A stretch of DNA of 64,000 nt from contig NZ_CP040915.1 of assembly GCF_006352065.1 (NCBI RefSeq), forward strand, positions 2,418,001 to 2,482,000, read 5' to 3'. Origin of the DNA: Georgenia yuyongxinii (GTDB taxonomy: Bacteria > Actinomycetota > Actinomycetes > Actinomycetales > Actinomycetaceae). The notes under the pieces were generated by a model. It was not told the origin of the DNA and searched no databases. It worked only from the letters and a program-made list of their open reading frames with translations. A program made the position numbers and the translations under genes. Below, in pieces: positions 1 through 64,000 of the stretch (positions are counted from its first letter, which is position 1; each line of letters starts with the position of its first letter).

Positions 1-1
1 C

Positions 2-379
2 TCATCCGCCGTAGGGCCTGGTGATGATCTCCAGGTTGTGGCCGTCGGGGTCGTTCCAGTAGAGCCCACGGCCACCGTCATTGGTGTTGATGACGTCCGG
101 GCGGCGGTGATACGGATCGGCCCAGTACGGCAGGCCGCGCTCGATGATCCGCTCATGAATGGCGTCGAACTCGTCCTCGGCCACGAGGAAGGCGTAATGC
201 TGAGACCGGACCTCCCCCTGCTCGTCCGCGAAGTCGAGGGACACGCCGTTCCCGGTCTGGACGACCACGAACGGCCCGTACGACGTCGGCGCGGGCAGAC
301 CCAGGATTCCGGCGAGGAACCTCGCCGACGCATGCTTGTCCTTGACGTGCACGATGGTGTGGTTCAGCTGGACGGTCAT
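2..379 (-). CDS. VOC-family (glyoxalase/bleomycin-resistance fold) protein
   Basis: A 125-residue single-domain VOC protein. The N-terminal strand LNHTIVHVKD and the C-terminal DPDGHNLEIITRP block are the classic paired beta-alpha-beta signatures, and they supply the usual His and Glu metal ligands. Length fits a one-domain VOC protein that works as a dimer. Members of the family are lyases, dioxygenases or resistance proteins; the substrate cannot be told from this sequence. The start chosen is the ATG of MTVQLNH, because everything upstream in the frame is low-complexity. It is convergent with nothing inside the window, and its stop lies at the very left edge. Confidence 0.85.
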   Translation of the reverse strand: MTVQLNHTIVHVKDKHASARFLAGILGLPAPTSYGPFVVVQTGNGVSLDFADEQGEVRSQHYAFLVAEDEFDAIHERIIERGLPYWADPYHRRPDVINTNDGGRGLYWNDPDGHNLEIITRPYGG

Positions 380-533
380 CGTCGGTCTCCCGTCGCGTCG
401 GTGCGAACGGTGACCAGGGTATGGCGCCCCCGTCCGCACGGCCGCCCTGGTTCCTCCCTCACCCAACCGGCGAGCGTCCCGAGCGCCGAGAACCGCGGCG
501 GCCCCCACAAGACCGCTGCCGGTGGCTGCCCCG

Positions 534-1136
534 TCAGGCGAGCTGCAGGGTCGTGACGCAGGTGGCGCCGTCGTCCGTGGTGGTGAAGTCCGCCTCACCC
601 TCGCGACCCTCGTAGGACACGCGGATGGTGCCGTCGACGTCGCGCGGCAGCCAGAAGCCGACGAAGCCGTTGTCGTAGGTCGTGGTGGTCTCCTCGACGA
701 GCACCTCCCCCGCATCGTCGACGATCGTCACCTGCACCTCCTCGCCGGAGAGCTCACCGGTGCAGGTGGTGAGCGAGTGGTAGAAGCACTCGTGGGTCTG
801 GTTGACGAAGGGTGCGATGGAGACGTAGAAGCGGTCCTCGGGCAGCGGCAGGGCGATTTCCTCGTGACCGTCGGAGAGCAGCAGCTCGTCCGGGCGGATG
901 GACGCCATGAGGTCCGTGGCCCGCTCGTCGAGGGGGGTCTTGTCGAGGAGCTCGATGACCTGCTGGGCCTCCAGGCCGTCCAGACCGTGGTCGGTGAGCA
1001 GCTCCGTGCTTTCCGTCGCGGGCGACGGCGCCGGGACGGGTGACGTTGCCGGAGCCGCCGGCTCGATCGTCACGGACGAGCATCCGGCCAGCACCAGCGC
1101 GGCGCCTGCCACGATCACGGCGAGCTGCTTCTTCAA
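534..1136 (-). CDS. cueP: CueP-family copper-binding lipoprotein
   Basis: A 200-residue secreted lipoprotein. Residues 1-19 form a short signal peptide ending in the lipobox LAGC, so Cys19 is the predicted lipidated residue. The mature part carries the CueP pattern: a HGLDGL helix start, DLMASIRPDELLLSD, then a HEC-x7-C pair and a late ATC cysteine. Salmonella CueP binds periplasmic copper through three conserved cysteines, and three cysteines are present here besides the lipobox. The only plausible start is a TTG preceded by a G-rich Shine-Dalgarno. No copper exporter or CueR gene is adjacent, so regulation is unknown. Confidence 0.85.
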   Translation of the reverse strand: MKKQLAVIVAGAALVLAGCSSVTIEPAAPATSPVPAPSPATESTELLTDHGLDGLEAQQVIELLDKTPLDERATDLMASIRPDELLLSDGHEEIALPLPEDRFYVSIAPFVNQTHECFYHSLTTCTGELSGEEVQVTIVDDAGEVLVEETTTTYDNGFVGFWLPRDVDGTIRVSYEGREGEADFTTTDDGATCVTTLQLA

Positions 1137-1278
1137 CTTCTACCCCCTTCGAGCGCACACCGTCCGTCGGCGCCGTTCACGATGACCATCGTCGCAGCGG
1201 TATGGGACGGCTCAGTAGGACAAAAGGCACGGGCGCGGAGCCTGTTCTTCGTGAGCTCCGCACCCGGCCAGGCTCTGA

Positions 1279-2034
1279 TCAGACGGCTGTGTAACCGCCG
1301 TCGACGAGGTGGTAGCTGCCCGTGATGAACGAGGCGTCGTCCGAGAGCAGGAAGCAGACCAGGTGCGAGACCTCCTCCGCACGGCCGAGCCGACCGAGCG
1401 GGTGCTTGCCCTCGAGGGCGGCGAGGAACTCGGCGGGCAGCCCCTCGAGCAGCGGGGTGCGGATGTAGCCCGGCCCGACGCAGTTGATACGCAGGCCCTG
1501 TGGCCCGTACTCGGCGGCAGCGTTCTTGGTGAGCCCGACGACGCCGTGCTTGGCGGCGGTGTAGGCGCCGTTGCCGAGTGCGGCGACCATGCCGTGGATC
1601 GACGCCATGTTCACGATCGCGCAGCGCCGGGAGCCGGCCTCGAGCATCGCCGGGATCTGGTAGCGCATGCCGTACAGCACCCCGGAGAGGTTGATGGAGA
1701 TGACCCGGTCCCACTCGTCCAGGTCGGTCTCCCCCGCCGGGGCCTGCGCCCCGCCGATCCCTGCGTTGTTCACCGCCAGGTGGAGGGCCCCGTAGGTATC
1801 GACGGCGTGGGCGACCGCCCGTTCGGAGTCCGCCGGCTTCGCGGTGTCCGCCGCGAAGGCGCTCGCCGTGCCGCCGGCCACCTCGATCTGCGCGACCACC
1901 CGCTCGGCGGCTGACTGGTTGATGTCGCCGACGACCACCTTGGCGCCCTTGGCAGCAAGCTCCTTGGAGATCGCCTCACCCAGCCCCGACCCGCCGCCGG
2001 TGACGATCGCAACCTTGCCCTCGAACGTGGACAT
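1279..2034 (-). CDS. SDR-family NAD(P)-dependent oxidoreductase
   Basis: A 251-residue classical short-chain dehydrogenase. Near the N terminus TGGGSGLG is the dinucleotide-binding glycine motif, followed by an acidic residue after strand 2 (GDIN), which favours NAD. NNAG, the catalytic serine in NMASIHG and the YTAAK pair complete the active site. The C-terminal FITGSYHLVDGGYTAV matches the family. The start is the ATG with GGAAGGA 7 bases upstream; a longer frame upstream is spurious. Substrate is unknown. It stands alone, with the DUF1810 remnant divergent behind it. Confidence 0.9.
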   Translation of the reverse strand: MSTFEGKVAIVTGGGSGLGEAISKELAAKGAKVVVGDINQSAAERVVAQIEVAGGTASAFAADTAKPADSERAVAHAVDTYGALHLAVNNAGIGGAQAPAGETDLDEWDRVISINLSGVLYGMRYQIPAMLEAGSRRCAIVNMASIHGMVAALGNGAYTAAKHGVVGLTKNAAAEYGPQGLRINCVGPGYIRTPLLEGLPAEFLAALEGKHPLGRLGRAEEVSHLVCFLLSDDASFITGSYHLVDGGYTAV

Positions 2035-2247
2035 CGTTGTCCTTCCTGTGCATGAGAAGTTCGGTCGGGGGCCTCTCCATCGAGACCCCCCGCGACCATG
2101 GTCCGCCGGGACGAAGGTCCGGTGGGGGACGTTGGTCCCGGCACTCGTCCGGTTCGGCGGATACGCACCCGACCAGATCGACGGGTCTACCCGGGCCGGT
2201 CCGCCACCGGGTCCTCGGGTCCGTCGACCGCATCGCCGGCAGCGCTG

Positions 2248-2411
2248 ATGCCGGACCAGCACGCCGTCGAGCGCTTCACCGCCGCCCAGGACGACACGTA
2301 CGACGCCGCACTCGCCGAGGTGCGCCGCGGTCACAAGCGGGGCCACTGGATGTGGTTCGTCTTCCCCCAGGACCGCCCGGGCTGGGCCGCAGCGAGACCG
2401 CGCGAATCTGA
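2248..2411 (+). pseudogene. DUF1810 N-terminal remnant (frameshifted)
   Basis: The translation from 2248 gives ERFTAAQDDTYDAALAEV and then KRGHWMWFVFPQ, the hallmark N-terminal half of DUF1810 proteins, which are normally about 140-150 residues. After FVFPQ the frame is lost. The next conserved block, GLGRSETAR, continues in another frame and stops at 2411. About one third of the family remains, with no C-terminal half downstream because the ABC permease gene starts immediately. It fills most of the 412-base gap between the SDR gene and the permease; nothing else was recognised in that gap. Confidence 0.75.
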
Positions 2412-2446
2412 CCCCCACCGGACTGGTTGGGTGACGTCCTGGTGAG

Positions 2447-3268
2447 TCAGGTGACGTCCCGGCGCAGCGTCGTGAGCCGCCCGAGCAGGGCGAAGACGAC
2501 GGCATAGCCGAGCAGCACCAGCAGCCCCGCCCAGGACGGCAGCAGCCCAGGCGCCATGCCGGTGTCGGCGTAGAACGAGCTGCCCGTGATCGCCTCCCCG
2601 GCCGCGCCGGGCAGGAACTTCGCCACCCCCGTCAGCGCATCGAACTGCGCCAGCACGATCCGCAGGATCGGCTCCACGAACTGCGTGAACGCCAGGATCA
2701 CCACGATGACGGCTACCTGGTTGGTCAGCCACGCGCCGAACCCGACACCCACCACCGTCCACACCGTCAGCGCAAGCACCGACAGTCCCGCGCTACGCAG
2801 CACGACCGGGTCGCTCAGGTACGTCGACTCCCCCAGCGCGGCGAGCACGGTCGCGCCGGCCCCGACCGTCGCCGCCGTCCCGACCACCCCGAACAGCAGA
2901 CCCACGGCGACGCTGGAGAGCATCTTCGCCGCCAGCACCACCGTGCGGCGCGGCTCGGCGAGGAACGTCGGGGTGATCGTCTGGTGGCGGAACTCGCTCG
3001 TCATCGCCAGCGCGCCGACGACCACGGGGAAGACATACCCCAGCGACGTCGCGACCGTGTACACGCTGCGCGCGGCCTCCTCAGCGCTGGGCGGCGCCGA
3101 CGCCCCGGTGCCGGGGATCCCGCCAGTCACCGACGCCGGGTCCTGGACCAGCACGAACGCCAGGATCCCGCCGAGGAAGACCATGTAGGCGGCCATCGCC
3201 ACGAGCAGCACCCACCACAGGCGCGTCGTGACGAGCTTGCGGTACTCGGTGACCAGCGCCGCCCTCAT
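2447..3268 (-). CDS. ABC-2 type transporter permease
   Basis: A 273-residue integral membrane protein with about six predicted transmembrane segments: an N-terminal LWWVLLVAMAAYMVFL helix, four central helices, and a last helix before the basic tail LGRLTTLRRDVT. The N-terminal EYRKLVTTRLWW is typical of the ABC-2 (NatB/BcrB-like) permeases that pair with a separate ATPase. Its ATG overlaps the stop of the upstream ATPase gene by four bases, so the two are translationally coupled. Substrate is unknown; related exporters move lantibiotics, bacitracin or lipids. A paralogous pair sits at 42.5-44.2 kb. Confidence 0.88.
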   Translation of the reverse strand: MRAALVTEYRKLVTTRLWWVLLVAMAAYMVFLGGILAFVLVQDPASVTGGIPGTGASAPPSAEEAARSVYTVATSLGYVFPVVVGALAMTSEFRHQTITPTFLAEPRRTVVLAAKMLSSVAVGLLFGVVGTAATVGAGATVLAALGESTYLSDPVVLRSAGLSVLALTVWTVVGVGFGAWLTNQVAVIVVILAFTQFVEPILRIVLAQFDALTGVAKFLPGAAGEAITGSSFYADTGMAPGLLPSWAGLLVLLGYAVVFALLGRLTTLRRDVT

Positions 3269-4257
3269 CGCGGCCCACCGCCCACCGGGGCCGACGGCGG
3301 GAGCCTGGTACCGCCGTCGGGCATCACTCGCGTACCGCCGTCGGGCACCGGGTGCTCCCCCACCAGCTGCAGGAAGAGCCCCTCGAGGCTGACCTCACGC
3401 GGGGTGAGCTCGTGCAGCTCTACGCCGGCGGCGAAGGCGCGGGCGCCCACCTCGGCGGCGGCGACCCGGCGGACGACGGCGGAGCCGGGCCCGGTCCGGT
3501 CGGTGCGGTCGGCCCAGCCTGCCGCGGCAACGAGCGTGTCCAGGCCGGCGGGGTCGGGCGAGACGACGCGCACGCTGGGCTCCGCGCGAGCGGCCAGCTC
3601 GGCCAGCGGCGAGGTGTGCACGAGGGCGCCGCGGGCGATGATGATGACGTCGTCGACGGTCTGCTCCACCTCCGAGAGCACGTGGCTGGAGACGAGCACG
3701 GTGCGGCCCTCGGCCGCCAGGTGCCGCAGCAGCGCACGCAGCCAGGCGATGCCCTCGGGGTCCAGGCCGTTGGCGGGCTCGTCGAGCAGGAGCACGGGCG
3801 GGTCACCCAGCAGCGTGGCGGCCAGCGCGAGCCGCTGCCGCATGCCCAGGGAGAAGCCGCCGACGCGTCGGTCGGCCGCCGCGGTGAGGCCGACGAGATC
3901 CAGCACCTCCCGGCAGCGCACGTCGGGCACGCCGACCTGCGGCGCATACACCCGCAGGTGGTCCAGCGCGCTGCGGCCCGGGTGGAAGCTGGCCGCCTCC
4001 AGGGCCGCACCGACCGTGCACATCGGCTTGGTGAGCTCGGCATAGGTGCGACCGCCGATGGTCGCGGTGCCCGCCGTCGGGCGCACCAGGCCGAGCAGGA
4101 TCCGCAGCGTGGTGGTCTTGCCCGCGCCGTTCGGACCAAGAAAGCCGGTGACCCTGCCGGGGTGGACGGTGACGGTGAGGTCGTCGACGGCGCGGACCTC
4201 GCCGAATTCCTTGGTGAGGTGCTCGATGGCGATGACGCCGTCGGTGGGCGCGTTCAT
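3265..4257 (-). CDS. ABC transporter ATP-binding protein (ABC-2 exporter)
   Basis: A 330-residue ATPase partner of the permease that follows it. Walker A is GPNGAGKT, the signature region is FSLGMRQRL, Walker B is VLLLDEP, and the switch His lies in VSSHV. Beyond residue 220 it carries the extra C-terminal domain of the BcrA/NatA type. The start is the ATG of MNAPTDG; a longer frame upstream has no good start or RBS. A 294-base upstream stretch (4258-4551) separates it from the next gene. No recognisable gene was found there. Confidence 0.9.
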   Translation of the reverse strand: MNAPTDGVIAIEHLTKEFGEVRAVDDLTVTVHPGRVTGFLGPNGAGKTTTLRILLGLVRPTAGTATIGGRTYAELTKPMCTVGAALEAASFHPGRSALDHLRVYAPQVGVPDVRCREVLDLVGLTAAADRRVGGFSLGMRQRLALAATLLGDPPVLLLDEPANGLDPEGIAWLRALLRHLAAEGRTVLVSSHVLSEVEQTVDDVIIIARGALVHTSPLAELAARAEPSVRVVSPDPAGLDTLVAAAGWADRTDRTGPGSAVVRRVAAAEVGARAFAAGVELHELTPREVSLEGLFLQLVGEHPVPDGGTRVMPDGGTRLPPSAPVGGGPR

Positions 4258-4551
4258 GTTGACGGGCCGTCCTCGCCGAACCACTGCACGTAGGCGTCGA
4301 TGCCCGCACCGATCAACGTGCCGTGATTGCGCACGCTGACGTCCCGGCGACGCGCCAGGCACCTATGGCGCACGGGCTCGAAGGTCATGGGGCGCATTCT
4401 GGCGTAGCGGCGCGGCCGACGCGCCCCCAATACGCACCGCGCGGCAAGTGACGCACCGGGATGGGCGCCACTGGACGCCCTCCGAGCCAGATCGCGCCAC
4501 GGGGTTCCTCGCCCCCGCGGCCATGCAGGGGCTCCAAGCGAGCACACTCGA

Positions 4552-6042
4552 TCACGACAGTCGTGCGCCGTCGAGGGTGGCGCGGAAGAAGACGCCGATG
4601 CCGGTGTCCCAGCCGGCCTCGAGGGACCGCGGCAGGACGACGACGCCGCCGTCCAGAACGACGGGCAGCTCACCGTCGAACGTCACGGTGAACTGGTGCT
4701 CGGCGAATCCGTCGCCGCTCGGGTCTCCCCACCGCGGCAGCGCGATCCGGCGGACCGCGCCGTCGTCGTCGACCTCCACCTCTACCGGGTGGGTCGAGCC
4801 GCCCAGCGGGATCAGTGCCGTCGCACAGTGGTCGTCCTGCGCCTGCCAGGTGATGGCCGGATCCAGAGCGGCGGTCGGGACGAGCATCGTCTCGGCAGCG
4901 AGGCGCCCGGCGGCACTGCGCGTGACGTCGGCATCCCGAGCGGAGACCGCGGGCAGCAGGCCGCCGACCGTCCAGCGCATCTGCCCCTGCCCGCGGGTGT
5001 ACCGGTCAAAACCACGGAACCGCACGAACCCACTGCCGGCCGAGGCCGCCCAGACGTAACCCGCGGGCGCTAGGACCTGCAGGGCGCTGAAGGGGCGCCA
5101 CCGGCCCACGAGGATCTCGCCGTGCATCGCCAGCAACGCGGTGCGCGAGAGCGGAGTACCCGGGGCGATCGCGGAACGCAGCCAGCGGGCGATCGGGACA
5201 GGCAGGTGCTCGACGGCGGCCGGGTCGAACGAGCGCGGAGCCGGCGTCGGGTTGGCGAGCGTGCGCCAGTCGCGGCGGGCGGCGCGAGTCAGCCCGGCGG
5301 GCGTGGCGGACCTGCGGGACCGCTGCTCGTGGCGCGGCCAGCGACCACCGCGCCGTGCGTTCCGCTCGGCCCGCTCCTTCACTCCGAGCAGCATCCGCCG
5401 GTCCATGGCGAACCCGATCGGCTCGATGAGCGCGGGTCCGAACGCCAGGCGCATGGCCATGTTCGTGGAGGAGGTGGAACGGAAGCGGCTGACGAACCGG
5501 CATCGGCCACCGGGCAGGTCCTCGAGGTGGAACAACCAGGACACCGCGGCCCACGGTTTGCCGGCCGCCACGTCGGCGGCGTCGGGCGCGGCATGAGCGA
5601 CGAGCCAGCGGCCAGGCTCCATCGCGACCACGGGCACCGGCGGCGACTTCGGGTGCAGGCTCAGCCGGTCACCCACCTGTAGCTGCCAGCCGGGCACGAT
5701 GGTCTCAGCGTTGCGCAGCCCGCATCCGACGAGGTTCTCGAGCCACTCGTAGCTGTAGAACCCGCCACGGTCCGCGCCCACCTGCGCGATCCACGGCCAC
5801 ACCTCGGCCGCCGGGGCGTCGATCTCGATCCCGTGGGTCCACTGCCAGCGCGGTGCGTCGATGAAGTCGTCACCGGGATAGGGCCGGTCCGCAAGGTCGC
5901 CGAGACCCCACCGGTTCCGGCGTGGCCGGTCTAACGGGGTGACCACCGCGGCAGCCATGCGAGCGGCACCACCCAGTCCCTCGACGGCGGCGCGCCAGCC
6001 GAGGTCACGAGCGCGGACCCTCGAGCCGACGTCAAGTTCCAT
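4552..6042 (-). CDS. SRPBCC domain fused to DUF6544 domain
   Basis: A 496-residue two-domain protein. Residues about 65-235 are an SRPBCC (START-like) domain, beginning WTHGIEIDAPAAEVWPWI and including the GADRGGFYSYEWLEN block typical of actinobacterial SRPBCC proteins. After a basic linker (residues 230-265) the C-terminal half, from VEHLPVPIARWLRSAI on, matches DUF6544/DUF6920 proteins, with GYVWAAS, MRWTVGGLLP and WDTGIGVFFRATL landmarks. These two domains normally occur in separate genes. No signal peptide or membrane anchor is seen. SRPBCC domains bind hydrophobic ligands; the role of DUF6544 is unknown. Confidence 0.8.
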   Translation of the reverse strand: MELDVGSRVRARDLGWRAAVEGLGGAARMAAAVVTPLDRPRRNRWGLGDLADRPYPGDDFIDAPRWQWTHGIEIDAPAAEVWPWIAQVGADRGGFYSYEWLENLVGCGLRNAETIVPGWQLQVGDRLSLHPKSPPVPVVAMEPGRWLVAHAAPDAADVAAGKPWAAVSWLFHLEDLPGGRCRFVSRFRSTSSTNMAMRLAFGPALIEPIGFAMDRRMLLGVKERAERNARRGGRWPRHEQRSRRSATPAGLTRAARRDWRTLANPTPAPRSFDPAAVEHLPVPIARWLRSAIAPGTPLSRTALLAMHGEILVGRWRPFSALQVLAPAGYVWAASAGSGFVRFRGFDRYTRGQGQMRWTVGGLLPAVSARDADVTRSAAGRLAAETMLVPTAALDPAITWQAQDDHCATALIPLGGSTHPVEVEVDDDGAVRRIALPRWGDPSGDGFAEHQFTVTFDGELPVVLDGGVVVLPRSLEAGWDTGIGVFFRATLDGARLS

Positions 6043-6159
6043 ACGTCCAGCGTGACCACCGACGCACCGGTCCGCGAGGGGCCAAGGTCACGCCGGCCGC
6101 GGTGCGCGCCTCGAGCGCCAGAACTTACGGCTGCACGGTCGCCGGGACTGCCGTGCCCC

Positions 6160-6663
6160 TCAGTCCCGCCGGATCGTGACGTCAACCTCTCCGGTGACGG
6201 TCTCGACGTCGTGCCCCGCCCGAGCGAGGAGCTGGTCGGCCAGGTGGTGCAGCGCCCGCGCCAGGGCCACCTCGTCGCCGATCCGGGGTACGGCCGGGTC
6301 GTGGCCGCCACGATGGCTCGCCCCCTGGGCGTCCAGCTCGCCGATGACGTCGCTGATCAGCGCGACGCGGGCGGTGGTGTCGTCGCCGGCCGGGAAGAGC
6401 GAGACCCGGATCTGCCACTCGTGTGCCGAACTTGCCTCGGCAGACTGACCTGCGCCCGCCGCCTCGGCCTCCTCGCGAGAGTGCGCCACGCGAAGCTCGG
6501 CGTCGGGGCCGGGGAAGACCAGCGCCTCCCGCCCGTCGCTCCAGCGGACGAGGTAGGGCGGGCTACCGCCCTCGCCGCGCACCTCGAGGATCTCGCCATC
6601 GCGCACCGTCTCGCCGACGCGCCCCCCGGCGAGAACGATGTGGTCTCCACGCTGAGCCCTCAT
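6160..6663 (-). CDS. DUF1918-DUF1876 fusion protein
   Basis: A 167-residue cytosolic protein. Residues 1-55 are a DUF1918 domain (GDHIVLAGGRVGETVRDG, then PYLVRWSDGREALVFPGPD), a small SH3-like fold common in actinobacteria. Residues about 80-160 match DUF1876 (dsRBD-like fold): EWQIRVSLF, then VPRIGDEVALARALHHLADQ. Each domain usually forms its own small protein in this phylum. The start is the ATG of MRAQRGDH. It is divergent from the PPOX gene, and the 256-base gap between them should hold both promoters. Function unknown. Confidence 0.8.
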   Translation of the reverse strand: MRAQRGDHIVLAGGRVGETVRDGEILEVRGEGGSPPYLVRWSDGREALVFPGPDAELRVAHSREEAEAAGAGQSAEASSAHEWQIRVSLFPAGDDTTARVALISDVIGELDAQGASHRGGHDPAVPRIGDEVALARALHHLADQLLARAGHDVETVTGEVDVTIRRD

Positions 6664-6919
6664 GACCCGCTCCTTCGCGTCTCCGGTTGCGCCTGTAGGT
6701 CCACTCTGGCGCAGCCGGGACGACGGCGGAAGTGGCTTGCGTCCTGAGCGGCGGCCTCCCCGGTCACAGCCGCCGCTCGCTCTGGCGCACCACGTGGCTA
6801 CAGTTGGCCAACGACTTCTGGCGACAGGAGGTACAGCGACCTCGTGGTCGAGCAGCGCCGGTGAGCGGGTACCTCGACGCATCAGCCTTCGTGCCGCTTC
6901 TGGTGTGGCCGCCGGTCGC

Positions 6920-7351
6920 GTGAACGCGATGGACGGCGGCGCACGCACGCGGTTCGCTCAGGCTCGGGTGGCCCGGCTCGCGTCGGTGACCCCCGGCGGG
7001 GCCCCGCACATCGTCCCCGTGACCTTCGCGCTGGTGGGCGACGTCGTGTGGACCGCCGTCGACGACAAGCCGAAGTCCACCCGCCGGCTGCAGCGGCTCG
7101 TCAACATCGCGGCACACCCGGCGGTGAGTGTGCTGGTGGACCACTACGCCGACGACTGGTCCACGCTGTGGTGGGTCCGGGCCGACGGAGTCGCCAGAGT
7201 CGAGCACGTGGACGGCGGTCCCGAGGTGCTCACGGCGCTGGCCGTGCTCGCGGCCAAGTACCCGAAGTACGCCGCGCCGCCGCAGGGGCCGCTCATCCGC
7301 ATCGCGGTGACGTCGTGGCGCACCTGGCGCGCACGCAACGAGTACACCTGA
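6920..7351 (+). CDS. PPOX-class F420-dependent enzyme (Rv0121 type)
   Basis: A 143-residue split-barrel flavin/F420-binding protein. RFAQARVARLASVTPGGAPH followed by VPVTFALVGDVVWTAVDDKPK is the hallmark of the Rv0121c-like TIGR03668 subfamily, and the tail WRARNEYT fits. Family members bind F420 or FMN and reduce or oxidise small molecules; the substrate is unknown. I take the GTG at 6920 (VNAMDGG) as start. The ATG three codons later is an alternative, and neither has a strong Shine-Dalgarno. The longer frame upstream is not protein-like. Confidence 0.8.
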   Translation: MNAMDGGARTRFAQARVARLASVTPGGAPHIVPVTFALVGDVVWTAVDDKPKSTRRLQRLVNIAAHPAVSVLVDHYADDWSTLWWVRADGVARVEHVDGGPEVLTALAVLAAKYPKYAAPPQGPLIRIAVTSWRTWRARNEYT

Positions 7352-7466
7352 CACGGCCGCACGCGAGGGGCCGCCGCCCCGGCGAGCGCGATCGCTCTGC
7401 GCGTCGAAATCTCCTCCGTGGACGGTATTCAGGATCGGGACCTGCGTCCGGGAGGATACTGACCGC

Positions 7467-9068
7467 GTGAGCCGCGATGAGCTCCTCGTGCAGGCCCGGG
7501 CGGCGCACGCCGGTCGGCGGTGGGTGACGGCGTTCGACGCCTTCCAGGGCGCCGAGCGCGCCGCGCCACTCGAGCCGGAGGACCTCGGCCGGATGGCAGA
7601 GTGCGCGCACCTGCTGCATCGGATGGACGACTACTTCGCGGTTCGGGGGCTGGCATACCAGCGCTATCTCGACAGCGGCAACCCCGTCGGCGCGGCGGTC
7701 AGCGCGTTCTGGCTCGGTGCCCAGTACCTGCACGAAGGAGAGGTCGCGCGCGGCACGGGATGGATGCAGCGCGCCTTCCGCATCGCGGCCACCAGAGAGG
7801 ACGACGAGCGCCTGCGCGGGTACCTCAGCTTCGCCCGGACGTTCCCGGCCGCGGGTGCCGGCGACCTCGACGGCGCGGCCCGCCTCGCCGTCGAGGCGGT
7901 CGAGACGGCGCAGCGGTGCGACGACACCGACCTCACCGCCCTCGCGCTGCACCAGGCCGGGATCCTCCACCTGCGGGCCGGCCGCATCGACCAGGGCCGG
8001 GCCCTGCTCGACGAGGCGATGGTCGTCGTCACGGCCGACCACGCCTCACCGATGGTGACCGGCATCGTCTACTGCGGGGTCATCGCGGGCTGCTGGAGCG
8101 TCTACGACATCGGCCGCGCCCACGAGTGGACGGACGCGCTCGCGGGCTGGTGCGCGGCGCAGCCGGAGCTGGGCAGCTTCGTCGGCGAGTGCCGGGTCCG
8201 CCGGGCCGAGCTGCGCCAGCTCCACGGCGACTGGGCCGTGGCGGCCGCCGAGCTCGACGGCATGGAGGACGACGTCGACCGGGTCTCGGCGGCGCTCGCC
8301 CTCTACGTCCGCGGCGACCTCCAACGGCTGCAGGGCCGGTGGGACGAGGCCGAACGGTCCTTCGTCGCCGCCGCGCGGCTCGGGCAAGAGCCTCAACCGG
8401 GACTCGCCCTGCTGCGCCTCGCCCGCGGGAGCACACAGGCGGCCGCCGCGATGGTGCGCCGCTCACTCACCGAGGTGAGCGGCCCCCGCCGGGTCGCGGT
8501 GGTGGCGGCGGCCATCGAGATCCTCCTCTCCATCGGGGACGCGGACGGGGCGACGGCGGCCGGCGAGGAGCTGGACCGGCTCGCCGCCCGGCACGACAGC
8601 GACGTCGTCCGCGCCCTCGCCGCGCAGGCACGGGCCCACCTCGCGATCGGCGCCGGGCACCCCGAGCAGGCCGGTGAACCGGCGCGCACCGCGCTCGAGA
8701 CATGGCTGCGGGTGGGCGCGTTGTACGAGGAGGCCCGTGCCCGGTCGCTCCTGGGGACGGCGTGCCGGGCGCTCGGTGACGTCGAGTCCGCGGCCCGGGA
8801 GGAACGCACAGCTCGGGACATCTTCGAACGGCTGGGCGCGCGCCCAGACCTGGACGCGCTGGACCACCACGCCCGGCAGACGCTCAGCGCCCGGGAGGTC
8901 GAGGTCCTCCGGCTTGTCGCGACCGGCGCCACCAACCGGGCCATCGCCGCGGAGCTCGTCCTCAGCGAGCGCACCGTGGACCGGCACGTGAGCAACATCC
9001 TCACCAAGCTCGGCGTCGCGACCCGCGCGGCCGCCACCGCCCGCGCCGGTGAGTGGCAGCTGCTCTGA
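7467..9068 (+). CDS. LuxR-type regulator with TPR-like domain
   Basis: A 533-residue protein. Residues 1-465 are helical repeats rich in Ala/Leu/Arg, in the style of TPR/MalT-like sensor domains, with no P-loop NTPase. Residues about 470-533 form a LuxR-type winged HTH: LSAREVEVLRLVATGATNRA, then AAELVLSERTVDRHVSNILT. It probably regulates transcription in response to an unknown ligand or partner. The GTG start is followed closely downstream by a flavin monooxygenase on the same strand (110-base gap), which is a likely target or partner gene. Confidence 0.87.
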   Translation: MSRDELLVQARAAHAGRRWVTAFDAFQGAERAAPLEPEDLGRMAECAHLLHRMDDYFAVRGLAYQRYLDSGNPVGAAVSAFWLGAQYLHEGEVARGTGWMQRAFRIAATREDDERLRGYLSFARTFPAAGAGDLDGAARLAVEAVETAQRCDDTDLTALALHQAGILHLRAGRIDQGRALLDEAMVVVTADHASPMVTGIVYCGVIAGCWSVYDIGRAHEWTDALAGWCAAQPELGSFVGECRVRRAELRQLHGDWAVAAAELDGMEDDVDRVSAALALYVRGDLQRLQGRWDEAERSFVAAARLGQEPQPGLALLRLARGSTQAAAAMVRRSLTEVSGPRRVAVVAAAIEILLSIGDADGATAAGEELDRLAARHDSDVVRALAAQARAHLAIGAGHPEQAGEPARTALETWLRVGALYEEARARSLLGTACRALGDVESAAREERTARDIFERLGARPDLDALDHHARQTLSAREVEVLRLVATGATNRAIAAELVLSERTVDRHVSNILTKLGVATRAAATARAGEWQLL

Positions 9069-9178
9069 CCCGTGTACCCACCGCCCGCGACCGACGCGAA
9101 TGGGTGATGTCACCGACGCGGCCCACCGCCGCTGCTCCGTAGCGTCGATCCCGACCGATCGACACGAAGGAGCCGACC

Positions 9179-10276
9179 ATGAACCGCACGATCGTCATCG
9201 GGGCCGGGCAGGCGGGCCTCGCCGCCGGCTACCAGCTCACGCGCCACGGACTGCCCTTCACCATCCTGGAGGCCGACGACCGGATCGGTGGCTCGTGGAA
9301 CCACCGCTGGGACACCATGCGGCTCTTCACCCCCGCGATCAAGGACGGACTGCCCGGCGTGCCCTTCCCCCGGGGCGACCGCTTCCCGACAGGCGCGCAG
9401 ATGGCCGCCTACCTCTCCGGTTACGCGGACCGGTTCGGCATGGTCGTCCGCACCGGTATCCAGGTGGACGGGCTCTTCCGCGACGGCGAGCGGTACACCG
9501 TGACGGCAGGATCGGAGAGCTTCGAGGCCGAGAACGTCATCCTGGCGACCGGGGCCGAACGGGTCCCGAACGTCCCGCCCTTCGCCGCCGACCTCTCCCC
9601 CGCGATCGCCCAGCTGCACTCGGGCGACTACCGCAACCCGGTCCAGCTACAGCCCGGCGCGGTCTTGGTCGTCGGTGCCGGCAACTCCGGGGCGGACCTC
9701 GCCCTCGACCTGGCACCGACGCATCCCGTGGTGCTCGCCGGCCGGCACCCTGGCCACATCCCGCCGCGCATCGAGTCCCCGGTCATGCGGGTGGGGTTCC
9801 GGTTCATCGCGTTCGCGTGGACGTACATCCTCACCGAGAACACCCGGCCCGGCCGGGCGTCGCGGGAGAAGGTGCTCGCCGGCCACTCCGGCCCGCTCAT
9901 CCGGGTCAAGCCCCAGGACCTCGACGCGGCGGGCGTCCGCCGGGCACCTCGGGTCACCGGAGTGGTGCACGGGCTGCCGCAGACCGAGGACGGCGACATC
10001 CACGACGTCGCCAACGTGGTCTGGGCCACTGGCTTCCGGCCCGGCTACGAGTGGCTCAGCCTGCCCGGGCTCGACACGTCCGGCGGTCTCGAGAACGACC
10101 GGGGCGCCGTCGTCGGGCAGCCGGGGCTGTACGTCCTTGGGCAGCTGTTCCAGTACCGGTTCGGCTCGCACAACGTGGTCGGCGTCCCGCACGACGCAGA
10201 GATGGTCGTCGCGGACATCCGCCGCCGGGCGGGCCGCGGCGTCAGCGTCGCAGGCGCAGCGCGCAGCAGGTGGTGA
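9179..10276 (+). CDS. FAD/NAD(P)-binding monooxygenase (CzcO/FMO-like)
   Basis: A 365-residue flavoprotein with two Rossmann motifs: GAGQAGLAAGY at residue 8 for FAD and VVGAGNSGADLALD near residue 164 for NADPH. QLHSGDYRNP between them is the diagnostic segment of small FMO/CzcO-like enzymes. VVWATGFRPGYEWL is the second ATG motif. It probably hydroxylates or oxidises a small nucleophilic substrate. GAAGGAG is 7 bases upstream of the ATG. Its 3' end is convergent with the hypothetical membrane gene at 10312 with only 35 bases between stops. Confidence 0.88.
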   Translation: MNRTIVIGAGQAGLAAGYQLTRHGLPFTILEADDRIGGSWNHRWDTMRLFTPAIKDGLPGVPFPRGDRFPTGAQMAAYLSGYADRFGMVVRTGIQVDGLFRDGERYTVTAGSESFEAENVILATGAERVPNVPPFAADLSPAIAQLHSGDYRNPVQLQPGAVLVVGAGNSGADLALDLAPTHPVVLAGRHPGHIPPRIESPVMRVGFRFIAFAWTYILTENTRPGRASREKVLAGHSGPLIRVKPQDLDAAGVRRAPRVTGVVHGLPQTEDGDIHDVANVVWATGFRPGYEWLSLPGLDTSGGLENDRGAVVGQPGLYVLGQLFQYRFGSHNVVGVPHDAEMVVADIRRRAGRGVSVAGAARSRW

Positions 10277-10311
10277 CGCGACCGTCGACGCCTCCCGGCG
10301 GCGGTGACGCA

Positions 10312-11016
10312 TCAGGGCTGGCCCCCGTCCTCCCCACGCGGGGCGTCGATCGCCCCGGCGATGCGCTGCTCGAAGGCGTCGGTGGTGGCGGTCGGCAGCA
10401 CGACGAGCCCCTCGAGCTCGCGCGTCGCGCGTTTGTAGGCGGACTGCCGCTCGGCATGGGTGGCCGCCGGATCGTCGGCGATGGCGATGAACTTCTTCGC
10501 GCGGACCAGCGCCTGCTGCTCCGGCACGGTGAAGTCCGACGTGCGACGCCGCCTTGCCTCCTGCTCGGCCAGGTCGAACGCCGTCTCGAAGTGGCGCACG
10601 GCGTCGCGGTACTCGGCGAGCAGGCCGGCGTCCTGCAGCTCCATCGCGTCGTCGGGCCGCAGGGCGTCCGCGTCCCGCTTGGCCCGGTGGAAGTCCAACG
10701 TGAGCGGCTCGCGCATGTCGGTCATGAGCGGGTAGTCGATGAGCTTGGCGACGTCGAGCTCGTAGTCGAGCCACCGCTTGGTGACGGCCTGGTGCCGTGC
10801 GAGGGTCCGGTCGATCTCGCTCTGGGTGACCCTGGCCTGCTCGGCCGCGGCGGCGCGGGCGCCGTACTTGATCCGCGCGAGCTCGATCCTGTCCTGCCGG
10901 CGCCGCTCGTCCCACTTACGGGCGTTGCGCATAAAGGCGTTGACGGAGCCGCCGAGGGCACCGCCGATCGGGAAGACGAGCCACCAGTAGTTGCCGATGA
11001 ACTCGAGGACATCCAC
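10312..11016 (-). CDS. hypothetical protein with N-terminal membrane anchor
   Basis: A 234-residue protein not assigned to a named family. Residues 3-28 form one hydrophobic segment (FIGNYWWLVFPIGGALGG); the rest is a long charged, mainly helical, probably coiled-coil region from residue 30 to 190 (RKWDERRRQDRIELARIKYG). This architecture suggests an inner-membrane protein with a cytosolic helical domain. The start is GTG at 11016. Function unknown; similar-looking proteins are scattered in Micrococcales. Confidence 0.6.
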   Translation of the reverse strand: MDVLEFIGNYWWLVFPIGGALGGSVNAFMRNARKWDERRRQDRIELARIKYGARAAAAEQARVTQSEIDRTLARHQAVTKRWLDYELDVAKLIDYPLMTDMREPLTLDFHRAKRDADALRPDDAMELQDAGLLAEYRDAVRHFETAFDLAEQEARRRRTSDFTVPEQQALVRAKKFIAIADDPAATHAERQSAYKRATRELEGLVVLPTATTDAFEQRIAGAIDAPRGEDGGQP

Positions 11017-11127
11017 GGCGGGAGTCTAGGTGACCATCCATCCACCGGGACCGCGCTCCGTTTCCTCGCGCGCCGCCATCGTCCGTTTCGTAGTGTCGAC
11101 GCCATAACCACACTGCCGCCCCCTTGT

Positions 11128-11170
11128 CGCGACATGTCATCTGCTCCGCGACATCTCATGACATGTCGCG
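11128..11170. repeat. Dyad-symmetric intergenic repeat, copy A
   Basis: Arms 11128-11140 (CGCGACATGTCAT) and 11158-11170 are perfect reverse complements around a 17-base spacer that contains another CGCGACATCTC half unit. From 11129 it matches the start of the repeat block at 50153 in 24 of 29 positions (GCGA-S-ATGTCATCT pattern). It lies in the 268-base gap between two minus-strand genes. The same kind of sequence in two unrelated gaps 39 kb apart marks a dispersed repeat family rather than a gene-specific site. Confidence 0.75.
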
Positions 11171-11284
11171 AAAATGACTCAGCCGGCTGGCCCCAGCCTC
11201 TACGGCGATATCAACGGAGACGGCTGCAACGGTCACTTGTGCGTCCGCCTCGGAAGGGCGCCCTCGGGCTGTCGCGACCGAGAA

Positions 11285-11995
11285 TCAGTCCCGGCCGGTC
11301 CTGCTCACGGCGTCGAGGATGACCTGCGCCAGCTTCTCCGGCTGGGTCAGCTGCGGCCAGTGCCCGCCGGGCAGGTCGACGTACTCGACCTTCGCGCGGG
11401 CCAGCTCGCTGACCGCCTCGTCCCCCGAGTCGACCCACGTGCGCAGGTCCGCGGCGGTGTACTCGGGGCACACCGCGGTCACCGGCACCTCGAAGCGGCG
11501 CTCGTCGGAGAGCCGCACTGGGTCGGTGAGCACGGCCGCCGGCGCCGGGATGGCGTCGGCGTAGAGCCGGGCGAGCGCGGCGTCGTCGAGGTCGACGATG
11601 TTGGCCTCCTCGCCGATCGCCGCCCAGTCCGGCATCGTCACCTCGCCGTCCTGCTCGGGCAGCCCGGTGAGGAGCGAGTCGCCGTCGGCCGACGGGAACC
11701 CGCCGACGTAGACCGCCCGCATCACACGGTCCGGGCGCGCGTCGACGGCGGCGTGCGCGATGCCGCTGCCGGCCGAGTGCGCAACCAGCAGGACGGGCCC
11801 GTCCGCCTCGTCGACGGCGGCGACCACCGCGGCGACGTGGTCGGCCAGGGTGATCCCGGACCGGTCGGCGTCCTTGCTCTCCATGCCGGGCAACGTCAGG
11901 GCCCGAGCTCGGTGGCCGTGCTCCTCGAGGAGCGGCGTGACACGGTCCCACGACGAACCGTGGAGCCAGAGACCTGGAACGAGCACGATGTCCAT
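11285..11995 (-). CDS. alpha/beta hydrolase
   Basis: A 236-residue alpha/beta-hydrolase of the short esterase-like type. DIVLVPGLWLHGSSWD holds the oxyanion-hole HG pattern, LLVAHSAGSGIA carries the nucleophile elbow (Ser in AHSAG), and GGHWPQLTQPEKLA supplies the catalytic His. No signal peptide is present. It may hydrolyse esters or similar bonds; the substrate is unknown. It is about 90 bases downstream of the response-regulator gene on the same strand, so it could be read through from the two-component operon. Confidence 0.85.
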   Translation of the reverse strand: MDIVLVPGLWLHGSSWDRVTPLLEEHGHRARALTLPGMESKDADRSGITLADHVAAVVAAVDEADGPVLLVAHSAGSGIAHAAVDARPDRVMRAVYVGGFPSADGDSLLTGLPEQDGEVTMPDWAAIGEEANIVDLDDAALARLYADAIPAPAAVLTDPVRLSDERRFEVPVTAVCPEYTAADLRTWVDSGDEAVSELARAKVEYVDLPGGHWPQLTQPEKLAQVILDAVSRTGRD

Positions 11996-12084
11996 GGCAG
12001 TCCTCCGGGTAACGTCGGAGCCGACGATCGGGACTTCTCGACCGTCCGCGACGACGCTAACAGGCGACCCGGGACGCCGGTCGC

Positions 12085-12804
12085 TCAGCCGGGCTCGCCC
12101 GCTTGGACGAGGCCCGACTCGTAGGCGACGACGGCGATCTGGACCCGGTCCCGCAGGTCGAGCTTGGTCAGCACCCGCGAGACGTAGGTCTTCACGGTGG
12201 CCTCGCTCAGGAAGAGCTGCGCCCCGATCTCGGCGTTGGACAGGCCCCGGGCAACCAGTCGCACCACACCGATCTCACGCTCGCTCAGGGCGCTCAGCTC
12301 CGCGGGCAGCTGCCCCGCCCGCGGCCGGCGCGCGAACTGGGCGAGCAGCCGGGTGATCAGCGCCGGAGCGAGCATCGACTCCCCGCGAGCGACCACCCGG
12401 ACGGCGTGCACGAGGTCGTCCGGAGCCACGTCCTTGAGCAAGAACCCCGCGGCCCCGCCGCGGACCGCGGACCACACGTACTCGTCGAGGTCGAACGTGG
12501 TCAGGACGAGGATCTTCGGGTGCGGGCCGGCGCCGGCGAGGATCTCGCGGGTGGCGGCGACGCCGTCGAGCCGGGGCATGCGGATGTCCATGAGCACGAC
12601 GTCGGGGCGCAGCTCGCGCGCAGCGGTGACGGCGGCCCGGCCGTCCGCCGCCTCGCCGACGACGTCCAGGCCGGCGCGCTCGAGGATGAGCCGGAAGCCC
12701 ATCCGGACGAGCTCCTGGTCGTCGACCACGAGCACGGTGGTCGGGGGTGCCGCCGTAACGGGCGCCGCGGTACCGGTCGCCCTCGCTCCGGAAGGGGTGC
12801 TCAC
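12085..12804 (-). CDS. NarL/LuxR-family response regulator
   Basis: A 239-residue regulator. Receiver domain from about residue 22 (TVLVVDDQELVRMGF), with the phospho-acceptor Asp in VVLMDIRMP and the conserved Thr and Lys in LVLTTF and FLLKD. LuxR-type HTH at residues 168-232 (LSEREIGVVRLVARGLSNAE). A Thr/Ala/Pro-rich 20-residue N-terminal extension is unusual, and the GTG at 12804 may be an over-long start. It overlaps the kinase stop by GTGA, so the pair is coupled. The probable target is the divergent membrane protein gene at 14200. Confidence 0.92.
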   Translation of the reverse strand: MSTPSGARATGTAAPVTAAPPTTVLVVDDQELVRMGFRLILERAGLDVVGEAADGRAAVTAARELRPDVVLMDIRMPRLDGVAATREILAGAGPHPKILVLTTFDLDEYVWSAVRGGAAGFLLKDVAPDDLVHAVRVVARGESMLAPALITRLLAQFARRPRAGQLPAELSALSEREIGVVRLVARGLSNAEIGAQLFLSEATVKTYVSRVLTKLDLRDRVQIAVVAYESGLVQAGEPG

Positions 12805-13970
12805 GCCCCCTCCAGAGGCAGGACGGCGTCGACGGTGAACCCGGGCGCCGACGTGACGGTGAGGGTGCCGCCGAAGAGGGCCGCCCGCTCCCGCATGCCG
12901 ACGATCCCGTGCCCGGGCTCGCCCTCGGCGGAGCGGGCCGGGCCGCCGTCGGACACCCGGATCCGCAGGTCCGCCTCGCCGAAGTGGAGCGCGACGCGGG
13001 CCCGCTCGGCCACGGAGTGTCGGCGCACGTTCGTCAGCGCCTCCTGGACGATCCGGTACGCGGTCAGGTCGAGGCCCGCGGCGAGCGGGGTCCGCTCCCC
13101 CGTGACCTCGACGTCGACCTCGAGACCCGACTCACGCACCGCACCGACGAGCTCGGGCAGCGCGTCGACCCCGGGCTGCGGGGTGAACGCACCGACCGGC
13201 TCGAGCTCGCGCAGCATGTGCACCATCCGGCGCATCTCGGTCAGCGCACCGGCACCAGTGGAGCGGATGGCGGCCAGCGCCCGGCGAGCGAACGCGGGGT
13301 CGTCGTCGACCACCTGCTCGGCGGCGCCGGCCTGGACCACGATGACGCCGACGGCGTGGGCGACGATGTCGTGCAGCTCCCGGGCGATACGGGCTCGCTC
13401 CTCGGCGACGGCGGCCGCGGCCCGCTCCCGCGCCGTCGTCTCGGCCTGGTGGGCGCGCACGGCAGCCGCGGCGGCGTGTTCGGCCGCGGCGGCGGCCCGG
13501 TCCGCGGACACGCGCAGCCCGTGCCCGCACAGGAACGCCAGGGTCACCGCGCCCCAGTGGAAGACCAACTCCCCCGGGTCGCGCAGGAGCGGGAGGAAGA
13601 GGTCGGCGACGACGAGCAGCACCGCCATCGCGACCGCGGTCAGCCACCGCAGCCGGCCGGGCGCGTGCCGGGCGAGCGAGTAGACCAGGACGAGCATCGG
13701 CACGAGCTGGCCGAGAAAGAGGACCTGGAGCGACCCGCCGGTCATGACGCCAAGGACCGGCCACACCGCGAGCGCGGCCAGCGCCAGGCGTGGCCGGGTG
13801 CGGCGCTGGGACAGCAGCGCCGCAAACGCCACGATCCCGGCCGAGCTGACGACGGGCGAGCCCGAGCCGTAGACGGACTCCATCGGCAGCCACACCTCGA
13901 CCAGGCCCAGCACGGCGACCAGGGCGGCGACGCCGACGTCCTGCATCCGTTCCCGCCTAGGGTGCTCCAC
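12801..13970 (-). CDS. HisKA_3-type sensor histidine kinase
   Basis: A 389-residue membrane kinase. Residues 8-160 contain about five hydrophobic segments with little extracytoplasmic loop, suggesting it senses a membrane-embedded signal. The dimerisation/phospho-acceptor motif is RELHDIVAHAVGVIV, His in the ELHD box. The C-terminal ATPase carries the N box and a GHGIVGMRERAALFGG G box. Architecture matches actinobacterial NarX/DesK-like kinases next to NarL-type regulators. The start is GTG at 13970; an ATG eight codons in is possible. Confidence 0.92.
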   Translation of the reverse strand: MEHPRRERMQDVGVAALVAVLGLVEVWLPMESVYGSGSPVVSSAGIVAFAALLSQRRTRPRLALAALAVWPVLGVMTGGSLQVLFLGQLVPMLVLVYSLARHAPGRLRWLTAVAMAVLLVVADLFLPLLRDPGELVFHWGAVTLAFLCGHGLRVSADRAAAAAEHAAAAAVRAHQAETTARERAAAAVAEERARIARELHDIVAHAVGVIVVQAGAAEQVVDDDPAFARRALAAIRSTGAGALTEMRRMVHMLRELEPVGAFTPQPGVDALPELVGAVRESGLEVDVEVTGERTPLAAGLDLTAYRIVQEALTNVRRHSVAERARVALHFGEADLRIRVSDGGPARSAEGEPGHGIVGMRERAALFGGTLTVTSAPGFTVDAVLPLEGA

Positions 13971-14134
13971 GGGCTCAATGTACGGCGGCTGCCGCCGGTC
14001 CGGTGTCGTTCCGGAGGTGACTGGCAGTCAACCCGGGTTGATCCGGGTGGCGCGACGGGTCAACTCCAGGCGCCATCCCCGGCGACCCGCCGCCGATGCC
14101 GGGTGACCTGGCCCGTCCCTAGCGTCGGTCCCAG

Positions 14135-14183
14135 CCGGCACTGTCGCCGGGACCTCTTCGAACCCGGCACCGTCGCTGGGACC
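14135..14183 (+). promoter_or_regulatory. Direct repeat in promoter of the 14200 gene
   Basis: Two 20-base copies, 14135-14154 and 14164-14183, match at 18 positions (CCGGCAC-Y-GTCGC-Y-GGGACC) with a 29-base period. The second copy ends 16 bases before the ATG at 14200, just upstream of its AAGGAG site. A palindrome AACCCGGGTT lies at 14031-14040 on the kinase side of the same gap. Repeats of this kind between a NarL-type system and a divergent gene suit a response-regulator binding site; that is inference. Confidence 0.45.
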
Positions 14184-14199
14184 ATCCCAAGGAGCCACC

Positions 14200-14889
14200 A
14201 TGCACATCTCGTCCCCCACCGTGCGTTGGACCGTCGTCGTCGCGCTCGTCCTCGCCGCCCTGACGACCGTTGTGAGTGTCCTGCTCATGCCGGACTTCTC
14301 AGGCACCCACGCGGACTGGCTGACGGCGATCGCCGCCGGCCCCGCGGCGGCCACCGCGTCCTCGCACCTGTTCACGGTGTCCCAGCTCTTCGTCGCCGTC
14401 GGCGTGGTGGGTGTCGCCGCACAGATCTACCGCCGGGCGCCGCGCCTGACGTTCCTCGCGGCGTTGCTGGTCGTGCTCGAGGCGTTCGGGCACGCGGTCC
14501 ACGGCGGCCTCAGCGCGACGATGGTCGAGATGGCGGCCGACCCCGCCAACGCCGATACCTATGCCGCTCTGCTTGAGGGCGTCGAGTCCCCGACCGGTCT
14601 GCTGCCGTACATGGCGCTCGGGCTGCTGGGCGCGGTCGTCGGCCTGATCCTGCTGGGCGTGGCGCTGTTGCGCGCGGGGTACGGCCCGCGGTGGCTGGGC
14701 GTCACGCTGATCGCGTTCGTGGTGGTCGAGTTCGGTCTCTCGGGGATCAGCATGTGGGCCACGTACCTCTCGGGCGCGCTGTTCCTCGTGGCCTTCCTCG
14801 CCATGGCGGCCCTCACCGCCCGCGGGTCCGACGGCGGAGCGCGCCGCCCGGCGACGGCGTCGACCGCCGCCGAGGTGGGCTCGAAGTGA
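14200..14889 (+). CDS. hypothetical integral membrane protein (six TM)
   Basis: A 229-residue protein with about six transmembrane helices (near residues 10-28, 50-72, 85-105, 142-165, 170-190, 192-212) and a short polar C-terminal tail. The layout resembles DUF4386-like small membrane proteins, but I cannot assign a family with certainty. AAGGAGCCACC precedes the ATG. It is divergent from a histidine kinase/response regulator pair and carries direct repeats in its leader region, so it is probably the target of that system. Confidence 0.7.
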   Translation: MHISSPTVRWTVVVALVLAALTTVVSVLLMPDFSGTHADWLTAIAAGPAAATASSHLFTVSQLFVAVGVVGVAAQIYRRAPRLTFLAALLVVLEAFGHAVHGGLSATMVEMAADPANADTYAALLEGVESPTGLLPYMALGLLGAVVGLILLGVALLRAGYGPRWLGVTLIAFVVVEFGLSGISMWATYLSGALFLVAFLAMAALTARGSDGGARRPATASTAAEVGSK

Positions 14890-15032
14890 GCCCACGGTGA
14901 CGGAGCGAGCCCCGCAGGGGCGCGTGGCTTACCGGTCCGGGCGCGTGGCCTTGCCGTCGGCGGGTCCTCACCGAGCGACTACGTCTGACCACCGGCCAAC
15001 GCTTCGGCGATGGCCTTGCACATCGGCCGTGC

Positions 15033-15579
15033 TCAGCTCTCCAGCTTCTTGACGATGCGCTGGACGGTGAGCCAGGTGCGCGTGGTGATGTCCTTGCCGT
15101 AGGTCTTGTCCAGCCAGAACATGAAGTCCGGGGTCTGGCCGGGTTGGCTGTTGTCGATGACCGCGAGGAAGACGCGGGCCGCCTTGTCGTAGCCGACAAT
15201 CCGGGTGCGCGGATCGGGCGACTCCGGCAGCCGGCCCGGTCCCGTGGCGCCGTCCTTGAGGAATGTCGCGGTCAGGTAGGTGCCCCGGCCGTGGGTCAGC
15301 CCGGGGAAGGGATCGCTGTCCAGCAGGGCACGGAGCTCGGCGTGGTCGCGGATGATCGTGCCGCCGGCGATGCCGAGCTCGCTGTGAAGCGCGCTCAAGA
15401 TCCGCTGCTCGAGAATCGGGACGTCGGCCTCGGTGCTGGTGGAACACGATGTTGCCGCTGGCCAGCACCGAGCCCACGTGCTCGAACCCCAGACCTTCGA
15501 ACACCCCGCGCAGCTTGTCGTTGGTCATGTTCGGGTTGCTCGGTGTGATCCCGCGCAGCAGTGCCGCGTACCTGTACAC
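15033..15579 (-). pseudogene. DUF1697 gene with a frameshift
   Basis: The N-terminal frame gives YAALLRGITPSNPNMTNDK and VLASGNIVF, and the C-terminal frame gives GLTHGRGTYLTATFLKD and DFMFWLDKTYGKD. Both are strongly DUF1697-like and together cover the whole family length of about 180 residues. The two halves are in different frames; the switch lies near 15432-15445, just after IVFHQ. Either the gene is inactivated by a one-base change or the assembly carries an error there. The start is a GTG at 15579. Otherwise the sequence looks well conserved, suggesting recent loss. Confidence 0.8.
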
Positions 15580-15803
15580 CCCACCGAGGGTAGTCAGCCG
15601 ACGCCGGGGTGTTTTCGCAGTCGGCGCGACGTCGATCGCGCGGATCGCGCCACCTACGCCCTATCTCGCGCCGGCTCAGCAGCGGCGACCAGGCACGACG
15701 CGCGAGGGCTCGTGGGACGCCGTCGCCCGCGGCCGCGGTCAGGCGGAGACCCACGGCTCAGCCGCTGAGCTTGTGCCCGTCAGGCCTTGGGCTCGTCAGG
15801 CCG

Positions 15804-16193
15804 TCACGCTGACCGGACGCCCTCACCGTATGCGAGCACTGCCTTGTCAACCGTGAGCAGCTCGACTCCCTCCTCGAGAGCCTGCGCCACCAGCAGGCGG
15901 TCGAACGGGTCGTTGTGAAGCGGCTGAAGACTACGCACACGCAAGACGTGCGCCCCCGTCACCACCACCTCGCCCAGACCGGCCAGCCGCGCATAGGTGC
16001 GCACCGCCTCCGGATCGACATTGAAGTCCCGCCGGTCGGGGCCGGCCTTGATCACGATCTCCCACAGGCTCACGACACTGAAGGACACCTGCTGAGTGGT
16101 GTCCTCGAGGAGCGCGCGCGTGAACGCGGGCAGGCGAGCCGCCCCGAGCGCGGCCCACAGCAGGACGTGGGTGTCGAGCAGATAGGCCGTCAC
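15804..16193 (-). CDS. PIN-domain toxin (VapC-like)
   Basis: A 129-residue PIN-domain ribonuclease-type toxin. YLLDTHVLLWAALG has the first catalytic Asp, SVVSLWEIVIKAG the conserved Glu, and NDPFDRLLVAQALEEGVELLTVDKAV the remaining acidic residues. The DTHVLLW start is typical of the Sll0205-like PIN branch. It is translated from a GTG overlapping the antitoxin stop by four bases (GTGA). Family members cleave specific RNAs when freed from the antitoxin. Confidence 0.9.
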   Translation of the reverse strand: MTAYLLDTHVLLWAALGAARLPAFTRALLEDTTQQVSFSVVSLWEIVIKAGPDRRDFNVDPEAVRTYARLAGLGEVVVTGAHVLRVRSLQPLHNDPFDRLLVAQALEEGVELLTVDKAVLAYGEGVRSA

Positions 16194-16426
16194 TGCCCCA
16201 GCCCGAAGAGCTCGGCGACGTCGTCGGACATCATCTCGTCGAAGTCATCGGGGATCTTGGTTTCCGCGGCGATGCTCGGTGGCAGAAATCCCACTCGGGG
16301 AACCGCCGGCGCGTCGACGATGGGGATGACGCGGGCCACGGGCTTGCCGTTGTTCGCGATGATGAACTCTTCCTTGACGAGGCGCGAGAGGTGCGTTTTC
16401 GCCTCGTGCATGTTCACCGTCCGCAT
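16190..16426 (-). CDS. Phd/YefM-family antitoxin
   Basis: A 78-residue antitoxin for the overlapping PIN toxin. MRTVNMHEAKTHLSRLV is the N-terminal DNA-binding Phd/YefM fold, followed by EEFIIANNGKPVARVIP. The C-terminal part, DDFDEMMSDDVAELFGLGQ, is the acidic toxin-binding helix. I prefer the ATG at 16426, which has AGGGG five bases upstream, over the GTG two codons earlier. Such antitoxins normally repress their own promoter together with the toxin; a promoter should lie in the 239-base gap before the MFS gene. Confidence 0.9.
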   Translation of the reverse strand: MRTVNMHEAKTHLSRLVKEEFIIANNGKPVARVIPIVDAPAVPRVGFLPPSIAAETKIPDDFDEMMSDDVAELFGLGQ

Positions 16427-16665
16427 GGTCACCCCTTAGTTCGGCTTAGTCTACCGCGGTATCGGCAGCCGGTTCGTAGGCATGCCTAACGCCGCGGTCG
16501 CACGCCTGCTCGTCGTGAGTGAGAAGGCCGTGGCCGGGCGTACCGCGACCGGCGGAGACGTACCGCTGCTCCGGGAGCACCGCCCGTGTCGGTAGGGTTG
16601 CCTCCCTGATCAGCGGCGACGACATCCGCCGGTGCCGGGACGACAGGACCAGGACCGCGAACTCC

Positions 16666-18081
16666 ATGGCGAGCACATCAGCAACGCGCGGGGTCGGCTT
16701 CCGCTCCGAGCGGGGCCCCGTCCTCGTCGCGCTCATGCTCACCACGGCGCTCATCGCCATCGACTCCACGATCGTCGCGACGGCGGTGCCCTCGATCGTC
16801 GACGACATCGGTGGGTTCACGTCCTTCCCCTGGCTGTTCTCCAGCTACCTGCTCGCCCAGGCAGTCACCGTGCCGATCTACGCCAAGGTCTCCGACATGA
16901 TCGGGCGCAAGCCGGTCGTCTTCATCGGAATCGGGCTGTTCCTCCTCGGGTCGGTCCTGAGCGGGTTCGCGTGGAGCATGCCCGTGCTCATCGCCGCCCG
17001 GCTCGTGCAGGGCCTCGGCGCCGGTGCGGTGCAACCGATGGCGATCACGATCGCCGGGGACATCTACACGGTCGCCGAGCGGGCCAAGGTCCAGGGATAC
17101 CTCGCCAGCGTCTGGGCGGTCTCCGCCGTCCTCGGCCCGACCCTCGGCGGGACGTTCGCCTCGCTGGGGATCTGGCGGGCCATCTTCTTCGTCAACGTCC
17201 CGGTCTGTCTGCTCGCGGCGTGGATGCTTGCCAGGTCCTTCCACGAGTCGGTCGGGCGTGAGCGGCACCGGGTCGACGTCCTCGGGGCGACGCTGCTGAC
17301 CGTGGCGCTCAGCCTGCTCATGCTCGCGCTGCTCGAGGGCGGGCACGCGTGGGCGTGGGACTCCCCGGCGGGCATCACGATCGTCGCCGCCGGCGCCGTC
17401 CTGCTCATCCTGTTCGTCCTCGCCGAACGACGTGCGGCGGAGCCGGTGCTGCCCGCCTTCGTCTTCACCAGGCGCCTCCTGCTCACGACGACGCTCATCG
17501 CCTTCGGTGTCGGCGCGGTCCTGCTCGGGCTCACCTCCTACGTCCCTACCTATCTCCAGGGGGTCCTCGGCGCCGACCCGATCGTCGCCGGACTGGCTCT
17601 CGCCACCCTCACCATCGGCTGGCCCATCGCCGCCTCGGTGTCCGGGCGCATCTACCTGCGGCTGGGCTTCCGAGCGACCAACCTCATCGGAGTCGCGCTC
17701 GCCATCGCGGGCACGGTGGTCCTCGCCATCGTCGTCGCCCTCTCCCCCACGGTGCTCCTCGTGGCGACCGGATGCTTCATCGTCGGCCTCGGGCTCGGCT
17801 TCACCTCCACGCCGAGCATCGTTGCCGCGCAGTCGAGCGTGGAGTGGGCCGAGCGAGGTGTGGTCACCGGGACGAACATATTTTCCCGGTCGGTGGGCAG
17901 CGCCTTCGGCGTGGCCGTGTTCGGCGCCTTGTCCAACGCCGTCTATGCCCGGCTCGGCAACCACGGGCCCGACGCCATCGCCGAGGCCTCCAGCGCGGTT
18001 TTCCTGGCCGCCGTCGTCGCCGCGGTCCTCATCGCCGCGGCGGTCCTCGCGATGCCGAAGGTCATGGCACCGTCTGCCTGA
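16666..18081 (+). CDS. MFS transporter, DHA2 (EmrB/QacA) family
   Basis: A 471-residue drug:proton antiporter-type permease with about 14 predicted transmembrane segments. TTALIAIDSTIVATAVPSIV in TM1 carries the DHA2 motif D1, and KVSDMIGRKPVVFIG is motif A in loop 2-3. The ATG of MASTSATRG is chosen because it has AGGACC upstream and the extension before it is not membrane-like. It likely exports a hydrophobic toxic compound. No TetR/MarR regulator is adjacent. A nested hairpin at 18117-18186 could end its transcript. Confidence 0.9.
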   Translation: MASTSATRGVGFRSERGPVLVALMLTTALIAIDSTIVATAVPSIVDDIGGFTSFPWLFSSYLLAQAVTVPIYAKVSDMIGRKPVVFIGIGLFLLGSVLSGFAWSMPVLIAARLVQGLGAGAVQPMAITIAGDIYTVAERAKVQGYLASVWAVSAVLGPTLGGTFASLGIWRAIFFVNVPVCLLAAWMLARSFHESVGRERHRVDVLGATLLTVALSLLMLALLEGGHAWAWDSPAGITIVAAGAVLLILFVLAERRAAEPVLPAFVFTRRLLLTTTLIAFGVGAVLLGLTSYVPTYLQGVLGADPIVAGLALATLTIGWPIAASVSGRIYLRLGFRATNLIGVALAIAGTVVLAIVVALSPTVLLVATGCFIVGLGLGFTSTPSIVAAQSSVEWAERGVVTGTNIFSRSVGSAFGVAVFGALSNAVYARLGNHGPDAIAEASSAVFLAAVVAAVLIAAAVLAMPKVMAPSA

Positions 18082-18116
18082 GAGCTGCGCCAACCCCGCA
18101 ACGGGGGCGTCGGCGG

Positions 18117-18186
18117 CTCAGGCGTTGCCGACGCGGGCTGGTAGTACAACACTCAGGCAACGCCTGAGGAATGTACTACCAGCCCG
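18117..18186. terminator. Nested hairpin with alternative pairing after MFS gene
   Basis: Outer arms 18134-18148 and 18172-18186 are a perfect 15-base inverted repeat (CGGGCTGGTAGTACA). The loop holds a second perfect dyad, CTCAGGC-AAC-GCCTGAG at 18152-18168. A third segment at 18117-18129 (CTCAGGCGTTGCC) can instead pair with 18156-18168. Three mutually competing stems in 70 bases is more than a simple terminator needs. No U-run follows, so termination is only a guess; a mobile-element end or RNA switch are alternatives. Confidence 0.55.
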
Positions 18187-18261
18187 TGCGTGGTCCACTG
18201 ATCGTCGAGGCAAAAGAGCCCCCGGGAAGACACTGCTGGCACCGACCCCGCTTCGCCGCAA

Positions 18262-18604
18262 CCCAGTCGGCCGAACCCTGATCTGAAGACCCTGGACCGG
18301 TTGGTCGGAACCTGGGAAATCTCCGGTGACGCCGAGGGGAGGGTCACCTACGACTGGACGGAAGGCGACTTCTTCCTGTTCCAGCATGTCGACCTTGGCG
18401 GCACCAGTGGGCTGGTTGTCATCGGCCACCTCCAGCTGTACGGCGAGGAACTGAGCGCGGACATCAGGTCGCGCTACTACGGCTTCTCCGAGGGCGTGAC
18501 CTTCGACTGCACCCACGAGATCGTCGGAGACACGCTCACTGGCGCCGGGCACTAACCCCGGAGGCGGCGGCTACAGCACCGTCTCGACCCGGCGCAAGAT
18601 CTAG
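18262..18604 (+). pseudogene. DUF1579-like conserved protein remnant
   Basis: The frame reads NPDLKTLDRLVGTWEISGDA and then RVTYDWTEGDFFLFQHVDLGG, the well-known start of a lipocalin-like DUF1579-type family of about 150 residues. The expected stretch between GDTLT and LTGAWHYPGGGGY (about 30 residues) is missing, as if deleted between short repeats, and a frameshift at 18552-18557 puts PGGGGYSTVSTR out of frame. There is also no ATG or RBS at the proper N terminus; a TTG at 18301 is the only in-frame start. The gene is broken in at least two ways. Confidence 0.7.
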
Positions 18605-19095
18605 GTCTTTTGACCCTCTGCCCGCGGTGCGGACGCGGCTAGGTTGGTGCCACAAGACCAGGACTCCCCGGCGGCCAGACGGACGCACACGCCGCCCACC
18701 GCCGGAGGCGAACGGTGCGGATCGAGCTGGACGAGGTGATGCGTAGCAGTGACGAAGCACCGCAGCGCCACCCCGGCCGCCAGGCACACGTAGCGACACA
18801 CTGGCCGTTGATGCGCAGTCAGCACCGGCACAGCCCAGGATCGGGCAAGGTCGAAGAAGCCGGCCCCCGTGGTGACGAGCAAGAGGCCCGGGTCTTCGGA
18901 CCCGGGCCTCTCGCATCCCCGCCGCCTACACCCCCGCCTCGAGCGGAAGACGACCCCTAACGGTCAGGGTCCGTGCCGGGTGGCCGAACAGTCACCTGGG
19001 AGGAGGTCGTCGAGCTTGACGTCCAGGACGGCGTCGCAACGGAGTCGAACCGTCACGGGGTGGCTCCAGCGACCCCGTGACAGTTCGGCATCAGC
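18605..19095. other. Gene-poor stretch with an orphan terminator
   Basis: About 490 bases with no convincing gene. A 93-codon minus-strand frame (18601-18882) reads GAGFFDLARSWAVPVLTAHQ and looks faintly protein-like, but I recognise no family. The stretch holds the strong hairpin at 18882-18911 and a 10-base inverted repeat at 19052-19061/19072-19081. It lies between two pseudogenes, so it is probably decayed sequence, though an unseen small RNA ending at the hairpin is possible. Confidence 0.4.
18882..18911. terminator. Strong hairpin with TTCG tetraloop
   Basis: A perfect 13-base stem (AGAGGCCCGGGTC and its complement) closed by the very stable TTCG loop. This is the usual form of intrinsic terminators in GC-rich actinobacteria, although no T-run follows. 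No gene ends close to it on the plus strand. On the minus strand the DUF2075 remnant ends 185 bases away at 19096, which may be what it once served. Confidence 0.6.
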
Positions 19096-19515
19096 CTAGG
19101 GATTGATAACCGACCGCAGCATCGCCTGCGTCTCTTCGTCGGTCGACAGCACGAGGGTGCCGCGCAGCCCACGTGTGAGCAGGACCTTATAGACGTGCCG
19201 CACTAGACGGTCGAAGGTCGCATCGTCGACCGTATTGCGTGACTTGAAGTCCGGGTCTTTGTTGAACTCACGTCGCGAGACCCACCGGTCGTCCCGCCAC
19301 ACCAGATCTGGACCGATGACGACGCCGTTCCAGGAGTACTCGAATCCTTGCGCGGTGTACACACAGCCGACCTGCTCGAAACCGGCAGGGTCGTACGCCC
19401 ACAACCATGACGGTGGCGCGCCGCCGATCGCCCGATCGCTCTTGAGGTTCCACGGCTTCGACCAGGCCCCGATCCGGACGTCCGCCACGAGCGAGCCGTC
19501 CGTGTTCGGGTTGCT
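19096..19515 (-). pseudogene. C-terminal remnant of a DUF2075 helicase-like gene
   Basis: The minus-strand translation DGSLVADVRIGAWSKPWNLK, VGCVYTAQGFEYSWNGVVIG and HVYKVLLTRGLRGTLVLSTD matches the C-terminal end of DUF2075 (RecD-like P-loop) proteins, which are normally about 600 residues. Only about the last 140 residues are present; the Walker A region and all earlier motifs are absent. The match stops near 19515, where plus-strand similarity to an unrelated gene begins. The frame stays open to 19626, but that part is antisense to the ATP-grasp remnant. Confidence 0.75.
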
Positions 19516-19519
19516 CCAG

Positions 19520-19651
19520 GGCGACGACGGCCGGCCGCGGCTCATGGAGCTCGAGGCCGTCGAGAAGAACCTGTATTTCGACAGCGCACCGAGCTCCGTG
19601 GACCGGCTGGCCGACGCCGTCGTCACGCGCGCCGCCCGGCCCGGAGCGTGA
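19520..19651 (+). pseudogene. C-terminal remnant of an ATP-grasp enzyme gene
   Basis: GDDGRPRLMELEAVEKNLYF followed by SSVDRLADAVVTRAARPGA ends at a stop codon at 19651. LMELE-x-(V/I)-E-x-(N/S)-LYF is the closing metal-binding strand of RimK/glutathione-synthetase-like ATP-grasp proteins in actinobacteria. Only about 43 residues of some 300 remain. It abuts the DUF2075 remnant in the opposite orientation at about 19515-19520, so a deletion or rearrangement fused the ends of two unrelated genes. Confidence 0.6.
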
Positions 19652-19734
19652 CCGGGGTGCGCGACGCCGCCGGGGTGCGCCGCTCGCCCGTGCGCCGCAG
19701 CGCATAGGCACGACCTCGAGGCCTCCGCCCCGGC

Positions 19735-19830
19735 TCACCTGCCCTCGGGGTGTTCAGAGCCAACGCGGCCTGGCTGATCTGTGCCGTCGTGGCCTTTGAC
19801 CTCATGCGCTCGCGCCACACCGTCCGTCCG
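19735..19830 (+). mobile_element. IS1380-family transposase C-terminal remnant
   Basis: The translated stretch HLPSG, then after a one-base shift VFRANAAWLICAVVAFDLMR, matches the conserved C-terminal block of IS1380-family transposases (usually HLPSG-x-F-x-ANAAWL-x-AFNL). About 30 residues remain, and the terminal inverted repeats were not found. It sits in the 287-base gap between the ATP-grasp remnant and the MoxR gene and may be the agent behind the rearrangement next door. Confidence 0.6.
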
Positions 19831-19938
19831 GGCCAAAATCAGCCCACCCCACCCGCCCCGTCGGTGGATCGAGGCAATGCGGCGACCGGTGTGCTGTAGG
19901 CCACATTCGGACACTCGCCGGGCGGTAGCGTGCCAGGC

Positions 19939-20892
19939 GTGAAGACGGACGAGCTGTTCGCGAGCCCGGAGTCGTTGGCCGCCGCCCTCGCCACCACCGG
20001 TTATCTCGCCGACGTCGGGCTGGCGACGGTCACGTGGCTCGCGCACCGGCTTCAGCGGCCGATCCTGGTGGAGGGCGAACCGGGGACGGGCAAGACCGCG
20101 CTGGCCGAGGCGCTCGCCCAGGCCGCCGGGCGTCCGCTGATCCGGTTGCAGTGCTACGAGGGCATCGACGCCTCCCAGGCGCTCTACGACTGGGACTTCC
20201 CGCGCCAGATTCTTCACCTGCGCGCGGTCGAGGCCCTGGCCGGGGCCCGAGCCGCCACCGCAGCAGCTGCCAGCGGGACCGGCACCGGCACCGGCACCGG
20301 CGAACCGCAGCCGGACGCCGTCGTGCGCGAGGCGGAGCTCTTCGACGAGCGGTTCCTGCTGGCCCGGCCGATCCTGCGGGCGCTGCGCGAGAGCCCCTGC
20401 GTGCTCCTTATCGACGAGATCGATCGGGCCGATGACGAGTTCGAGGCGTTCCTGCTGGAGGTGCTCTCCACCTGGCAGGTGACGATCCCGGAGATCGGGA
20501 CGGTCACCGCCACCGAGCCGCCCATGGTCGTGCTGACCTCCAACCGCACCCGCGATCTGCACGACGCGCTCAAGCGGCGCTGCCTGTACCAGTGGATCGA
20601 CCATCCCGGCTTCGAGCAGGAGGTCGACATCGTCCGCACCCGCCTGCCGGAGGTGGACGCGGCGCTGACCGAGCAGGTGGTGGCTCTGGTTCAGAGCCTG
20701 CGCCGCGACGGTGAGCTCATCAAGCCCCCCGGGGTCGCCGAGACCCTCGACTGGGCTCGGGCCCTGGACGCGCTCGGCGCGAGCGCGGTCGACCCCGACG
20801 TCGCCGCCCGCACCCTGGGCGCGGCGATCAAGTACCGCGAGGACGAGCACCGGGTGCGCGAGCTTCTGCATCAGACGGGCCGGCAGCCGTGA
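19939..20892 (+). CDS. MoxR/CoxD-type AAA+ ATPase
   Basis: A 317-residue AAA+ ATPase. Walker A is EGEPGTGKT, Walker B is LLIDEIDRAD, and SNRTRDLHDALKRRCLY holds sensor 1 and the arginine finger. CoxD-type MoxR proteins assist maturation of aerobic CO-dehydrogenase-like molybdenum hydroxylases. A run of GGCACC repeats near 20278 encodes GTGTGTG inside an insertion. A -10-like TAGCGT at 19926-19931 lies 7 bases before GTG 19939, suggesting a leaderless message; GTG 19930 is an alternative. The VWA partner gene follows. Confidence 0.9.
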   Translation: MKTDELFASPESLAAALATTGYLADVGLATVTWLAHRLQRPILVEGEPGTGKTALAEALAQAAGRPLIRLQCYEGIDASQALYDWDFPRQILHLRAVEALAGARAATAAAASGTGTGTGTGEPQPDAVVREAELFDERFLLARPILRALRESPCVLLIDEIDRADDEFEAFLLEVLSTWQVTIPEIGTVTATEPPMVVLTSNRTRDLHDALKRRCLYQWIDHPGFEQEVDIVRTRLPEVDAALTEQVVALVQSLRRDGELIKPPGVAETLDWARALDALGASAVDPDVAARTLGAAIKYREDEHRVRELLHQTGRQP

Positions 20893-20950
20893 CGTCGCGC
20901 CCACCCGGCGTCCCGCGCGCTCCCGGACGCCCACCCCCGCCCGGAGGCCG

Positions 20951-22060
20951 GTGAGTCGGGTGCCGTGGACTGTCCAGGAGTCCCTGCTCGGTTTCGCCCG
21001 GGCGTTGCGGGCGGCCGGGCTGCCGGTCACGGCCGCACACGAGCGTCTGTTCCTGCAGGCGGCGGCAGAGGTCGGCATCTCTGCCCGGGAGCAGGTGTAT
21101 TGGGCAGGCCGTTGCACCCTGACCGGCTCGCCGGACGACGTCGTGCCCTTCGACGAGATCTTCGCCAGCTGGTTCGGCGGGGCATCGTTCGAAACGCTGA
21201 CCCGCAGGCCCTCGCCTCTGCCGTCTGGGCTACAGGCCCCGCTGGTCGACGGGGCGGAGAGCGTGCTGCGCCTGTCGGGCAGTCCGGCCCCGGCGGTGGC
21301 GTCCACGACCGAGGTGCTCCGACACCGCGACATCGGCGTGATGGGCGCCGCGGAGCGCCAAGAGCTCCGGCGCCTTCTGGCCACCCTCGACCCCCGCCCG
21401 CCACGGCGCCGGGCCCGGCGGCACACCGCCGCGCGGCGCGGTGACCTGGACGGCCCTCGCACCCTGCGCGAGCAGCGCCGCCGCATGGGCGAGGTCGGAC
21501 CGGTGGTCTACCGCCGCAAGCGGCTGCGCAACCGGCGCACCGTGGTGCTGCTCGACGTCTCCGGCTCGATGCGGCCCTACGCCGACTCCAACCTCCGCCT
21601 GGCCCACCGGATGCTCCACGCGGCGCCGCGGACCACCGAGGTGTTCACCATGGGCACCCGCCTGACCCGGGTGACCCGCGCGCTGCGCCCCCGCACCGCC
21701 GACCAGGCCCTGGTCGCGGCCGGCGACGTCGTGCCGGACTGGGCCGGCGGCACCCGGCTCGGTGAGATGCTGCGGGCCTTCGTCGACCGGTGGGGCCGCG
21801 GCGGGTTGGCCCGGCAGGCCGTCGTCGTCGTCTTCAGCGACGGGTGGGAGCGGCAGGAGCCCGAGCTCCTCGGCGAGCAGGCGCGCCGGCTGCGTGCGCT
21901 GGCCCACTGCGTGATCTGGGTCAGCCCGCACCGCGGCAAGGCGGGGTACCAGCCGGTGCAGCAGGGCATCATGGCGGTCCTGCCCCACATCGACCACTTC
22001 GTCGCCGGGCACTCCCTGGCCGCGTTCGCCGAGCTGCTCGACGCCGTCGCCCAAGCCTGA
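20951..22060 (+). CDS. CoxE-like VWA-domain protein
   Basis: A 369-residue protein of the VWA_CoxE family. The first 170 residues are the helical CoxE N-terminal region (ESLLGFARALRAAGLPVTA, then VYWAGRCTLTG). The VWA domain follows, with a MIDAS motif DVSGSM near residue 200, a conserved Thr in GGTRLGEML and the late Asp in FSDGWER. MoxR-VWA pairs act as metallochaperone-like remodelling complexes for the neighbouring molybdenum enzyme. GGAGG lies three bases before GTG 20951; GTG 20960 is equally possible. Confidence 0.9.
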   Translation: MSRVPWTVQESLLGFARALRAAGLPVTAAHERLFLQAAAEVGISAREQVYWAGRCTLTGSPDDVVPFDEIFASWFGGASFETLTRRPSPLPSGLQAPLVDGAESVLRLSGSPAPAVASTTEVLRHRDIGVMGAAERQELRRLLATLDPRPPRRRARRHTAARRGDLDGPRTLREQRRRMGEVGPVVYRRKRLRNRRTVVLLDVSGSMRPYADSNLRLAHRMLHAAPRTTEVFTMGTRLTRVTRALRPRTADQALVAAGDVVPDWAGGTRLGEMLRAFVDRWGRGGLARQAVVVVFSDGWERQEPELLGEQARRLRALAHCVIWVSPHRGKAGYQPVQQGIMAVLPHIDHFVAGHSLAAFAELLDAVAQA

Positions 22061-22147
22061 CGGAGTGCTCTCTGCTGCGGGCCTGCCCGCGCTCACGTGC
22101 GGCGGGCTCACCGCCCCTCCACCCCCCGGGCCGCGCCAGAGGGCCAA

Positions 22148-22315
22148 ACATCGCAACGTCGTCACGGTCGTGGCCCGGGACGACGCGGCGAACGGTCGAG
22201 TGTGACGCTGTCGCGCTCTCGGAGGGGTCGCACACCGCAACTTCGCCACATTGGTGTGCGGGCACAACGCGTCACGCCGTCGAATGTGACGGTCTTGCGC
22301 TCCAGAGGTGCCAGA
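22148..22315. repeat. Degenerate tandem repeat of about 84 bases
   Basis: Two adjacent units, 22148-22231 and 22232-22315, can be aligned end to end with clear but imperfect similarity (ACAYCGCAAC, later GTCGARTGTGACG and GCGCTC). A weaker third partial unit may follow from 22316. It lies in the 335-base gap between the convergent ends of the coxE-like and coxG-like genes, where no gene is seen. Its role is unknown; it might be a transcription end region or an old mobile fragment. Confidence 0.5.
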
Positions 22316-22395
22316 AGCGTGCAGTTGTCCGGGTCGGGCGAGCGAGCGAGCCACGTCCGACTCTGCGAGTAGGCACCGGCGCTGCTGCCTTGTAG

Positions 22396-23121
22396 CTAAG
22401 AGCTGCGCCCGGCCCGTCCGACGACGATCCCCGCCACCAGCCCGACGAGCCCGACCGCGCCGATCATGGCGTAACGCCGCACCAGCACTGGTAGCACGGC
22501 CGCGCCGAGATCCACCGCGTCCGTGGTCTGTCCCGCCGGCGCCGGGGTGGGTCGTATGCCTCGGGCGGCGTCCGGCGCAGGCCGGGATGCCGTGGCCATG
22601 GCCGGCGGCGCAGCCGCAGGCGCAGGCACCGCCGTCGGCCCGGACTCCCCCAACCCCGGCTCCGCCGTCGGCCCGGACGCGGTCTCGAACTGGCTCTCGA
22701 TGCACGCGACGAACTGGCCGAGGAGCTTGTCGGAGACGTCCTGCATGACCCCGCGGCCGAACTGGGCCGGCTTGCCGGTGATGCTGAGGTCGGTGAGGAC
22801 CTCCACCCGGGTGCCGGCGCCGTCGTCGGTCAGCGACATCGTCACGGTGACCGACGCCGTGCCGTTGCCGCGCCGATCCTTCCCCCGGGCCTCGATGACC
22901 GCCCGGTGGCCGGCATCGTCCCGCTCGACGAAGCTACCCGTGCCCGTGTACGTCAGGGCGATGGGCCCGAGCTTGACCTTGACGGTCCCGGTGAAGGAGT
23001 CGGCGTCGGCCTCGGTGACGCTCGCGCCGGGGAAGCAGCTGCCCACCCGGTGCAGGTCGGTGAGCAGCGCCCAGGTGCGGGCCGGGTCGGCGGGGACGGT
23101 GAAGGCGTGGGTCAGCTCCAC
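22396..23121 (-). CDS. coxG: CoxG-like SRPBCC protein with C-terminal anchor
   Basis: A 241-residue protein. Residues 1-145 are the CoxG SRPBCC domain: HAFTVPADPARTWALLTDLH, then VGSCFPGASVTE and KVKLGPIALTYTGTGSF. A Pro/Ala-rich linker (150-205) leads to one transmembrane helix (AMIGAVGLVGLVAGIVVG) and a basic end. In Oligotropha CoxG helps bring CO dehydrogenase to the membrane; the same anchoring role is inferred here. It is the last gene of the small-large-medium operon, four bases behind the medium subunit. Confidence 0.88.
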   Translation of the reverse strand: MELTHAFTVPADPARTWALLTDLHRVGSCFPGASVTEADADSFTGTVKVKLGPIALTYTGTGSFVERDDAGHRAVIEARGKDRRGNGTASVTVTMSLTDDGAGTRVEVLTDLSITGKPAQFGRGVMQDVSDKLLGQFVACIESQFETASGPTAEPGLGESGPTAVPAPAAAPPAMATASRPAPDAARGIRPTPAPAGQTTDAVDLGAAVLPVLVRRYAMIGAVGLVGLVAGIVVGRAGRSS

Positions 23122-23125
23122 GGCC

Positions 23126-23983
23126 TCACGCCCCCACGGCCGTGAGCACCGCCCGGCGGGTCAGGACACCGGCGAGGTGTCGGCGGTACTCGGCGTCGCC
23201 GTTGAGGTCCGACGGCGGCTCGGTGCCCTCCCCCGCCCGGGCGCAGATCGCGTCGAGGTCCGTCGCGGTGGCCGGCATCCCGATCAGCAACCGCTCGACG
23301 TCACGGGCCCGCAGCGGCGTGGCACCCATGTTCGTGAGCGCCACCCGGGCCTCAGTGATGGTCCCGGCCTCGGCGCGGGCGGTGACCGCGACCCCGACGA
23401 TCGCCCACTGGTGGGAGACGCGGACGAACTTCTCGTACGCGCAGCCCCACCCGGTGTGCTTGGAGATCTCGACGGCGACGAGCACCTCGCCCGGTCCTAC
23501 CGCCGTCTCGAAAAGGCCGAGGAAGAACTCCGCGGCCGGTACCCGCCGCTCGGTCCCGTCCGCGCCGGCGATGACCATGGTGGCGTCGAGGGCGAGGACG
23601 GGCGCGCCGACGTCGCCGGCCGGGTCCGCGTGGGCCAGTGCCCCGCCCAGGGTGCCCCGGTGGCGGATCTGCGGGTCGGCGACCTCGGTGATCGCCTTGA
23701 CCAGCACGCCGGCGTGCTGGTCGACGGCGGGGTCGTCGAGGAGCTGCTGATAGGTGGTCATCGCGCCGATGCGCAGTCGGTCCCCGGCGTCGGTGATGCC
23801 GGCCAGCCCGGGGACCTTGGCGAGGTCGACGAGCACCTCGGGGGCGTTCAGGCGCATCCGCAGCACGGGTAGGAGGGACTGGCCGCCGGCGATGATCTTG
23901 GCGTCGTCGCCGTGCTCGGCCAGGGCTGCCAGGGCATCGGACAGGCTCGTGGGAGCGAGGTAGTCGAACGCTGCGGGGATCAT
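23126..23983 (-). CDS. Molybdenum hydroxylase medium (FAD) subunit, CoxM-like
   Basis: A 285-residue FAD-binding subunit of the xanthine dehydrogenase family. IIAGGQSLLPVLRMRL is the first FAD-pyrophosphate motif, and QIRHRGTLGGALAHADPAGD is the second. The C-terminal CO_deh_flav_C domain follows (AYEKFVRVSHQWAIVGVAV). It passes electrons from the small iron-sulfur subunit to an acceptor. The ATG at 23983 overlaps the large-subunit stop (ATGA). The long frame upstream is inside the large-subunit gene and is not real. Confidence 0.92.
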   Translation of the reverse strand: MIPAAFDYLAPTSLSDALAALAEHGDDAKIIAGGQSLLPVLRMRLNAPEVLVDLAKVPGLAGITDAGDRLRIGAMTTYQQLLDDPAVDQHAGVLVKAITEVADPQIRHRGTLGGALAHADPAGDVGAPVLALDATMVIAGADGTERRVPAAEFFLGLFETAVGPGEVLVAVEISKHTGWGCAYEKFVRVSHQWAIVGVAVTARAEAGTITEARVALTNMGATPLRARDVERLLIGMPATATDLDAICARAGEGTEPPSDLNGDAEYRRHLAGVLTRRAVLTAVGA

Positions 23984-26520
23984 CGGGCACCGCCTTCGTC
24001 GTCGCGGGGGTTCTGGTCGGCGTCGCCGGGCAGCGGGTCCTGGTTGGGCTCGCCCGGCGCGAAGTGTGCGGCCGCGTCGGGCGGGGCTGCGCCGTCGGGC
24101 AAGGCTGCGCCCTCGGGCACGGCTGCGCCGTCGGCCCGGGCTCCCCCGGCCTCCCGAACCGCGCGCCACACCCGCTGCGGGGTCAGGGGCATGGTGATGT
24201 CCTCCACCCCGAGATGACGGACGGCGTCGAGCACGGCGTTGACCACGGCCGGGGTCGAGGCGATGGTCCCGGCCTCCCCGACGCCCTTGGCGCCGAGGTC
24301 GTTCGTCAGCGACGGGGTCACGGTGTTCTCGGTGACGAAGGAGATCGTGTCCGCGGCCGTGGGCAGGGTGTAGTCGACGAACGAGCCGGACACCAGCGTG
24401 CCCTGCTCGTCGTAGACCGCCTCTTCCCATAGCGCCTGGGCGATGCCCTGGACGAGGCCTCCGTGCACCTGCCCCTCGACCAGCAACGGGTTGACGATCG
24501 TGCCGACGTCGTCCACGCACACGTAGCTGCGCATCGTCACCTGGCCGGTCTCGGTGTCGACCTCCATCGCGCACAGGTGGGTGCCGTGCGGGTAGGAGAA
24601 GTTGACCGGGTCGAAGGTGGCGTCGGCGTCCAGGCTCGGCTCCATGCCGTCGGGCAGGTCGTGGGCGGCGAAGACCCGCAGGGCCAGGTCGGTCAGCCCG
24701 ATCGCGGTGTCGGTGCCCTTGACCTGGAACTTCCCGCCGGTGAACTCCAGGTCGTCCTCGGCGGCCTCGAGCACGTGCGCGGCCAGCGGCAGGGCCTTCT
24801 CGATCACCTTGTCCGCGGCCTTGACCACGGCCTGGCCGCCGACGACGAGTGAGCGGGACCCGTAGGTGTCCAGGCCCTTGTGGGAGATCTGGGTGTCACC
24901 GTGGAGGACCTCGACGTCCTCGAAGGGCACCCCGAGCCGGTCGGCGACGATCTGGCTCCACGCCGTCACGTGCCCCTGGCCGTGCGGGGAGGTGCCGGTG
25001 ACCACCTCGACCTTGCCGGTGGGCAGCATCCGCACCGCGGCGTGCTCCCAGCCGCCGGCGCCGTAGCTCAGCGCGCCGAGCACCCGGGAGGGGGCCAGCC
25101 CGCACATCTCGGTGAACGTCGAGACGCCGATACCGAGCTGGACCGTGTCGCGGGCGGCGCGGCGCTCGGCCTGCTCGCGGCGCAGCGCGTCGTAGTCGAA
25201 GAGCTCCTTGGCCCGGGCCGTGGCCGCCTCGTAGTTGCCCGAGTCGTACTCCAGGCCGGCGACGGTGGTGAAGGGGAACTCCTCGTGGGTGATCCAGTTC
25301 TTCTCGCGCAGCTCGAGGGGGTCCATGCCGAGCTCGGCGGCGAGGTCGTCCATGAGCCGCTCGATGGCGAAGGTCGCCTCGGGCCGGCCCGCGCCGCGGT
25401 AGGCGTCGGTCCACGTCTTGTTGGTGAAGACGTTGGTGCAGGTGAAGTGATAGGCGGGGAACTTGTAGATGGCGTTGTACATGAACGCCCCGAGGATCGG
25501 CACCCCGGGGGTGACCAGGCCCAGATAGGCGCCCATGTCCGCCGTCAGCTCGACCTTGAGCCCGGTGACGGTGCCGTCGCGCTTCGCGGCCAGGGTGAGC
25601 TTTTGCCACTGGTCGCGGCCGTGGTGGCCGGAGACGAGGGACTCGCTCCGCGTCTCGGTCCACTTGCACGGCTTGCCGGTGCGGCGCGCCGCGAGGAAGG
25701 TGATGACCTCCTCGGGCGTGACCTGCAGCTTGCCGCCGAACCCGCCGCCCACGTCGGGGGCGATGACCCGCACCTTCGACTCCGGCACGCCCAGGGTCAG
25801 GGCCAGCATCACCCGCAGGATGTGCGGGACCTGCGTGGAGGTCCACATCGTGTACTGCTCGCCGGTGGGGTCCACCGCCGTCGCGCGCGGCTCCATGTAG
25901 GCGGGGATGAGCCGCTGCTGGCGGAACTCGCGCTCGATGAGCACCTCCGCGCCGGCGATGGCGTCCTCGACGTCACTGCCGGTACCGGCCGCGGCGGAGT
26001 CGAAGGTCCACACGGCCGAGACGTTGGTGCCCAGGTCCGGGTGGGCCAGGGCTGTGTCGGCGGCGGCGTCCTTGAGATCGACGACGGCGGGCAGCTCGAC
26101 GTAGTCGACGTCGACCAGCTCCGCGGCGTCGCGGGCGGCGGCAGGGCTGCGGGCGATGACGACGGCGACGATCTCCCCGGCGAAGGCGACCCGGTCGACG
26201 GCGATGGCCGGGTGGGGCTGGGCCTTCTGGTCGGGCGTGATCGGCCAGGCGGTGGGCAGGGCGCCCTGTTCGTCGGCGACGTCCGCGCCCGTAAGGACGG
26301 CGACGACGCCCTCGGCGTCCTTGGCGGCGGCGGTGTCGATCGCGGTGATGGTCGCGTGGGCGAAGGGGCTGCGCACCATGGCCAGGTGCAGCATGCCGGG
26401 CAGCACGATGTTGTCGGTCCACCGGGTGCGGCCGGTGATGAGCCGGCGGTCCTCCTTGCGGCGGCGGGCCCGGCCGATCTCGGAGGTGGCCGTTGCGGTG
26501 CGCTCCTCGGTGAGGGTCAT
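23980..26520 (-). CDS. Molybdenum hydroxylase large subunit, form II CoxL type
   Basis: An 846-residue catalytic subunit binding molybdopterin cytosine dinucleotide. The active-site loop reads [12 protein letters not shown], the form II signature; genuine CO dehydrogenases (form I) have AY-x-CSFR, and that cysteine is absent here. GGGFGGK, the PHGQGH region and the late catalytic Glu in KGVGEAGT are present. The last 55 residues are an unusual Ala/Pro/Asp-rich tail with repeated DGAA-type units. The substrate of form II enzymes is not settled. The ATG overlaps the small-subunit stop. Confidence 0.92.
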
Positions 26521-27035
26521 GACCGCACCTCCGCCGTCGCCATGGCCGCCGGTGCTGTCTCCTCGGCCTCCGCCGTCGTCGCGCCGGCTGCCTGCTGCAC
26601 GGCGCGGACGATGTTGTGGTAGCCGGTGCACCGGCACAGGTTGCCCTCGAGACCGACGCGGATCTTCTCCTCGGTGAGGTCCTCGGTGTGGGCGATGAGA
26701 TCGGTGGCCTGCATGATCATGCCCGGCGTGCAGTAGCCGCACTGCAGGGCGTGGCAGTCGTGGAAGGCCTGCTGGACAGCGGTGAGCTCGCCGTCCTGCG
26801 CGAGCCCCTCGATGGTGGTCACCTCATGCCCGTCGGCCTGGACGGCCAGGACGTTGCAGGACTTCACGCTGCGCCCGTCGAGGTGGACGGTGCAGGCGCC
26901 GCAGTTCGAGGTGTCGCAGCCGATGACGGTCCCGGTCTTGCCGAGGGTCTCGCGCAGGTAGTGGACGAGCAGGGTCCTGGGCTCGACCTCGTCGCTGTAC
27001 CGGGTGCCGTCGACAGTCACGCGAATGCGAGTCAT
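26517..27035 (-). CDS. Molybdenum hydroxylase small (2Fe-2S) subunit, CoxS-like
   Basis: A 172-residue subunit with two [2Fe-2S] clusters. The plant-ferredoxin-type cluster is [16 protein letters not shown] plus SC in VKSCN; the second is CGYCTPGM with [11 protein letters not shown] roughly 20-residue Ala/Glu-rich C-terminal tail is longer than usual. I choose the ATG at 27035 (MTRIRVTV), which has GGAGG five bases upstream, over an ATG ten codons earlier. It heads the four-gene operon; the promoter must lie in the 189-base gap before the divergent DUF1801 gene. Confidence 0.93.
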
Positions 27036-27224
27036 GGATCCTCCAGGTAGGGACGTCATCGTCATCTCGGATCATGGCGGCGTTCCGGGGCGCTCGCAGC
27101 CGAATGGCGGCCCTGAGTTGGTGCCCGCACGGTTCGCTCGCCAACCCTCGCGGAACAGGCAAAGTTCCGGCCTTCTGGCCGGCCTGCCGGTGCAGGTGAG
27201 GGTCCTGCGCAGGACCATGGGTGC

Positions 27225-27569
27225 ATGGGCACCGTCGACGAGACCATTGCCGAAGTTCCTTCGCCGTCGCGCGAGGCCCTCCGGCACGTCATCGACATCG
27301 CGCGGCGTCTCGCACCGGGGGCTGAGGACGGCATGAGCTACGGAATGCCGGCCCTGAAGGTGGCCGGAAAGCCGTATGTCGCGGTCGTCGCCGCTGCCAA
27401 GCACCTTTCCCTGTTCCCGTTCTCGTCCGCGGCGATCGACACCGTCCGCACGGACCTGACGGGCTACTCGCTGTCGAGGGGCACGGTGCGGTTCTCGGCC
27501 GAGCACCCGCTGCCCGACGACGTCGTCGAGCGCCTCTTGCGCGCCCGGCTGGCCGAGATCGGCGGGTAG
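27225..27569 (+). CDS. DUF1801 (YdhG-like) protein
   Basis: A 114-residue single-domain protein. EDGMSYGMPALKVAGKPYVA is the diagnostic DUF1801 core (E-x-M-x-Y-x-MP), followed by HLSLFPFSSAAID and the C-terminal FSAEHPLPDDVVERLLRARL. The family includes YdhG/Fra-type iron-binding candidates, but its role is uncertain in bacteria. It is divergent from the molybdenum hydroxylase operon and has its own ATG at 27225 with a weak RBS. Confidence 0.85.
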   Translation: MGTVDETIAEVPSPSREALRHVIDIARRLAPGAEDGMSYGMPALKVAGKPYVAVVAAAKHLSLFPFSSAAIDTVRTDLTGYSLSRGTVRFSAEHPLPDDVVERLLRARLAEIGG

Positions 27570-27594
27570 AACACCATGTGAGCAGATCGCCCGC

Positions 27595-28377
27595 TCAGGG
27601 ATGCAGCGGCCAGGTCGAGGGCGTGTCCGTCGCGATGGACACCACGTCAGCCGTGATCCCGTAAAGCCCCCAGACGACCAACAGGACGAACAAGATCCGG
27701 CCGGCCGCCGTGACGGCATCACTCCGCCACGCCCGCAGGACCGCCTCCGACCGGCTCAGGCCGAACGCCGCGGCGAGCGGCAGGGCCACGAAGACGAGGG
27801 TGGCGTGCAGCGCTGCCGCGCCGGCGACGAGCACCAGCCAGACCGGCGCGCGACGTGCCCAGCCGCCGGGTGCCTCCAGCCGGTCGACAACCGCCGGAGC
27901 GAGGAGCCCGAACCCGGCCGGAATGGCCACGAACGTCACGACCGCGAGCCATTCCGGGCGCAGGGCCGAGAAGTCGAACGAGGGATGGTCGTGCACGAAG
28001 AACGCTCCGCCGATGCTGCCGGTGAAGAGCGCGAAGAGCCCGGACCGGGCTCGCCGCGACGGCGGCAGCACCCGGCGGACCCACAGGTAGATCAGGCCCG
28101 CGATGGCGCCGAGCGCGATAGTCGTCACGAACAGGGTGACGGTGCCGCGCAGGGAGATCTCGCCCACCCGCGCCAGGTCGTCCGTCATCTGTCCACGAGC
28201 CGTCGAGGGCGAAGTCACGGCGAGGACCCGCATGACCAGCCGGCCCAGCACACCGCCGACGAGCAGACCGGCAAGCCCGCCGCCGAGGGCACCCGCGGCC
28301 AGCGTGCGCCAGAACGACGCCGCCGTCGGACGGGCCAGCGGGCCGCCGTCGGGAGGTAGTTCCTTGACCAGCGACAC
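27595..28377 (-). CDS. hypothetical multipass membrane protein
   Basis: A 260-residue membrane protein with about six hydrophobic segments, starting around residue 28 (TLAAGALGGGLAGLLVGGVL). FVHDHPSFDFSALRPEWLAV in the middle is a conserved-looking loop of related actinobacterial proteins, but I cannot name the family. The GTG at 28377 is chosen because GGAGG sits five bases upstream; the 50-residue extension further up reads as non-coding. A 13-base hairpin lies in its leader. Confidence 0.65.
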   Translation of the reverse strand: MSLVKELPPDGGPLARPTAASFWRTLAAGALGGGLAGLLVGGVLGRLVMRVLAVTSPSTARGQMTDDLARVGEISLRGTVTLFVTTIALGAIAGLIYLWVRRVLPPSRRARSGLFALFTGSIGGAFFVHDHPSFDFSALRPEWLAVVTFVAIPAGFGLLAPAVVDRLEAPGGWARRAPVWLVLVAGAAALHATLVFVALPLAAAFGLSRSEAVLRAWRSDAVTAAGRILFVLLVVWGLYGITADVVSIATDTPSTWPLHP

Positions 28378-28394
28378 GCGGACCTCCGGTTCTC

Positions 28395-28429
28395 GTCTGT
28401 CGGCGGGACAAGGATGCCCGCCGACAGAC
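28395..28429. promoter_or_regulatory. Hairpin in the divergent leader region
   Basis: Arms 28395-28407 (GTCTGTCGGCGGG) and 28417-28429 are perfect complements with a 9-base loop. The hairpin starts 18 bases upstream of the GTG at 28377 and would therefore sit in the 5' leader of the membrane-protein message, close to its Shine-Dalgarno. It could affect translation or serve as an operator for the divergent pair. Confidence 0.4.
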
Positions 28430-28540
28430 CGTTTGTCCGCGAGTTCAGCACGTACATCACCAGGGCCCACGACGAGCACAGCGAGGCGTTCCCTGCCGGG
28501 CGGCCACCGCGCTGACGGACCGGGCACCTACGCTGCTCCC

Positions 28541-29272
28541 ATGCCGAACCCCACTGCCGCGATCCTCGTGATCGGTGACGAAGTCCTCTCCGGGCGCACC
28601 CGCGAGGCCAACGCCTACCACCTCGCCGGCGAGCTCACCCGCGTCGGGATCGACCTGCGGGAGATCAGGGTGGTGCCCGACGACCACGCCTTCATCGTCG
28701 ACGCCCTCAACGCCCTGCGCGCCGCGCACGACCACTTGTTCACCTCGGGGGGCATCGGCCCCACCCACGACGACATCACCGCCGACGCCGTCGCCGCGGC
28801 TTTCGACGTCGGCATCGACGTGCGCGACGACGCCCGCGAGCTGCTCGAGAACGCCATGGCCGGCCGCGGACAGACCGCCACCGAGGAGCAGCTGCGCATG
28901 GCCCGCATCCCCGACGGCGCCACCCTCATCACCAACGGCATCTCCGGCGCGCCAGGATTCAGCATCGGCAACGTCCACGTCATGGCCGGGGTGCCGAGCA
29001 TCTTCGTCGCGATGCTCGCGGTCGTCCTGCCCACGCTCGACGCCGGCACCCCGCGCCTGTCCCGCGAGGTCCGATTCGAGGTGGGCGAGAGCCGGATCGC
29101 CTCCCCGCTGCGCGAGCTCGCCGAGGAGGTGCCGCAGCTGAGCGTCGGCTCCTACCCGTTCCGCGACGGCGACGTCCGGGGCACGAACGTGGTGGTGCGC
29201 GGCACCGACCCGGCCATGGTCGAGGACGCGGTGGCGCGGCTCGAGGCGCTGCGGGCGACTGTCGGCGCGTGA
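28541..29272 (+). CDS. CinA N-terminal/MoaB-like molybdopterin-binding protein
   Basis: A 243-residue protein of the competence-damage/MoCF-binding type. VIGDEVLSGRTREANAYHLA starts the MoaB/Mog fold, and LFTSGGIGPTHDDITADAVA is the molybdopterin-binding TSGGxGPTxDD motif. It lacks the C-terminal nicotinamide-mononucleotide deamidase domain of full CinA, so it belongs to the short COG1058 class. TACGCT at 28529-28534 just before the ATG suggests a leaderless transcript. Being close to the molybdenum hydroxylase operon may be meaningful. Confidence 0.87.
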   Translation: MPNPTAAILVIGDEVLSGRTREANAYHLAGELTRVGIDLREIRVVPDDHAFIVDALNALRAAHDHLFTSGGIGPTHDDITADAVAAAFDVGIDVRDDARELLENAMAGRGQTATEEQLRMARIPDGATLITNGISGAPGFSIGNVHVMAGVPSIFVAMLAVVLPTLDAGTPRLSREVRFEVGESRIASPLRELAEEVPQLSVGSYPFRDGDVRGTNVVVRGTDPAMVEDAVARLEALRATVGA

Positions 29273-29312
29273 GGCCGGCCTCGTGACCACGGAGCCCTCG
29301 CGTTCTCGACCG

Positions 29313-29855
29313 TCAGCCCTGCCCGTAGGTCAGGTGCACCACGCCGTTGTCGTAGACGTCGTGCTCCTTCAGCGCGAGGCGGGTGGGGGCGCCGTCGGCC
29401 TCGAACAGGTGGGCCCCCGTGCCGCGGGCGACCGGGTAGACGAACAAGTGCAGATCGTCCACGAGGCCGTCCCGCAGGAGCGCCCGGACGAGCGTGCCGC
29501 TGCCGGAGACGTAGATGATGCCGTCGGTGCTCTCCTTGAGGTCGCGGATCGCGTCCGCGGAGTAGGGCAGCCGCGTGGACGGCCCCCATTCCACGCTCGG
29601 CTCGCGGGAGGCGACGACGTACTTGTGGGTGTCGTTGAAGAACGGCGCTCCTGGGTCGTCCTCGACCGTGCGGGTTGACCAGGCGGGCGCGAACATCTCG
29701 TACGTCGTGCGCCCCAGCAGGATCGCTGTCGACGCGCCCGTGATCGCCCCGAGGGTCTCCCCCATCTTCGGGTCGAAGCCGTACTCGGAGGTCCATCTGG
29801 GGTCCTCGTACACCCCGTCGAGCGCGATGAACTCGTGAATCGCGATGGTGCCCAT
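29313..29855 (-). CDS. Dihydrofolate reductase-like (RibD C-terminal) protein
   Basis: A 180-residue protein of the RibD_C/DHFR-fold family found widely in actinobacteria. IAIHEFIALDGVYEDPRWTS opens the fold, ILLGRTTYEMFAPAW is the NADPH-binding helix, and IIYVSGSGTLVRALLRDGLV is the second glycine-rich NADPH motif. Most members are uncharacterised NADPH-dependent reductases rather than folate enzymes. The start is the ATG of MGTIAIHEF; the extension upstream is not protein-like. Confidence 0.88.
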   Translation of the reverse strand: MGTIAIHEFIALDGVYEDPRWTSEYGFDPKMGETLGAITGASTAILLGRTTYEMFAPAWSTRTVEDDPGAPFFNDTHKYVVASREPSVEWGPSTRLPYSADAIRDLKESTDGIIYVSGSGTLVRALLRDGLVDDLHLFVYPVARGTGAHLFEADGAPTRLALKEHDVYDNGVVHLTYGQG

Positions 29856-30028
29856 GGGGCCGCCTCTCTGCTCGCCAATGTCGGGCACAGCCTTCGGGAC
29901 CGGGCCCCCCGCGTCAACGGTCCGGTCGGACCGCTCGAGCCTGGCGTCGACCCTCGGGCCGGATCGGGGCACGGCCAACCGGCGTAGGCTGAAGTCGGGC
30001 AGGACCTGGGCGTCCAGCGGAGGTAGCG

Positions 30029-30793
30029 ATGCCCCAGCGGAGAGCGTCTGACACCACTCCCCCGTGGAAGAAGCCCGAGGTCATCGCGGCCGCTCTCGCA
30101 GCCGCAGCAGCGGTGACCGTCGCGGTCATCAACGTTGTCGGGGACGACGACGGCGGGGCCGATGACGGGGCCACCGGTGATCCCGCGCCCACCATCGAGC
30201 TGTTGCAGACCGGGACGATGCCCGCGGACCCGCCGCCGGCCGTCTCGTACTGGTTCGAGGGGCGCGTGCAGAAGCTGCAGTCCAACCAGCGGGTGTTCGT
30301 CTTCGGATACTTCGATGAGACAGCGTCCACCGACCAGAGCAGCGACGACCCGGTGACCGAGCCACAGCAGCAGCCGGTCTCACCTCCGGCGGAGTACTTC
30401 CCAGGTGGGTCGTGGCGGGTCGACTGGATCCTGGAGCAGCCGCCAGGATCCGCCCGGTTCGAGGCCGTCCTGGTGGAGGTGCCGGAAAGCGGGGACGGCG
30501 GCAATCCGGGTGACCCCGGCGCCGTGCCCGGCGATCCCCCGACCGACGGTGCCCCCAGCCCAGGCGATCCCCCGACCGACGGTGCCCCCAGCCCAGGCGA
30601 GACCCCGACCGACGGTGCCCCCAGCCCAAGTGCGACCGCCTCACAGACGGACCCCGAGTCCCCCGCCCCACCGTCTCCCGACGACGCCCTCTCCCGCCTG
30701 ATCCTGGACCGGTTGATGCAGTCCGGTCCCACGAGCCCGCTCATCGTGGCGCGGGACGATGTGGTGATCGAACCGGAGACCGGCTCGCCCTAG
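30029..30793 (+). CDS. hypothetical anchored protein with Pro-rich tandem repeats
   Basis: A 254-residue protein of unknown family. Residues 14-38 form one transmembrane segment with a basic N-terminal flank, so the rest is likely outside. Residues 50-155 are a small globular region (VSYWFEGRVQKLQSNQRVFV). Residues 168-200 are three tandem 11-residue units (GDPPTDGAPSP), then a Pro/Ser-rich wall-spanning-like stretch. GGAGG lies six bases before the ATG. A 20-base palindrome covers the stop codon at 30782-30801. Confidence 0.65.
   Translation: MPQRRASDTTPPWKKPEVIAAALAAAAAVTVAVINVVGDDDGGADDGATGDPAPTIELLQTGTMPADPPPAVSYWFEGRVQKLQSNQRVFVFGYFDETASTDQSSDDPVTEPQQQPVSPPAEYFPGGSWRVDWILEQPPGSARFEAVLVEVPESGDGGNPGDPGAVPGDPPTDGAPSPGDPPTDGAPSPGETPTDGAPSPSATASQTDPESPAPPSPDDALSRLILDRLMQSGPTSPLIVARDDVVIEPETGSP
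30530..30628 (+). repeat. 33-bp in-frame tandem repeat, three copies
   Basis: Three 33-base units at 30530-30562, 30563-30595 and 30596-30628 encode GDPPTDGAPSP, GDPPTDGAPSP and GETPTDGAPSP. The first two are identical at the protein level and nearly so in DNA, so copy number may vary between strains. Confidence 0.85.
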
Positions 30794-30801
30794 GGCGAGC
30801 C
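30782..30801. terminator. Perfect palindrome over a stop codon
   Basis: GGCTCGCCCTAGGGCGAGCC is a 20-base perfect palindrome, with the TAG stop of the Pro-rich repeat protein at its centre (30791-30793). It may form a compact stem in the message end; no T-run follows, so its role as terminator is uncertain. Confidence 0.4.
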
Positions 30802-30939
30802 CGCCATGGCTGACAACCAGGCACAGCAGCCGGACACCGACCGTGTGCGTGCACTGCGAACCCGTGACCGCAGACCCCCGACGGCACGGGTCCCGCCTGA
30901 CGACGGATCGATGCCGGGTGCGGACCGGGATGCCAGGAA

Positions 30940-31338
30940 TGCTGAGCGGCTGGTGCGAGAAGCTGGGCTGGACGGCGTACGCCACCGATCCCCTGCAGGA
31001 CCGGTACGGCGCATCGCACGCGGCGCTCGTCCTGGGGGTGGCGTGGGCGCTTGTGCATGTCGTCCCCTATGCGCAGGCGGGCAACGACGCGCGGTGGATC
31101 GTGGGCCAATGCCTCTTCACGGTGGCGCTGCGCGTGGTGCCAGCCTGGATCTACAACAACACCGGCCACAGCGTCCTGGCCGTCGCCACCTGTCAGGCGT
31201 CGTCGAACCTCGCCTGGTCCCTGGTCCCTGTTCCCAGACCAGGGCTCGCACTTCGACCCGGTCGTGACCGCGCTGCTGACGACGGCGATCACGCTCGCCG
31301 TCGTGCTGCGCTTCGGGCTCGCACGCTCGCGCGGTAGC
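30940..31338 (+). pseudogene. CPBP-type intramembrane protease remnant
   Basis: KLGWTAYATDPLQDRYGASH, LVHVVPYAQAGNDARWIVGQ and WIYNNTGHSVLAVATCQASS match the second half of CPBP (Abi/CAAX) metalloproteases. The usual catalytic EE before GW reads EK, and the first half of the protein is missing. A 7-base tandem duplication, GTCCCTG at 31217-31223 and 31224-31230, shifts the frame; the continuation LFPDQGSHFDPVVTALL lies in the next frame. The gene is dead on three counts. It occupies the gap between the repeat protein and the NTF2-like gene. Confidence 0.8.
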
Positions 31339-31390
31339 TCTGCCGCCAGCGACGCCTTCTCAGGCCCGGTGTTCAGGAGCATGCTGAGGC

Positions 31391-31789
31391 ATGGCCGATC
31401 GCGAGGAATTCCTGAGGTGGGTCGAGACCTCCCTGTACGACGCGGAGCTCGCGCTGCACAACGGCGACGCCGGCCCCCGGCGGGCGCTGTGGTCACGCAC
31501 GGAGCCGGTGAGCGTCCTCGGCGCGTTCCGCAACGCTCATGGACTCGCCGAGATGGACGAGCTCTTCACCGCCCTGGAACGCTCCTTCTCCGACTGCACC
31601 TCCTACGGTTTCGAGATGCAGGCGTATGACGTGATCGGGGACATGGCCTACACCGCGGGCCTGGAACACACGTCGACGTCGATCGACGGCCAGCCGCGCA
31701 CCTACACCCTGCGGGCCACACAGGTGTACCGCCGCGAGGGTGGTGCCTGGAAGGTGGCCCATCGGCACGCGGACACGGTCACCGACTGA
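31391..31789 (+). CDS. NTF2-like (SnoaL/DUF4440-type) protein
   Basis: A 132-residue cone-fold protein. It has the family layout: an N-terminal helix (FLRWVETSLYDAELALHNGD), strand RALWSRTEPVSVLG, then helix MDELFTALERSF and the closing pair of strands (VYRREGGAWKVAHRHAD). The final WKVAHRH is the typical DUF4440/SnoaL_3 ending. It could be an enzyme or a ligand-binding protein; no partner is adjacent. The start is the ATG with GAGG nearby. Confidence 0.82.
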   Translation: MADREEFLRWVETSLYDAELALHNGDAGPRRALWSRTEPVSVLGAFRNAHGLAEMDELFTALERSFSDCTSYGFEMQAYDVIGDMAYTAGLEHTSTSIDGQPRTYTLRATQVYRREGGAWKVAHRHADTVTD

Positions 31790-31882
31790 CGCGCCTGAGC
31801 GTGCACGGGCCGCGGCCGCGCTGGTGTCGGAGGCGTCCGGCCGGTCAGCGGTCCTGCTGACGGTTGGCGTGGGGCAGGTCGG

Positions 31883-33268
31883 TCATGGCCTCGGCGAGGA
31901 AGCCGGCCAGTACGGCGCCGTGAGCCGCTCCACCGTCCGTTCGAGACCATGGACGAAGACGCCGACGTCGGGGTGCAGCTCCGGGTCGGACGTCACTGTC
32001 ACGGCGAGCCGCCCGGCGTAGGACAAGGCGGCCACGCTGACGCCGATGTTGCCCACCACGTTCGTCAGCGGGAGGAGCTCGAGCACCCGGGCCCCGGCGA
32101 GCCACGCCGGCTTCGGGGGGCCGGCGAGGTTAGCGAGGTAGATGTTCGAGACCCGCTGGCGGGCGGCCAGCGCCACGGCGCCGCGCAGTACCAGCGGGGA
32201 GCTCAGCACCCCGGAGCGGCCGAGGTCGAGCGGCTGACGCTTGCGCTCCTGCGTGTCGGCGACGACGGCCGCCAGGCGCCGCTCGTCGTCGTCCTCTCCC
32301 ACCGGCAGGCGCACCAGCATCCCGGTGCGGGCGTTCTGCGTACGGCCCGGCTCCGGCGGCCCGGCGACGGGCACGGACGCGCGCAGGACCAGCCCGGGCG
32401 AGAGCTCGCCGCGCGCGGCGAGCAGCTCGTGCAGGCCGCCGGCCAGGGCGGCGAGGAGGACGTCGTTGACGGTGGTGGCGTGAGCGTGGGCGGCGGCGCG
32501 CACGGCGTCGAGGTCGAACCGGGCGACGTGCAGCGCCCGGCGGCGGCCGACGCGTTGGTTGAGACTGGTTCGTGGAGCGTGCCGGTCGTAGCCACTCAGC
32601 GCCTTCCGGCTCTGCCGCGCCGCGCCGGCCACGCCGCGCGGGTGGGTGGCCGCGGCGGCGATCGAACGGAGCGCGTGACCACGCCGGCGCAGGGCGTCGA
32701 GGGCGAGCTCGGCATTCGTGGGCGCGGGCCGGGGCGGCCGGAGTGCCGTCGTCCAGGGTGCTGCCGGTGGCGCGGGCTCTGGGTCGAAGACGGCGCCGAC
32801 GGCGGTCAGCGCGCCCGCACCGTCGGTCAGGGCGTGGTGGAGGACGACGAGCAGGCCGACCCGTCCGTCGGTGAGGCCGGGAAGCACCCACACGCGCCAC
32901 AGGGGTCGGGCGGGATCGAGGGGCGCCTCGTAGAGCCGGGCGCAGGTGGCCAGGAGCGCGGCGTCGTCGCCCGGGGTGGGGACGGGCACCACGGTGACGT
33001 GCCGGGCCAGGTCGAGGTCGCCGTCGTCCACCCATACGGGTCCGCCGCGGCCGGGGCCGGGCTCGTGAAGGACCTGCCGGAACCGGGGCCAGGCAAGCAC
33101 GCGGCCGACGGCGGGCAGGAGGCGGTCGAGGGCGACGTCGCCGTCCGAACCGCGCAGCGGCGCGCCCTCGACGACGGCGAGCGCCCCGATGGTCTGGGGC
33201 CAGCCGCGCCGGCCGGGCCAGACCTCGACGAGCTCGTGCGGCGTCAGGCGCTCGATGATCGCGGTCAT
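31883..33268 (-). CDS. Wax ester synthase/diacylglycerol acyltransferase family
   Basis: A 461-residue WS/DGAT protein. LLVVLHHALTDGAGALT carries the catalytic HHxxxDG motif. NDVLLAALAGGLHELL and the C-terminal NIYLANLAGPPKPAWLAG correspond to the conserved ND and NLAGP-type blocks. Such enzymes transfer acyl groups from acyl-CoA to fatty alcohols or diacylglycerol, making storage lipids, and act at the membrane face. I take the ATG at 33268; a GTG three codons earlier is possible. It stands alone in this orientation. Confidence 0.87.
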   Translation of the reverse strand: MTAIIERLTPHELVEVWPGRRGWPQTIGALAVVEGAPLRGSDGDVALDRLLPAVGRVLAWPRFRQVLHEPGPGRGGPVWVDDGDLDLARHVTVVPVPTPGDDAALLATCARLYEAPLDPARPLWRVWVLPGLTDGRVGLLVVLHHALTDGAGALTAVGAVFDPEPAPPAAPWTTALRPPRPAPTNAELALDALRRRGHALRSIAAAATHPRGVAGAARQSRKALSGYDRHAPRTSLNQRVGRRRALHVARFDLDAVRAAAHAHATTVNDVLLAALAGGLHELLAARGELSPGLVLRASVPVAGPPEPGRTQNARTGMLVRLPVGEDDDERRLAAVVADTQERKRQPLDLGRSGVLSSPLVLRGAVALAARQRVSNIYLANLAGPPKPAWLAGARVLELLPLTNVVGNIGVSVAALSYAGRLAVTVTSDPELHPDVGVFVHGLERTVERLTAPYWPASSPRP

Positions 33269-33344
33269 GGTTTCCACGGTGCGCGCCGGGGCGACGGCGT
33301 GCCAGGGACCGGGGTCCCCGCGCGGTGCCAGGCTGGCCCCATGG

Positions 33345-33482
33345 TCACCGTCTCGCTCCAGGCCTCGCCGGCCCCAAGGTCGCGAACTTAGTGGACCACC
33401 TTCTCGGCGAACCTCTGACGGCCCGCGCCACTACTTGCTCGAGGAGCCGCGAGAAGTGCGCCATTGCCTCCTCGATGCTCAC
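33345..33482 (-). pseudogene. Possible Phd-type antitoxin remnant
   Basis: VSIEEAMAHFSRLLEQVVAR resembles the N-terminal helix of Phd/YefM antitoxins (E-A-x-x-x-F-S-x-L-L-x-Q-V), then the sequence diverges into arginine-rich residues with no IP-x-G-type strand. No toxin gene is beside it. Evidence is thin: one short block. The rest of the 396-base stretch 33269-33664 shows nothing recognisable apart from the leader of the MFS gene. Confidence 0.3.
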
Positions 33483-33664
33483 CCCAGTGACCAGGCGCAC
33501 TAGCCTGTGTGGCTGACCGCCGACCACCTCGGCACCGCTACCGCAGAGCTGGGCGACCTCCGGCGTCGCCCCTCGAAATTCCGTGGACTGCGGGCGCTTT
33601 CAAGCCTCACCCTGGGTGGACCCCACTGACTCGCGCCGACTGGCGCGCACACGAAAGAGACATC

Positions 33665-34987
33665 ATGTCGCAGGCCACGCCGACGACCACGCCCCGCCGG
33701 GAGCTCCCCCGCGCGCTGCGGCCGTTCGGCGTCGCCCAGTACCGCGTCCTCGTCGGCGCCCTCACCCTGTCCCTGCTCGGGACCGGGATGTGGCTCGTCG
33801 CCGTCGTCTGGCAGGTCATCGAGCTTGGGGGCGGCCCCGTCGAGCTGTCCCAGGTGGCCACCGGTGCCGCGACCGGTGCCGTGGCGGCGGTCCTGTTCGG
33901 CGGCGTGCTCGCGGACCGGGTCTCCCACCGCTGGATTCTCATGGGCGTCGAGGCCACCAAGGCCGCGCTTATCGGGGTCGCGGCGTGGCTCTCCCTGACC
34001 GGCTCGCTCGAGCTGTGGCACATGGTGGTGCTCGCCGTCGTCGTCGGCGCGACGGACGGGTTCTTCTACCCGGCCTACACCGCGATGCTGCCCACGATCC
34101 TGCCGCCCGAGCAGCTGCTCGCCGCCAACGGGGTCGAGGGCATGATGCGCCCGGCGCTCATGCAGGCAGCCGGGCCGGCGCTGGCCAGCGCGGCGATCGC
34201 CGCCGCCTCGCCGGGCCTCGCCCTAGCCCTGGTCGCAGGCTCGCAGGTGATCGCCGTCGTCGGACTGAGCCAGCTGCGCGTCGCCCGCGTGCACCGCGAG
34301 GTGGACGCCGTCGGCACCCATCCGCTGCGCGCGATGGTCGGTGACCTGCGTGAAGGTGTCGCGTACATGGTCCGCACGCCTTGGCTGCTGGGCACGCTGC
34401 TGTTCGCGTGCGGCTGGGTGCTGCTCATGATGGGCCCGATCGACGTGCTGCTGCCCTTCGCAGTGCGTGACCACGCCGGCGGCGGCCCGGGCGACTTCGC
34501 CTTGGTGCTCGCCGGGTTCGGGGTCGGCAGCGCGATCGGCTCGCTGGCGGTGGCGTCCTGGCGGCTGCCGCGCCGGTACCTGACGGTACTGGTGGCTTCC
34601 TGGAGCATCGGCAGCGTGCCGCTCGTGGCGGTCGGCCTGACAAACCAGCTGTGGGTGATGGTGGCGGCGGTGTTCGTCGTCGGCGTCACGAGCGGGATGG
34701 GCAACGTCATCTGGGGCACGCTGCTCCAACGGCGGGTGCCGCCGGCGATGCTCGGCCGGGTCTCCAGTCTGGACTTCTTCGTCTCGTTGTTGCTCATGCC
34801 GGTGTCGATGGCGTTGGCCGGGCCGGTGGGTGAGGCGATCGGGCTGCGGCCGGTGTTCATGGTCGCGTCGCTGGTGCCCGTGCTGTTCGGGGTTGCGGTG
34901 TGGGTCTTCGCGCGGATGGCGAAGGACGAGGTCGCGCACCCGTTGGAGGCGACGGTCCCAGACGCGGAGCACGCCCTGGCGGGTTGA
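33665..34987 (+). CDS. MFS transporter (enterobactin-exporter-like, MFS_3)
   Basis: A 440-residue permease with about 12 transmembrane segments. It shows FGVAQYRVLVGALTLSLLGT in TM1, GVLADRVSHRWILMGVEATK as the motif A loop and GFFYPAYTAMLPTILPPEQL after TM4, all typical of MFS_3/EntS-like exporters. The ATG at 33665 has a purine-rich AAAGAGA upstream; the longer frame before it is not protein-like. Substrate is unknown, likely a small hydrophobic or siderophore-like molecule. Confidence 0.88.
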   Translation: MSQATPTTTPRRELPRALRPFGVAQYRVLVGALTLSLLGTGMWLVAVVWQVIELGGGPVELSQVATGAATGAVAAVLFGGVLADRVSHRWILMGVEATKAALIGVAAWLSLTGSLELWHMVVLAVVVGATDGFFYPAYTAMLPTILPPEQLLAANGVEGMMRPALMQAAGPALASAAIAAASPGLALALVAGSQVIAVVGLSQLRVARVHREVDAVGTHPLRAMVGDLREGVAYMVRTPWLLGTLLFACGWVLLMMGPIDVLLPFAVRDHAGGGPGDFALVLAGFGVGSAIGSLAVASWRLPRRYLTVLVASWSIGSVPLVAVGLTNQLWVMVAAVFVVGVTSGMGNVIWGTLLQRRVPPAMLGRVSSLDFFVSLLLMPVSMALAGPVGEAIGLRPVFMVASLVPVLFGVAVWVFARMAKDEVAHPLEATVPDAEHALAG

Positions 34988-35112
34988 GGTGCCTTCCGGG
35001 CACTGAAGGCTCCTGGCCGCCGTCGGCGACTTTGCCGAAAGGCGTGGGTGCGTCGCCCGGAGCCGGACGGCGTGCCACGGCAGGCGCCTCGCGGCCCGGG
35101 TAGGTTCCCGGT

Positions 35113-36237
35113 GTGAAGCAGGAACGCGGCCGGACGGTCGAGGTCGAGTCGCTGGCCGACTTCGACCAGCGCGTCGGTGCAGGCGCCGAGGCCATGGCCG
35201 GCTGGCACCTGCAGAACGTCGACCTGCGAGGGCGTGGCCCGGTGCTGCGCCGGCTCGACCCAGCCGGAGCCCTGTTCCTCGGCTGTGGGCTCGAGCCGGT
35301 GGACGAGCAGAGCCTGCGTGCCCGCGGTGCCCTGGTCTTCCCGGAGGTACCCGATGCCCCGGTCCGGCAGTACCGCGCCAGCCTGTACACCCCGGGCGAG
35401 CTGTACGACCGGCTCGCAGGCAGCTATCACGCCACCCTCGACGCCCGCGTGTACGGGTGGTCAAAGCAGCCACCGGACCTTGACCGCAGCCTGGCCAAGG
35501 CACTTCACGACCACTCCATCGATGACGCGCTGCACGAGTTCGCCGCGGGTCGGCGGCTCGTCGGGGTGATGGGCGGGCACGCGCTGGCGCGTGGGTCAGC
35601 GCCCTATGCGGCGGCGGCCCACCTGGCCCACCGGCTGGCCGGGGCCGGTCTGACTGTAGCCACCGGCGGCGGGCCGGGCGCCATGGAGGCGGCGAACCTC
35701 GGCGCCTACCTGTCCGCCCGGCCGGCCGGTGTGCTGGACGCGGCCCTGGACCTGCTCGCCGTCGTCCCTGGTTTTCGGCCGTCGGTGCACGGCTGGGCCC
35801 GGGCCGCCTTCGACGTGCTGGAGCGATGGCCGGACGGCGTGCACTCCCTGGGCATCCCCACCTGGCACTACGGGCACGAGCCGCCCAACGCCTTCGCCAC
35901 CGACATCGCCAAGTACTTCAAGAACGCCATCCGCGAGGACGTGCTGCTGCACCTGGCCACGGCCGGGATCGTGTTCCTGCCCGGGGCGGCGGGCACGGTC
36001 CAGGAGATCTTCCAGGACGCGTGCGAGAACTACTACGCCGACCGCTCCGGGGTGGCCCCGATGGTGCTGGTCGGGCGCTGGCACTGGACGGAGACGGTGC
36101 CGGTGTGGCCGGTGCTGCAGGCGCTCGGCGAGGGCCGCGACATGGGTGCTCACCTGCACCTGGTCGACAGCCTCGACGAGGCGGTGGCCGTGCTGGCGGC
36201 AGATGGTGGCGCGGCAGGACTACCGGCTCGCGCCTGA
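35113..36237 (+). CDS. LOG-family Rossmann-fold nucleotide-binding protein
   Basis: A 374-residue protein with the lysine-decarboxylase-like (LOG) fold from residue about 150. GVMGGHALARGS opens it, ATGGGPGAMEAANLGAYL is the nucleotide motif, and PGAAGTVQEIFQDACENYY is the PGG-x-GT-x-x-E motif with Ala in place of the second Gly. The 150-residue N-terminal part is extra. Relatives are phosphoribohydrolases on nucleotide 5'-monophosphates. TAGGTT at 35101-35106 lies 7 bases before the GTG, pointing to a leaderless message. Its 3' end contains the first copy of the 42-bp repeat. Confidence 0.85.
   Translation: MKQERGRTVEVESLADFDQRVGAGAEAMAGWHLQNVDLRGRGPVLRRLDPAGALFLGCGLEPVDEQSLRARGALVFPEVPDAPVRQYRASLYTPGELYDRLAGSYHATLDARVYGWSKQPPDLDRSLAKALHDHSIDDALHEFAAGRRLVGVMGGHALARGSAPYAAAAHLAHRLAGAGLTVATGGGPGAMEAANLGAYLSARPAGVLDAALDLLAVVPGFRPSVHGWARAAFDVLERWPDGVHSLGIPTWHYGHEPPNAFATDIAKYFKNAIREDVLLHLATAGIVFLPGAAGTVQEIFQDACENYYADRSGVAPMVLVGRWHWTETVPVWPVLQALGEGRDMGAHLHLVDSLDEAVAVLAADGGAAGLPARA
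36156..36197 (+). repeat. 42-bp direct repeat, copy 1
   Basis: This copy lies inside the LOG gene and encodes HLVDSLDEAVAVLA near its C terminus. It is identical over all 42 bases to 37322-37363, with looser similarity just upstream. Because the coding copy makes sense in its gene, copy 1 is probably the source. Confidence 0.95.
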
Positions 36238-36471
36238 GAGCGTCCGAGCACCGACAGAACCTGAGCGCCTCGTTGGCCCCGGGCCAGCTGGTCCGCACGA
36301 TCGAGGTCTGACCGACGCCCGTTGCCAGCCGATCGGGTGAACCTGCACGGCACCGCTCCTCGCCTGCGTAGCATCGCAAGCAGCTCGCCGGAGACCGCAC
36401 GGGGTAGGCCAGCAACGACCATGCGGACCTCCCGGTGGTGCGCCACGCTTCGGTCCCTGAGGAGAAGCCAG

Positions 36472-37305
36472 ATGATCCCCGTCGGTGCCGGCCCCGTGCC
36501 GATAAGCGCAGCCGAACTGGCGCGGCGGGTGACCGCGGCGCTGGTCGAGACCCTCACGCTCAGCCCCGAGCACGTCAACGTCGAGGCAGAGATGTCGGCC
36601 ACGGGGGATGTCGACCGACTGTCGATCGACCTGTCCCACACTGTGCTGGACGCGCGGCACCTTGCGCCCAGCGCCCGCTCGTGGCGTCCGCCCGCGGCGA
36701 ACCAGGGCGACGCACCGGTGACCGTGCGCTCGCTGCGCTCGACCGGCCTGCCGCTCGTGGCCTTCGGCACCCCCGTCACCGCGCAGCTCGAAGCGCAGAA
36801 CGTCCCCGCAACGTGGGCCCGCGACGGTCAGGCCCGGCTGTGGCTCGCGTTCACGGACACCTCCTCCCCCGACGCACCGGCGAGCGGGAGGGCACTCCTC
36901 GAGGGCGACGTGGCGGCCGCAAGTGCGGTGATCGCCACCGAGCTCGCGCGCCAGCAGGGCATCAGCTTCAGCAACGTGCGGATCGTTCCCACGAGCGCCG
37001 GACACAACCAGGTCCGAGTCGACGTGCAGGCCACGGCGGCGAAAGGGTTCATGAAGGGCCAGATCACCGCCCACGTGGACGTCCGGGTCGACGACGCTCT
37101 CGTACTCCACGTCGAAGCACTGCATGCCAAGGCCGGGGGGCTCATCGGCGCACTGGCGGAAAACTTCATCAAGAAGCGCCTCGAGCCGTGGCAGAACAAG
37201 CAGATCCCGCTCACGCGGGAGTCGTTCGCCGGAGCCCGGCTCACGGACCTCGAGATCGACGTCGACGTCACAGGCCTGTTCCGGGTCGCGGCGACGCTGG
37301 GCTGA
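36472..37305 (+). CDS. hypothetical protein (possible LmeA/DUF2993-like)
   Basis: A 277-residue soluble protein of uncertain family. The strand-rich middle and GGLIGALAENFIKKRLEPW followed by FAGARLTDLEIDVDVTGL recall DUF2993 (LmeA-type lipid-binding) proteins, but the match is weak. No signal peptide or membrane segment is seen. GAGGAG lies eight bases before the ATG at 36472. The gene is bracketed by the 42-bp perfect direct repeat (36156 and 37322), so it may have been inserted behind the LOG gene. Confidence 0.6.
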   Translation: MIPVGAGPVPISAAELARRVTAALVETLTLSPEHVNVEAEMSATGDVDRLSIDLSHTVLDARHLAPSARSWRPPAANQGDAPVTVRSLRSTGLPLVAFGTPVTAQLEAQNVPATWARDGQARLWLAFTDTSSPDAPASGRALLEGDVAAASAVIATELARQQGISFSNVRIVPTSAGHNQVRVDVQATAAKGFMKGQITAHVDVRVDDALVLHVEALHAKAGGLIGALAENFIKKRLEPWQNKQIPLTRESFAGARLTDLEIDVDVTGLFRVAATLG

Positions 37306-37321
37306 CCGCGGCCATCGGCAC

Positions 37322-37363
37322 GCACCTGGTCGACAGCCTCGACGAGGCGGTGGCCGTGCTGGC
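37322..37363 (+). repeat. 42-bp direct repeat, copy 2
   Basis: An exact non-coding copy of 36156-36197, placed 16 bases after the stop of the hypothetical gene and 12 bases before the 3' end of the NYN gene. Period between copies is 1166 bases. The likely reading is that the LOG gene once ended here and a segment was inserted or duplicated between the copies. Confidence 0.95.
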
Positions 37364-37375
37364 TGTGGCCACCGC

Positions 37376-38500
37376 TCACACGGAGACGATGTAGTCCTCC
37401 GCAGCGTCGTCCCACCGCAGGTGCACCACCTCATCCGCCTGCGCGGCCTTGCAGAACTGGAGGAAGTTGCGGTACCCGAGCGCCTTCTCGCTGAAGTCTG
37501 GGCGCCGTTTGCGCAGGCTGTTCTTCAGGCCGGAGAGCAGCACGAACCCGTCCGCGCTCGCGACGACCTCGCGAAGCAGCTCGAAGGCGCTGTCCCGCTC
37601 GCCGAGCTCCGGCAGCGAGACCTCCGGGTCGCCGGCTGCAGGGCCCTTCGAGAGCTCCACGATGCCCCGCTCGGCAAGATGTTTGAGGATCTCGCCGAAG
37701 GACCGGAAGCCGTAGTCGGACTCGCTGAACGTCGGGTCCTTGCGCAGGAGGGAACGCTTCAGGAGCGACGCGGTTACCGCGCCCGGTGCGGACGCGAGTC
37801 CGGCCAGCGTCTGGGCGAGGAGCACCTCGAGGGGCTGGGTCTCGGCCTCGGGCTGGTCCTCGGTCTCGACGGCCTCCGGCTCGGCCGGCGAGGCCGGCTC
37901 CACGGACGCCGGCGCGCCGCCGGGCTGCTCCGCCGTCGTGGAGCGCGTCGCGGGCTCACGTCTCGTGGTGGTGCCGCGGGAGCTGCGCGAGCGCCGCTCA
38001 CGCGGCTCGGTCTCCTCGGGGACCTCGACGCCTTCCAGCCGGTCGTAGAACAGGAACTCGTCGCACGCCGGCGGGAGCAGACGGGACGTGGAGTTCTCGA
38101 CACCGACGCCGATCACCCGCTTGTCCAGCTCGCGGAGCTTGTGCACGAGGGGCGAGAAGTCGCTGTCCCCCGTGCACATGACGAACGTGGAGATGTAGTC
38201 ACGCTCGAAAGCCATCTCGATCGCGTCCACCACCATCTTGATGTCCGCGGCGTTCTTCCTCGACGCACCCATCTTCTGGGGCATCTCGATGAGCTCGACC
38301 TGGTGGCGGGTGAGGGAGCGCCGGTCCTCGTCGAAGTAGGACCAGTCCGCGTAGGCGCGACGTACGAGGACCCTTCCCCGCACGGCGAGGGCATCGGCGA
38401 TCGGCCCGAAGTCGAATGTCATCCCGCCGAGGTGCTCGCGGGCGCCCAGTGCGAGGTTCTCGTAGTCGAGGAAGACGGCCAGGCGTTCTTCAGTGTCCAT
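37376..38500 (-). CDS. NYN-domain RNase-like protein with two LOTUS domains
   Basis: A 374-residue protein. Residues 5-150 are a NYN (LabA/DUF88, PIN-like) domain: LAVFLDYENLALGA holds the first Asp, KNAADIKMVVDAIEM the second pair, and MCTGDSDFSPLVHKLRELDK the third. A Ser/Glu-rich linker spans 155-225. Two OST-HTH/LOTUS modules follow at about 225-295 (DYGFRSFGEILKHLAERG) and 305-374 (LGYRNFLQFCKAAQAD). NYN domains cleave RNA and LOTUS domains bind RNA, so an RNA-processing role is inferred. All catalytic acidic residues appear intact. Confidence 0.88.
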   Translation of the reverse strand: MDTEERLAVFLDYENLALGAREHLGGMTFDFGPIADALAVRGRVLVRRAYADWSYFDEDRRSLTRHQVELIEMPQKMGASRKNAADIKMVVDAIEMAFERDYISTFVMCTGDSDFSPLVHKLRELDKRVIGVGVENSTSRLLPPACDEFLFYDRLEGVEVPEETEPRERRSRSSRGTTTRREPATRSTTAEQPGGAPASVEPASPAEPEAVETEDQPEAETQPLEVLLAQTLAGLASAPGAVTASLLKRSLLRKDPTFSESDYGFRSFGEILKHLAERGIVELSKGPAAGDPEVSLPELGERDSAFELLREVVASADGFVLLSGLKNSLRKRRPDFSEKALGYRNFLQFCKAAQADEVVHLRWDDAAEDYIVSV

Positions 38501-39181
38501 CCGGACAGCCTAGGTGGGCGCACGGAAGGGCGGTTTCAGGTGGGCGTGGACCGGTCGGGATACACATCGCACAATGACGCGGGCCAGGAGCTCGGTCGGC
38601 GGCGGTCCGGCGGCGCGCTCCGGCGTACCCCAAGACCTGCATGTTGCGCCCAAACATGCCGGTGGAACGACAGGTGTCGGTCGGAAACCGCAGGTCTCGC
38701 CGCTTTGAGGTGTTCACGAGATCGACCTCTCGCCCCGCAGAGCTCCGAGCAGCACCGGGACGCCACCCCTCGCAGCATTCGCCGTACTCGGCCGCGCCGT
38801 ACTCGGCGGTCGGGGTCGCCAGGGTTCAACAAGGGTGTGCCCGCTCACAGACATCGACACGGCCCCGGGCCGGAAACGAGATGGCCAAGATGGCTGGAAA
38901 AACGACCACCTCGGCCATCTCGTTGATGACTCCGACCGGATCGAAGGCGGACCAGCCCGGTAGGGCCGCGGATCTGCCCGGTAGGGCCGCGGACTAGCCG
39001 GGACGAGGTCGCCCCAGGCCACTGGCCTACTACCTTGGTCCGCCCCTACCCGCGCATGCCCTAGGAGAGCCGGGGTGATCGACCCGGTCGGCGGGTCGGG
39101 CAGGTTGCCGGTGGGTCCACCGCCGCCGGGGACCTGGAAGTCCGGTACGCGCGGGTGCCGGGGCCCTGACGAACGACACGC
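38501..39181. other. 680-base stretch without a recognisable gene
   Basis: No frame here looks like a protein I know. It holds a 12-base inverted repeat at 38875-38886/38913-38924 (AACGAGATGGCC), a twofold CGCCGTACTCGGC motif near 38786-38812 and an 18-base tandem repeat at 38955-38993. A plus-strand frame ending at 38997 runs through the repeats but has no convincing start. The NYN gene promoter should lie in its first 150 bases. Confidence 0.5.
38955..38993. repeat. 18-bp tandem repeat, two copies
   Basis: GCCCGGTAGGGCCGCGGA occurs at 38955-38972 and again, identical, at 38976-38993 with a 21-base period. It is in non-coding sequence downstream of an inverted repeat. Function unknown. Confidence 0.85.
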
Positions 39182-39796
39182 TCAGGAGAAGGCGACAGCC
39201 CCGGGGCCGGCGAGATCCTCCGGGCCGGCGGGGCGCCCGGACACCGCCAGCAGCAAGGCGATGGTCGTACCGCGCACCTCCTCGCCTGTGCCCATGGTGA
39301 GGTCGGTGTCAGTGGCCACCAGGCGCAGGCCCTGGGCGCGTTCCTTGCCGCCGCCCATCTTCACGCTGGTGCTGACCTGGTAGCGCAGCGCGGTCGCTAC
39401 ATGGGCGGCCGGGTAGTCGTGGCGGACGCCCAGCGGGCGTCGGATGTCTTCTCCGTGCACGAACGCCTCCACCAGCCGGCTGGCGCGCGGCACCGGCGCG
39501 CTGGTCGTGCGACTGCATACTGTCTCAAACCGTTCCAGCGTGCGGGCGGGGTCTTCCGCGCGTTCCCGTTCGACGCCCTGGGCGTTGAGACGGTCGAAGT
39601 GGAAGCCGGCGGCGAGGAGGTCACGGACGAACCCCAGCCTGGTGGTCTTCGCGTCGTCGACCAGGTGGGCGAGGATGTCATGGACGTCCCACCCGGGACA
39701 CAGGCTCGGTGTGGACCATTGTGACGCCGTCAACGCCCGGAGGTCGTCGATGAGCGCCGTGCGCTCGGCGTGGACCACGTGCCAGATGTCGTTCAT
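39182..39796 (-). CDS. Maleylpyruvate isomerase-type mycothiol-dependent protein
   Basis: A 204-residue DinB-like protein of the MDMPI/TIGR03083 family. WHVVHAERTALIDDLRALTA, then WSTPSLCPGWDVHDILAHLV, carries the hallmark CPGW-x-(V/I)-x-D-x-x-x-H metal site; later FVHGEDIRRPLG provides the second His region. Family members bind a divalent metal and often use mycothiol, the actinobacterial thiol. AAGGAG lies four bases before the ATG. Its physiological substrate is unknown. Confidence 0.88.
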   Translation of the reverse strand: MNDIWHVVHAERTALIDDLRALTASQWSTPSLCPGWDVHDILAHLVDDAKTTRLGFVRDLLAAGFHFDRLNAQGVERERAEDPARTLERFETVCSRTTSAPVPRASRLVEAFVHGEDIRRPLGVRHDYPAAHVATALRYQVSTSVKMGGGKERAQGLRLVATDTDLTMGTGEEVRGTTIALLLAVSGRPAGPEDLAGPGAVAFS

Positions 39797-40009
39797 CGGT
39801 CTCCTTGCTCCCCATCCCCTGCGGCCAGCCGCGCGCCCCGGGCGCGCTCGTGGTCCATCAAGGTGTAGCGCGACGCGGTCGCCTTCCCCGTCCGGACCGT
39901 AGTCGACAGCTGGACGACGCGGCCGCGGACGTGGGCCGGACGGCCGTCGTCGCCGCCGCGGAGCCAGCGGCACACCCGACCCGCCACGCGCCCGCCGCTA
40001 CCCTGAGCC

Positions 40010-42358
40010 ATGGACCGCGAGCGGTCACCCGCGACTGCCGGCCTGGCCGAGTCCTTCGGCGGCCGCCTCAAGCAGCTGCGCGAGGCCGCAGGCCTCAGCC
40101 AGGAGGAGCTGGCCGAGCGGGCCCGGATCTCCACCGACGCCGTCAGCGCTCTCGAACGCGGGACCCGGACGCGCCCGTACCCCAGCACAGTGCGGGCCCT
40201 GGCCGACGCGCTCGACCTCGGGCCCGAGGACCGCGCCGGGCTCCTCGCGTCCCTGCCGGCACGCGGTAGCCCGCGCGAGCCGGAGCCGGTGTCACCGCGC
40301 TCACGCCGCCGCGGCCCGCTCCCCCGCGCGGCCACTCCGCTGCTCGGCCGGGACGAGGCCGTCGAGGCCCTCGCAGCCCTCCTCACCGACCCGGGCCGGC
40401 CGCTGGTGACGCTGACCGGGCCGGGCGGGGTGGGCAAGTCCCGGCTCGCCGCGGCGGCCGCCGCCCATGTCGCCGCGCGGATGCCCGACGGCGTGGCCTG
40501 GGTGCCCCTTGCCCCGGTGATCGACGAGAGCCTCGTCCTGCCGGCGATCGGCCAGGCCGTCGGCGTGAGGGGGAGCGACGGCGAGGCCGACGTCCTGGCC
40601 GTGCTCGGGGAGCTGGAGCTGCTGCTCGTCGTCGACGACCTTGAGCACCTTCGGGGGGCACCGCTCGTCGTCACGGAGGTCCTGACCCAGTGCCCCGGCG
40701 TGAAGGTCCTGGCCACGAGCCGGGCACCGTTGCGGGTCCGCGGTGAGACCGAGTTCGCGGTGGCGCCCTTGCGCACCCCGGAGCCTACGGAGACCGACCC
40801 GGCCGCCGTCCTGGCGTCCCCGGCCGCCGCACTCCTCCTGGACCGCGGCCGCGCAGTGCGCCCGGGGCTGGTCATCCACGAGCGCGACGTGCCCGCCGTC
40901 GTCCAGCTCTGCCAGCGCCTCGCGGGCCTGCCGCTCGCACTGGAGCTGGCTGCCGTCGGGCTGCGCTCGCTGACGCCGCAGGAGCTGCTTGACCACCTCG
41001 AGGAGGTGCTCGACGCCGACGGGCCGGTGGACCTGCCCGCCCGGCAGCACTCCATGCGCGCCACCTTGGACTGGAGCTATGGGCTCCTCACGGACCGGGA
41101 CCGCACCAGCCTGCGCCGTCTCACCGTCTTCACCGGTGGCCTCACCACGGCCGCCGCGCAAGCAGTGCTCGGCACCGCGGACGTCATCACCTCCATCGAC
41201 CGCCTGGTGACGCAGTCCCTGCTCACCGCGCAGCCGTCGCCGGCGGGCGGGACCAGGTACGACCTGCTGGCCCCGGTCGCCCAGTACGCCCGGTCCCTGC
41301 TGACGGCCGCTGAGGACGACGACGCGCGCCTCGCGCACTGCCGGTACTTCCTCGACCTCGCCGAGCACGCCGACCTGCACCGTGGGCAGGGCCAGCTCGA
41401 GCGGCTACGGCGCCTGAGCGAGGAGGACGGCAACATCGCCGCCGCCGTCGACTGGGCCGTGCGCCACGACCACCACGACCTCGCCGCACGCTTCACGTGG
41501 GCGCTGTGGCGCTACTGGTGGCTGCGCGGGCAGGTGGTGCCGGCGCGCCGGCTCGTGGAGGAGATTCTCGCCGCGGAGCTGCCCGACGCCGAGCGCGCCC
41601 GGGCACTCGTGGCCGCCACCGCCCTGGCCGAGCCCGACGTCGGCACCGCCCTGGTCCGGGAACGCTGCCAGGCGGCCCTCACCCTGGCCCGGCGCGGCGA
41701 CGACGCCGAGGCCGAGTCGGCCGCTTGCACCCGCCTCGGCCTCCTCGCCCTGGAGGAGAACGATCCCGCCGCCGCGGAGAGCCACTTCCGTCAGGGCATC
41801 GACGCCGGCCGGCGCACCGGCGGCGACGGGGCGTGGTTCGAGGCCGCGTGCCTGGTGTTCACCAGTGCGGCGCGGCGCCACCGGCACGACGACGCCGGCG
41901 CCGTCACGTCCGCCCGGACCGGCCTGGCGGCCGCGGAGCGGGAGGGAGACCGCACCCTGGTCGCCGTCGCCCTGTACAACCTCGCCCAGGCCGAGCACCT
42001 GCTGGACGACGACGCCGCGGCCCGGGCGCACCTCGAGACGGCGGTGGCCATCTCGCGCGGACTCGGTGACGCGGCGAACCTCTCCTACCTGCTGGACGCC
42101 GTGGCGGTGCTGGACTCGGCCGCCGGGGCGCACGAGCGCGCGGCCATCCTGCTCGGGGCGGCGGCCGCCCTGCGCCGCGCCATCGGCACGGCCGTCTACG
42201 GCTACTACGCCCCCGACCTGGCCGTGCGCGACGCCGCAGCGCTGGCTTCGCGCACCGCCCTCGGGCCGGAAGGCTTCGAGGCTGCCCGCGACGACGGCGC
42301 GCGGCTCGGTCTCGAGGCTGCCGCCGCCCTTGCCCTCGTGGGCCCCGGCGCACCCTGA
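40010..42358 (+). CDS. XRE-HTH, NB-ARC-like NTPase and TPR regulator
   Basis: A 782-residue regulator. Residues 17-75 form an XRE-type HTH (LKQLREAAGLSQEELAERAR). A STAND/NB-ARC-like NTPase follows, with Walker A TGPGGVGKS near residue 140, Walker B LLLVVDDLEH and ATSRAPLRV as sensor. Residues about 450-782 are TPR-like repeats. This domain order is typical of actinobacterial ligand-responsive activators. TACCCT at 39999-40004 just before the ATG suggests a leaderless transcript. It lies directly upstream of, and probably controls, the ABC pair at 42464-44247. Confidence 0.9.
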   Translation: MDRERSPATAGLAESFGGRLKQLREAAGLSQEELAERARISTDAVSALERGTRTRPYPSTVRALADALDLGPEDRAGLLASLPARGSPREPEPVSPRSRRRGPLPRAATPLLGRDEAVEALAALLTDPGRPLVTLTGPGGVGKSRLAAAAAAHVAARMPDGVAWVPLAPVIDESLVLPAIGQAVGVRGSDGEADVLAVLGELELLLVVDDLEHLRGAPLVVTEVLTQCPGVKVLATSRAPLRVRGETEFAVAPLRTPEPTETDPAAVLASPAAALLLDRGRAVRPGLVIHERDVPAVVQLCQRLAGLPLALELAAVGLRSLTPQELLDHLEEVLDADGPVDLPARQHSMRATLDWSYGLLTDRDRTSLRRLTVFTGGLTTAAAQAVLGTADVITSIDRLVTQSLLTAQPSPAGGTRYDLLAPVAQYARSLLTAAEDDDARLAHCRYFLDLAEHADLHRGQGQLERLRRLSEEDGNIAAAVDWAVRHDHHDLAARFTWALWRYWWLRGQVVPARRLVEEILAAELPDAERARALVAATALAEPDVGTALVRERCQAALTLARRGDDAEAESAACTRLGLLALEENDPAAAESHFRQGIDAGRRTGGDGAWFEAACLVFTSAARRHRHDDAGAVTSARTGLAAAEREGDRTLVAVALYNLAQAEHLLDDDAAARAHLETAVAISRGLGDAANLSYLLDAVAVLDSAAGAHERAAILLGAAAALRRAIGTAVYGYYAPDLAVRDAAALASRTALGPEGFEAARDDGARLGLEAAAALALVGPGAP

Positions 42359-42463
42359 CGCCGGCAACTGTCCAGGTGGCGTCCGGGGGCTGTCGGTGCC
42401 GCGTCGGACGCGCGGGGCGCACCTTGGTGGAGTCCTGCTCCACCACCTGAAGGAAGCACCCTC

Positions 42464-43413
<950 letters not shown>

Positions 43414-43417
<4 letters not shown>

Positions 43418-44247
43418 CCACCGCCCTCTCCCCCACCCGTCCCACCCCATCCCTTCGGCCCGGGCCGTCTCGGGCCACGACGCGGCGCGTGGTCGCCTCC
43501 GAGCTGACCAAGCTCCGGCTGCGGTCCACCGTCGTGGCTATGACCGTCGCCGTGGTGCTTGTCGTGGCCGTCGGGGCCGCCATGGCCATCGGCGTGCTGG
43601 TCCAAGAGGTGCCCGCGGACGGCCTGGCCGACGCCCCGGTCGGTGCGCCCGCCACGGCGGCGCTGACCGGTGTGGAGGCAGCGGTCTACGCCGTCGCCGC
43701 CCTCGGGGTCATCGCCGTCACCGGCGAGTTCGCGAGCCGGTCCATCGCCACCACGTTCGCCGCAGTGCCGCGCCGGTCGCGGGTCGTCCTCGGCAAGGCC
43801 CTGGCCGTGGGGGTCCTGGTGCTGGCCGTCACGCTCCCCGCCATGCTCCTCACGTTCGCGGCGACCCAGGTGATCCTGGGCCGGGCCGGCATCGCGGTGT
43901 CGCTGGCGGACCCCGGGGTGCTGCGGGCCATGGTCGGTGCCGCCCTGTACCTGACCGTGGTGGCGGTGCTCGCCGGCGGCCTCGGCTGGTTGCTGCGCAG
44001 CACCGCCGGCGCCTACATGGTGCTGATCGGGGTGCTGGTGCTCGTGCCCGCGCTGGCGACCCTCCTGCCCGGGGACCTGGCCGCAGCCGTGCTGCCGTAC
44101 CTGCCCAGCGCCGCGGGCACCGCGATGATGCAGCTGGAGGACACCGGCCAGCTGGCCCCGTGGGTCGGGTTCGGGGTGTTCGTGCTCTACGCGGTCGGCA
44201 CGCTGGTCATCGCGGCCGCCGTCGTGCGGCGCCGGGACGTGCGCTGA
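43414..44247 (+). CDS. ABC-2 type transporter permease
   Basis: A 277-residue membrane protein with about six transmembrane helices. RVVASELTKLRLRSTVVAMT is the N-terminal amphipathic segment and first helix, and GEFASRSIATTFAAVPRRSR is the ABC-2 cytosolic loop (compare TSEFRHQTITPTFLAEPRR in the 2447 permease). The ATG overlaps the ATPase stop (ATGA). Together the two make an exporter of unknown substrate, perhaps a peptide or lipid toxin. A 21-base perfect hairpin follows the stop. Confidence 0.88.
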
Positions 44248-44255
44248 GCACCTGC

Positions 44256-44300
44256 GCGAGGAGGAGGCGGGGCCCGAAACGGGCCCCGCCTCCTCCTCGC
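44256..44300. terminator. Bidirectional terminator, 21-bp perfect stem
   Basis: Arms 44256-44276 and 44280-44300 are perfect complements over 21 bases around a three-base AAA loop. It lies between the convergent ends of the ABC permease gene (stop 44247) and the NMT1-type importer permease (stop 44334), so it can serve both transcripts. It also marks the left boundary of the catabolic region. Confidence 0.85.
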
Positions 44301-44333
44301 ACCAGGCCGGAAACCGGCATCGCAGCGACTACG

Positions 44334-45173
44334 TCAGCGGTTCTCTTCCGCCCATGGCAGCAGGACCTTCTCGAGCCACACCAGCAGGTAGAACAGCACG
44401 ATGCTGATGAGGGCAAGCAGGACGATGGCTGCGAAGGCGAGGGCTGTGTCCGCGCTGGCACCGGACTGCACGATGACGAAGCCCAGCCCGGAAGAGGCAC
44501 CGACGAACTCGGCGATCACCGCGCCGATGACCGCCAGCGAGATGGCGTTCTTGAGGCCGACGAAAATCTGCGGCATCGCCCACCGGAACCGGATCTTGCG
44601 GAACTCCTGCAGGTTCGACGCGTCGAGCGAGCGCGAGAGCTCGACGAGCTCGGACGGGGTCGAGCGCAGGCCGGAGACGGTCGAGAGCACGATCGGGAAG
44701 AAGCACAGCAGGATGACCATGACGATCTTGGGCGTCTGGCCGAACCCCATCCACACCACGAGGATCGGGGCGATCGCCACCTTCGGCACCGAGTTCACGG
44801 CAAGCAGGAGCGGGTAGATCATGAGCTCGACCACGCGGAACCGGGCGATCGCCATCGCCACCGGGATGCCGATGAGGATGGACAGCACGAACCCGGCGAG
44901 GGTCTCACCCAGGGTCACCCACGTCTGCTGGAGCAGGTACGGGCCGAGCTCCACCAGCCTGCCGGTGACCACCTGCGGGCCTGGGACGAGGTACTCGGGG
45001 ATCTCGAACAGCACGGTGGCGAGCCACCACAGCGCGGCGATGATGACGACGGCGAGGACCGGCAGTCCGACGGTCGCCAGGCGGGACGTGCCTGATTGCT
45101 TCGCCGGCCGCGTCCTGGCGCGTGCCGCAGCGTCGCGGCGGAGCCCCTTGTCCGGAGCGCTCACGGCGGTCAT
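44334..45173 (-). CDS. ABC importer permease (SsuC/TauC/ThiX type)
   Basis: A 279-residue permease with about six transmembrane helices after a basic N terminus (residues 1-30). VMVILLCFFPIVLSTVSGLR and the EAA loop DASNLQEFRKIRFRWAMPQI mark the NrtB/SsuC/TauC family. The ATG overlaps the ATPase stop. With its ATPase and the NMT1/THI5-like binding protein it forms a complete importer, of the class that takes up sulfonates, pyrimidine precursors, riboflavin-like or other small aromatic compounds. Confidence 0.92.
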   Translation of the reverse strand: MTAVSAPDKGLRRDAAARARTRPAKQSGTSRLATVGLPVLAVVIIAALWWLATVLFEIPEYLVPGPQVVTGRLVELGPYLLQQTWVTLGETLAGFVLSILIGIPVAMAIARFRVVELMIYPLLLAVNSVPKVAIAPILVVWMGFGQTPKIVMVILLCFFPIVLSTVSGLRSTPSELVELSRSLDASNLQEFRKIRFRWAMPQIFVGLKNAISLAVIGAVIAEFVGASSGLGFVIVQSGASADTALAFAAIVLLALISIVLFYLLVWLEKVLLPWAEENR

Positions 45174-45940
45174 GCGGCAGCACCTTCCTTCTCCGGCATC
45201 AGCAGGTCGTGCAGCCGGGCGCTGACCCTGGTGACGTCCTCGGCGTGCGCGTTCTGGCCGAGCGTGCGCGGCCGGGGTATCTCGACGTCGACGATCTCGC
45301 GCAGCCGGCCCGGACGCGGGCTGAGGACCACGACACGGTCGGCCAGGAGGACCGCCTCGTCGATGGAGTGGGTGACGAACACGATCGTCGTGCTTTCCTC
45401 GGCCACGATGCGCTGGAGCTCGACCGAGAGCTCCTCGCGGGTGAGGGCGTCCAGCGCCGAGAACGGCTCGTCCATGAGCAGGACCTTCGGTCGCTGGATC
45501 AGCGAGCGGCACAGCGAGACGCGTTGCTGCATGCCACCGGAGAGCTCGTGCGGCAGCTTGTCCTCGAAGCCGGTCAGCCCGGTGAGCTCGAGAAGGTCGT
45601 GCGCCCGTGCGGTGTGGCTGGCGCGGTCGAGCTTGAGGATCTCCACCGGCAGCAAGATGTTGTCGAGCACCGAGCGCCACGGCAGCAGCGCCGGTCGCTG
45701 GAACATCACGCTGACGTCCCGGCGCGGCTTGACCACCGGCTCGCCCGCCACCCGGACCGTCCCGGAGGTGGGGGTGATGAGCCCGGAGATGATGCGCAGG
45801 AGGGTGGACTTCCCGCAGCCGGACCGGCCCACCAGCGTCACGAACTCGTTCGTGGCCACCTCGAGGTTGATGTTCTCCAGGGCGTGGACCGTGCCGGACC
45901 TCGTGGTGAAGACCTGTGAGACGGCGTCGATCGAGATCAC
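45170..45940 (-). CDS. ABC importer ATP-binding protein (SsuB/TauB type)
   Basis: A 256-residue ATPase. Walker A GRSGCGKS, the Q loop in VMFQRPALLPW, signature LSGGMQQRV, Walker B VLLMDEPF and switch VTHSIDEA are all intact; PALLPW and THSIDEAVLLADR are typical of the nitrate/sulfonate/taurine importers. GTG start overlaps the stop of the binding-protein gene (GTGA), and its own stop overlaps the permease start, giving a three-gene coupled operon. Confidence 0.94.
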   Translation of the reverse strand: MISIDAVSQVFTTRSGTVHALENINLEVATNEFVTLVGRSGCGKSTLLRIISGLITPTSGTVRVAGEPVVKPRRDVSVMFQRPALLPWRSVLDNILLPVEILKLDRASHTARAHDLLELTGLTGFEDKLPHELSGGMQQRVSLCRSLIQRPKVLLMDEPFSALDALTREELSVELQRIVAEESTTIVFVTHSIDEAVLLADRVVVLSPRPGRLREIVDVEIPRPRTLGQNAHAEDVTRVSARLHDLLMPEKEGAAA

Positions 45941-46992
45941 TGCTGGCCGCCCGGCGCGAGGTCGAAGCTGACGAGGTCCTCGGGGGCGACGTCGCCCGTG
46001 AGGGCGGGAGCCATGATGTCGATGATCGCCTGGACGCGCTCGGCGTCGATCGTGCCGATCTCGACGCCGTCGCCCTCGACGTACGGCGCCATGAGGGTCA
46101 CCTCGGCGGCTGCCACGTCCGGGTTCTGGGTGGGCTGGTACTTGCGGAGGATCTCCCCGGTCTCCTCGGGGTTGGCGATGGAGTACTCCAGCCCCTTCAG
46201 GAGCGCCTCGGTGAAGCGGCTGACCAGGTCGGGGTCGGACTCCGCCAGCTTCTGCGACGTCAGCAGCACGTTGCCGTACAGCTCGGGCAGGAGGTCACCA
46301 TAGGGCAGGACGACGACGTCCTTGCCCTGGGCGGTCGAGGCGATGAGCGGCTCGCCCACGACGAACTGACCGATGGCGTCGACCTGGCCGCTGGCGAGCA
46401 GCTGCGGCAGGGCCGGCGGTGCGGCGGGGACGAACTCAACCTGCGCCGGGTCGATGCCCGCGGCGGCGGCGTACGTGGGGAAGATGACCTGGTTGGTCGA
46501 GCCGGGCTGGTCGCCGATCGTCTTGCCCTCGAGGTCGGTCGGCCCGGCGATGCCGTGGCCGTCGATCGAGATGATCGCCGCGAGGGACTTCTGGTGGATG
46601 ACGCCGGTGGTGGTGACCGGGAGGCCCTCGTTGGCGACGGTGACGACGACCGTGGAGAAGTCGCCCGTGCCGAAGTCGGCACTGCCCGAGGCGATGAGCT
46701 TCATGACGTCGACCGTGCCGGTGCCCGGCTGGATCGTGACCTCGAGCCCGGCCTCCTCGAAGAAGCCCTTCTCCTGCGCGACGTAGGCGTAGGCGTCCCG
46801 ACCGAAGGTGTTGAACGACGTCAGGTACGTGACCTCGGCGGTCTCCGCCGGGGCGTCGCCGGCCGTCTCGTTCGCGGCGGCCGACGTGGTCTCGGCCTCC
46901 GCCGGCTGTGTCGGGGTGGAGCCACCGCACGCGGTCAGGAGGAGGAGGCCGGCGAGGCCTGCAGCGACGCCGGTGGCACGTGAGCTGGTCAT
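45937..46992 (-). CDS. NMT1/THI5-like substrate-binding lipoprotein
   Basis: A 351-residue solute-binding protein. Residues 1-22 are a lipoprotein signal with lipobox LTAC (Cys22), followed by a Thr/Ala/Glu-rich linker. The NMT1 domain begins at about 55: TYLTSFNTFGRDAYAYVAQE, with GSADFGTGDFS and the hinge motif GKTIGDQPGSTN. The class binds pyrimidine or thiamine precursors and many other small ring compounds. It heads the importer operon; the predicted promoter lies at 47144-47172 and overlaps the shared operator. Confidence 0.92.
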   Translation of the reverse strand: MTSSRATGVAAGLAGLLLLTACGGSTPTQPAEAETTSAAANETAGDAPAETAEVTYLTSFNTFGRDAYAYVAQEKGFFEEAGLEVTIQPGTGTVDVMKLIASGSADFGTGDFSTVVVTVANEGLPVTTTGVIHQKSLAAIISIDGHGIAGPTDLEGKTIGDQPGSTNQVIFPTYAAAAGIDPAQVEFVPAAPPALPQLLASGQVDAIGQFVVGEPLIASTAQGKDVVVLPYGDLLPELYGNVLLTSQKLAESDPDLVSRFTEALLKGLEYSIANPEETGEILRKYQPTQNPDVAAAEVTLMAPYVEGDGVEIGTIDAERVQAIIDIMAPALTGDVAPEDLVSFDLAPGGQQ

Positions 46993-47143
46993 GGTGGTCC
47001 TGTCACTCGTTGCTGGGCAGGGCTGCTGCTGGCCGCCGAGAGGTTGGCGCCGACGCAGCGGTTCATCGGGCGTCCGTCTGGTGACGGCGGCGGTCAGCTG
47101 TGATCCGCCGACCGGCTGTGAGGCCAGTCACTCGATACCACCG

Positions 47144-47174
47144 ACCCTGCCCGATATTTGATCAGATGTCAAAG
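47144..47174 (-). promoter_or_regulatory. Promoter and dyad operator, NMT1 importer operon
   Basis: On the minus strand TTGACA (47167-47172) is followed after 17 bases by CAGGGT (47144-47149), a reasonable sigma-70-type promoter about 150 bases before the binding-protein ATG. TTTGATCAGATGTCAAA at 47158-47174 (TTTGA-N7-TCAAA) overlaps the -35 box. The same core occurs at 49004-49020. A repressor bound there would block polymerase; that is inference. Confidence 0.65.
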
Positions 47175-47199
47175 ACGTCCGAAACGGTCCAGCGGGCCC

Positions 47200-48318
47200 T
47201 CAGGACCGCGCGGTCACCACTGCCGGCTCGCGGTGGATCGGGGTGTCGACGTCACGAAGCGGACGCCCCGTGCCACCCCACCGCTGCGCAACGATCTCCG
47301 CGGCGATGGACACAGCCGTCTCCTCGGGGGTGTGCGCGCCGAGGTCCAGACCGATCGGCGAGCGCAGGCGCGCGAGCTGCTCCTGCGTGATGCCCTGCTC
47401 GAGCAGCTGGGCGTTGCGGTCGGCGTGGGTGCGCCGGCTGCCCATGACGCCGATGTACGCGGCGGGCCCGTTCAGCGCCTCCACCAGGAGCGGGATGTCG
47501 AACTTCGGGTCGTGGGTCAGCACGCAGAGCACGGTGCGCTCGTCCACGTCGATCGACTGCAGGTACTCGTGCGGCCACTGCACGACGATCTCGTCGACCT
47601 CCGGGAAGCGCGCCCGCGTGGCGAACACCGGCCGGGCGTCGCACACCGTGACGTGGTACCCGAGGAAGGACCCGATCCGGGCCACCGCGGCAGCGAAGTC
47701 GATCGCCCCGAACACGACCATCCGCGGTGCGGGGGCGAAGGACTCGACGAAGACCGACAGCTCGTCCATGCGCCGCTCCCCGTGGGTGCCCAGGTGCACC
47801 ATCTGGTTGCGGCCGTGCTCGAGCAGGCCGCTGGCGACGTCCACGATCGCCGCGTCCAGCCGCTCGTCCCCCGTGCCACCCCTGGCCACGCCGTCGACAA
47901 GGAGCACGTGGCGGCCCATCAGGCCCCCCTCCTGCGCGGCGGCCACGGTCGCCAGCGCCGTCGGCCGTTTGGCGTCGACGGCAGCGACGAGGTCGGCCAG
48001 GTGGTCGGGTGCGGCGGGGTCGAGGCGCTGGACGAACAGCTCGATCGTCCCCCCGCACGTCAGGCCCACCTCGAACGCGTCGTCGTCGCTGACGCCGTAC
48101 TTGACGCGCTGCGGTTCGCCGCTCTCCAGCACCTCCCGGCACACCTCGTAGACCGCGCCCTCGACGCATCCGCCCGAGACGCTGCCCACCGCCTCGCCGT
48201 CGGCGTTGACGGCCATGGCGGCGCCCGGCCCGCGCGGGGAGGACTTCCACGTGCGCACCACGGTGGCGACGGCGAACGGTGCGGTCCAGGACCGGATGCT
48301 CTCGAGGATGTCACGCAC
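47200..48318 (-). CDS. xdhC: XdhC-family molybdenum cofactor maturation protein
   Basis: A 372-residue XdhC/CoxI/CoxF protein. Residues 1-80 form the XdhC_CoxI domain with SSPRGPGAAMAVNADG, GSVSGGCVEGAVYE and LTCGGTIELF. The C-terminal Rossmann part has VVFGAIDFAAAVARIGSFLG and YIGVMGSRRTHADR. XdhC binds the molybdenum cofactor, promotes its sulfuration and inserts it into xanthine-dehydrogenase-family enzymes. The GTG start overlaps the cytidylyltransferase stop by eight bases. No molybdenum enzyme gene is adjacent; the nearest is the form II hydroxylase at 24-27 kb. Confidence 0.92.
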   Translation of the reverse strand: MRDILESIRSWTAPFAVATVVRTWKSSPRGPGAAMAVNADGEAVGSVSGGCVEGAVYEVCREVLESGEPQRVKYGVSDDDAFEVGLTCGGTIELFVQRLDPAAPDHLADLVAAVDAKRPTALATVAAAQEGGLMGRHVLLVDGVARGGTGDERLDAAIVDVASGLLEHGRNQMVHLGTHGERRMDELSVFVESFAPAPRMVVFGAIDFAAAVARIGSFLGYHVTVCDARPVFATRARFPEVDEIVVQWPHEYLQSIDVDERTVLCVLTHDPKFDIPLLVEALNGPAAYIGVMGSRRTHADRNAQLLEQGITQEQLARLRSPIGLDLGAHTPEETAVSIAAEIVAQRWGGTGRPLRDVDTPIHREPAVVTARS

Positions 48319-48925
48319 GGCGATCGTCTCCTGGCTCGGTGCCGGCCACGGGCCGGCGGGGGGTGTCGGTGTCGGTGCGGTGACCAGCGACGGTCACCGG
48401 CGGGGTGTCGATGTCCTGCCCGGTCGCCAGATCGGCGCACTCGACCGTCAGGTGCTCGTGGGCGCGGAGGTAGGGGCCGGCGCCGTCGGCGTCCGTCAGG
48501 GACGCGAGCAGGGGGGCCAGGTGCGCCTGCGGCAGGACGACGGGGTGGCCCGGACGGCCGTCGAAGACGGCCCGGGCCAGGCGGTCACCGGCCGCGGTGA
48601 GGACCCGGGCGACGACGTCCGCACCAACGTCGGGGCAGTCGACGACGTGGACGACCACCCGGCCCGCTTCCGGCCCGACGGCGGCCAGCCCGGTCCGCAG
48701 CGACGCACCGATCCCCCCCTCCCAGCCGGCGCAGTGGATCCCCTCGACCCCGGCGGGCAGGTCCGGCTCGGCGGCGCCGGTGACGACACGGACCGCGGGG
48801 CAGCCGCCGTCGTGCAGGGCCTGCACCGCGCGCTCGAGCCATCCCGGCACGAGGATCTTCGGCATGCCGTACCGGCGTCCGGCGCCCGCGGCGAGGACGA
48901 GCCCGACGGTGTCGGTGACGACCAT
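48311..48925 (-). CDS. MocA-like molybdenum cofactor cytidylyltransferase
   Basis: A 204-residue NTP-transferase. VGLVLAAGAGRRYGMPK is the nucleotide-binding loop, and VVVHVVDCPDVGADVVARVL with RPGHPVVLPQAHLAPLL are the MobA/MocA-type metal and substrate blocks. MocA converts Mo-MPT to the cytosine dinucleotide form used by xanthine-dehydrogenase-family hydroxylases. The region after PK is a little shorter than in MocA. GGAGGGACCC precedes the ATG. It is divergent from moaA and overlaps xdhC. Confidence 0.85.
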   Translation of the reverse strand: MVVTDTVGLVLAAGAGRRYGMPKILVPGWLERAVQALHDGGCPAVRVVTGAAEPDLPAGVEGIHCAGWEGGIGASLRTGLAAVGPEAGRVVVHVVDCPDVGADVVARVLTAAGDRLARAVFDGRPGHPVVLPQAHLAPLLASLTDADGAGPYLRAHEHLTVECADLATGQDIDTPPVTVAGHRTDTDTPRRPVAGTEPGDDRRA

Positions 48926-48990
48926 GGGTCCCTCCTGCGGCGTTGGAACAGGGGCTGGGCGAGGCCCGGGGTTCGGGCTACGATGGCTGG

Positions 48991-49020
48991 ATTCTTCGTA
49001 GGATTTGATCACATGTCAAG
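48991..49020. promoter_or_regulatory. Divergent promoter and dyad operator, mocA/moaA
   Basis: For the minus-strand genes TTGACA (49014-49019) and AAGAAT (48991-48996) are spaced by 17 bases. TTTGATCACATGTCAAG at 49004-49020 overlaps that -35 box and lies between the mocA-like and moaA start codons. It differs from the 47158 site at only two of 17 positions. One bound regulator could control both transcripts. Confidence 0.65.
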
Positions 49021-49047
49021 CACGTGCGTAGCAGAACGGAGGCCGGG

Positions 49048-50100
49048 ATGACGACGCCCTTGGGTCTGCCTGCCTCCTTCCCGCCCGACCGGCTCGGCCG
49101 GCCCCTGCGTGACCTGCGCATCTCGGTCACCGACCGGTGCAACTTCCGGTGCGTGTACTGCATGCCGAAGGAGGTGTTCGGCCGGGACTACGCCTTCCTG
49201 CCGAGGGCCGAGATCCTCACGTTCGAGGAGATCACCCGGGTGGCGCGGGTGGCGGTGGCGCACGGGGTGGAGAAGCTGCGCCTGACCGGCGGGGAGCCGT
49301 TGCTGCGCCGCGGCATCGAGGAGCTGGTTGGGGCCCTCGCCGCGCTGCGCACCCCCGACGGCCGCCCGGTCGACATCGCCCTGACCACCAACGGCTCCGC
49401 GCTCCCGGTCAAGGCGCGCGCCCTCAAGGACGCCGGCCTCACGCGGGTCAGCGTGTCGCTGGACTCCCTCGACCCCGACCGGTTCGCGGCGATGAACGAC
49501 GTCGGCTTCCCGGTGGACCGGGTACTGCGCGGCATCGAGGCCGCGCAGGAGGCCGGGCTCGGCCCGGTCAAGGTCAACATGGTGGTCAAGCGCGGCACCA
49601 ACGACGCCGACATCGTGCCCATGGCCCGGCACTTCCAGGGCACCGGGGTGGTCGTGCGGTACATCGAGTTCATGGACGTCGGCGCGACGAACGGCTGGCG
49701 GATGGAGGAGGTGCTGCCCTCGTCGGAGGTCGTTGCCCGCATCGACGCCGAGCTGCCCCTCGAGCCCGTCGACCCCGCCTACCGTGGCGAGACGGCCGCG
49801 CGGTGGCGCTACCGCGACGGGTCCGGCGAGGTCGGCGTCATCTCCTCGGTGACCGGCGCATTCTGCGGCACCTGCACCCGCGCCCGGCTCTCCACCGACG
49901 GCAAGCTCTTCACCTGTCTCTTCGCCGCCGACGGGTTCGACCTGCGGGCCCTGCTGCGTGACCCGACCAAGGACGACGGCGACCTCGTCACCGCGCTGGG
50001 CGGGATCTGGGGGGCTCGCGGCGACCGCTACTCGGAGCTGCGCGCCGGCCTGGGCGCGCGGCGCGCCAAGCGCATCGAGATGTCCTACATCGGCGGCTGA
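49048..50100 (+). CDS. moaA: GTP 3',8-cyclase MoaA
   Basis: A 350-residue radical SAM enzyme for the first step of molybdenum cofactor synthesis. The N-terminal cluster motif is CNFRCVYC; the C-terminal [4Fe-4S] ligands are CGTC and the cysteine in [19 protein letters not shown] is the SAM-binding GGEP motif. The final GG of MSYIGG is the conserved C-terminal tail needed for catalysis. The ATG at 49048 has GGAGG five bases upstream and beats a GTG eight codons earlier. No moaB, moaC, moaD or moaE is adjacent, so this may be a second, substrate-induced copy. Confidence 0.95.
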
Positions 50101-50152
50101 GCCACCCTCCCCGCAGGCGAACTAGCCCTTGTCGGCCAGCCGACCACTAGCG

Positions 50153-50312
50153 GCGAGATGTCATCTCCTCCGCGAGATGTACCTCGTCGGCGAGATGTTG
50201 TCTTCTCCGCCGATGCCCCTTTCGCCGTGCGTCTAAGGCGTCGATGAAATCTCGCGGAGAAGTTGACATCTGGCGGAGGAGATGACGTCTCGCGGAGAAG
50301 ATGACATCTCGC
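50153..50312. repeat. Inverted block of GCGAGATGTCATCT repeats, copy B
   Basis: Three 18-19-base units in plus orientation (50153, 50172, 50190) are followed by at least three in the opposite orientation (50251-50312). Outer arms 50153-50181 and 50284-50312 pair at 26 of 29 positions. Unit consensus is GCGAGATGTCATCTYCTCC. The block fills the gap between the convergent ends of moaA and the FAD oxidoreductase. Copy A at 11128-11170 shares the unit. It could act as a bidirectional terminator or be a REP-like dispersed element. Confidence 0.8.
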
Positions 50313-50329
50313 GGGAACTTGGGTGAGGG

Positions 50330-52009
50330 TTAGCGGCGGCGTCTGGCGGCGACGGTGTCTGCGGCCTGCCGTACACCGCGCGCCACCGCTTTTGCGCCCG
50401 CCTTCACGCCGCCGGCCAGCCGCTCGCCGGCCGGTGGCGTCAGGAGCAGCTGGGCGCACAGGTACCCCGAGAGCGCGTTCGTGCCGGCCCCGGGCCAGGT
50501 CGACGCACCCACCAGATACAGCCCGGGTACCGCGGTCGTGTACCCCGACGCACCGAGCCACGGCCGGAAGAGGAAGTTCTGCGCCACGTGGTGGCTGCCG
50601 GCCACGGAGTCCCCGCCGACGAGGTTGGGGTTGGACCGCTGGAGGTCCAGCGGGGAGAGCACGGTGCGGGCGCGCACGAGGGCGCCGAGCCCGGGCGCGT
50701 ACTCCTCGAGCTTGGCGAGCACCCGGTCGGCCATCGCCTCCTTGGCCTCGTCCCAGTCCCGCGCGGTGATCTCCCCGCGCGCGTCGCCGCGGATCTGCGA
50801 GGGCAGGCTGCGTACCTGGACCCAGACCACCTGCCGGCCGTCGGGGCTGCGGCTGGGGTCGACCTGGCTGGTCTGGCCGACCACCAGCAGCGGGCTGTCC
50901 GGGAGGAGCCCGGCGACGGACTGGGCGTACGTCAGGGACAGGTCGTCCACGTACGGGCCGACGTGCACGTACGCGAACGACGCGAGGTCGGGGTCCCCGG
51001 CCCACGGCACGGGGCCGTCCAGGGCGAGGTGGACCATCATCGTGCCCGGGCCGTACCGGAACCGTTCGGCCTGCTCCCGGTCCGCGGCCGGCACGACGCC
51101 GTCGTCGCTCAGGAGCTCGCCGTACAGCTGGGTGGGGGTGGTGCCGGCGACCACGGCGCGACGCGCGCGCAGCTCCTCCCCGCCTTCGAGCCGGACGCCG
51201 GTGGCGCGAGCCGCCGAGGTGAGGACCCGCTCCACCCTGGCCCCGGTGCGCACCTCTCCGCCGGCCTCGGCGATCAGCGCGGCCAGCGCCCGCGGCAGGG
51301 TGGAGATCCCACCCTCGGCGACGGCGATCCCGGCCTCCATGTCCCCGAAGGTCTCCACGAACGGGAACATCGCCCCGAACGACACATCGGGGCCGTAGTC
51401 CAGGTGCATGCCCCAGGCGGCCAGGAGCGCCTTGGCCTCGGGGGTGCCGAACCAGCGCTCACCCAGCTCCCGGGTGGAGCAGGCGAGGATCTGGGCCAGC
51501 TGCAGCGCCCGGCGCGGGCCGGTGCGGCGCACGCCGCGGGTGAGCGCCCCCAGCGCCGCGGCGCTGGGCAGCCGCGTGCCGTAGATCGGCATGAGGGTGG
51601 CCATGAACTCGTGCTGGAGCTCGCGCAGGCGGCGCCAGCCGTCGAGGTCGGCCGCGGAGTGCTCGCCGAGCAGCCGCTCGGTCTTCTCGGCGTCCTGGTA
51701 GACCCGCAGGCTGGTGCCGCCGGGGAAGACGCTGGCGTAGGGCCGGTCGCTGACCACGGGGCGGAACCCTGTGCGGGCGAGCTCGTCGGCCAGCTCGGCG
51801 TAGACGGGGCTGGCCAGGAACAGGTTGAGGTTGGTGGCGTACAGGTCGTGCACCAGCCCCGCCTCGGTCGCCTCGCCACTACGGGTGGCGCCGCCGACGT
51901 CGTCGTTGCCCTCCAAGACCACCACGTCCCAACCCGCGCGGGCGAGGTACAAGGCGGTGACCAGACCGTTGTGGCCGGAACCGATGACAACGGCATCGAC
52001 TGTGCTCAT
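50330..52009 (-). CDS. FAD-dependent oxidoreductase (COG1233, phytoene-desaturase-like)
   Basis: A 559-residue flavoprotein. VVIGSGHNGLVTALYLARAG is the N-terminal FAD motif with GGATRSGE after it, and the closing PGLYLVGASTWPGAGTNALS is the C-terminal FAD block of COG1233 proteins. Relatives desaturate carotenoids, but many in catabolic clusters have unknown substrates. A basic 40-residue tail follows. GAGGAG precedes the ATG at 52009. It is 44 bases downstream of the StyA-StyB fusion and probably in the same operon. Confidence 0.88.
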   Translation of the reverse strand: MSTVDAVVIGSGHNGLVTALYLARAGWDVVVLEGNDDVGGATRSGEATEAGLVHDLYATNLNLFLASPVYAELADELARTGFRPVVSDRPYASVFPGGTSLRVYQDAEKTERLLGEHSAADLDGWRRLRELQHEFMATLMPIYGTRLPSAAALGALTRGVRRTGPRRALQLAQILACSTRELGERWFGTPEAKALLAAWGMHLDYGPDVSFGAMFPFVETFGDMEAGIAVAEGGISTLPRALAALIAEAGGEVRTGARVERVLTSAARATGVRLEGGEELRARRAVVAGTTPTQLYGELLSDDGVVPAADREQAERFRYGPGTMMVHLALDGPVPWAGDPDLASFAYVHVGPYVDDLSLTYAQSVAGLLPDSPLLVVGQTSQVDPSRSPDGRQVVWVQVRSLPSQIRGDARGEITARDWDEAKEAMADRVLAKLEEYAPGLGALVRARTVLSPLDLQRSNPNLVGGDSVAGSHHVAQNFLFRPWLGASGYTTAVPGLYLVGASTWPGAGTNALSGYLCAQLLLTPPAGERLAGGVKAGAKAVARGVRQAADTVAARRRR

Positions 52010-52053
52010 GGGTGAGGCTCCTCGGGAAGTCACGACGCAGATGGGTGGGCCGC

Positions 52054-53844
52054 TCAGCCCTCGGGCCGGGGCCGGGTGGCGTGGAAGCGGCCGTTGTGGA
52101 ACAGCAGCGGCTCGCCGCCGGTCCGGTCGTACTGCTCGACCTCGCCGACGTAGATGAGGTGGTCGCCGCCGTCGTGGCGGGCGACGAGGCGGCACTGGAA
52201 GGAGGCGACCGCGTCGCGGAGCACCGGCGCGCCGCCGACTCCCTCGACGACGTCGACGCCCTTGAACTTCTCCTCCGACCCGGACACGGAGAACTGCCGG
52301 GACAGGTGGTACTGGGAGTCCGCGAGCACGTTGATCGCGAAGTGCGTGGCGCTCTCGAACGCGGGCAGGCTGGTGGCGCGCTTGCTCGGGCACCACAGGA
52401 CCAGCGGCGGGTCGATCGAGACCGAGGTGAAGGAGTTCGCGGTCAGCCCGTGGTAAGTGCCGACGTCGTCCTTGGTGGTGATGACGGTGACGCCGGTGGC
52501 GTACTGCCCCAGCGCGGCGCGGAAGTCCCGGGCGTCGAACTCGCCGCGGGCCTCGGCGGCGCCCTGGGCGACCAGCTCGGCGGCACTCGCCTCGTCGAAC
52601 CACCAGCGGTAGCTGGTGCGGGGGTCCTCGAGGCTGCCGGCGACGGCCTGGGCCACGCCGGGGATGTCAGCCGCGGTGCGCAGGAGCCGGCGCTGGGTCT
52701 CGGTGATGCCGTCGAGCATGGAGTTGGTCCACAGCACCGACCACTTCGACCAGCCCCGCCAGAACGCCTCGAAGGTCTTCTTCTTCCAGGCGTCGTCGAA
52801 GGGCCGGGCGCCGCGGCGCAGGATGGCGTCGAGGTAGAAGTCCGCGGCGAGGGAGGCGTTGTTCGACGGCTGGGAGGCGATGGGGTCGGTGGCGACGACG
52901 GCGGTGCCCAGTCCCAGCACCGCGCGGCCGGAGGGCAGGTACCCCACCGGCCGCCGCACGGCCGGGGTGACCTGACCGTGGGCCACCGCGGTGGCGTCGA
53001 CGAGCCGGGCGCCGGCGAACCGCGCGGCCTCGGCGGGGAAGTGTGCGGCGAGGAGCTCCTGGGTGACGGCGAGGTGGTCCTCGGGGCCGCCGATGGCGTC
53101 GAGGGCACGGCCCATGGCGGTGCCGGGGCGTCCCTCGAACATCATCACCTGGGCGACGCCGTCGGCCGTGAGCATGGGGTAGGTGATGAACTCCCCGACG
53201 TCGGGGTTGATCGCCAGTCGCAGGGCGTGGCCGGCGGGGTCCGGGACGACCCCCGTGACCAGTGCCATCGCGAGCACTCGCTGCGGGGCGGCGAAGGGGC
53301 TGCGGCTGCGGTCCACCGGGAAGGCGGAGCCCACCTCGCCCTTGCCGGTCGCGACGATGACCAGGTCGTGGGAGGAGGCCAGCTCCTCGGTCGCGGCGAG
53401 CGACATCGACTCCAGGCGCAGGTCCCCGCCCCGGGAGGCGAAGAGCTCGAGCCAGGTGGCGTACTTCAGCCGCAGGTCGACCGACCGGGCCGGGGAGTCG
53501 AACGCGGTGCGCCAGCTGGTGCCCTCCTCCCCCTCGAGGGTCAGGGCGAGGTCGGTGATGGCGGGGGCCTCGTCCTCCCAGGTCGGCAGGTCGGAGTTGT
53601 CCTCCACCTCCAGCGCGGGGGCGAACAGGCACTGGCTGGCCATGACGTTGCCCGAACGGATCTCGTCCGGGCTCCGGTCGGTGACGAGGGACACCTGGTA
53701 GCCGTGGTGCTGCAGGCCGAGCGCGAGCTGGATCCCCGCCTGTCCCGCACCGACGATCGCGACCTGCCGTCCGGTCACCACCTGAGGCCGACGCGTCACC
53801 GGTCCGGGCCGGTACGCGAGGGTCTCAGTGCGCGTTGCCGGCAC
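52054..53844 (-). CDS. StyA-StyB type fused flavin monooxygenase
   Basis: A 596-residue two-domain enzyme. Residues 20-420 are a styrene/indole monooxygenase-like FAD domain: QVAIVGAGQAGIQLALGLQH, then VSLVTDRSPDEIRSGNVMAS and a late VLGLGTAVVATDPIASQPSN. Residues 430-596 are an HpaC/StyB-like NADH:flavin reductase (FRAALGQYATGVTVITTKDD, then ANSFTSVSIDPPLV). It is the same architecture as StyA2B of Rhodococcus opacus, a self-sufficient epoxidase. Its GTG start overlaps the tautomerase gene by 20 bases; in-frame GTG codons 15 and 22 residues in are possible starts. Confidence 0.88.
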   Translation of the reverse strand: MPATRTETLAYRPGPVTRRPQVVTGRQVAIVGAGQAGIQLALGLQHHGYQVSLVTDRSPDEIRSGNVMASQCLFAPALEVEDNSDLPTWEDEAPAITDLALTLEGEEGTSWRTAFDSPARSVDLRLKYATWLELFASRGGDLRLESMSLAATEELASSHDLVIVATGKGEVGSAFPVDRSRSPFAAPQRVLAMALVTGVVPDPAGHALRLAINPDVGEFITYPMLTADGVAQVMMFEGRPGTAMGRALDAIGGPEDHLAVTQELLAAHFPAEAARFAGARLVDATAVAHGQVTPAVRRPVGYLPSGRAVLGLGTAVVATDPIASQPSNNASLAADFYLDAILRRGARPFDDAWKKKTFEAFWRGWSKWSVLWTNSMLDGITETQRRLLRTAADIPGVAQAVAGSLEDPRTSYRWWFDEASAAELVAQGAAEARGEFDARDFRAALGQYATGVTVITTKDDVGTYHGLTANSFTSVSIDPPLVLWCPSKRATSLPAFESATHFAINVLADSQYHLSRQFSVSGSEEKFKGVDVVEGVGGAPVLRDAVASFQCRLVARHDGGDHLIYVGEVEQYDRTGGEPLLFHNGRFHATRPRPEG

Positions 53845-54031
53845 TTTGGCGCTCCGCCAGCGTCTCGCCGGCGATCATGAGCTCGTCGGCGGGGACCTCC
53901 ACGATCCACGCCCGCACCGCCGCCAGCGGGGTGCCGGTGGTCTCGTGGGCGGCCTGGGAGATGGCGGCCAGCAGCTCACGCTTCTGCTCGGTGGTGCGTC
54001 CGGCGCCCATGGTGATCTGGATGAGTGGCAC
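53825..54031 (-). CDS. 4-oxalocrotonate tautomerase family protein
   Basis: A 68-residue tautomerase. MPLIQITMGAGRTTEQKREL gives the catalytic Pro1 after Met removal, and the basic residues expected near 11 and 39 are present (R12, R40 region: AVRAWIVEVP). In meta-cleavage pathways these enzymes isomerise 2-hydroxymuconate to 2-oxo-3-hexenedioate. AAGGAG lies nine bases before the GTG. It is directly upstream of, and overlaps, the StyA-StyB fusion gene. A strong hairpin at 54073-54110 separates it from the FAH gene. Confidence 0.9.
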   Translation of the reverse strand: MPLIQITMGAGRTTEQKRELLAAISQAAHETTGTPLAAVRAWIVEVPADELMIAGETLAERQSAGNAH

Positions 54032-54072
54032 GGTGCGGTCTCCTTCGGTGGTGGTGTGCGCGGAAGGCGGGT

Positions 54073-54110
54073 CCGGCGGGCGGTCGCCCAGGTGGGCGAC
54101 CGCCCGCCGG
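54073..54110. terminator. 18-bp perfect hairpin between FAH and tautomerase genes
   Basis: Arms 54073-54090 and 54093-54110 are perfect complements with only GG between them. It lies 55 bases past the FAH stop on the minus strand, where the five-gene upstream operon would end. Read-through into the tautomerase gene is possible because only about 40 bases remain for another promoter. Confidence 0.75.
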
Positions 54111-54129
54111 TGCCGACGCTGCGGGGTCC

Positions 54130-54166
54130 GACGTCGCGGGTCGACGTCGCGGGTGACGTCGCGGTC
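54130..54166. repeat. 12-bp short tandem repeat, three copies
   Basis: GACGTCGCGGGT occurs at 54130-54141 and 54143-54154, and a near copy ending GGTC at 54155-54166, overlapping the last bases of the FAH gene. Function unknown; it may be simple slippage. Confidence 0.7.
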
Positions 54167-55085
54167 AGACCCGACTGGCGACGTCGGACGTGACGTAGCT
54201 GGTCAGGTCGGCGGTACGCACGGTGTTGCGCAGCTGGCCCAGTCCGCTCCCGGCGGTGACGACGACGTCGCCCTCCCCCAGGAAGATCTGCGGCTCACGG
54301 GCGTTGCCGATACCGGCCGGCGTGCCCGTCAGGATGACGTCCCCGGCCCGCAGGGTCATGCCGCGGCTGAGCTCGGCGATGATCCGCTCGAAGCGGAACG
54401 CCACCTGCGCCGTCGAGGCGTCCTGCAGCACCTGCCCGTTGAGCTCGCAGGAGAGCTGGATGCCGTAGGGGTCTGCGACGTCGTCGGGTGTGGTGAGCCA
54501 CGGGCCGAACGGCATGGAGCCGTCGATGCTCTTGCCCTTGAGCCACTGCCCGCCGTGGGCGCGCTGGAGGTCTCGCTGGGAGACGTCGTTGGCCAGGGCG
54601 AACCCGAACACGTGCTCCATGGCGCGGTCCTCGGGGATGGAGCGGCCGTCCTTGCCGATGACGATGGCGACCTCCGCCTCGTAGTCCCACTTCGCGCTCA
54701 GCTCCGGGTCGAACGCGATGTCGTCGTACGGGCCCACCACGGCCTGCGGGCCCTTGGTGAAGAAGGTGGGGTGCAGGGGCCGCCCCTCGGGTTCCTGTCC
54801 CTCCCGCTTGCCCTTCGACTCCTCGAAGTGGTCCCAGTAGTTCCACCCCGTGCACAGCACGTCGCGGTTGAACCGGGCCAGCGGTGCGGCGAGGTCGACC
54901 TCGGCCAGCGGGCGCACGTCGCCCGATGCCACGCGGGCGGCGACGGCCTCGAGCGCCGGGGCGCCGCCGCGGACGACGTCGTCGAGCGTGCCGGCGTCGG
55001 CGGGCAGGACGGTGACCGTGCCCGCACCGGCGTCGACGACGCCGATGCGGACCCCGTCACCGGTGCGGACGGAGGCGAACCTCAC
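54165..55085 (-). CDS. Fumarylacetoacetate hydrolase family protein
   Basis: A 306-residue FAH-domain enzyme. The metal ligands lie in the family pattern: KWDYEAEVAIVIGKDGR (E-x-E), FALANDVSQRDLQ (Asp), and the conserved Lys in GQWLKGKSIDG. GDVILTGTPAGIGNAREP is the closing motif. Family members hydrolyse C-C bonds or hydrate/decarboxylate keto-acids at the end of aromatic degradation routes (4-oxalocrotonate decarboxylase, acylpyruvase). The GTG overlaps the RidA stop (GTGA). Confidence 0.92.
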   Translation of the reverse strand: MRFASVRTGDGVRIGVVDAGAGTVTVLPADAGTLDDVVRGGAPALEAVAARVASGDVRPLAEVDLAAPLARFNRDVLCTGWNYWDHFEESKGKREGQEPEGRPLHPTFFTKGPQAVVGPYDDIAFDPELSAKWDYEAEVAIVIGKDGRSIPEDRAMEHVFGFALANDVSQRDLQRAHGGQWLKGKSIDGSMPFGPWLTTPDDVADPYGIQLSCELNGQVLQDASTAQVAFRFERIIAELSRGMTLRAGDVILTGTPAGIGNAREPQIFLGEGDVVVTAGSGLGQLRNTVRTADLTSYVTSDVASRV

Positions 55086-55486
55086 TCCTGGTCCCCGACG
55101 ACCGCGATGGCGTTGATCTCGATGAGGTAGTCCTTGTTCACGAACTTGGAGACCTCCACCATCGTCGAGGCGGGCGCGACGCCGGTGAAGTACTGCACGC
55201 GCACCTCGTGGATGGCCTTGAAGTCCTCCATGTTGCGCACGTAGACGTCCACCCGGGCGATGTCGTCCATGGTGCCGCCGGCCGCCTCGACGGCGGAGCG
55301 CAGGTTCTGGCAGACCTGGTGCGTCTGGGCCTTGACGTCTCCGACGCCGGTGACGCCACCCTCGGCGTTCCGGGCCGTCATGCCGGAGATGAAGACCAGC
55401 CGTCCGGCGGCGCGCGCCGCGGTGGCCTGGGCGAAGTGTCCGTTGGGGACCGCGAGCTCGTCGCTGCGGATCTCGACCTTGGGCAT
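55082..55486 (-). CDS. RidA-family deaminase
   Basis: A 134-residue YjgF/YER057c/UK114 protein. GHFAQATAARAAGRLVFISG opens the fold; the catalytic Arg is in VDVYVRNMEDF and the Glu in DYLIEINAIAVVG. General RidA proteins hydrolyse enamines/imines. In 2-aminophenol-type pathways a RidA homologue deaminates 2-aminomuconate. Being between a cupin and an FAH enzyme suggests such a pathway-specific deaminase here. AAGGAG precedes the ATG at 55486. Confidence 0.92.
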   Translation of the reverse strand: MPKVEIRSDELAVPNGHFAQATAARAAGRLVFISGMTARNAEGGVTGVGDVKAQTHQVCQNLRSAVEAAGGTMDDIARVDVYVRNMEDFKAIHEVRVQYFTGVAPASTMVEVSKFVNKDYLIEINAIAVVGDQE

Positions 55487-55512
55487 TGTGTTCTCCTTCT
55501 TCTCGCGCGCTG

Positions 55513-56061
55513 TCAGCGCGCGTCGTTGGGGTCGGTGTACCAGTCGGGCTGGGTCGGGTAGTGCGGGCCGTCGTAGAACTCCAGCAGCACCGTCTCCTCC
55601 TCGGCGAGGGTCGGGCCGTGCAGGCTGCCCTTGGGGTTCCAGTAGAACGAGCCGGGAGTGAGGGTCACGTTCGTGGGCACGTAGGTGTACCGGCCGGAGA
55701 GGCAGAACATGAACTGGTTGGAGGCGTGGGAGTGCCGGCTCGGGATGCCCGAGCCCTTCAGGAACCGCACGAGGGTGATCGAGGCGCCGGTGTCCTCGTC
55801 GCGCCACAGCGCCTTCTGGCTCAGCCCGGCGAGGGTCTTGTCGACCCACTCCAGGTCCGCGGTCTGCACGAGGATCTCCCGAAACCGGTGCGTGAGCTCA
55901 CCACCGACGACCGGGCCCTCCTGCTCGCGGGCGCCGTCGGCCGCGATCCCGCCGTAGCGGGCGGGCTCGGAGAGGTTCTCCGCCCACTCCTCCTCGGCGA
56001 CGGCCGCCGGCCGGGGCGGGCGAGGGACGAGCGGGAGCGCGACGTCCTGCTGCTCGGTCAT
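55513..56061 (-). CDS. Cupin protein (2,4'-dihydroxyacetophenone dioxygenase-like)
   Basis: A 182-residue single cupin. The metal site reads IPSRHSHASNQFMFCLSGRY (H-x-H) with a later His in GSLHGPTLAEEETVLLEFY. The layout resembles ChrR-type cupins and 2,4'-dihydroxyacetophenone dioxygenase, which cleaves a C-C bond with oxygen. It could be the ring- or side-chain-cleaving oxygenase of this cluster; no other classical dioxygenase is in view. The ATG overlaps the stop of the second cupin gene (ATGA). Confidence 0.85.
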   Translation of the reverse strand: MTEQQDVALPLVPRPPRPAAVAEEEWAENLSEPARYGGIAADGAREQEGPVVGGELTHRFREILVQTADLEWVDKTLAGLSQKALWRDEDTGASITLVRFLKGSGIPSRHSHASNQFMFCLSGRYTYVPTNVTLTPGSFYWNPKGSLHGPTLAEEETVLLEFYDGPHYPTQPDWYTDPNDAR

Positions 56062-56747
56062 GCGTGGTCCTTCCCGTGGGTGGTGAGGTAGTCGAGCGCG
56101 ACCACAAAGTAGGTGCGCGCTCGGTCGGTGTCGTTGGGAATCTCGTGCGCGCCGCCGTCGTGGAGCTGGACCGACGCGGCGAGGTCCTCGCCCTCGAGGT
56201 CGGCGTCGAGCTCGGCGAGCACGTGGCCGATCGGGTCGAGCGTGAGCCGGGCGGTCTGGCCGGGCGCGACGTCGACGGTCCAGACCCGTACGTACTCGGT
56301 GCCGATGACGGGGACGCGACCGTCCCCGGGGACGGGCAGGTCCGGGGTCTCGCCCTGGACGCTCCGCGCGCCGGGGCCGACGTCCACGACCACGCCGCCG
56401 GGGCGGTTCTCGCCCATGTCCTTCAGCTCGATGAGCCGGTTGCGGTACCGGGTGCCGCCGGTGTTGGTGAGCCGGTGGATCGGTGAGATGGGACGGAAGA
56501 CGGCGCCGCCGGAGTACTCCGAGACGTGCCGGGGCTCGCTGCCGTCCAGCCAGTCCATGCGCCCGGACGAGCCGGCCACCGAGAGCACGACGTACGGGTT
56601 GTGGTGCAGGTGCCACGGGTGCGTGCCGTCGGGCGGCAGCGTGACGTCCCACACCCGCACGACGTCGTTGTCGACCAGCCGGGTCGAGCCGACGTCGACC
56701 AGGGTCACCTTCGAGCCGTCGGGCGCCTCGACCACGTCACCGAACAT
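56058..56747 (-). CDS. Cupin protein, two-repeat type
   Basis: A 229-residue protein with one clear cupin metal site (HPWHLHHNPYVVLSVAG, then FRPISPIHRLTNTGG) in residues 40-110 and a weaker second cupin-like half from about 148 (EYVRVWTVDVAPGQTARL). Its role is unknown; it could be an oxygenase, isomerase or ligand-binding partner of the following cupin. The ATG lies inside the end of the Ldh gene (11-base overlap), so the genes are tightly coupled. Confidence 0.8.
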   Translation of the reverse strand: MFGDVVEAPDGSKVTLVDVGSTRLVDNDVVRVWDVTLPPDGTHPWHLHHNPYVVLSVAGSSGRMDWLDGSEPRHVSEYSGGAVFRPISPIHRLTNTGGTRYRNRLIELKDMGENRPGGVVVDVGPGARSVQGETPDLPVPGDGRVPVIGTEYVRVWTVDVAPGQTARLTLDPIGHVLAELDADLEGEDLAASVQLHDGGAHEIPNDTDRARTYFVVALDYLTTHGKDHA

Positions 56748-57828
56748 TGCTCTCCTCCTCGATCAGGTCTGTCTCGTCGGCCGCCGGCAGCTGGGCGCCG
56801 ACCAGGTCCGCAGCCCGGCGCAGGCCCTCCAGGACGCTGCCCTCGAGCGTGACGCCGGCGGTCTCGGCCCGGCGGCGACGGGCCTCCTCGGGCTGGCCGG
56901 GAAGGAGGACACGCTCCACGCCCGGGCGTGGCCGCGAGCGGAGCACCTCCTCCCCCAGCGCCGTGGCGCGCTGGGCGAACCCGCCGCCGAACGCCTCGGG
57001 GTTGATGGCGAGGAAGAAGTGGGCGCAGTCGTTGGGCGTGGCGGTGTCCTTGTACAGGCCCTGCACCGCCTGGCCGAACGCCCCGCCGGAGAGGACCCCC
57101 GTGAGCATGTCCACGACGAGCGCGAGACCGAAGCCCTTCGGCCCGCCGGTGGGCAGCAGCATGCCGGCGATGGCGGCGGTCGGGTCGGTGGTGGGGACGC
57201 CGTCGGCGTCGCTGGCCCATGTGTCCGGGATCGTCCGGCCCTCGGCCTCGGCCATGCGGATCTTGCCGAGTGCCGCCTCGGAGAGCGCCATGTCGAGCGT
57301 GACGGCATGGTCGGCGTCGTCGGCGGGGACGCCCACGGCCACGGGGTTGTTCCCGACCACCGGCTCGGCGCCGCCGACGGCGGGCATGAGCGGGCGGGTG
57401 TTCGACGTGGCCAGGCCGATGCATCCCGCGGCGGCGGCCTGTTGCGCGTAGGAGGCGGCGCGGCCGAAGTGGAAGGCGTGCCGCACGGTCACGGCACCGA
57501 TGCCGAACTGCTTGGCCTTGTCGACCGCCAGGTCCATGGCCTGCCGGCCCGTGAGCTGGCCGAGCGCGTGCCGCCCGTCCAGGACCGCGACCGCACCCGT
57601 GTCGGCGACCACCTCGGCGCGCTCGTGGCGGGAGACGGACCCGCTGCGCAGGCGCTCGACGTACATCGGCAGCAGCATGGTGCCGTGCGACGCGACGCCG
57701 CACATGTCCGCCTCGACGAGACTCTCGGCGACCTGCGCCGCGGCGTCAGCGGAGAACCCGACGCCCCGGAACACGGAGCCGACCGCGGCGCGCAGCCAGT
57801 CGGCGCTGACGGTAGTCGTTCCGTTCAC
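56737..57828 (-). CDS. Ldh_2 family (malate/L-lactate/ureidoglycolate) dehydrogenase
   Basis: A 363-residue NAD(P)-dependent dehydrogenase of the YlbC/ComC/AllD family. VEADMCGVASHGTMLLPMYV carries the catalytic His; the usual Arg after SHG-x-x is Leu here, which may change the carboxylate site. PVVGNNPVAVGVPADDADHA and GGPKGFGLALVVDML are the cofactor and closing motifs. It probably reduces or oxidises a 2-oxo/2-hydroxy acid. The GTG has AGGAGG four bases upstream. It heads the Ldh-cupin-cupin-RidA-FAH operon. Confidence 0.9.
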   Translation of the reverse strand: MNGTTTVSADWLRAAVGSVFRGVGFSADAAAQVAESLVEADMCGVASHGTMLLPMYVERLRSGSVSRHERAEVVADTGAVAVLDGRHALGQLTGRQAMDLAVDKAKQFGIGAVTVRHAFHFGRAASYAQQAAAAGCIGLATSNTRPLMPAVGGAEPVVGNNPVAVGVPADDADHAVTLDMALSEAALGKIRMAEAEGRTIPDTWASDADGVPTTDPTAAIAGMLLPTGGPKGFGLALVVDMLTGVLSGGAFGQAVQGLYKDTATPNDCAHFFLAINPEAFGGGFAQRATALGEEVLRSRPRPGVERVLLPGQPEEARRRRAETAGVTLEGSVLEGLRRAADLVGAQLPAADETDLIEEESNVR

Positions 57829-57839
57829 GAGACCTCCTG

Positions 57840-57862
57840 TGATTTGTGATATCTGATACCCC
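57840..57862 (-). promoter_or_regulatory. Operator-like site before the Ldh operon
   Basis: On the minus strand the stretch reads GGTATCAGATATCACAAATC, 12-34 bases before the GTG at 57828. Its core ATCAGATATCA differs from the ATCAGATGTCA core of the 47158 site at one base. TCTGATAC also occurs beside the Liv promoter (62825-62832). No clean -35/-10 pair could be placed around it, so it may act at or below the start of transcription. Confidence 0.45.
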
Positions 57863-57977
57863 ATCATGCCATGGCTTTCGGCGAAAGGGGAGTCCTGACG
57901 GTCCGGGTCCTTCGGTGAGGCGCCGGCCGGGCGGGGTAGGGCGGCGGACGTGCCAGACGCCGTCGTCGCCCCAGCGG

Positions 57978-59150
57978 CTACTGGACGGACCCGTCGTCGC
58001 CGGTCCGGGCACCCACGGCGACCGCCGTGTCTGTCGGGGCCGACGCCGGACCCACGCCGGGCTGCCGGCGCGCTCGTGCGATGCTCCGTCGGCTGATGGC
58101 GTCCCAGGGCCTGCGCAGCGCGAACTCCTTGCCGCCGGTCAGACCCTCGGGCCGCAGGAGCAGCATGAGCACCAGCACGGCGCCCAGGATGATCAGGCGG
58201 GCGCCCTCGGGGATCGTGACGATGACCGGCCCCAGGACGACGCCGGACTGGAACATCTGCAGCAGCGAGTCGAGCACCGAGAAGGTGATCGTGCCGGCCA
58301 CCGCGCCCCACAGGCTGTTGCGCCCGCCCAGCACGAGCATCGCGATGAGGATGAAGGTGTACTCGATGCCGAGCTGGGAGGCCTGGACCACGCGGTTGGT
58401 CTCCGCCCACAGCGCCCCGCCGAGCCCGGCGACGGCACCGGAGACGGTGAACGCCACCACCCGGTGCCAGGTGACGTGCACGCCCGAGGCCGGCGCGGCG
58501 ATGAGGGACTCCCGGCTCGCCCGCAGCAGCCGGGCGCTGCGGGTCTGCTGGTAGATCCACGACACCACGATCACGGCGATCGCGAGGTAGAGCAGCTCCT
58601 GCAGCCCGAGGGCGTTGGGGATGCCCACCATGGACTGGCCGCTGGGCGGGGCGACCTTGGTCCAGTAGGTGAGCACCACGCCCACCATGAGCAGCAGGGC
58701 GAAGGTGGCGATGCCGGCCTGCAGGCCGTTGGCGCGCATGAGGAACGGGGCGAAGATCGCGGCGAGGACGCCGCCGCCGACGACGGCGAGGAGCAGCGCC
58801 GCCCAGAGCGGCAACTGGGCGTCGACCAGGAACGGGAAGGGGTCGGCCAGGATGTTTCCCTTGAGGACGGGGTCGATGACCATCAGCCCATAGGTCCACG
58901 CGCCGACCGCGACGAAGGCGACGTGCCCGAAGGACAGCACCCCAGAGTTGCCGATGAAGATCTGCAGGCCGACCACGATGACGAGGCTGACCAGGAAGTA
59001 CTCGGCCTGCACGACCAGCGATCCGCCGCCGAGGCTCGCGACGAGGACGACGAGGTAGAGCACCAGCACGGGGCCGCCGAGGCTGACCAGACGTGCGCCC
59101 CAGCCGGGGACGGCAGTGGCGGTCCGCGCGGTGGTGGTGTCGGTGTTCAT
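57978..59150 (-). CDS. livM: Branched-chain-type ABC importer permease LivM
   Basis: A 390-residue permease with about ten transmembrane helices. GNSGVLSFGHVAFVAVGAWT is the LivM hallmark near the N terminus; IAMLVLGGRNSLWGAVAGTI is the conserved late loop. A 50-residue hydrophilic C-terminal tail (RRPWDAISRRSIARARRQPG) is longer than usual. It is the last gene of the five-gene Liv operon; its ATG overlaps the LivH stop. A 149-base gap separates it from the Ldh gene. Confidence 0.93.
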   Translation of the reverse strand: MNTDTTTARTATAVPGWGARLVSLGGPVLVLYLVVLVASLGGGSLVVQAEYFLVSLVIVVGLQIFIGNSGVLSFGHVAFVAVGAWTYGLMVIDPVLKGNILADPFPFLVDAQLPLWAALLLAVVGGGVLAAIFAPFLMRANGLQAGIATFALLLMVGVVLTYWTKVAPPSGQSMVGIPNALGLQELLYLAIAVIVVSWIYQQTRSARLLRASRESLIAAPASGVHVTWHRVVAFTVSGAVAGLGGALWAETNRVVQASQLGIEYTFILIAMLVLGGRNSLWGAVAGTITFSVLDSLLQMFQSGVVLGPVIVTIPEGARLIILGAVLVLMLLLRPEGLTGGKEFALRRPWDAISRRSIARARRQPGVGPASAPTDTAVAVGARTGDDGSVQ

Positions 59151-60025
59151 GCGCGCTCCAGGACGGGGCCGCGGACCAGGAGGCCCGACGGCTTGAGGAT
59201 GAGGATCACCATGACGACGGCGAAGACGAACGCGTTGCGGAAGTTGACGACGTCGCCGGGGAGGTAGCTGGTGAGGATCGAGGAGACGAACCCGACCACG
59301 AAGCCGCCGACGACGGCGGACCCCAGCTTGTCGATGCCGCCGATGACCGCGCCGATGAGCGCGAGGACGGTGATGTTGACGCCGAAGGTGGGCGACACCG
59401 CCCCGGTCTGCACGACGAGCGCGAACCCGACCGCCGCCGCCAGCGCCCCGCTGATGCCGAACGTCAGCGCGATCACCTTGTTCGCCCGCACGCCCAGCAG
59501 GCGGGCGGTGGCGAAGTCGGTAGAGGCCGCCTGCACCTGGAGCCCGAGGCTGGACCGGTTGAGGAACTGGTGCAGGGCCAGCAGCAGCAGACCGGCGACG
59601 ACGATGGTGACCAGGGAGAGCATCTGCACCCGGACGCCGCCGATCTCCACCGAGCGGGCGAGCGCGGGCGCGACGGCCGCCGTGCGGACGTTGTTGCCGA
59701 AGACGATCTCGTAGACCCGCTGGAGCAAGAAGCTCAGCCCGAAGCTCGCGATGAGCAAGGTCGAGGCGTCCGCTCGTCGCATCCGCCGGAAGACGGCGAA
59801 CTCGAGCACCAGCGCGAGCAGCACGGAGGCCGCGATCGCCAGCGCCAGGGAGATGACGGCGCCCCAGTGCCAGGTGAGCACGAGCGTGTAGGCGGCGATG
59901 GTGATGATCTCGCCGTGCGCGAAGTTGGCCAGGCGCATGACGCCGAAGACCAGGCCGATCCCCAGTGCGGCGAGCCCGTACAGGGCGCCGGTGGAGATGG
60001 CGTCGATGAGTCCTTGGATGATCAT
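59147..60025 (-). CDS. livH: Branched-chain-type ABC importer permease LivH
   Basis: A 292-residue permease with about eight transmembrane helices. LIDAISTGALYGLAALGIGL and MRLANFAHGEIITIAAYTLV are the N-terminal LivH signatures; ALIGAVIGGIDKLGSAVVGG is the conserved late loop. It pairs with LivM to form the channel. ATG overlaps the LivF stop by four bases. Confidence 0.94.
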   Translation of the reverse strand: MIIQGLIDAISTGALYGLAALGIGLVFGVMRLANFAHGEIITIAAYTLVLTWHWGAVISLALAIAASVLLALVLEFAVFRRMRRADASTLLIASFGLSFLLQRVYEIVFGNNVRTAAVAPALARSVEIGGVRVQMLSLVTIVVAGLLLLALHQFLNRSSLGLQVQAASTDFATARLLGVRANKVIALTFGISGALAAAVGFALVVQTGAVSPTFGVNITVLALIGAVIGGIDKLGSAVVGGFVVGFVSSILTSYLPGDVVNFRNAFVFAVVMVILILKPSGLLVRGPVLERA

Positions 60026-60780
60026 GATCCGAAGTACGCCTTCGTGAGGAGGTCTTCGTCCTGGGCCGCGTCGGGTGTCAGCTCGAGCGTGATCCGCCCG
60101 TCGTGGAGCACGTAGGTGCGGTCCGCGAAGGCGATGGTGAACTCGGCGCGCTGCTCGACCACGAGGATCGAGGTGCCCTGGGCCCGGACGGCCTCCAGCG
60201 CCTCGAAGACGGTGTCGACGGCGGTCGGCGAGAGGCCGAGGGAGGGTTCGTCGAGCATCAGCACGTCGGGCCTCGCGAGCAGGGCGCGGCCGATGGCGAG
60301 CTGCTGCTGCTGGCCGCCCGAGAGCAGGCCGGCGGAGCGGCCGCCGAACTCGCGCAGGATCGGGAAGAGGTCGAGGACCTGCTCGAGGTCCTCGTCGATA
60401 CCGGTGCGGTCGCGTCGTCCGACGAGGCCGAGGCGGAGGTTGTTGCGGACCGAGAGGTCCCCGAAGATGTGCCGGCCCTCGGGGACGAGCGCCAGGCCGC
60501 TGCGGATGACGTTCTCGGGGGCGAGCCCGGTGATGTCGCGCCCAGCCAGCCTGACGGCGCCGGCGCTGGTCCGCACGGCGCCCATGAGCGCCTGCAGGGT
60601 GGAGGACTTCCCCGCACCGTTCGGCCCGATGAGGCCGACCGTCTCGCCGCGTCCGACGGCGAAGGAGATGCCCTTCACCGCGGGGACGCCGCTGTACCGG
60701 ACCTCGAGGCCGGCGACCTCGAGCATGGGCTCTTGCTGCGTCGTCGGCTCGAGCGCCGACTCAGGCTGCGTCGTGGGCAC
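60022..60780 (-). CDS. livF: Branched-chain-type ABC importer ATPase LivF
   Basis: A 252-residue ATPase. Walker A GPNGAGKS, the LivF-specific LVPEGRHIFGDLSVRNNL, signature LSGGQQQQL, Walker B VLMLDEPS and LGLSPTAVDTVFEAL are all present. About 20 N-terminal residues are extra. The GTG start overlaps the LivG end by 20 bases; a later in-frame start at MLEVAGL is also possible. Confidence 0.94.
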   Translation of the reverse strand: MPTTQPESALEPTTQQEPMLEVAGLEVRYSGVPAVKGISFAVGRGETVGLIGPNGAGKSSTLQALMGAVRTSAGAVRLAGRDITGLAPENVIRSGLALVPEGRHIFGDLSVRNNLRLGLVGRRDRTGIDEDLEQVLDLFPILREFGGRSAGLLSGGQQQQLAIGRALLARPDVLMLDEPSLGLSPTAVDTVFEALEAVRAQGTSILVVEQRAEFTIAFADRTYVLHDGRITLELTPDAAQDEDLLTKAYFGS

Positions 60781-61519
60781 GTCCGCTCCTCCCCAGGTAG
60801 GCCTCGGCGAGGGCCTCGCTGCGCTGCACCGTCTCCGGCGTGCCCTCGAGGAAGCTCTTCCCCTGGACGACGACGTGGATGGTGTCGCAGACGGCCATGA
60901 TCAGCCGGATGTTGTGGTCGATGAGCAGCACGCCGGTGCCCTCCGCCGCGATCGAGCGGACGACGTCGCCGAACTCGCCGATCTCGCCCTCGTTGAGGCC
61001 GGCGGCGGGCTCGTCGAGCAGCAGGTAGCGCGGTTCGATCGCGAGGGCCCGGGCGACGCCGAGGCGCCGCTCGGTGCCGTGCGGCAGGGCCGCCGCGAGC
61101 TGGTTGGCGCGGTCGGCGATGCCGAGCCGCTCCATGAGCTCGGTCGCCCGGCGGCGGGCCTCCGCCCGCCGCCGGCCGGTGCCGAGGGCAGCCACCTCGA
61201 TGTTCTCCCGCACCGAGAGCCCGTGGTACGTGTGGCCGTGCTGGAACGTCCGGGCCAGGCCGTTGCGCGCCTTGGTGCGCGCGTCGGTCCTGGTGACGTC
61301 CACGCCGTCCATCGTCACCGTGCCGGTGTCCGGCCGGTCGTACCCGCTGATGATGTTCACCAGCGTGGACTTCCCCGCGCCGTTCGGGCCGATCAGCCCG
61401 AGGACGGCGCCGCTCGTGACGGTCAGGTCGACGCCCACAAGGGCCTTGACCCCCCGGAAGGACCGGGTGATACCGCTGACGGCGAGAGTCTTCGTCATGG
61501 TGGCTGCCTGTTCGCTCAT
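60761..61519 (-). CDS. livG: Branched-chain-type ABC importer ATPase LivG
   Basis: A 252-residue ATPase. Walker A GPNGAGKS, ARNGLARTFQHGHTYHGLSV (Q loop), GTERRLGVARALAIEPRYLL (a degenerate signature, usual in LivG) and Walker B LLLDEPAAGLNEGE are visible; IDHNIRLIMAVCD is the switch. It works with LivF. ATG overlaps the binding-protein stop. Confidence 0.94.
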   Translation of the reverse strand: MSEQAATMTKTLAVSGITRSFRGVKALVGVDLTVTSGAVLGLIGPNGAGKSTLVNIISGYDRPDTGTVTMDGVDVTRTDARTKARNGLARTFQHGHTYHGLSVRENIEVAALGTGRRRAEARRRATELMERLGIADRANQLAAALPHGTERRLGVARALAIEPRYLLLDEPAAGLNEGEIGEFGDVVRSIAAEGTGVLLIDHNIRLIMAVCDTIHVVVQGKSFLEGTPETVQRSEALAEAYLGRSGRAHDAA

Positions 61520-62751
61520 CCTGCGAAGGTGACCTTCTCGGGCGCGCGCTCCTCGACGAACGCGAGCTTGCCGTCCTTGACCTGCAGCACCCGCATGGGC
61601 CGCTCGACGGAGATGTGCAGCTCCTCGGTGAACTTGGTGGGGCCGGCCATGAGGTCCAGCTCGCCCATCGTCTCGAGCGCGGCTGTCAGCTTGTCGCCGT
61701 CCCAGCTGCCGGCCTCCTCGTAGGCGGCTTTGATGGCCTGGAGGGTGGAGTGCCCGGCGACGAACGCGCCGACGGAAGGACGCTCGCCGTAGGCGGCCTC
61801 GTAGGCGTCGGCGGCCTCGTTGACGGCGGGGTTGGGGTCGTCGCCGTTCTTCGCGGCATAGGTGACCACGTAGTAGTCGCTCAGGCCAGGGATGCCGCCG
61901 GTCCAGAAGTCACCGTCCATGCCGAAGCCGGAGATGATCGGCGCGTTCACGCCGCCGTCGCGCATCTCCTTGGCGACGGTGGCGCCGCCCGGGGAGTAGC
62001 CGCAGTTGGCGATGACGGCCGGCTCCTCGCCCGCCGCGACGGCGGAGACCGTCTCGCGGACGGAGTCGCCCTGCTGGTAGTCGTACTTGGAGACGATCGT
62101 GCCGCCGAGCTCGGTGAAGCGCTTCTCGAAGATCTCGCACTGGTTCTGCGTGTACTTCAGGGTGGTGTCCGTGAGGAGGACGGCGCTGGTCCAGCCCTGC
62201 TCGTAGGCGAACTCGGCCTGGATCGTGGCCTCGCCGGGGGTCCCAGAGCCCATCGAGAACCCGTTCTCCAGCCCGCCGGCCGGCCCGTAGATCGGGTCGC
62301 CGATGCAGGGGGCGATGCTCAGGACGTTCTCGGTCTCGGCGACGAGCGCGGCCGGGGAGGAGACGTCGTAGTCGCAGGTGACGATGAGGACCTCGGCACC
62401 GCCACTGATGAGCTCGGTCGCCGCCGAGGCGTACCGGTCGAGGTTCGTGCCGGTGTCGATGACCTTCAGCTCGATCTGCTGCCCGCCGATACCACCCGCG
62501 GCGTTGAGCGTCTCGGCCTCCAGCTTCATGGCGTTCAGGGGCGGGGTGTCGATCGGGCCCATGAAGCCCGACGACGCCATGACCACGCCGATGGTCACGG
62601 TCTCGGCGCTGCCGGAGGGCTGGGTGCCCGCGGCACCGTCGGAGGTCTCCGCGGAGGGCGCGGGTTCCTCTTGGGCGCTGGAGACGCAACCGGCCAGGAG
62701 GAGCGCCACGCCGGCAAGACCGGCGAGCGGTGCGATGCGAGGGAGGGACAT
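61516..62751 (-). CDS. Periplasmic-type binding lipoprotein of the Liv importer
   Basis: A 411-residue receptor of the Peripla_BP_6 (LivJ-like) family. Residues 1-22 are a lipoprotein signal ending LLAGC; a Ser/Glu/Gly-rich linker follows. VTIGVVMASSGFMGPIDTPP, then NAAGGIGGQQIELKVIDTGT, opens the domain. Many Liv-type systems in catabolic clusters import aromatic acids rather than amino acids, and the neighbours suggest this here. It heads the Liv operon. Confidence 0.92.
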   Translation of the reverse strand: MSLPRIAPLAGLAGVALLLAGCVSSAQEEPAPSAETSDGAAGTQPSGSAETVTIGVVMASSGFMGPIDTPPLNAMKLEAETLNAAGGIGGQQIELKVIDTGTNLDRYASAATELISGGAEVLIVTCDYDVSSPAALVAETENVLSIAPCIGDPIYGPAGGLENGFSMGSGTPGEATIQAEFAYEQGWTSAVLLTDTTLKYTQNQCEIFEKRFTELGGTIVSKYDYQQGDSVRETVSAVAAGEEPAVIANCGYSPGGATVAKEMRDGGVNAPIISGFGMDGDFWTGGIPGLSDYYVVTYAAKNGDDPNPAVNEAADAYEAAYGERPSVGAFVAGHSTLQAIKAAYEEAGSWDGDKLTAALETMGELDLMAGPTKFTEELHISVERPMRVLQVKDGKLAFVEERAPEKVTFAG

Positions 62752-62824
62752 GTCACCACCGAGTTTCTGTTGGGGGTCCGAGGACAGGATCAGGCGGTCG
62801 GGCCGGCGCCTGTGCCGGCCAGGG

Positions 62825-62859
62825 TCTGATACTGGCAGTTTGATCACAGATATTTCAAG
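62825..62859 (-). promoter_or_regulatory. Promoter and operator-like site, Liv operon
   Basis: On the minus strand TTGAAA (62853-62858) is followed after 18 bases by CAGTAT (62829-62834), placing the transcript start about 65 bases before the binding-protein ATG. TTTGATCACAGATATTTCAAG at 62839-62859 covers the -35 box; TTTGATCA and TCAA half sites match the 47158 and 49004 elements but with longer spacing. Confidence 0.6.
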
Positions 62860-62940
62860 GAGTCTTGGTAAAGATCTTGTTACGGTCCTGCGTTCGGAGC
62901 GCCGGTCACCGTGCTGCGTGCGCGGGGGCGCGCCCGCCAC

Positions 62941-63008
62941 CGACCGAGGGTCTTTGGGCCGAGCGAGCGTGGCCAACCATGCTCGCTCGGCCCCACGACC
63001 CTCGGTCG
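62941..63008. terminator. Long nested hairpin after the flavin monooxygenase gene
   Basis: Outer arms 62941-62952 and 62997-63008 are perfect over 12 bases. After a 3 x 3 internal loop an inner stem of 13 pairs (62956-62968 with 62981-62993) closes a 12-base loop. It lies 27 bases past the monooxygenase stop on the minus strand and is the likely terminator that insulates the Liv promoter. No T-run follows. Confidence 0.75.
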
Positions 63009-63035
63009 ACGCAGACGCCCCGGAGGGGATCGTCC

Positions 63036-64000
63036 CTACGAGGCCGGGACCGGCACCGAAGCCGCGGCGCCGACGATGCTGCGGTACTTCTCGACGACGG
63101 CGTCGGGGTCGCCGGCCGGGAGGATCGCCGCGATGTGGGCGTCCGGGCGCAGCAGGACCACCACGTCCTCCCCCACGCCGAGCCGGCGGCGCAGCCGCTC
63201 CGAGGGGTCGAAGAGGGCCCGGTCGCGTAGCCCGGAGTCGTGCGGGGCGTCCCAGCGGCTGACCACGTAGTGCCGCAGGCCCGGCCGCGTCGGGCCGGGG
63301 ATGTTCGGCTGCCGGCGGGCGTCGGTGAAGTGGAGCGCGACGAACGAGTTCGCGCACAGGTCGTGCACGTACGTCTGGCCGTCGGGCCCGAAGACCGGCA
63401 GGTCGGGTGCGCGGTCCCCCGCCGTGACGGGCAGCGGCACGTCGCCGGACTTGACCATCGACCACTCGCCGTCGCCGTCCACGTCGAGCTTCACGCCGAG
63501 CAGGGCGCGGGTGAACGCGTTGCCCCAGTTGCCCTCACCCATGGCGGGTGCGCCCTCGGCCCGGCGGCCCATGTTCGCGCGCGCCGCCTCGGCGAGAGCC
63601 CCGGAGCCCTTGATGGCCACGGGAGCCTGCTCCTGCTCGTAGCCGGCGAGCACCGACTCGTCGGCCCAGCCCCGGAAGAGCCAGGCCAGCCGCCAGGGCA
63701 GGTTCGAGGCGTCGAGGATGCCGGTGTTGAGCCCGAGCGCCCACATCGGGGTGATGAGGTGCGCGGCGTCGCCCATGAGGAAGACCCGGCCCACGTTCCA
63801 CGTCTCGGCCACGCGGTGGTGGACGCTGTAGATGTTCGTGCCCAGGATCTCCATCGAGTCCGTCTCGCCGATGAAGCGGGCCACCTTCTCGGCGAACTCC
63901 TCCCGGGTCGGTTCCGGGCGGCCGGGGCCGAGGGGGAAGAGGAAGCGCCAGCAGTGCGGCTGGCGCACGAGCACCATCCACTCCTGCGGGTCGCCGAAGT
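63036..64000 (-). CDS. Class A aromatic flavin monooxygenase (partial)
   Basis: The C-terminal part of a PheA/TfdB/MhpA-like flavoprotein hydroxylase; the frame runs off the right edge of the window, so the N-terminal FAD motif is not visible. VFLMGDAAHLITPMWALGLN, then TGILDASNLPWRLAWLF, is the GD motif region. The segment after GDAAH-x-x-x-P reads MWALG rather than the common GGQG. A thioredoxin-like C-terminal domain follows (VTAGDRAPDLPVFGPDG to the end), as in phenol hydroxylases. It likely hydroxylates an aromatic ring at the entry of the pathway. Confidence 0.9.
   Translation of the reverse strand, partial: FGDPQEWMVLVRQPHCWRFLFPLGPGRPEPTREEFAEKVARFIGETDSMEILGTNIYSVHHRVAETWNVGRVFLMGDAAHLITPMWALGLNTGILDASNLPWRLAWLFRGWADESVLAGYEQEQAPVAIKGSGALAEAARANMGRRAEGAPAMGEGNWGNAFTRALLGVKLDVDGDGEWSMVKSGDVPLPVTAGDRAPDLPVFGPDGQTYVHDLCANSFVALHFTDARRQPNIPGPTRPGLRHYVVSRWDAPHDSGLRDRALFDPSERLRRRLGVGEDVVVLLRPDAHIAAILPAGDPDAVVEKYRSIVGAAASVPVPAS

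Follow-up and report, generated by a model that had tools for sequence, protein, structure and literature searches.

What compound is imported and broken down by the products of a locus of about 30 kb in Georgenia yuyongxinii? The window, that is, the whole stretch of 64,000 nucleotides that was analysed, contains two importers and a series of enzyme genes, all on the minus strand except for a MoaA-like gene. Its end (position 64000) splits the cluster, and about 10 kb more lie beyond, up to approximately 73970. A first-pass annotation had proposed a catabolic and uptake locus for a nitrogen-containing aromatic compound. This is probably correct: the cluster encodes a molybdenum hydroxylase resembling quinoline oxidoreductase, an XdhC protein, an enzyme of the StyA/indole monooxygenase family, a RidA protein present at every one of the 11 core loci, and an amidohydrolase resembling ACMSD.

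Gene content of the locus

At the left end, on the minus strand, lies an NMT1/THI5-type ABC importer (44334..46992; permease 44334-45173, ATPase 45170-45940, substrate-binding protein 45937-46992, the last with an NMT1 match of 162 bits). Three genes absent from the first-pass annotation follow (47200-50100): an XdhC/CoxI-type maturation factor (47200-48318, minus strand, XdhC_C 148.8 bits), a MobA-like nucleotidyltransferase (48311-48925, minus strand) and a MoaA-like protein of molybdopterin synthesis (49024..50100, plus strand).

All further genes are on the minus strand. A CrtI/CrtO-like FAD oxidoreductase, COG1233a (50330..52009, family scan), is followed by a fusion of styrene/indole monooxygenase oxygenase and flavin reductase domains, StyA-StyB (52054..53799; Smoa_sbd 98.8 bits, Flavin_Reduct 145.1 bits), and by a 4-oxalocrotonate-tautomerase-family (4-OT) protein with a proline right after the start (53825..54031). 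Next come a FAH-family enzyme (54165..55085, FAA_hydrolase match), a RidA-family protein (55082..55486, Ribonuc_L-PSP 92.7 bits), cupinB, a Cupin_7/ChrR-type candidate metal oxygenase (55513..56061, Cupin_7 match), cupinA (56058..56747) and an Ldh_2-type dehydrogenase (Ldh2; 56737..57867, Ldh_2 match). A Liv-type ABC importer occupies 57978..62751 (LivM 57978-59150, LivH 59147-60025, LivF 60022-60726, LivG 60761-61519, binding protein 61516-62751); its binding protein matches Peripla_BP_6 with 156.5 bits, and the other four genes were named from sequence. A class A FAD monooxygenase of the PHBH type, matching FAD_binding_3 and weakly Rng_hyd_C, is truncated by the window edge (63036..64000); the whole gene spans 63036-64628 in extended coordinates (L010:6036-7628). 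Beyond it (L010:7628-16971) lie an SDR, a second COG1233 protein (COG1233b), an FMN reductase, an LLM flavin monooxygenase, an amidohydrolase (PF04909, Amidohydro_2), CoxG and the three subunits of a molybdenum hydroxylase, CoxL, CoxS and CoxM. CoxS was identified by reading its translation, the others by family scans.

The scans covered 20 cluster proteins, with a threshold of E 0.001 for Pfam and NCBIfam; the permeases and ATPases of both importers, the MobA-like protein and MoaA take their names from sequence and synteny. All the genes listed in the first-pass annotation are present as minus-strand open reading frames, and the scans confirm the families of those covered, cupinA excepted. 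Of 26 adjacent minus-strand pairs, 15 overlap. This list of pairs omits CoxS, and the 547-base gap between CoxL and CoxM therefore spans it.

A recurrent core and variable upper modules

Comparison of loci separated two modules, a lower "core" and a variable upper module. The core consists of eight genes: the PHBH-type hydroxylase, the SDR, Ldh2, the two cupins, RidA, FAH and the amidohydrolase. The upper module comprises the molybdenum hydroxylase, the LLM monooxygenase, StyA-StyB, COG1233 and the Liv importer, and its composition varies between loci. The tautomerase belongs with the upper module; it was not detected with the core at loci where that module is missing. Eleven loci, in bacteria ranging from Actinomycetota to Agrobacterium and Mesorhizobium, carry a complete or nearly complete core, with cupinB, RidA (65-88% identity), FAH, Ldh2 and the amidohydrolase at all 11, PHBH and cupinA at 10, and the SDR at nine. 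The loci were retrieved through cupinB or RidA, and the linkage of those two is not independent of this sampling.

NMT1 importer orthologues adjoin the core in G398, G400, G401 and G634, and in G401 and G634 this importer is its only companion within the stretches fetched. Where both modules sit side by side, PHBH and Ldh2 are present in one copy per module (for Ldh2, in G398 and G400), and the other core genes are single in the stretches fetched. In the PHBH tree, A copies are separated from B copies with support of 100/100 and 100/99. In G398, G400 and G404 too, COG1233a has a MoaA-like orthologue as its neighbour on the other strand. A linkage of StyA-StyB with both cupins and RidA, suggested earlier as a test, was recovered inside the genus only, as one cluster in two genomes and as neighbouring modules in two more; in G401, StyA-StyB was not found within the 60 kb fetched.

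Proposed reactions and alternatives

From the observed genes, families, conserved residues, modular synteny and copy numbers, we infer a substrate, each reaction and a reaction order. Our best explanation, to which we give about even chances, is that the locus is built of two modules and degrades a nitrogen-containing aromatic acid, most likely of indole or quinoline type; the upper module would yield an aminoaryl intermediate that enters the core. The Liv importer would take up the bicyclic substrate, and the molybdenum hydroxylase (CoxLSM) would add oxygen adjacent to the ring nitrogen. Oxidation and opening of the heterocycle would then fall to the StyA-StyB fusion, the LLM monooxygenase, which depends on FMNH2, and both COG1233 flavoenzymes, and would leave an anthranilate-like intermediate. 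In the core, this intermediate would first undergo PHBH-type hydroxylation and then be oxidised by a three-histidine cupin. After an ACMSD-like decarboxylation, RidA would strip off the nitrogen in enamine or imine form, and the FAH enzyme would hydrolyse a C-C bond, giving acids of central metabolism. The NMT1 importer may deliver a second substrate that feeds the core directly.

Enzymes of the xanthine oxidase family carry MoCoBD, 2Fe-2S and FAD domains on three subunits, with the catalytic glutamate in a GEGG motif. CoxL has MoCoBD_1/2 domains and GEGG, and CoxM has FAD_binding_5. The best PDB match of CoxL is quinoline 2-oxidoreductase (332.8 bits), with CO dehydrogenase close behind (329.0 bits); the AYxCSFR loop of the large subunit of aerobic CO dehydrogenase was absent in a pattern search. 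XdhC and the MobA-like protein probably serve this hydroxylase encoded beyond the window. The StyA-StyB fusion is one protein of 581 residues, 39% and 49% identical to Burkholderia StyA and StyB, respectively. The LLM monooxygenase best matches SfnG and RutA in the PDB; that the relatives named there act on a sulfone and on pyrimidines counts against the proposal, as does the presence of COG1233 relatives beside hydroxyproline genes as well.

In Agrobacterium, the upper module beside the core resembles a cluster of pCAR1 located about 6 kb from antABC (Rieske alpha, Rieske beta, isochorismatase and SDR 57, 54, 45 and 57% identical). In Burkholderia pyrrocinia, a hydrolase 64% identical to the terminal one of the pCAR1 cluster adjoins StyA/StyB, and we take this hydrolase to be the cofactor-independent oxygenase of the iif pathway, an enzyme of dienelactone-hydrolase type. 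The iif cluster, with a StyA-type oxygenase, a reductase, an SDR and the cofactor-independent oxygenase, is described as converting indole to anthranilate (PMC6221969). Since the window-cluster proteins had no match, at the thresholds used, to an iif-type hydrolase, an IadI-type cyclase or Rieske proteins, indole is linked to the window by association only.

The neighbours of the core in G612 had also been read as indolic. This candidate lost weight: in G634 their hydroxylase-cyclase-ligase part forms a unit of its own, and in G401, G642 and G400 the cyclase is unaccompanied by the other genes queried. A search of the window genome and G338 for the G612-type cyclase (E 1e-20) gave no match.

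Within the core, cupinB conserves His110, His112, Gln116, His148 and His167 at 11 of 11 loci. Dke1 and 2,4'-dihydroxyacetophenone dioxygenase are cupins with three metal-binding histidines. CupinB may be of this kind: an HxH and a later histidine are kept at all 11 loci, but its PDB match is weak (E 0.0012) and its predicted structure has a pLDDT of 37. CupinA matched nothing in Pfam or NCBIfam at E 0.001; it was named a cupin because of a PDB match (E 3e-5) and because all 10 orthologues retain an HxH and a later histidine (His46, His48, His91); only its N-terminal half was matched in G338, G612, Agrobacterium and Mesorhizobium. RidA imine deaminases use an active-site arginine, Arg105 of E. 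coli RidA. Here Lys114 replaces it at 10 of 11 loci, a glycine being aligned at the remaining one, and lysine is also found there in one of the five PDB relatives shown. FAH conserves the His86/Glu89 pair, Glu136, Glu138, Asp167 and Lys183 at 11 of 11 loci; the seven NCBIfam models that it matches are of the diketo-acid hydrolase, HpaG and FAH types. The amidohydrolase is, by sequence, ACMSD-like: ACMSD is its top PDB relative (114.6 bits), and HxH, His, His and Asp are conserved at 11 of 11 loci. More tentatively, the core may cleave the ring of aminoaryl or N-ring acids by a new pathway common to two phyla, in which the ChrR-type three-histidine cupin would open the ring and the Lys-type RidA would free the nitrogen, with no meta-pathway aldolase and with interchangeable upper modules (molybdenum, Rieske, StyA-StyB).

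An unlikely alternative, but the one that fares best, is that the ring broken by the core is that of a pyridine and not of an aminobenzene. Starting from a hydroxypyridine carboxylate, the PHBH-type enzyme would add a hydroxyl group, the amidohydrolase would remove a carboxyl group and a cupin would open the ring; RidA would then deaminate the product to a compound resembling formylpyruvate, which FAH would split. This scheme resembles the kpi pathway for 4-hydroxypyridine in Arthrobacter. Besides a hydroxylase of family PF01494, that pathway has a metal-dependent ring opener from an unexpected family, a hydrolase, a FAH-family gene and a FadR-family regulator (PMC7356986). Two molybdenum hydroxylase sets adjoin the Mesorhizobium core, an alpha/beta hydrolase follows the core in Agrobacterium, and three core genomes have no meta-pathway aldolase over cut-off. 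However, the kpi opener belongs to Amidohydro_1 and the kpi hydrolase is of alpha/beta type, and the 20 window-cluster proteins scanned include neither; the PHBH-type enzyme scores higher against PnpA (148 bits) and RebC (128 bits) than against the pyridine hydroxylase HspB (97 bits), and the SDR and Ldh2 have no clear role in this scheme.

Still less probable is a nitrogen-free aromatic substrate, with RidA merely detoxifying reactive by-products and the molybdenum enzyme being an aldehyde oxidase or CO-dehydrogenase-like. RidA is indeed a family of wide distribution, with matches in 638 plasmid records, and the best NCBIfam models for CoxL are CO and glyceraldehyde dehydrogenases, all far below cut-off. 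In Streptomyces, relatives of cupinB and RidA lie in an HpaB-type hydroxylase cluster; however, the Streptomyces locus tested had no Ldh2 or amidohydrolase match, and its PHBH-type match was partial (27%). The constancy of RidA at the core loci, the ACMSD-like amidohydrolase and the Agrobacterium upper module, which points toward indole, also argue against this reading.

Finally, a version of the known 3-hydroxyanthranilate/2-aminomuconate route, with a cupin as 3-hydroxyanthranilate dioxygenase, the amidohydrolase as ACMSD and RidA as 2-aminomuconate deaminase, followed by 4-OT and FAH, is very unlikely: the family names and the nearness to ACMSD fit, but the 20 proteins scanned include no aldehyde (semialdehyde) dehydrogenase, neither cupin matched a 3-HAO or extradiol model (Pfam/NCBIfam, E 0.001), FAH matched no DmpE/DmpH-type model, RidA scores higher against RutC (56.6 bits) than against AmnD (47.7 bits) and has lysine for arginine, and the tautomerase does not accompany the core without the upper module. 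A 4-hydroxy-2-oxovalerate aldolase was searched for in the genomes of six of the 11 core loci; it was over cut-off in the window genome (G000), G398 and G400, in favour of this route, and not in G401, G404 and G338. A DmpE-type hydratase was over cut-off in none of the six, with weaker matches in five and none in G401. The likeness to 2-aminophenol/2-aminomuconate routes noted in the first-pass annotation was not borne out.

Comparison with known systems

Only a few gene sets are known for the breakdown of anthranilate-like and N-heterocyclic acids. As the first-pass annotation had supposed, no described pathway with the present set was found in searches of the open-licence PMC literature. A compact core in two phyla, with its own importer in several genomes, offers a small set of proteins for testing. 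If our proposal is true, the cupin and the RidA variant likely catalyse new reactions, and upper modules are exchanged on a common lower pathway.

The 3-hydroxyanthranilate/2-aminomuconate pathways (nba, amn) share with the cluster the ACMSD-like amidohydrolase and the RidA, FAH and tautomerase family names, but in the cluster no aldehyde dehydrogenase and no match to a 3-HAO-type cupin were found and the FAH subtype is another one, and in three of the six core genomes searched the downstream aldolase did not reach cut-off. StyA2B-type enzymes, which are fused styrene/indole monooxygenases, carry StyA and StyB domains on one polypeptide, as in the window; the context here is unlike that of the StyA/StyB relatives, fused or split, at the five plasmid loci inspected.

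The kpi pathway of Arthrobacter sp. IN13 is alike in its PF01494 hydroxylase, non-classical ring opener, GntR/FadR-type regulator and FAH-family gene, KpiD, whose role there is putative (PMC7356986). In contrast, no Amidohydro_1 or alpha/beta hydrolase was found in the window cluster, which has cupins, RidA, Ldh2, SDR and Amidohydro_2. The iad auxin pathway of Variovorax and Bradyrhizobium is likewise a locus for degradation of an indolic acid with its own ABC importer, and the Rieske alpha next to the Agrobacterium core is 43% identical to one in a Sulfitobacter locus with iad-like gene content; yet the Rieske, thiolase, CoA ligase and IadI-type cyclase are unmatched in the window cluster.

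For indole itself, a 2018 review states that the functional gene for the gentisate branch of its breakdown had yet to be revealed (PMC6221969). The iif/ind pathway of Acinetobacter and Cupriavidus, with anthranilate as expected product, shares with the window cluster a StyA-family oxygenase, a flavin reductase and an SDR. In the window, however, no iif-type hydrolase is found among the cluster proteins, the oxygenase is fused to its reductase, and the cluster adds a molybdenum hydroxylase, LLM and COG1233 enzymes, and the lower core.

Gene content and extent of the cluster

All genes that the first-pass annotation had named between 44334 and 64000 are present in the window (bases 2418001-2482000 of a 4.17 Mb single-contig genome), and their names were backed by family scans of 20 cluster proteins. 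Outside these scans, the ABC permease and ATPase, MobA-like, MoaA, CoxS and GntR genes owe their names to sequence and synteny. The window end truncates the rightmost hydroxylase, and the same-strand cluster goes on beyond it. In L010, a stretch whose position 6036 is window position 63036, the genes found beyond the window on the minus strand are an SDR (L010:7628-8353), a second COG1233 enzyme, COG1233b (L010:8350-9981), an SsuE-like FMN reductase (L010:9978-10523), an LLM monooxygenase (L010:10520-11650), an Amidohydro_2 protein (L010:11711-12673), CoxG (L010:12670-13113), CoxL (L010:13110-15557) and CoxM (L010:16105-16971). CoxS, named from sequence, lies on the same strand between CoxL and CoxM, and two GntR-type genes, also named from sequence, follow CoxM on the opposite strand. 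Neighbours overlap in 15 of the 26 gene pairs listed. An Rfam search of 44000-64000 gave zero matches at gathering score.

Beyond the window and about 20 kb further along, another stretch (L011:416-15000, genome 2495-2510 kb) carries a second LLM monooxygenase, AraC-like regulators, an SDR, a flavin monooxygenase, a sulfatase-like gene and a second NMT1-type importer, all names being read from the sequence. Within the cluster, the convergent genes MoaA and COG1233a are separated by an array of a 19-base unit (about GATGACATCTCGCGGAGAA) at 50153-50312, with three minus-strand and four plus-strand copies. BLAST of this stretch against its own genome returned 92 matches, both strands counted, and no such array was seen between the corresponding genes in three relatives (G398, G400 and G404). 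It is a dispersed palindromic repeat family.

A conserved core and its variable neighbours

Synteny was measured by tblastn with the cluster proteins, and every statement made here is limited to the stretches inspected. The core consists of a PHBH-type hydroxylase, SDR, Ldh2, two cupins (A and B), RidA, FAH and the amidohydrolase. In G404, a single fused cluster resembles that of the window, without a match for the NMT1 importer, the MobA-like protein or the FMN reductase. In G398 and G400, two modules stand side by side: module A (CoxMSL-CoxG-LLM-FMN reductase-COG1233b-PHBH-Liv-Ldh2-4OT-StyAB-COG1233a-MoaA-MobA-XdhC) and module B (NMT1 importer-GntR-Ldh2-SDR-PHBH-cupinA-cupinB-RidA-FAH-amidohydrolase). 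Beyond module B, G398 has an LLM gene 67% identical to LLM1. Module B with its NMT1 importer occurs alone in stretches of 60 kb in G401 and 55 kb in G634; in G634, the genes near it include a 33% CoxL, one that is dihydrodiol-dehydrogenase-like and one of Rieske type. The core is present with neither importer in the G338 stretch, and is accompanied by Liv, COG1233a/b and LLM in G612. In G642, Ldh2, cupinB, RidA, FAH and the amidohydrolase are present, and PHBH, SDR and cupinA had no match. Two plasmids carry the core together with COG1233 enzymes and ABC importers; it adjoins Rieske genes in Agrobacterium tumefaciens Q15/94 and two molybdenum hydroxylase sets in Mesorhizobium loti NZP2037.

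Setting aside matches below about 34% identity, cupinB, RidA, FAH, Ldh2 and the amidohydrolase were found at 11 of 11 loci, although the cupinB and RidA counts are not independent of sampling, because loci were collected for carrying one or the other. PHBH and cupinA were each found at 10 loci and SDR at 9. Upper genes were less frequent: COG1233 at 7 loci, CoxL above 44% identity at 5, LLM above 65% at 5, and StyAB at 4. An NMT1 importer with a binding protein above 69% was present at 5/11 loci, the G642 match being weaker. Overall, this catabolic locus is real, has a modular build and is conserved in part.

RidA (E 1e-40 or better) was found in 5 of 99 relatives, own genome included, all within the genus of the window, where the same search found it in the own genome and in 4 of 8 others. 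CupinB at E 1e-15 was found in 2/396 phylum, 4/394 class and 1/396 order genomes, in overlapping samples that each include the own genome. With cupinA as query at 1e-6, 6/396 genomes matched; the own genome and G338 have the core, which was absent at G204 and G061, the two inspected of the four others. In G204, a distant cupinA relative (39%) adjoins an NMT1-type importer, the ATPase of which shares 70% identity with that of the window; a 29% LLM fragment is also there, and the core is not (L024:9967-14252).

On plasmids, cupinB matched 14 of 72,556 records, two of them above 56%; the other 12 (28-50% identity) were set aside, three of their loci being read. The Streptomyces and Gemmobacter loci tested have RidA and FAH relatives, Ldh2 and the amidohydrolase being without match; the Gemmobacter locus further contains two distant CoxL (28-29%). 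The Streptomyces plasmids (L035:8621-18796, L057:8691-18651) bear an HpaB-type hydroxylase cluster with a VOC protein, an RraA-like protein, a cupinB relative, an aldehyde dehydrogenase, RidA, a cytosine permease and FAH.

The StyA-StyB fusion was rejected as a synteny anchor: at five other loci with fused or split StyA/StyB, three of which are unannotated, the contexts differ. A named-genome scan with StyAB returned a single relative (74%) in Georgenia thermotolerans, whose strain NBRC 104148 has both modules. Divergent b/a pairs of COG1233 genes were seen (L069:1076-4229, L062:10392-13551), near the core in G612 and beside hydroxyproline and peptide-uptake genes in Sulfitobacter. The best plasmid relatives of COG1233a are on haloarchaeal plasmids (53-57% identity, four records); no further cluster gene was seen at L058:11974-13650 (by tblastn) or L059:11974-13650 (by annotation), and the haloarchaeal and marine relatives inspected gave no hint of substrate.

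Conserved residues and duplicated enzymes

The amidohydrolase has its best PDB match in ACMSD (114.6 bits), and its HxH, His, His and Asp are kept at 11/11 loci. So are the His-Glu pair and acidic ligands of FAH, nearest OPET decarboxylase/HpaG and 2,4-diketo-acid hydrolases. In RidA, Lys replaces the usual Arg at 10/11 loci; among the five PDB relatives displayed, four have Arg and one Lys. CupinB keeps HxH, Gln and His at all 11 loci, the Gln standing where cupins usually have Glu. It matched 2,4'-dihydroxyacetophenone dioxygenase weakly (E 0.0012), and single-sequence structure predictions of the two cupins reached pLDDT of just 37 and 38. The FAD hydroxylase belongs with the PnpA/RebC/MhpA group. 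In CoxL, GEGG is conserved and the CODH loop is missing; an identity as CO dehydrogenase was rejected on this missing motif and on the model cut-offs, which CoxL does not reach.

In G398 and G400, PHBH and Ldh2 have one copy per module; the cupins, RidA, FAH, amidohydrolase and SDR are single in the stretches inspected, a count that is genome-wide for RidA. In a PHBH tree of 13 rows, one G. thermotolerans gene being counted twice, A and B copies form separate clades (support 100/100 and 100/99). In the Ldh2 tree, three B copies group together (99/99); the A group is weaker (88/95) and includes the copy of G634, a B copy judged by its synteny. In the simplest reading, PHBH and Ldh2 would work upstream of the point at which two substrates converge, with the remaining core as their shared trunk.

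Substrate and comparison with known routes

On the carbazole plasmid pCAR1, a reductase-Rieske-isochorismatase-SDR-hydrolase set (L074:12988-18518) lies about 6 kb from antABC and resembles an upper pathway of indole type. The Agrobacterium upper module matches it in Rieske alpha (57% identity), Rieske beta (54%), isochorismatase (45%) and SDR (57%). The last gene of the pCAR1 set encodes a hydrolase that shares 64% identity with the one next to SDR, StyA and StyB in Burkholderia pyrrocinia; we take this hydrolase to be the cofactor-independent oxygenase of iif clusters. As described in PMC6221969, iif clusters convert indole to anthranilate with a StyA-type oxygenase, a reductase, an SDR and a cofactor-independent oxygenase. 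A Sulfitobacter locus, iad-like in gene content according to PMC12633357, has a Rieske alpha 43% identical to that of Agrobacterium; closer matches (59%) are on two Variovorax plasmids. Judged by such likenesses, the Agrobacterium evidence suggests that an upper module adjoining the core takes indolic substrates, and the StyA-StyB fusion of the window fits such a substrate. Speaking against it, no match to iif-type hydrolase, iad-type cyclase or Rieske genes was found in the window cluster, nor an iad-type cyclase in its genome at E 1e-20. As proof of an indolic substrate, the neighbours of the core in G612 were weakened, because the hydroxylase-cyclase-ligase part is separate from the core in G634, and G401, G642 and G400 have the cyclase without the rest of the queried genes.

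By analogy with the kpi pathway (PMC7356986), the substrate may instead be a pyridine. Riboflavin/lumichrome catabolism, considered for its cupin, xanthine oxidase and Rieske enzymes, was rejected: the P450, thiamin-enzyme and extradiol steps described in PMC12746152 were not found in the cluster.

Searches of the open-licence literature, from which subscription papers are mostly absent, found no paper recognisable as describing this gene set. The classical 2-aminomuconate reading, to which the cluster had first been likened, was rejected, as the FAH subtype and the RidA residue differ, no aldehyde dehydrogenase was found among the 20 cluster proteins scanned, and the aldolase is not over cut-off in three of the six core genomes tested. 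Its lower pathway was searched for in six of the 11 core genomes (G000, the window's own, G398, G400, G401, G404 and G338). Only matches over cut-off were counted for 4-hydroxy-2-oxovalerate aldolase, because the model also matches below cut-off in 14/14 control genomes; they were found in G000, G398 and G400, not in G401, G404 or G338. A DmpE-type hydratase was over cut-off in none of the six, with weaker matches in five and none in G401. With such counts, the core seems not to depend on this meta-type lower pathway. Of the earlier proposal, a catabolic locus for a substrate that likely contains nitrogen stands, but its route differs from the 2-aminophenol/2-aminomuconate route then cited.
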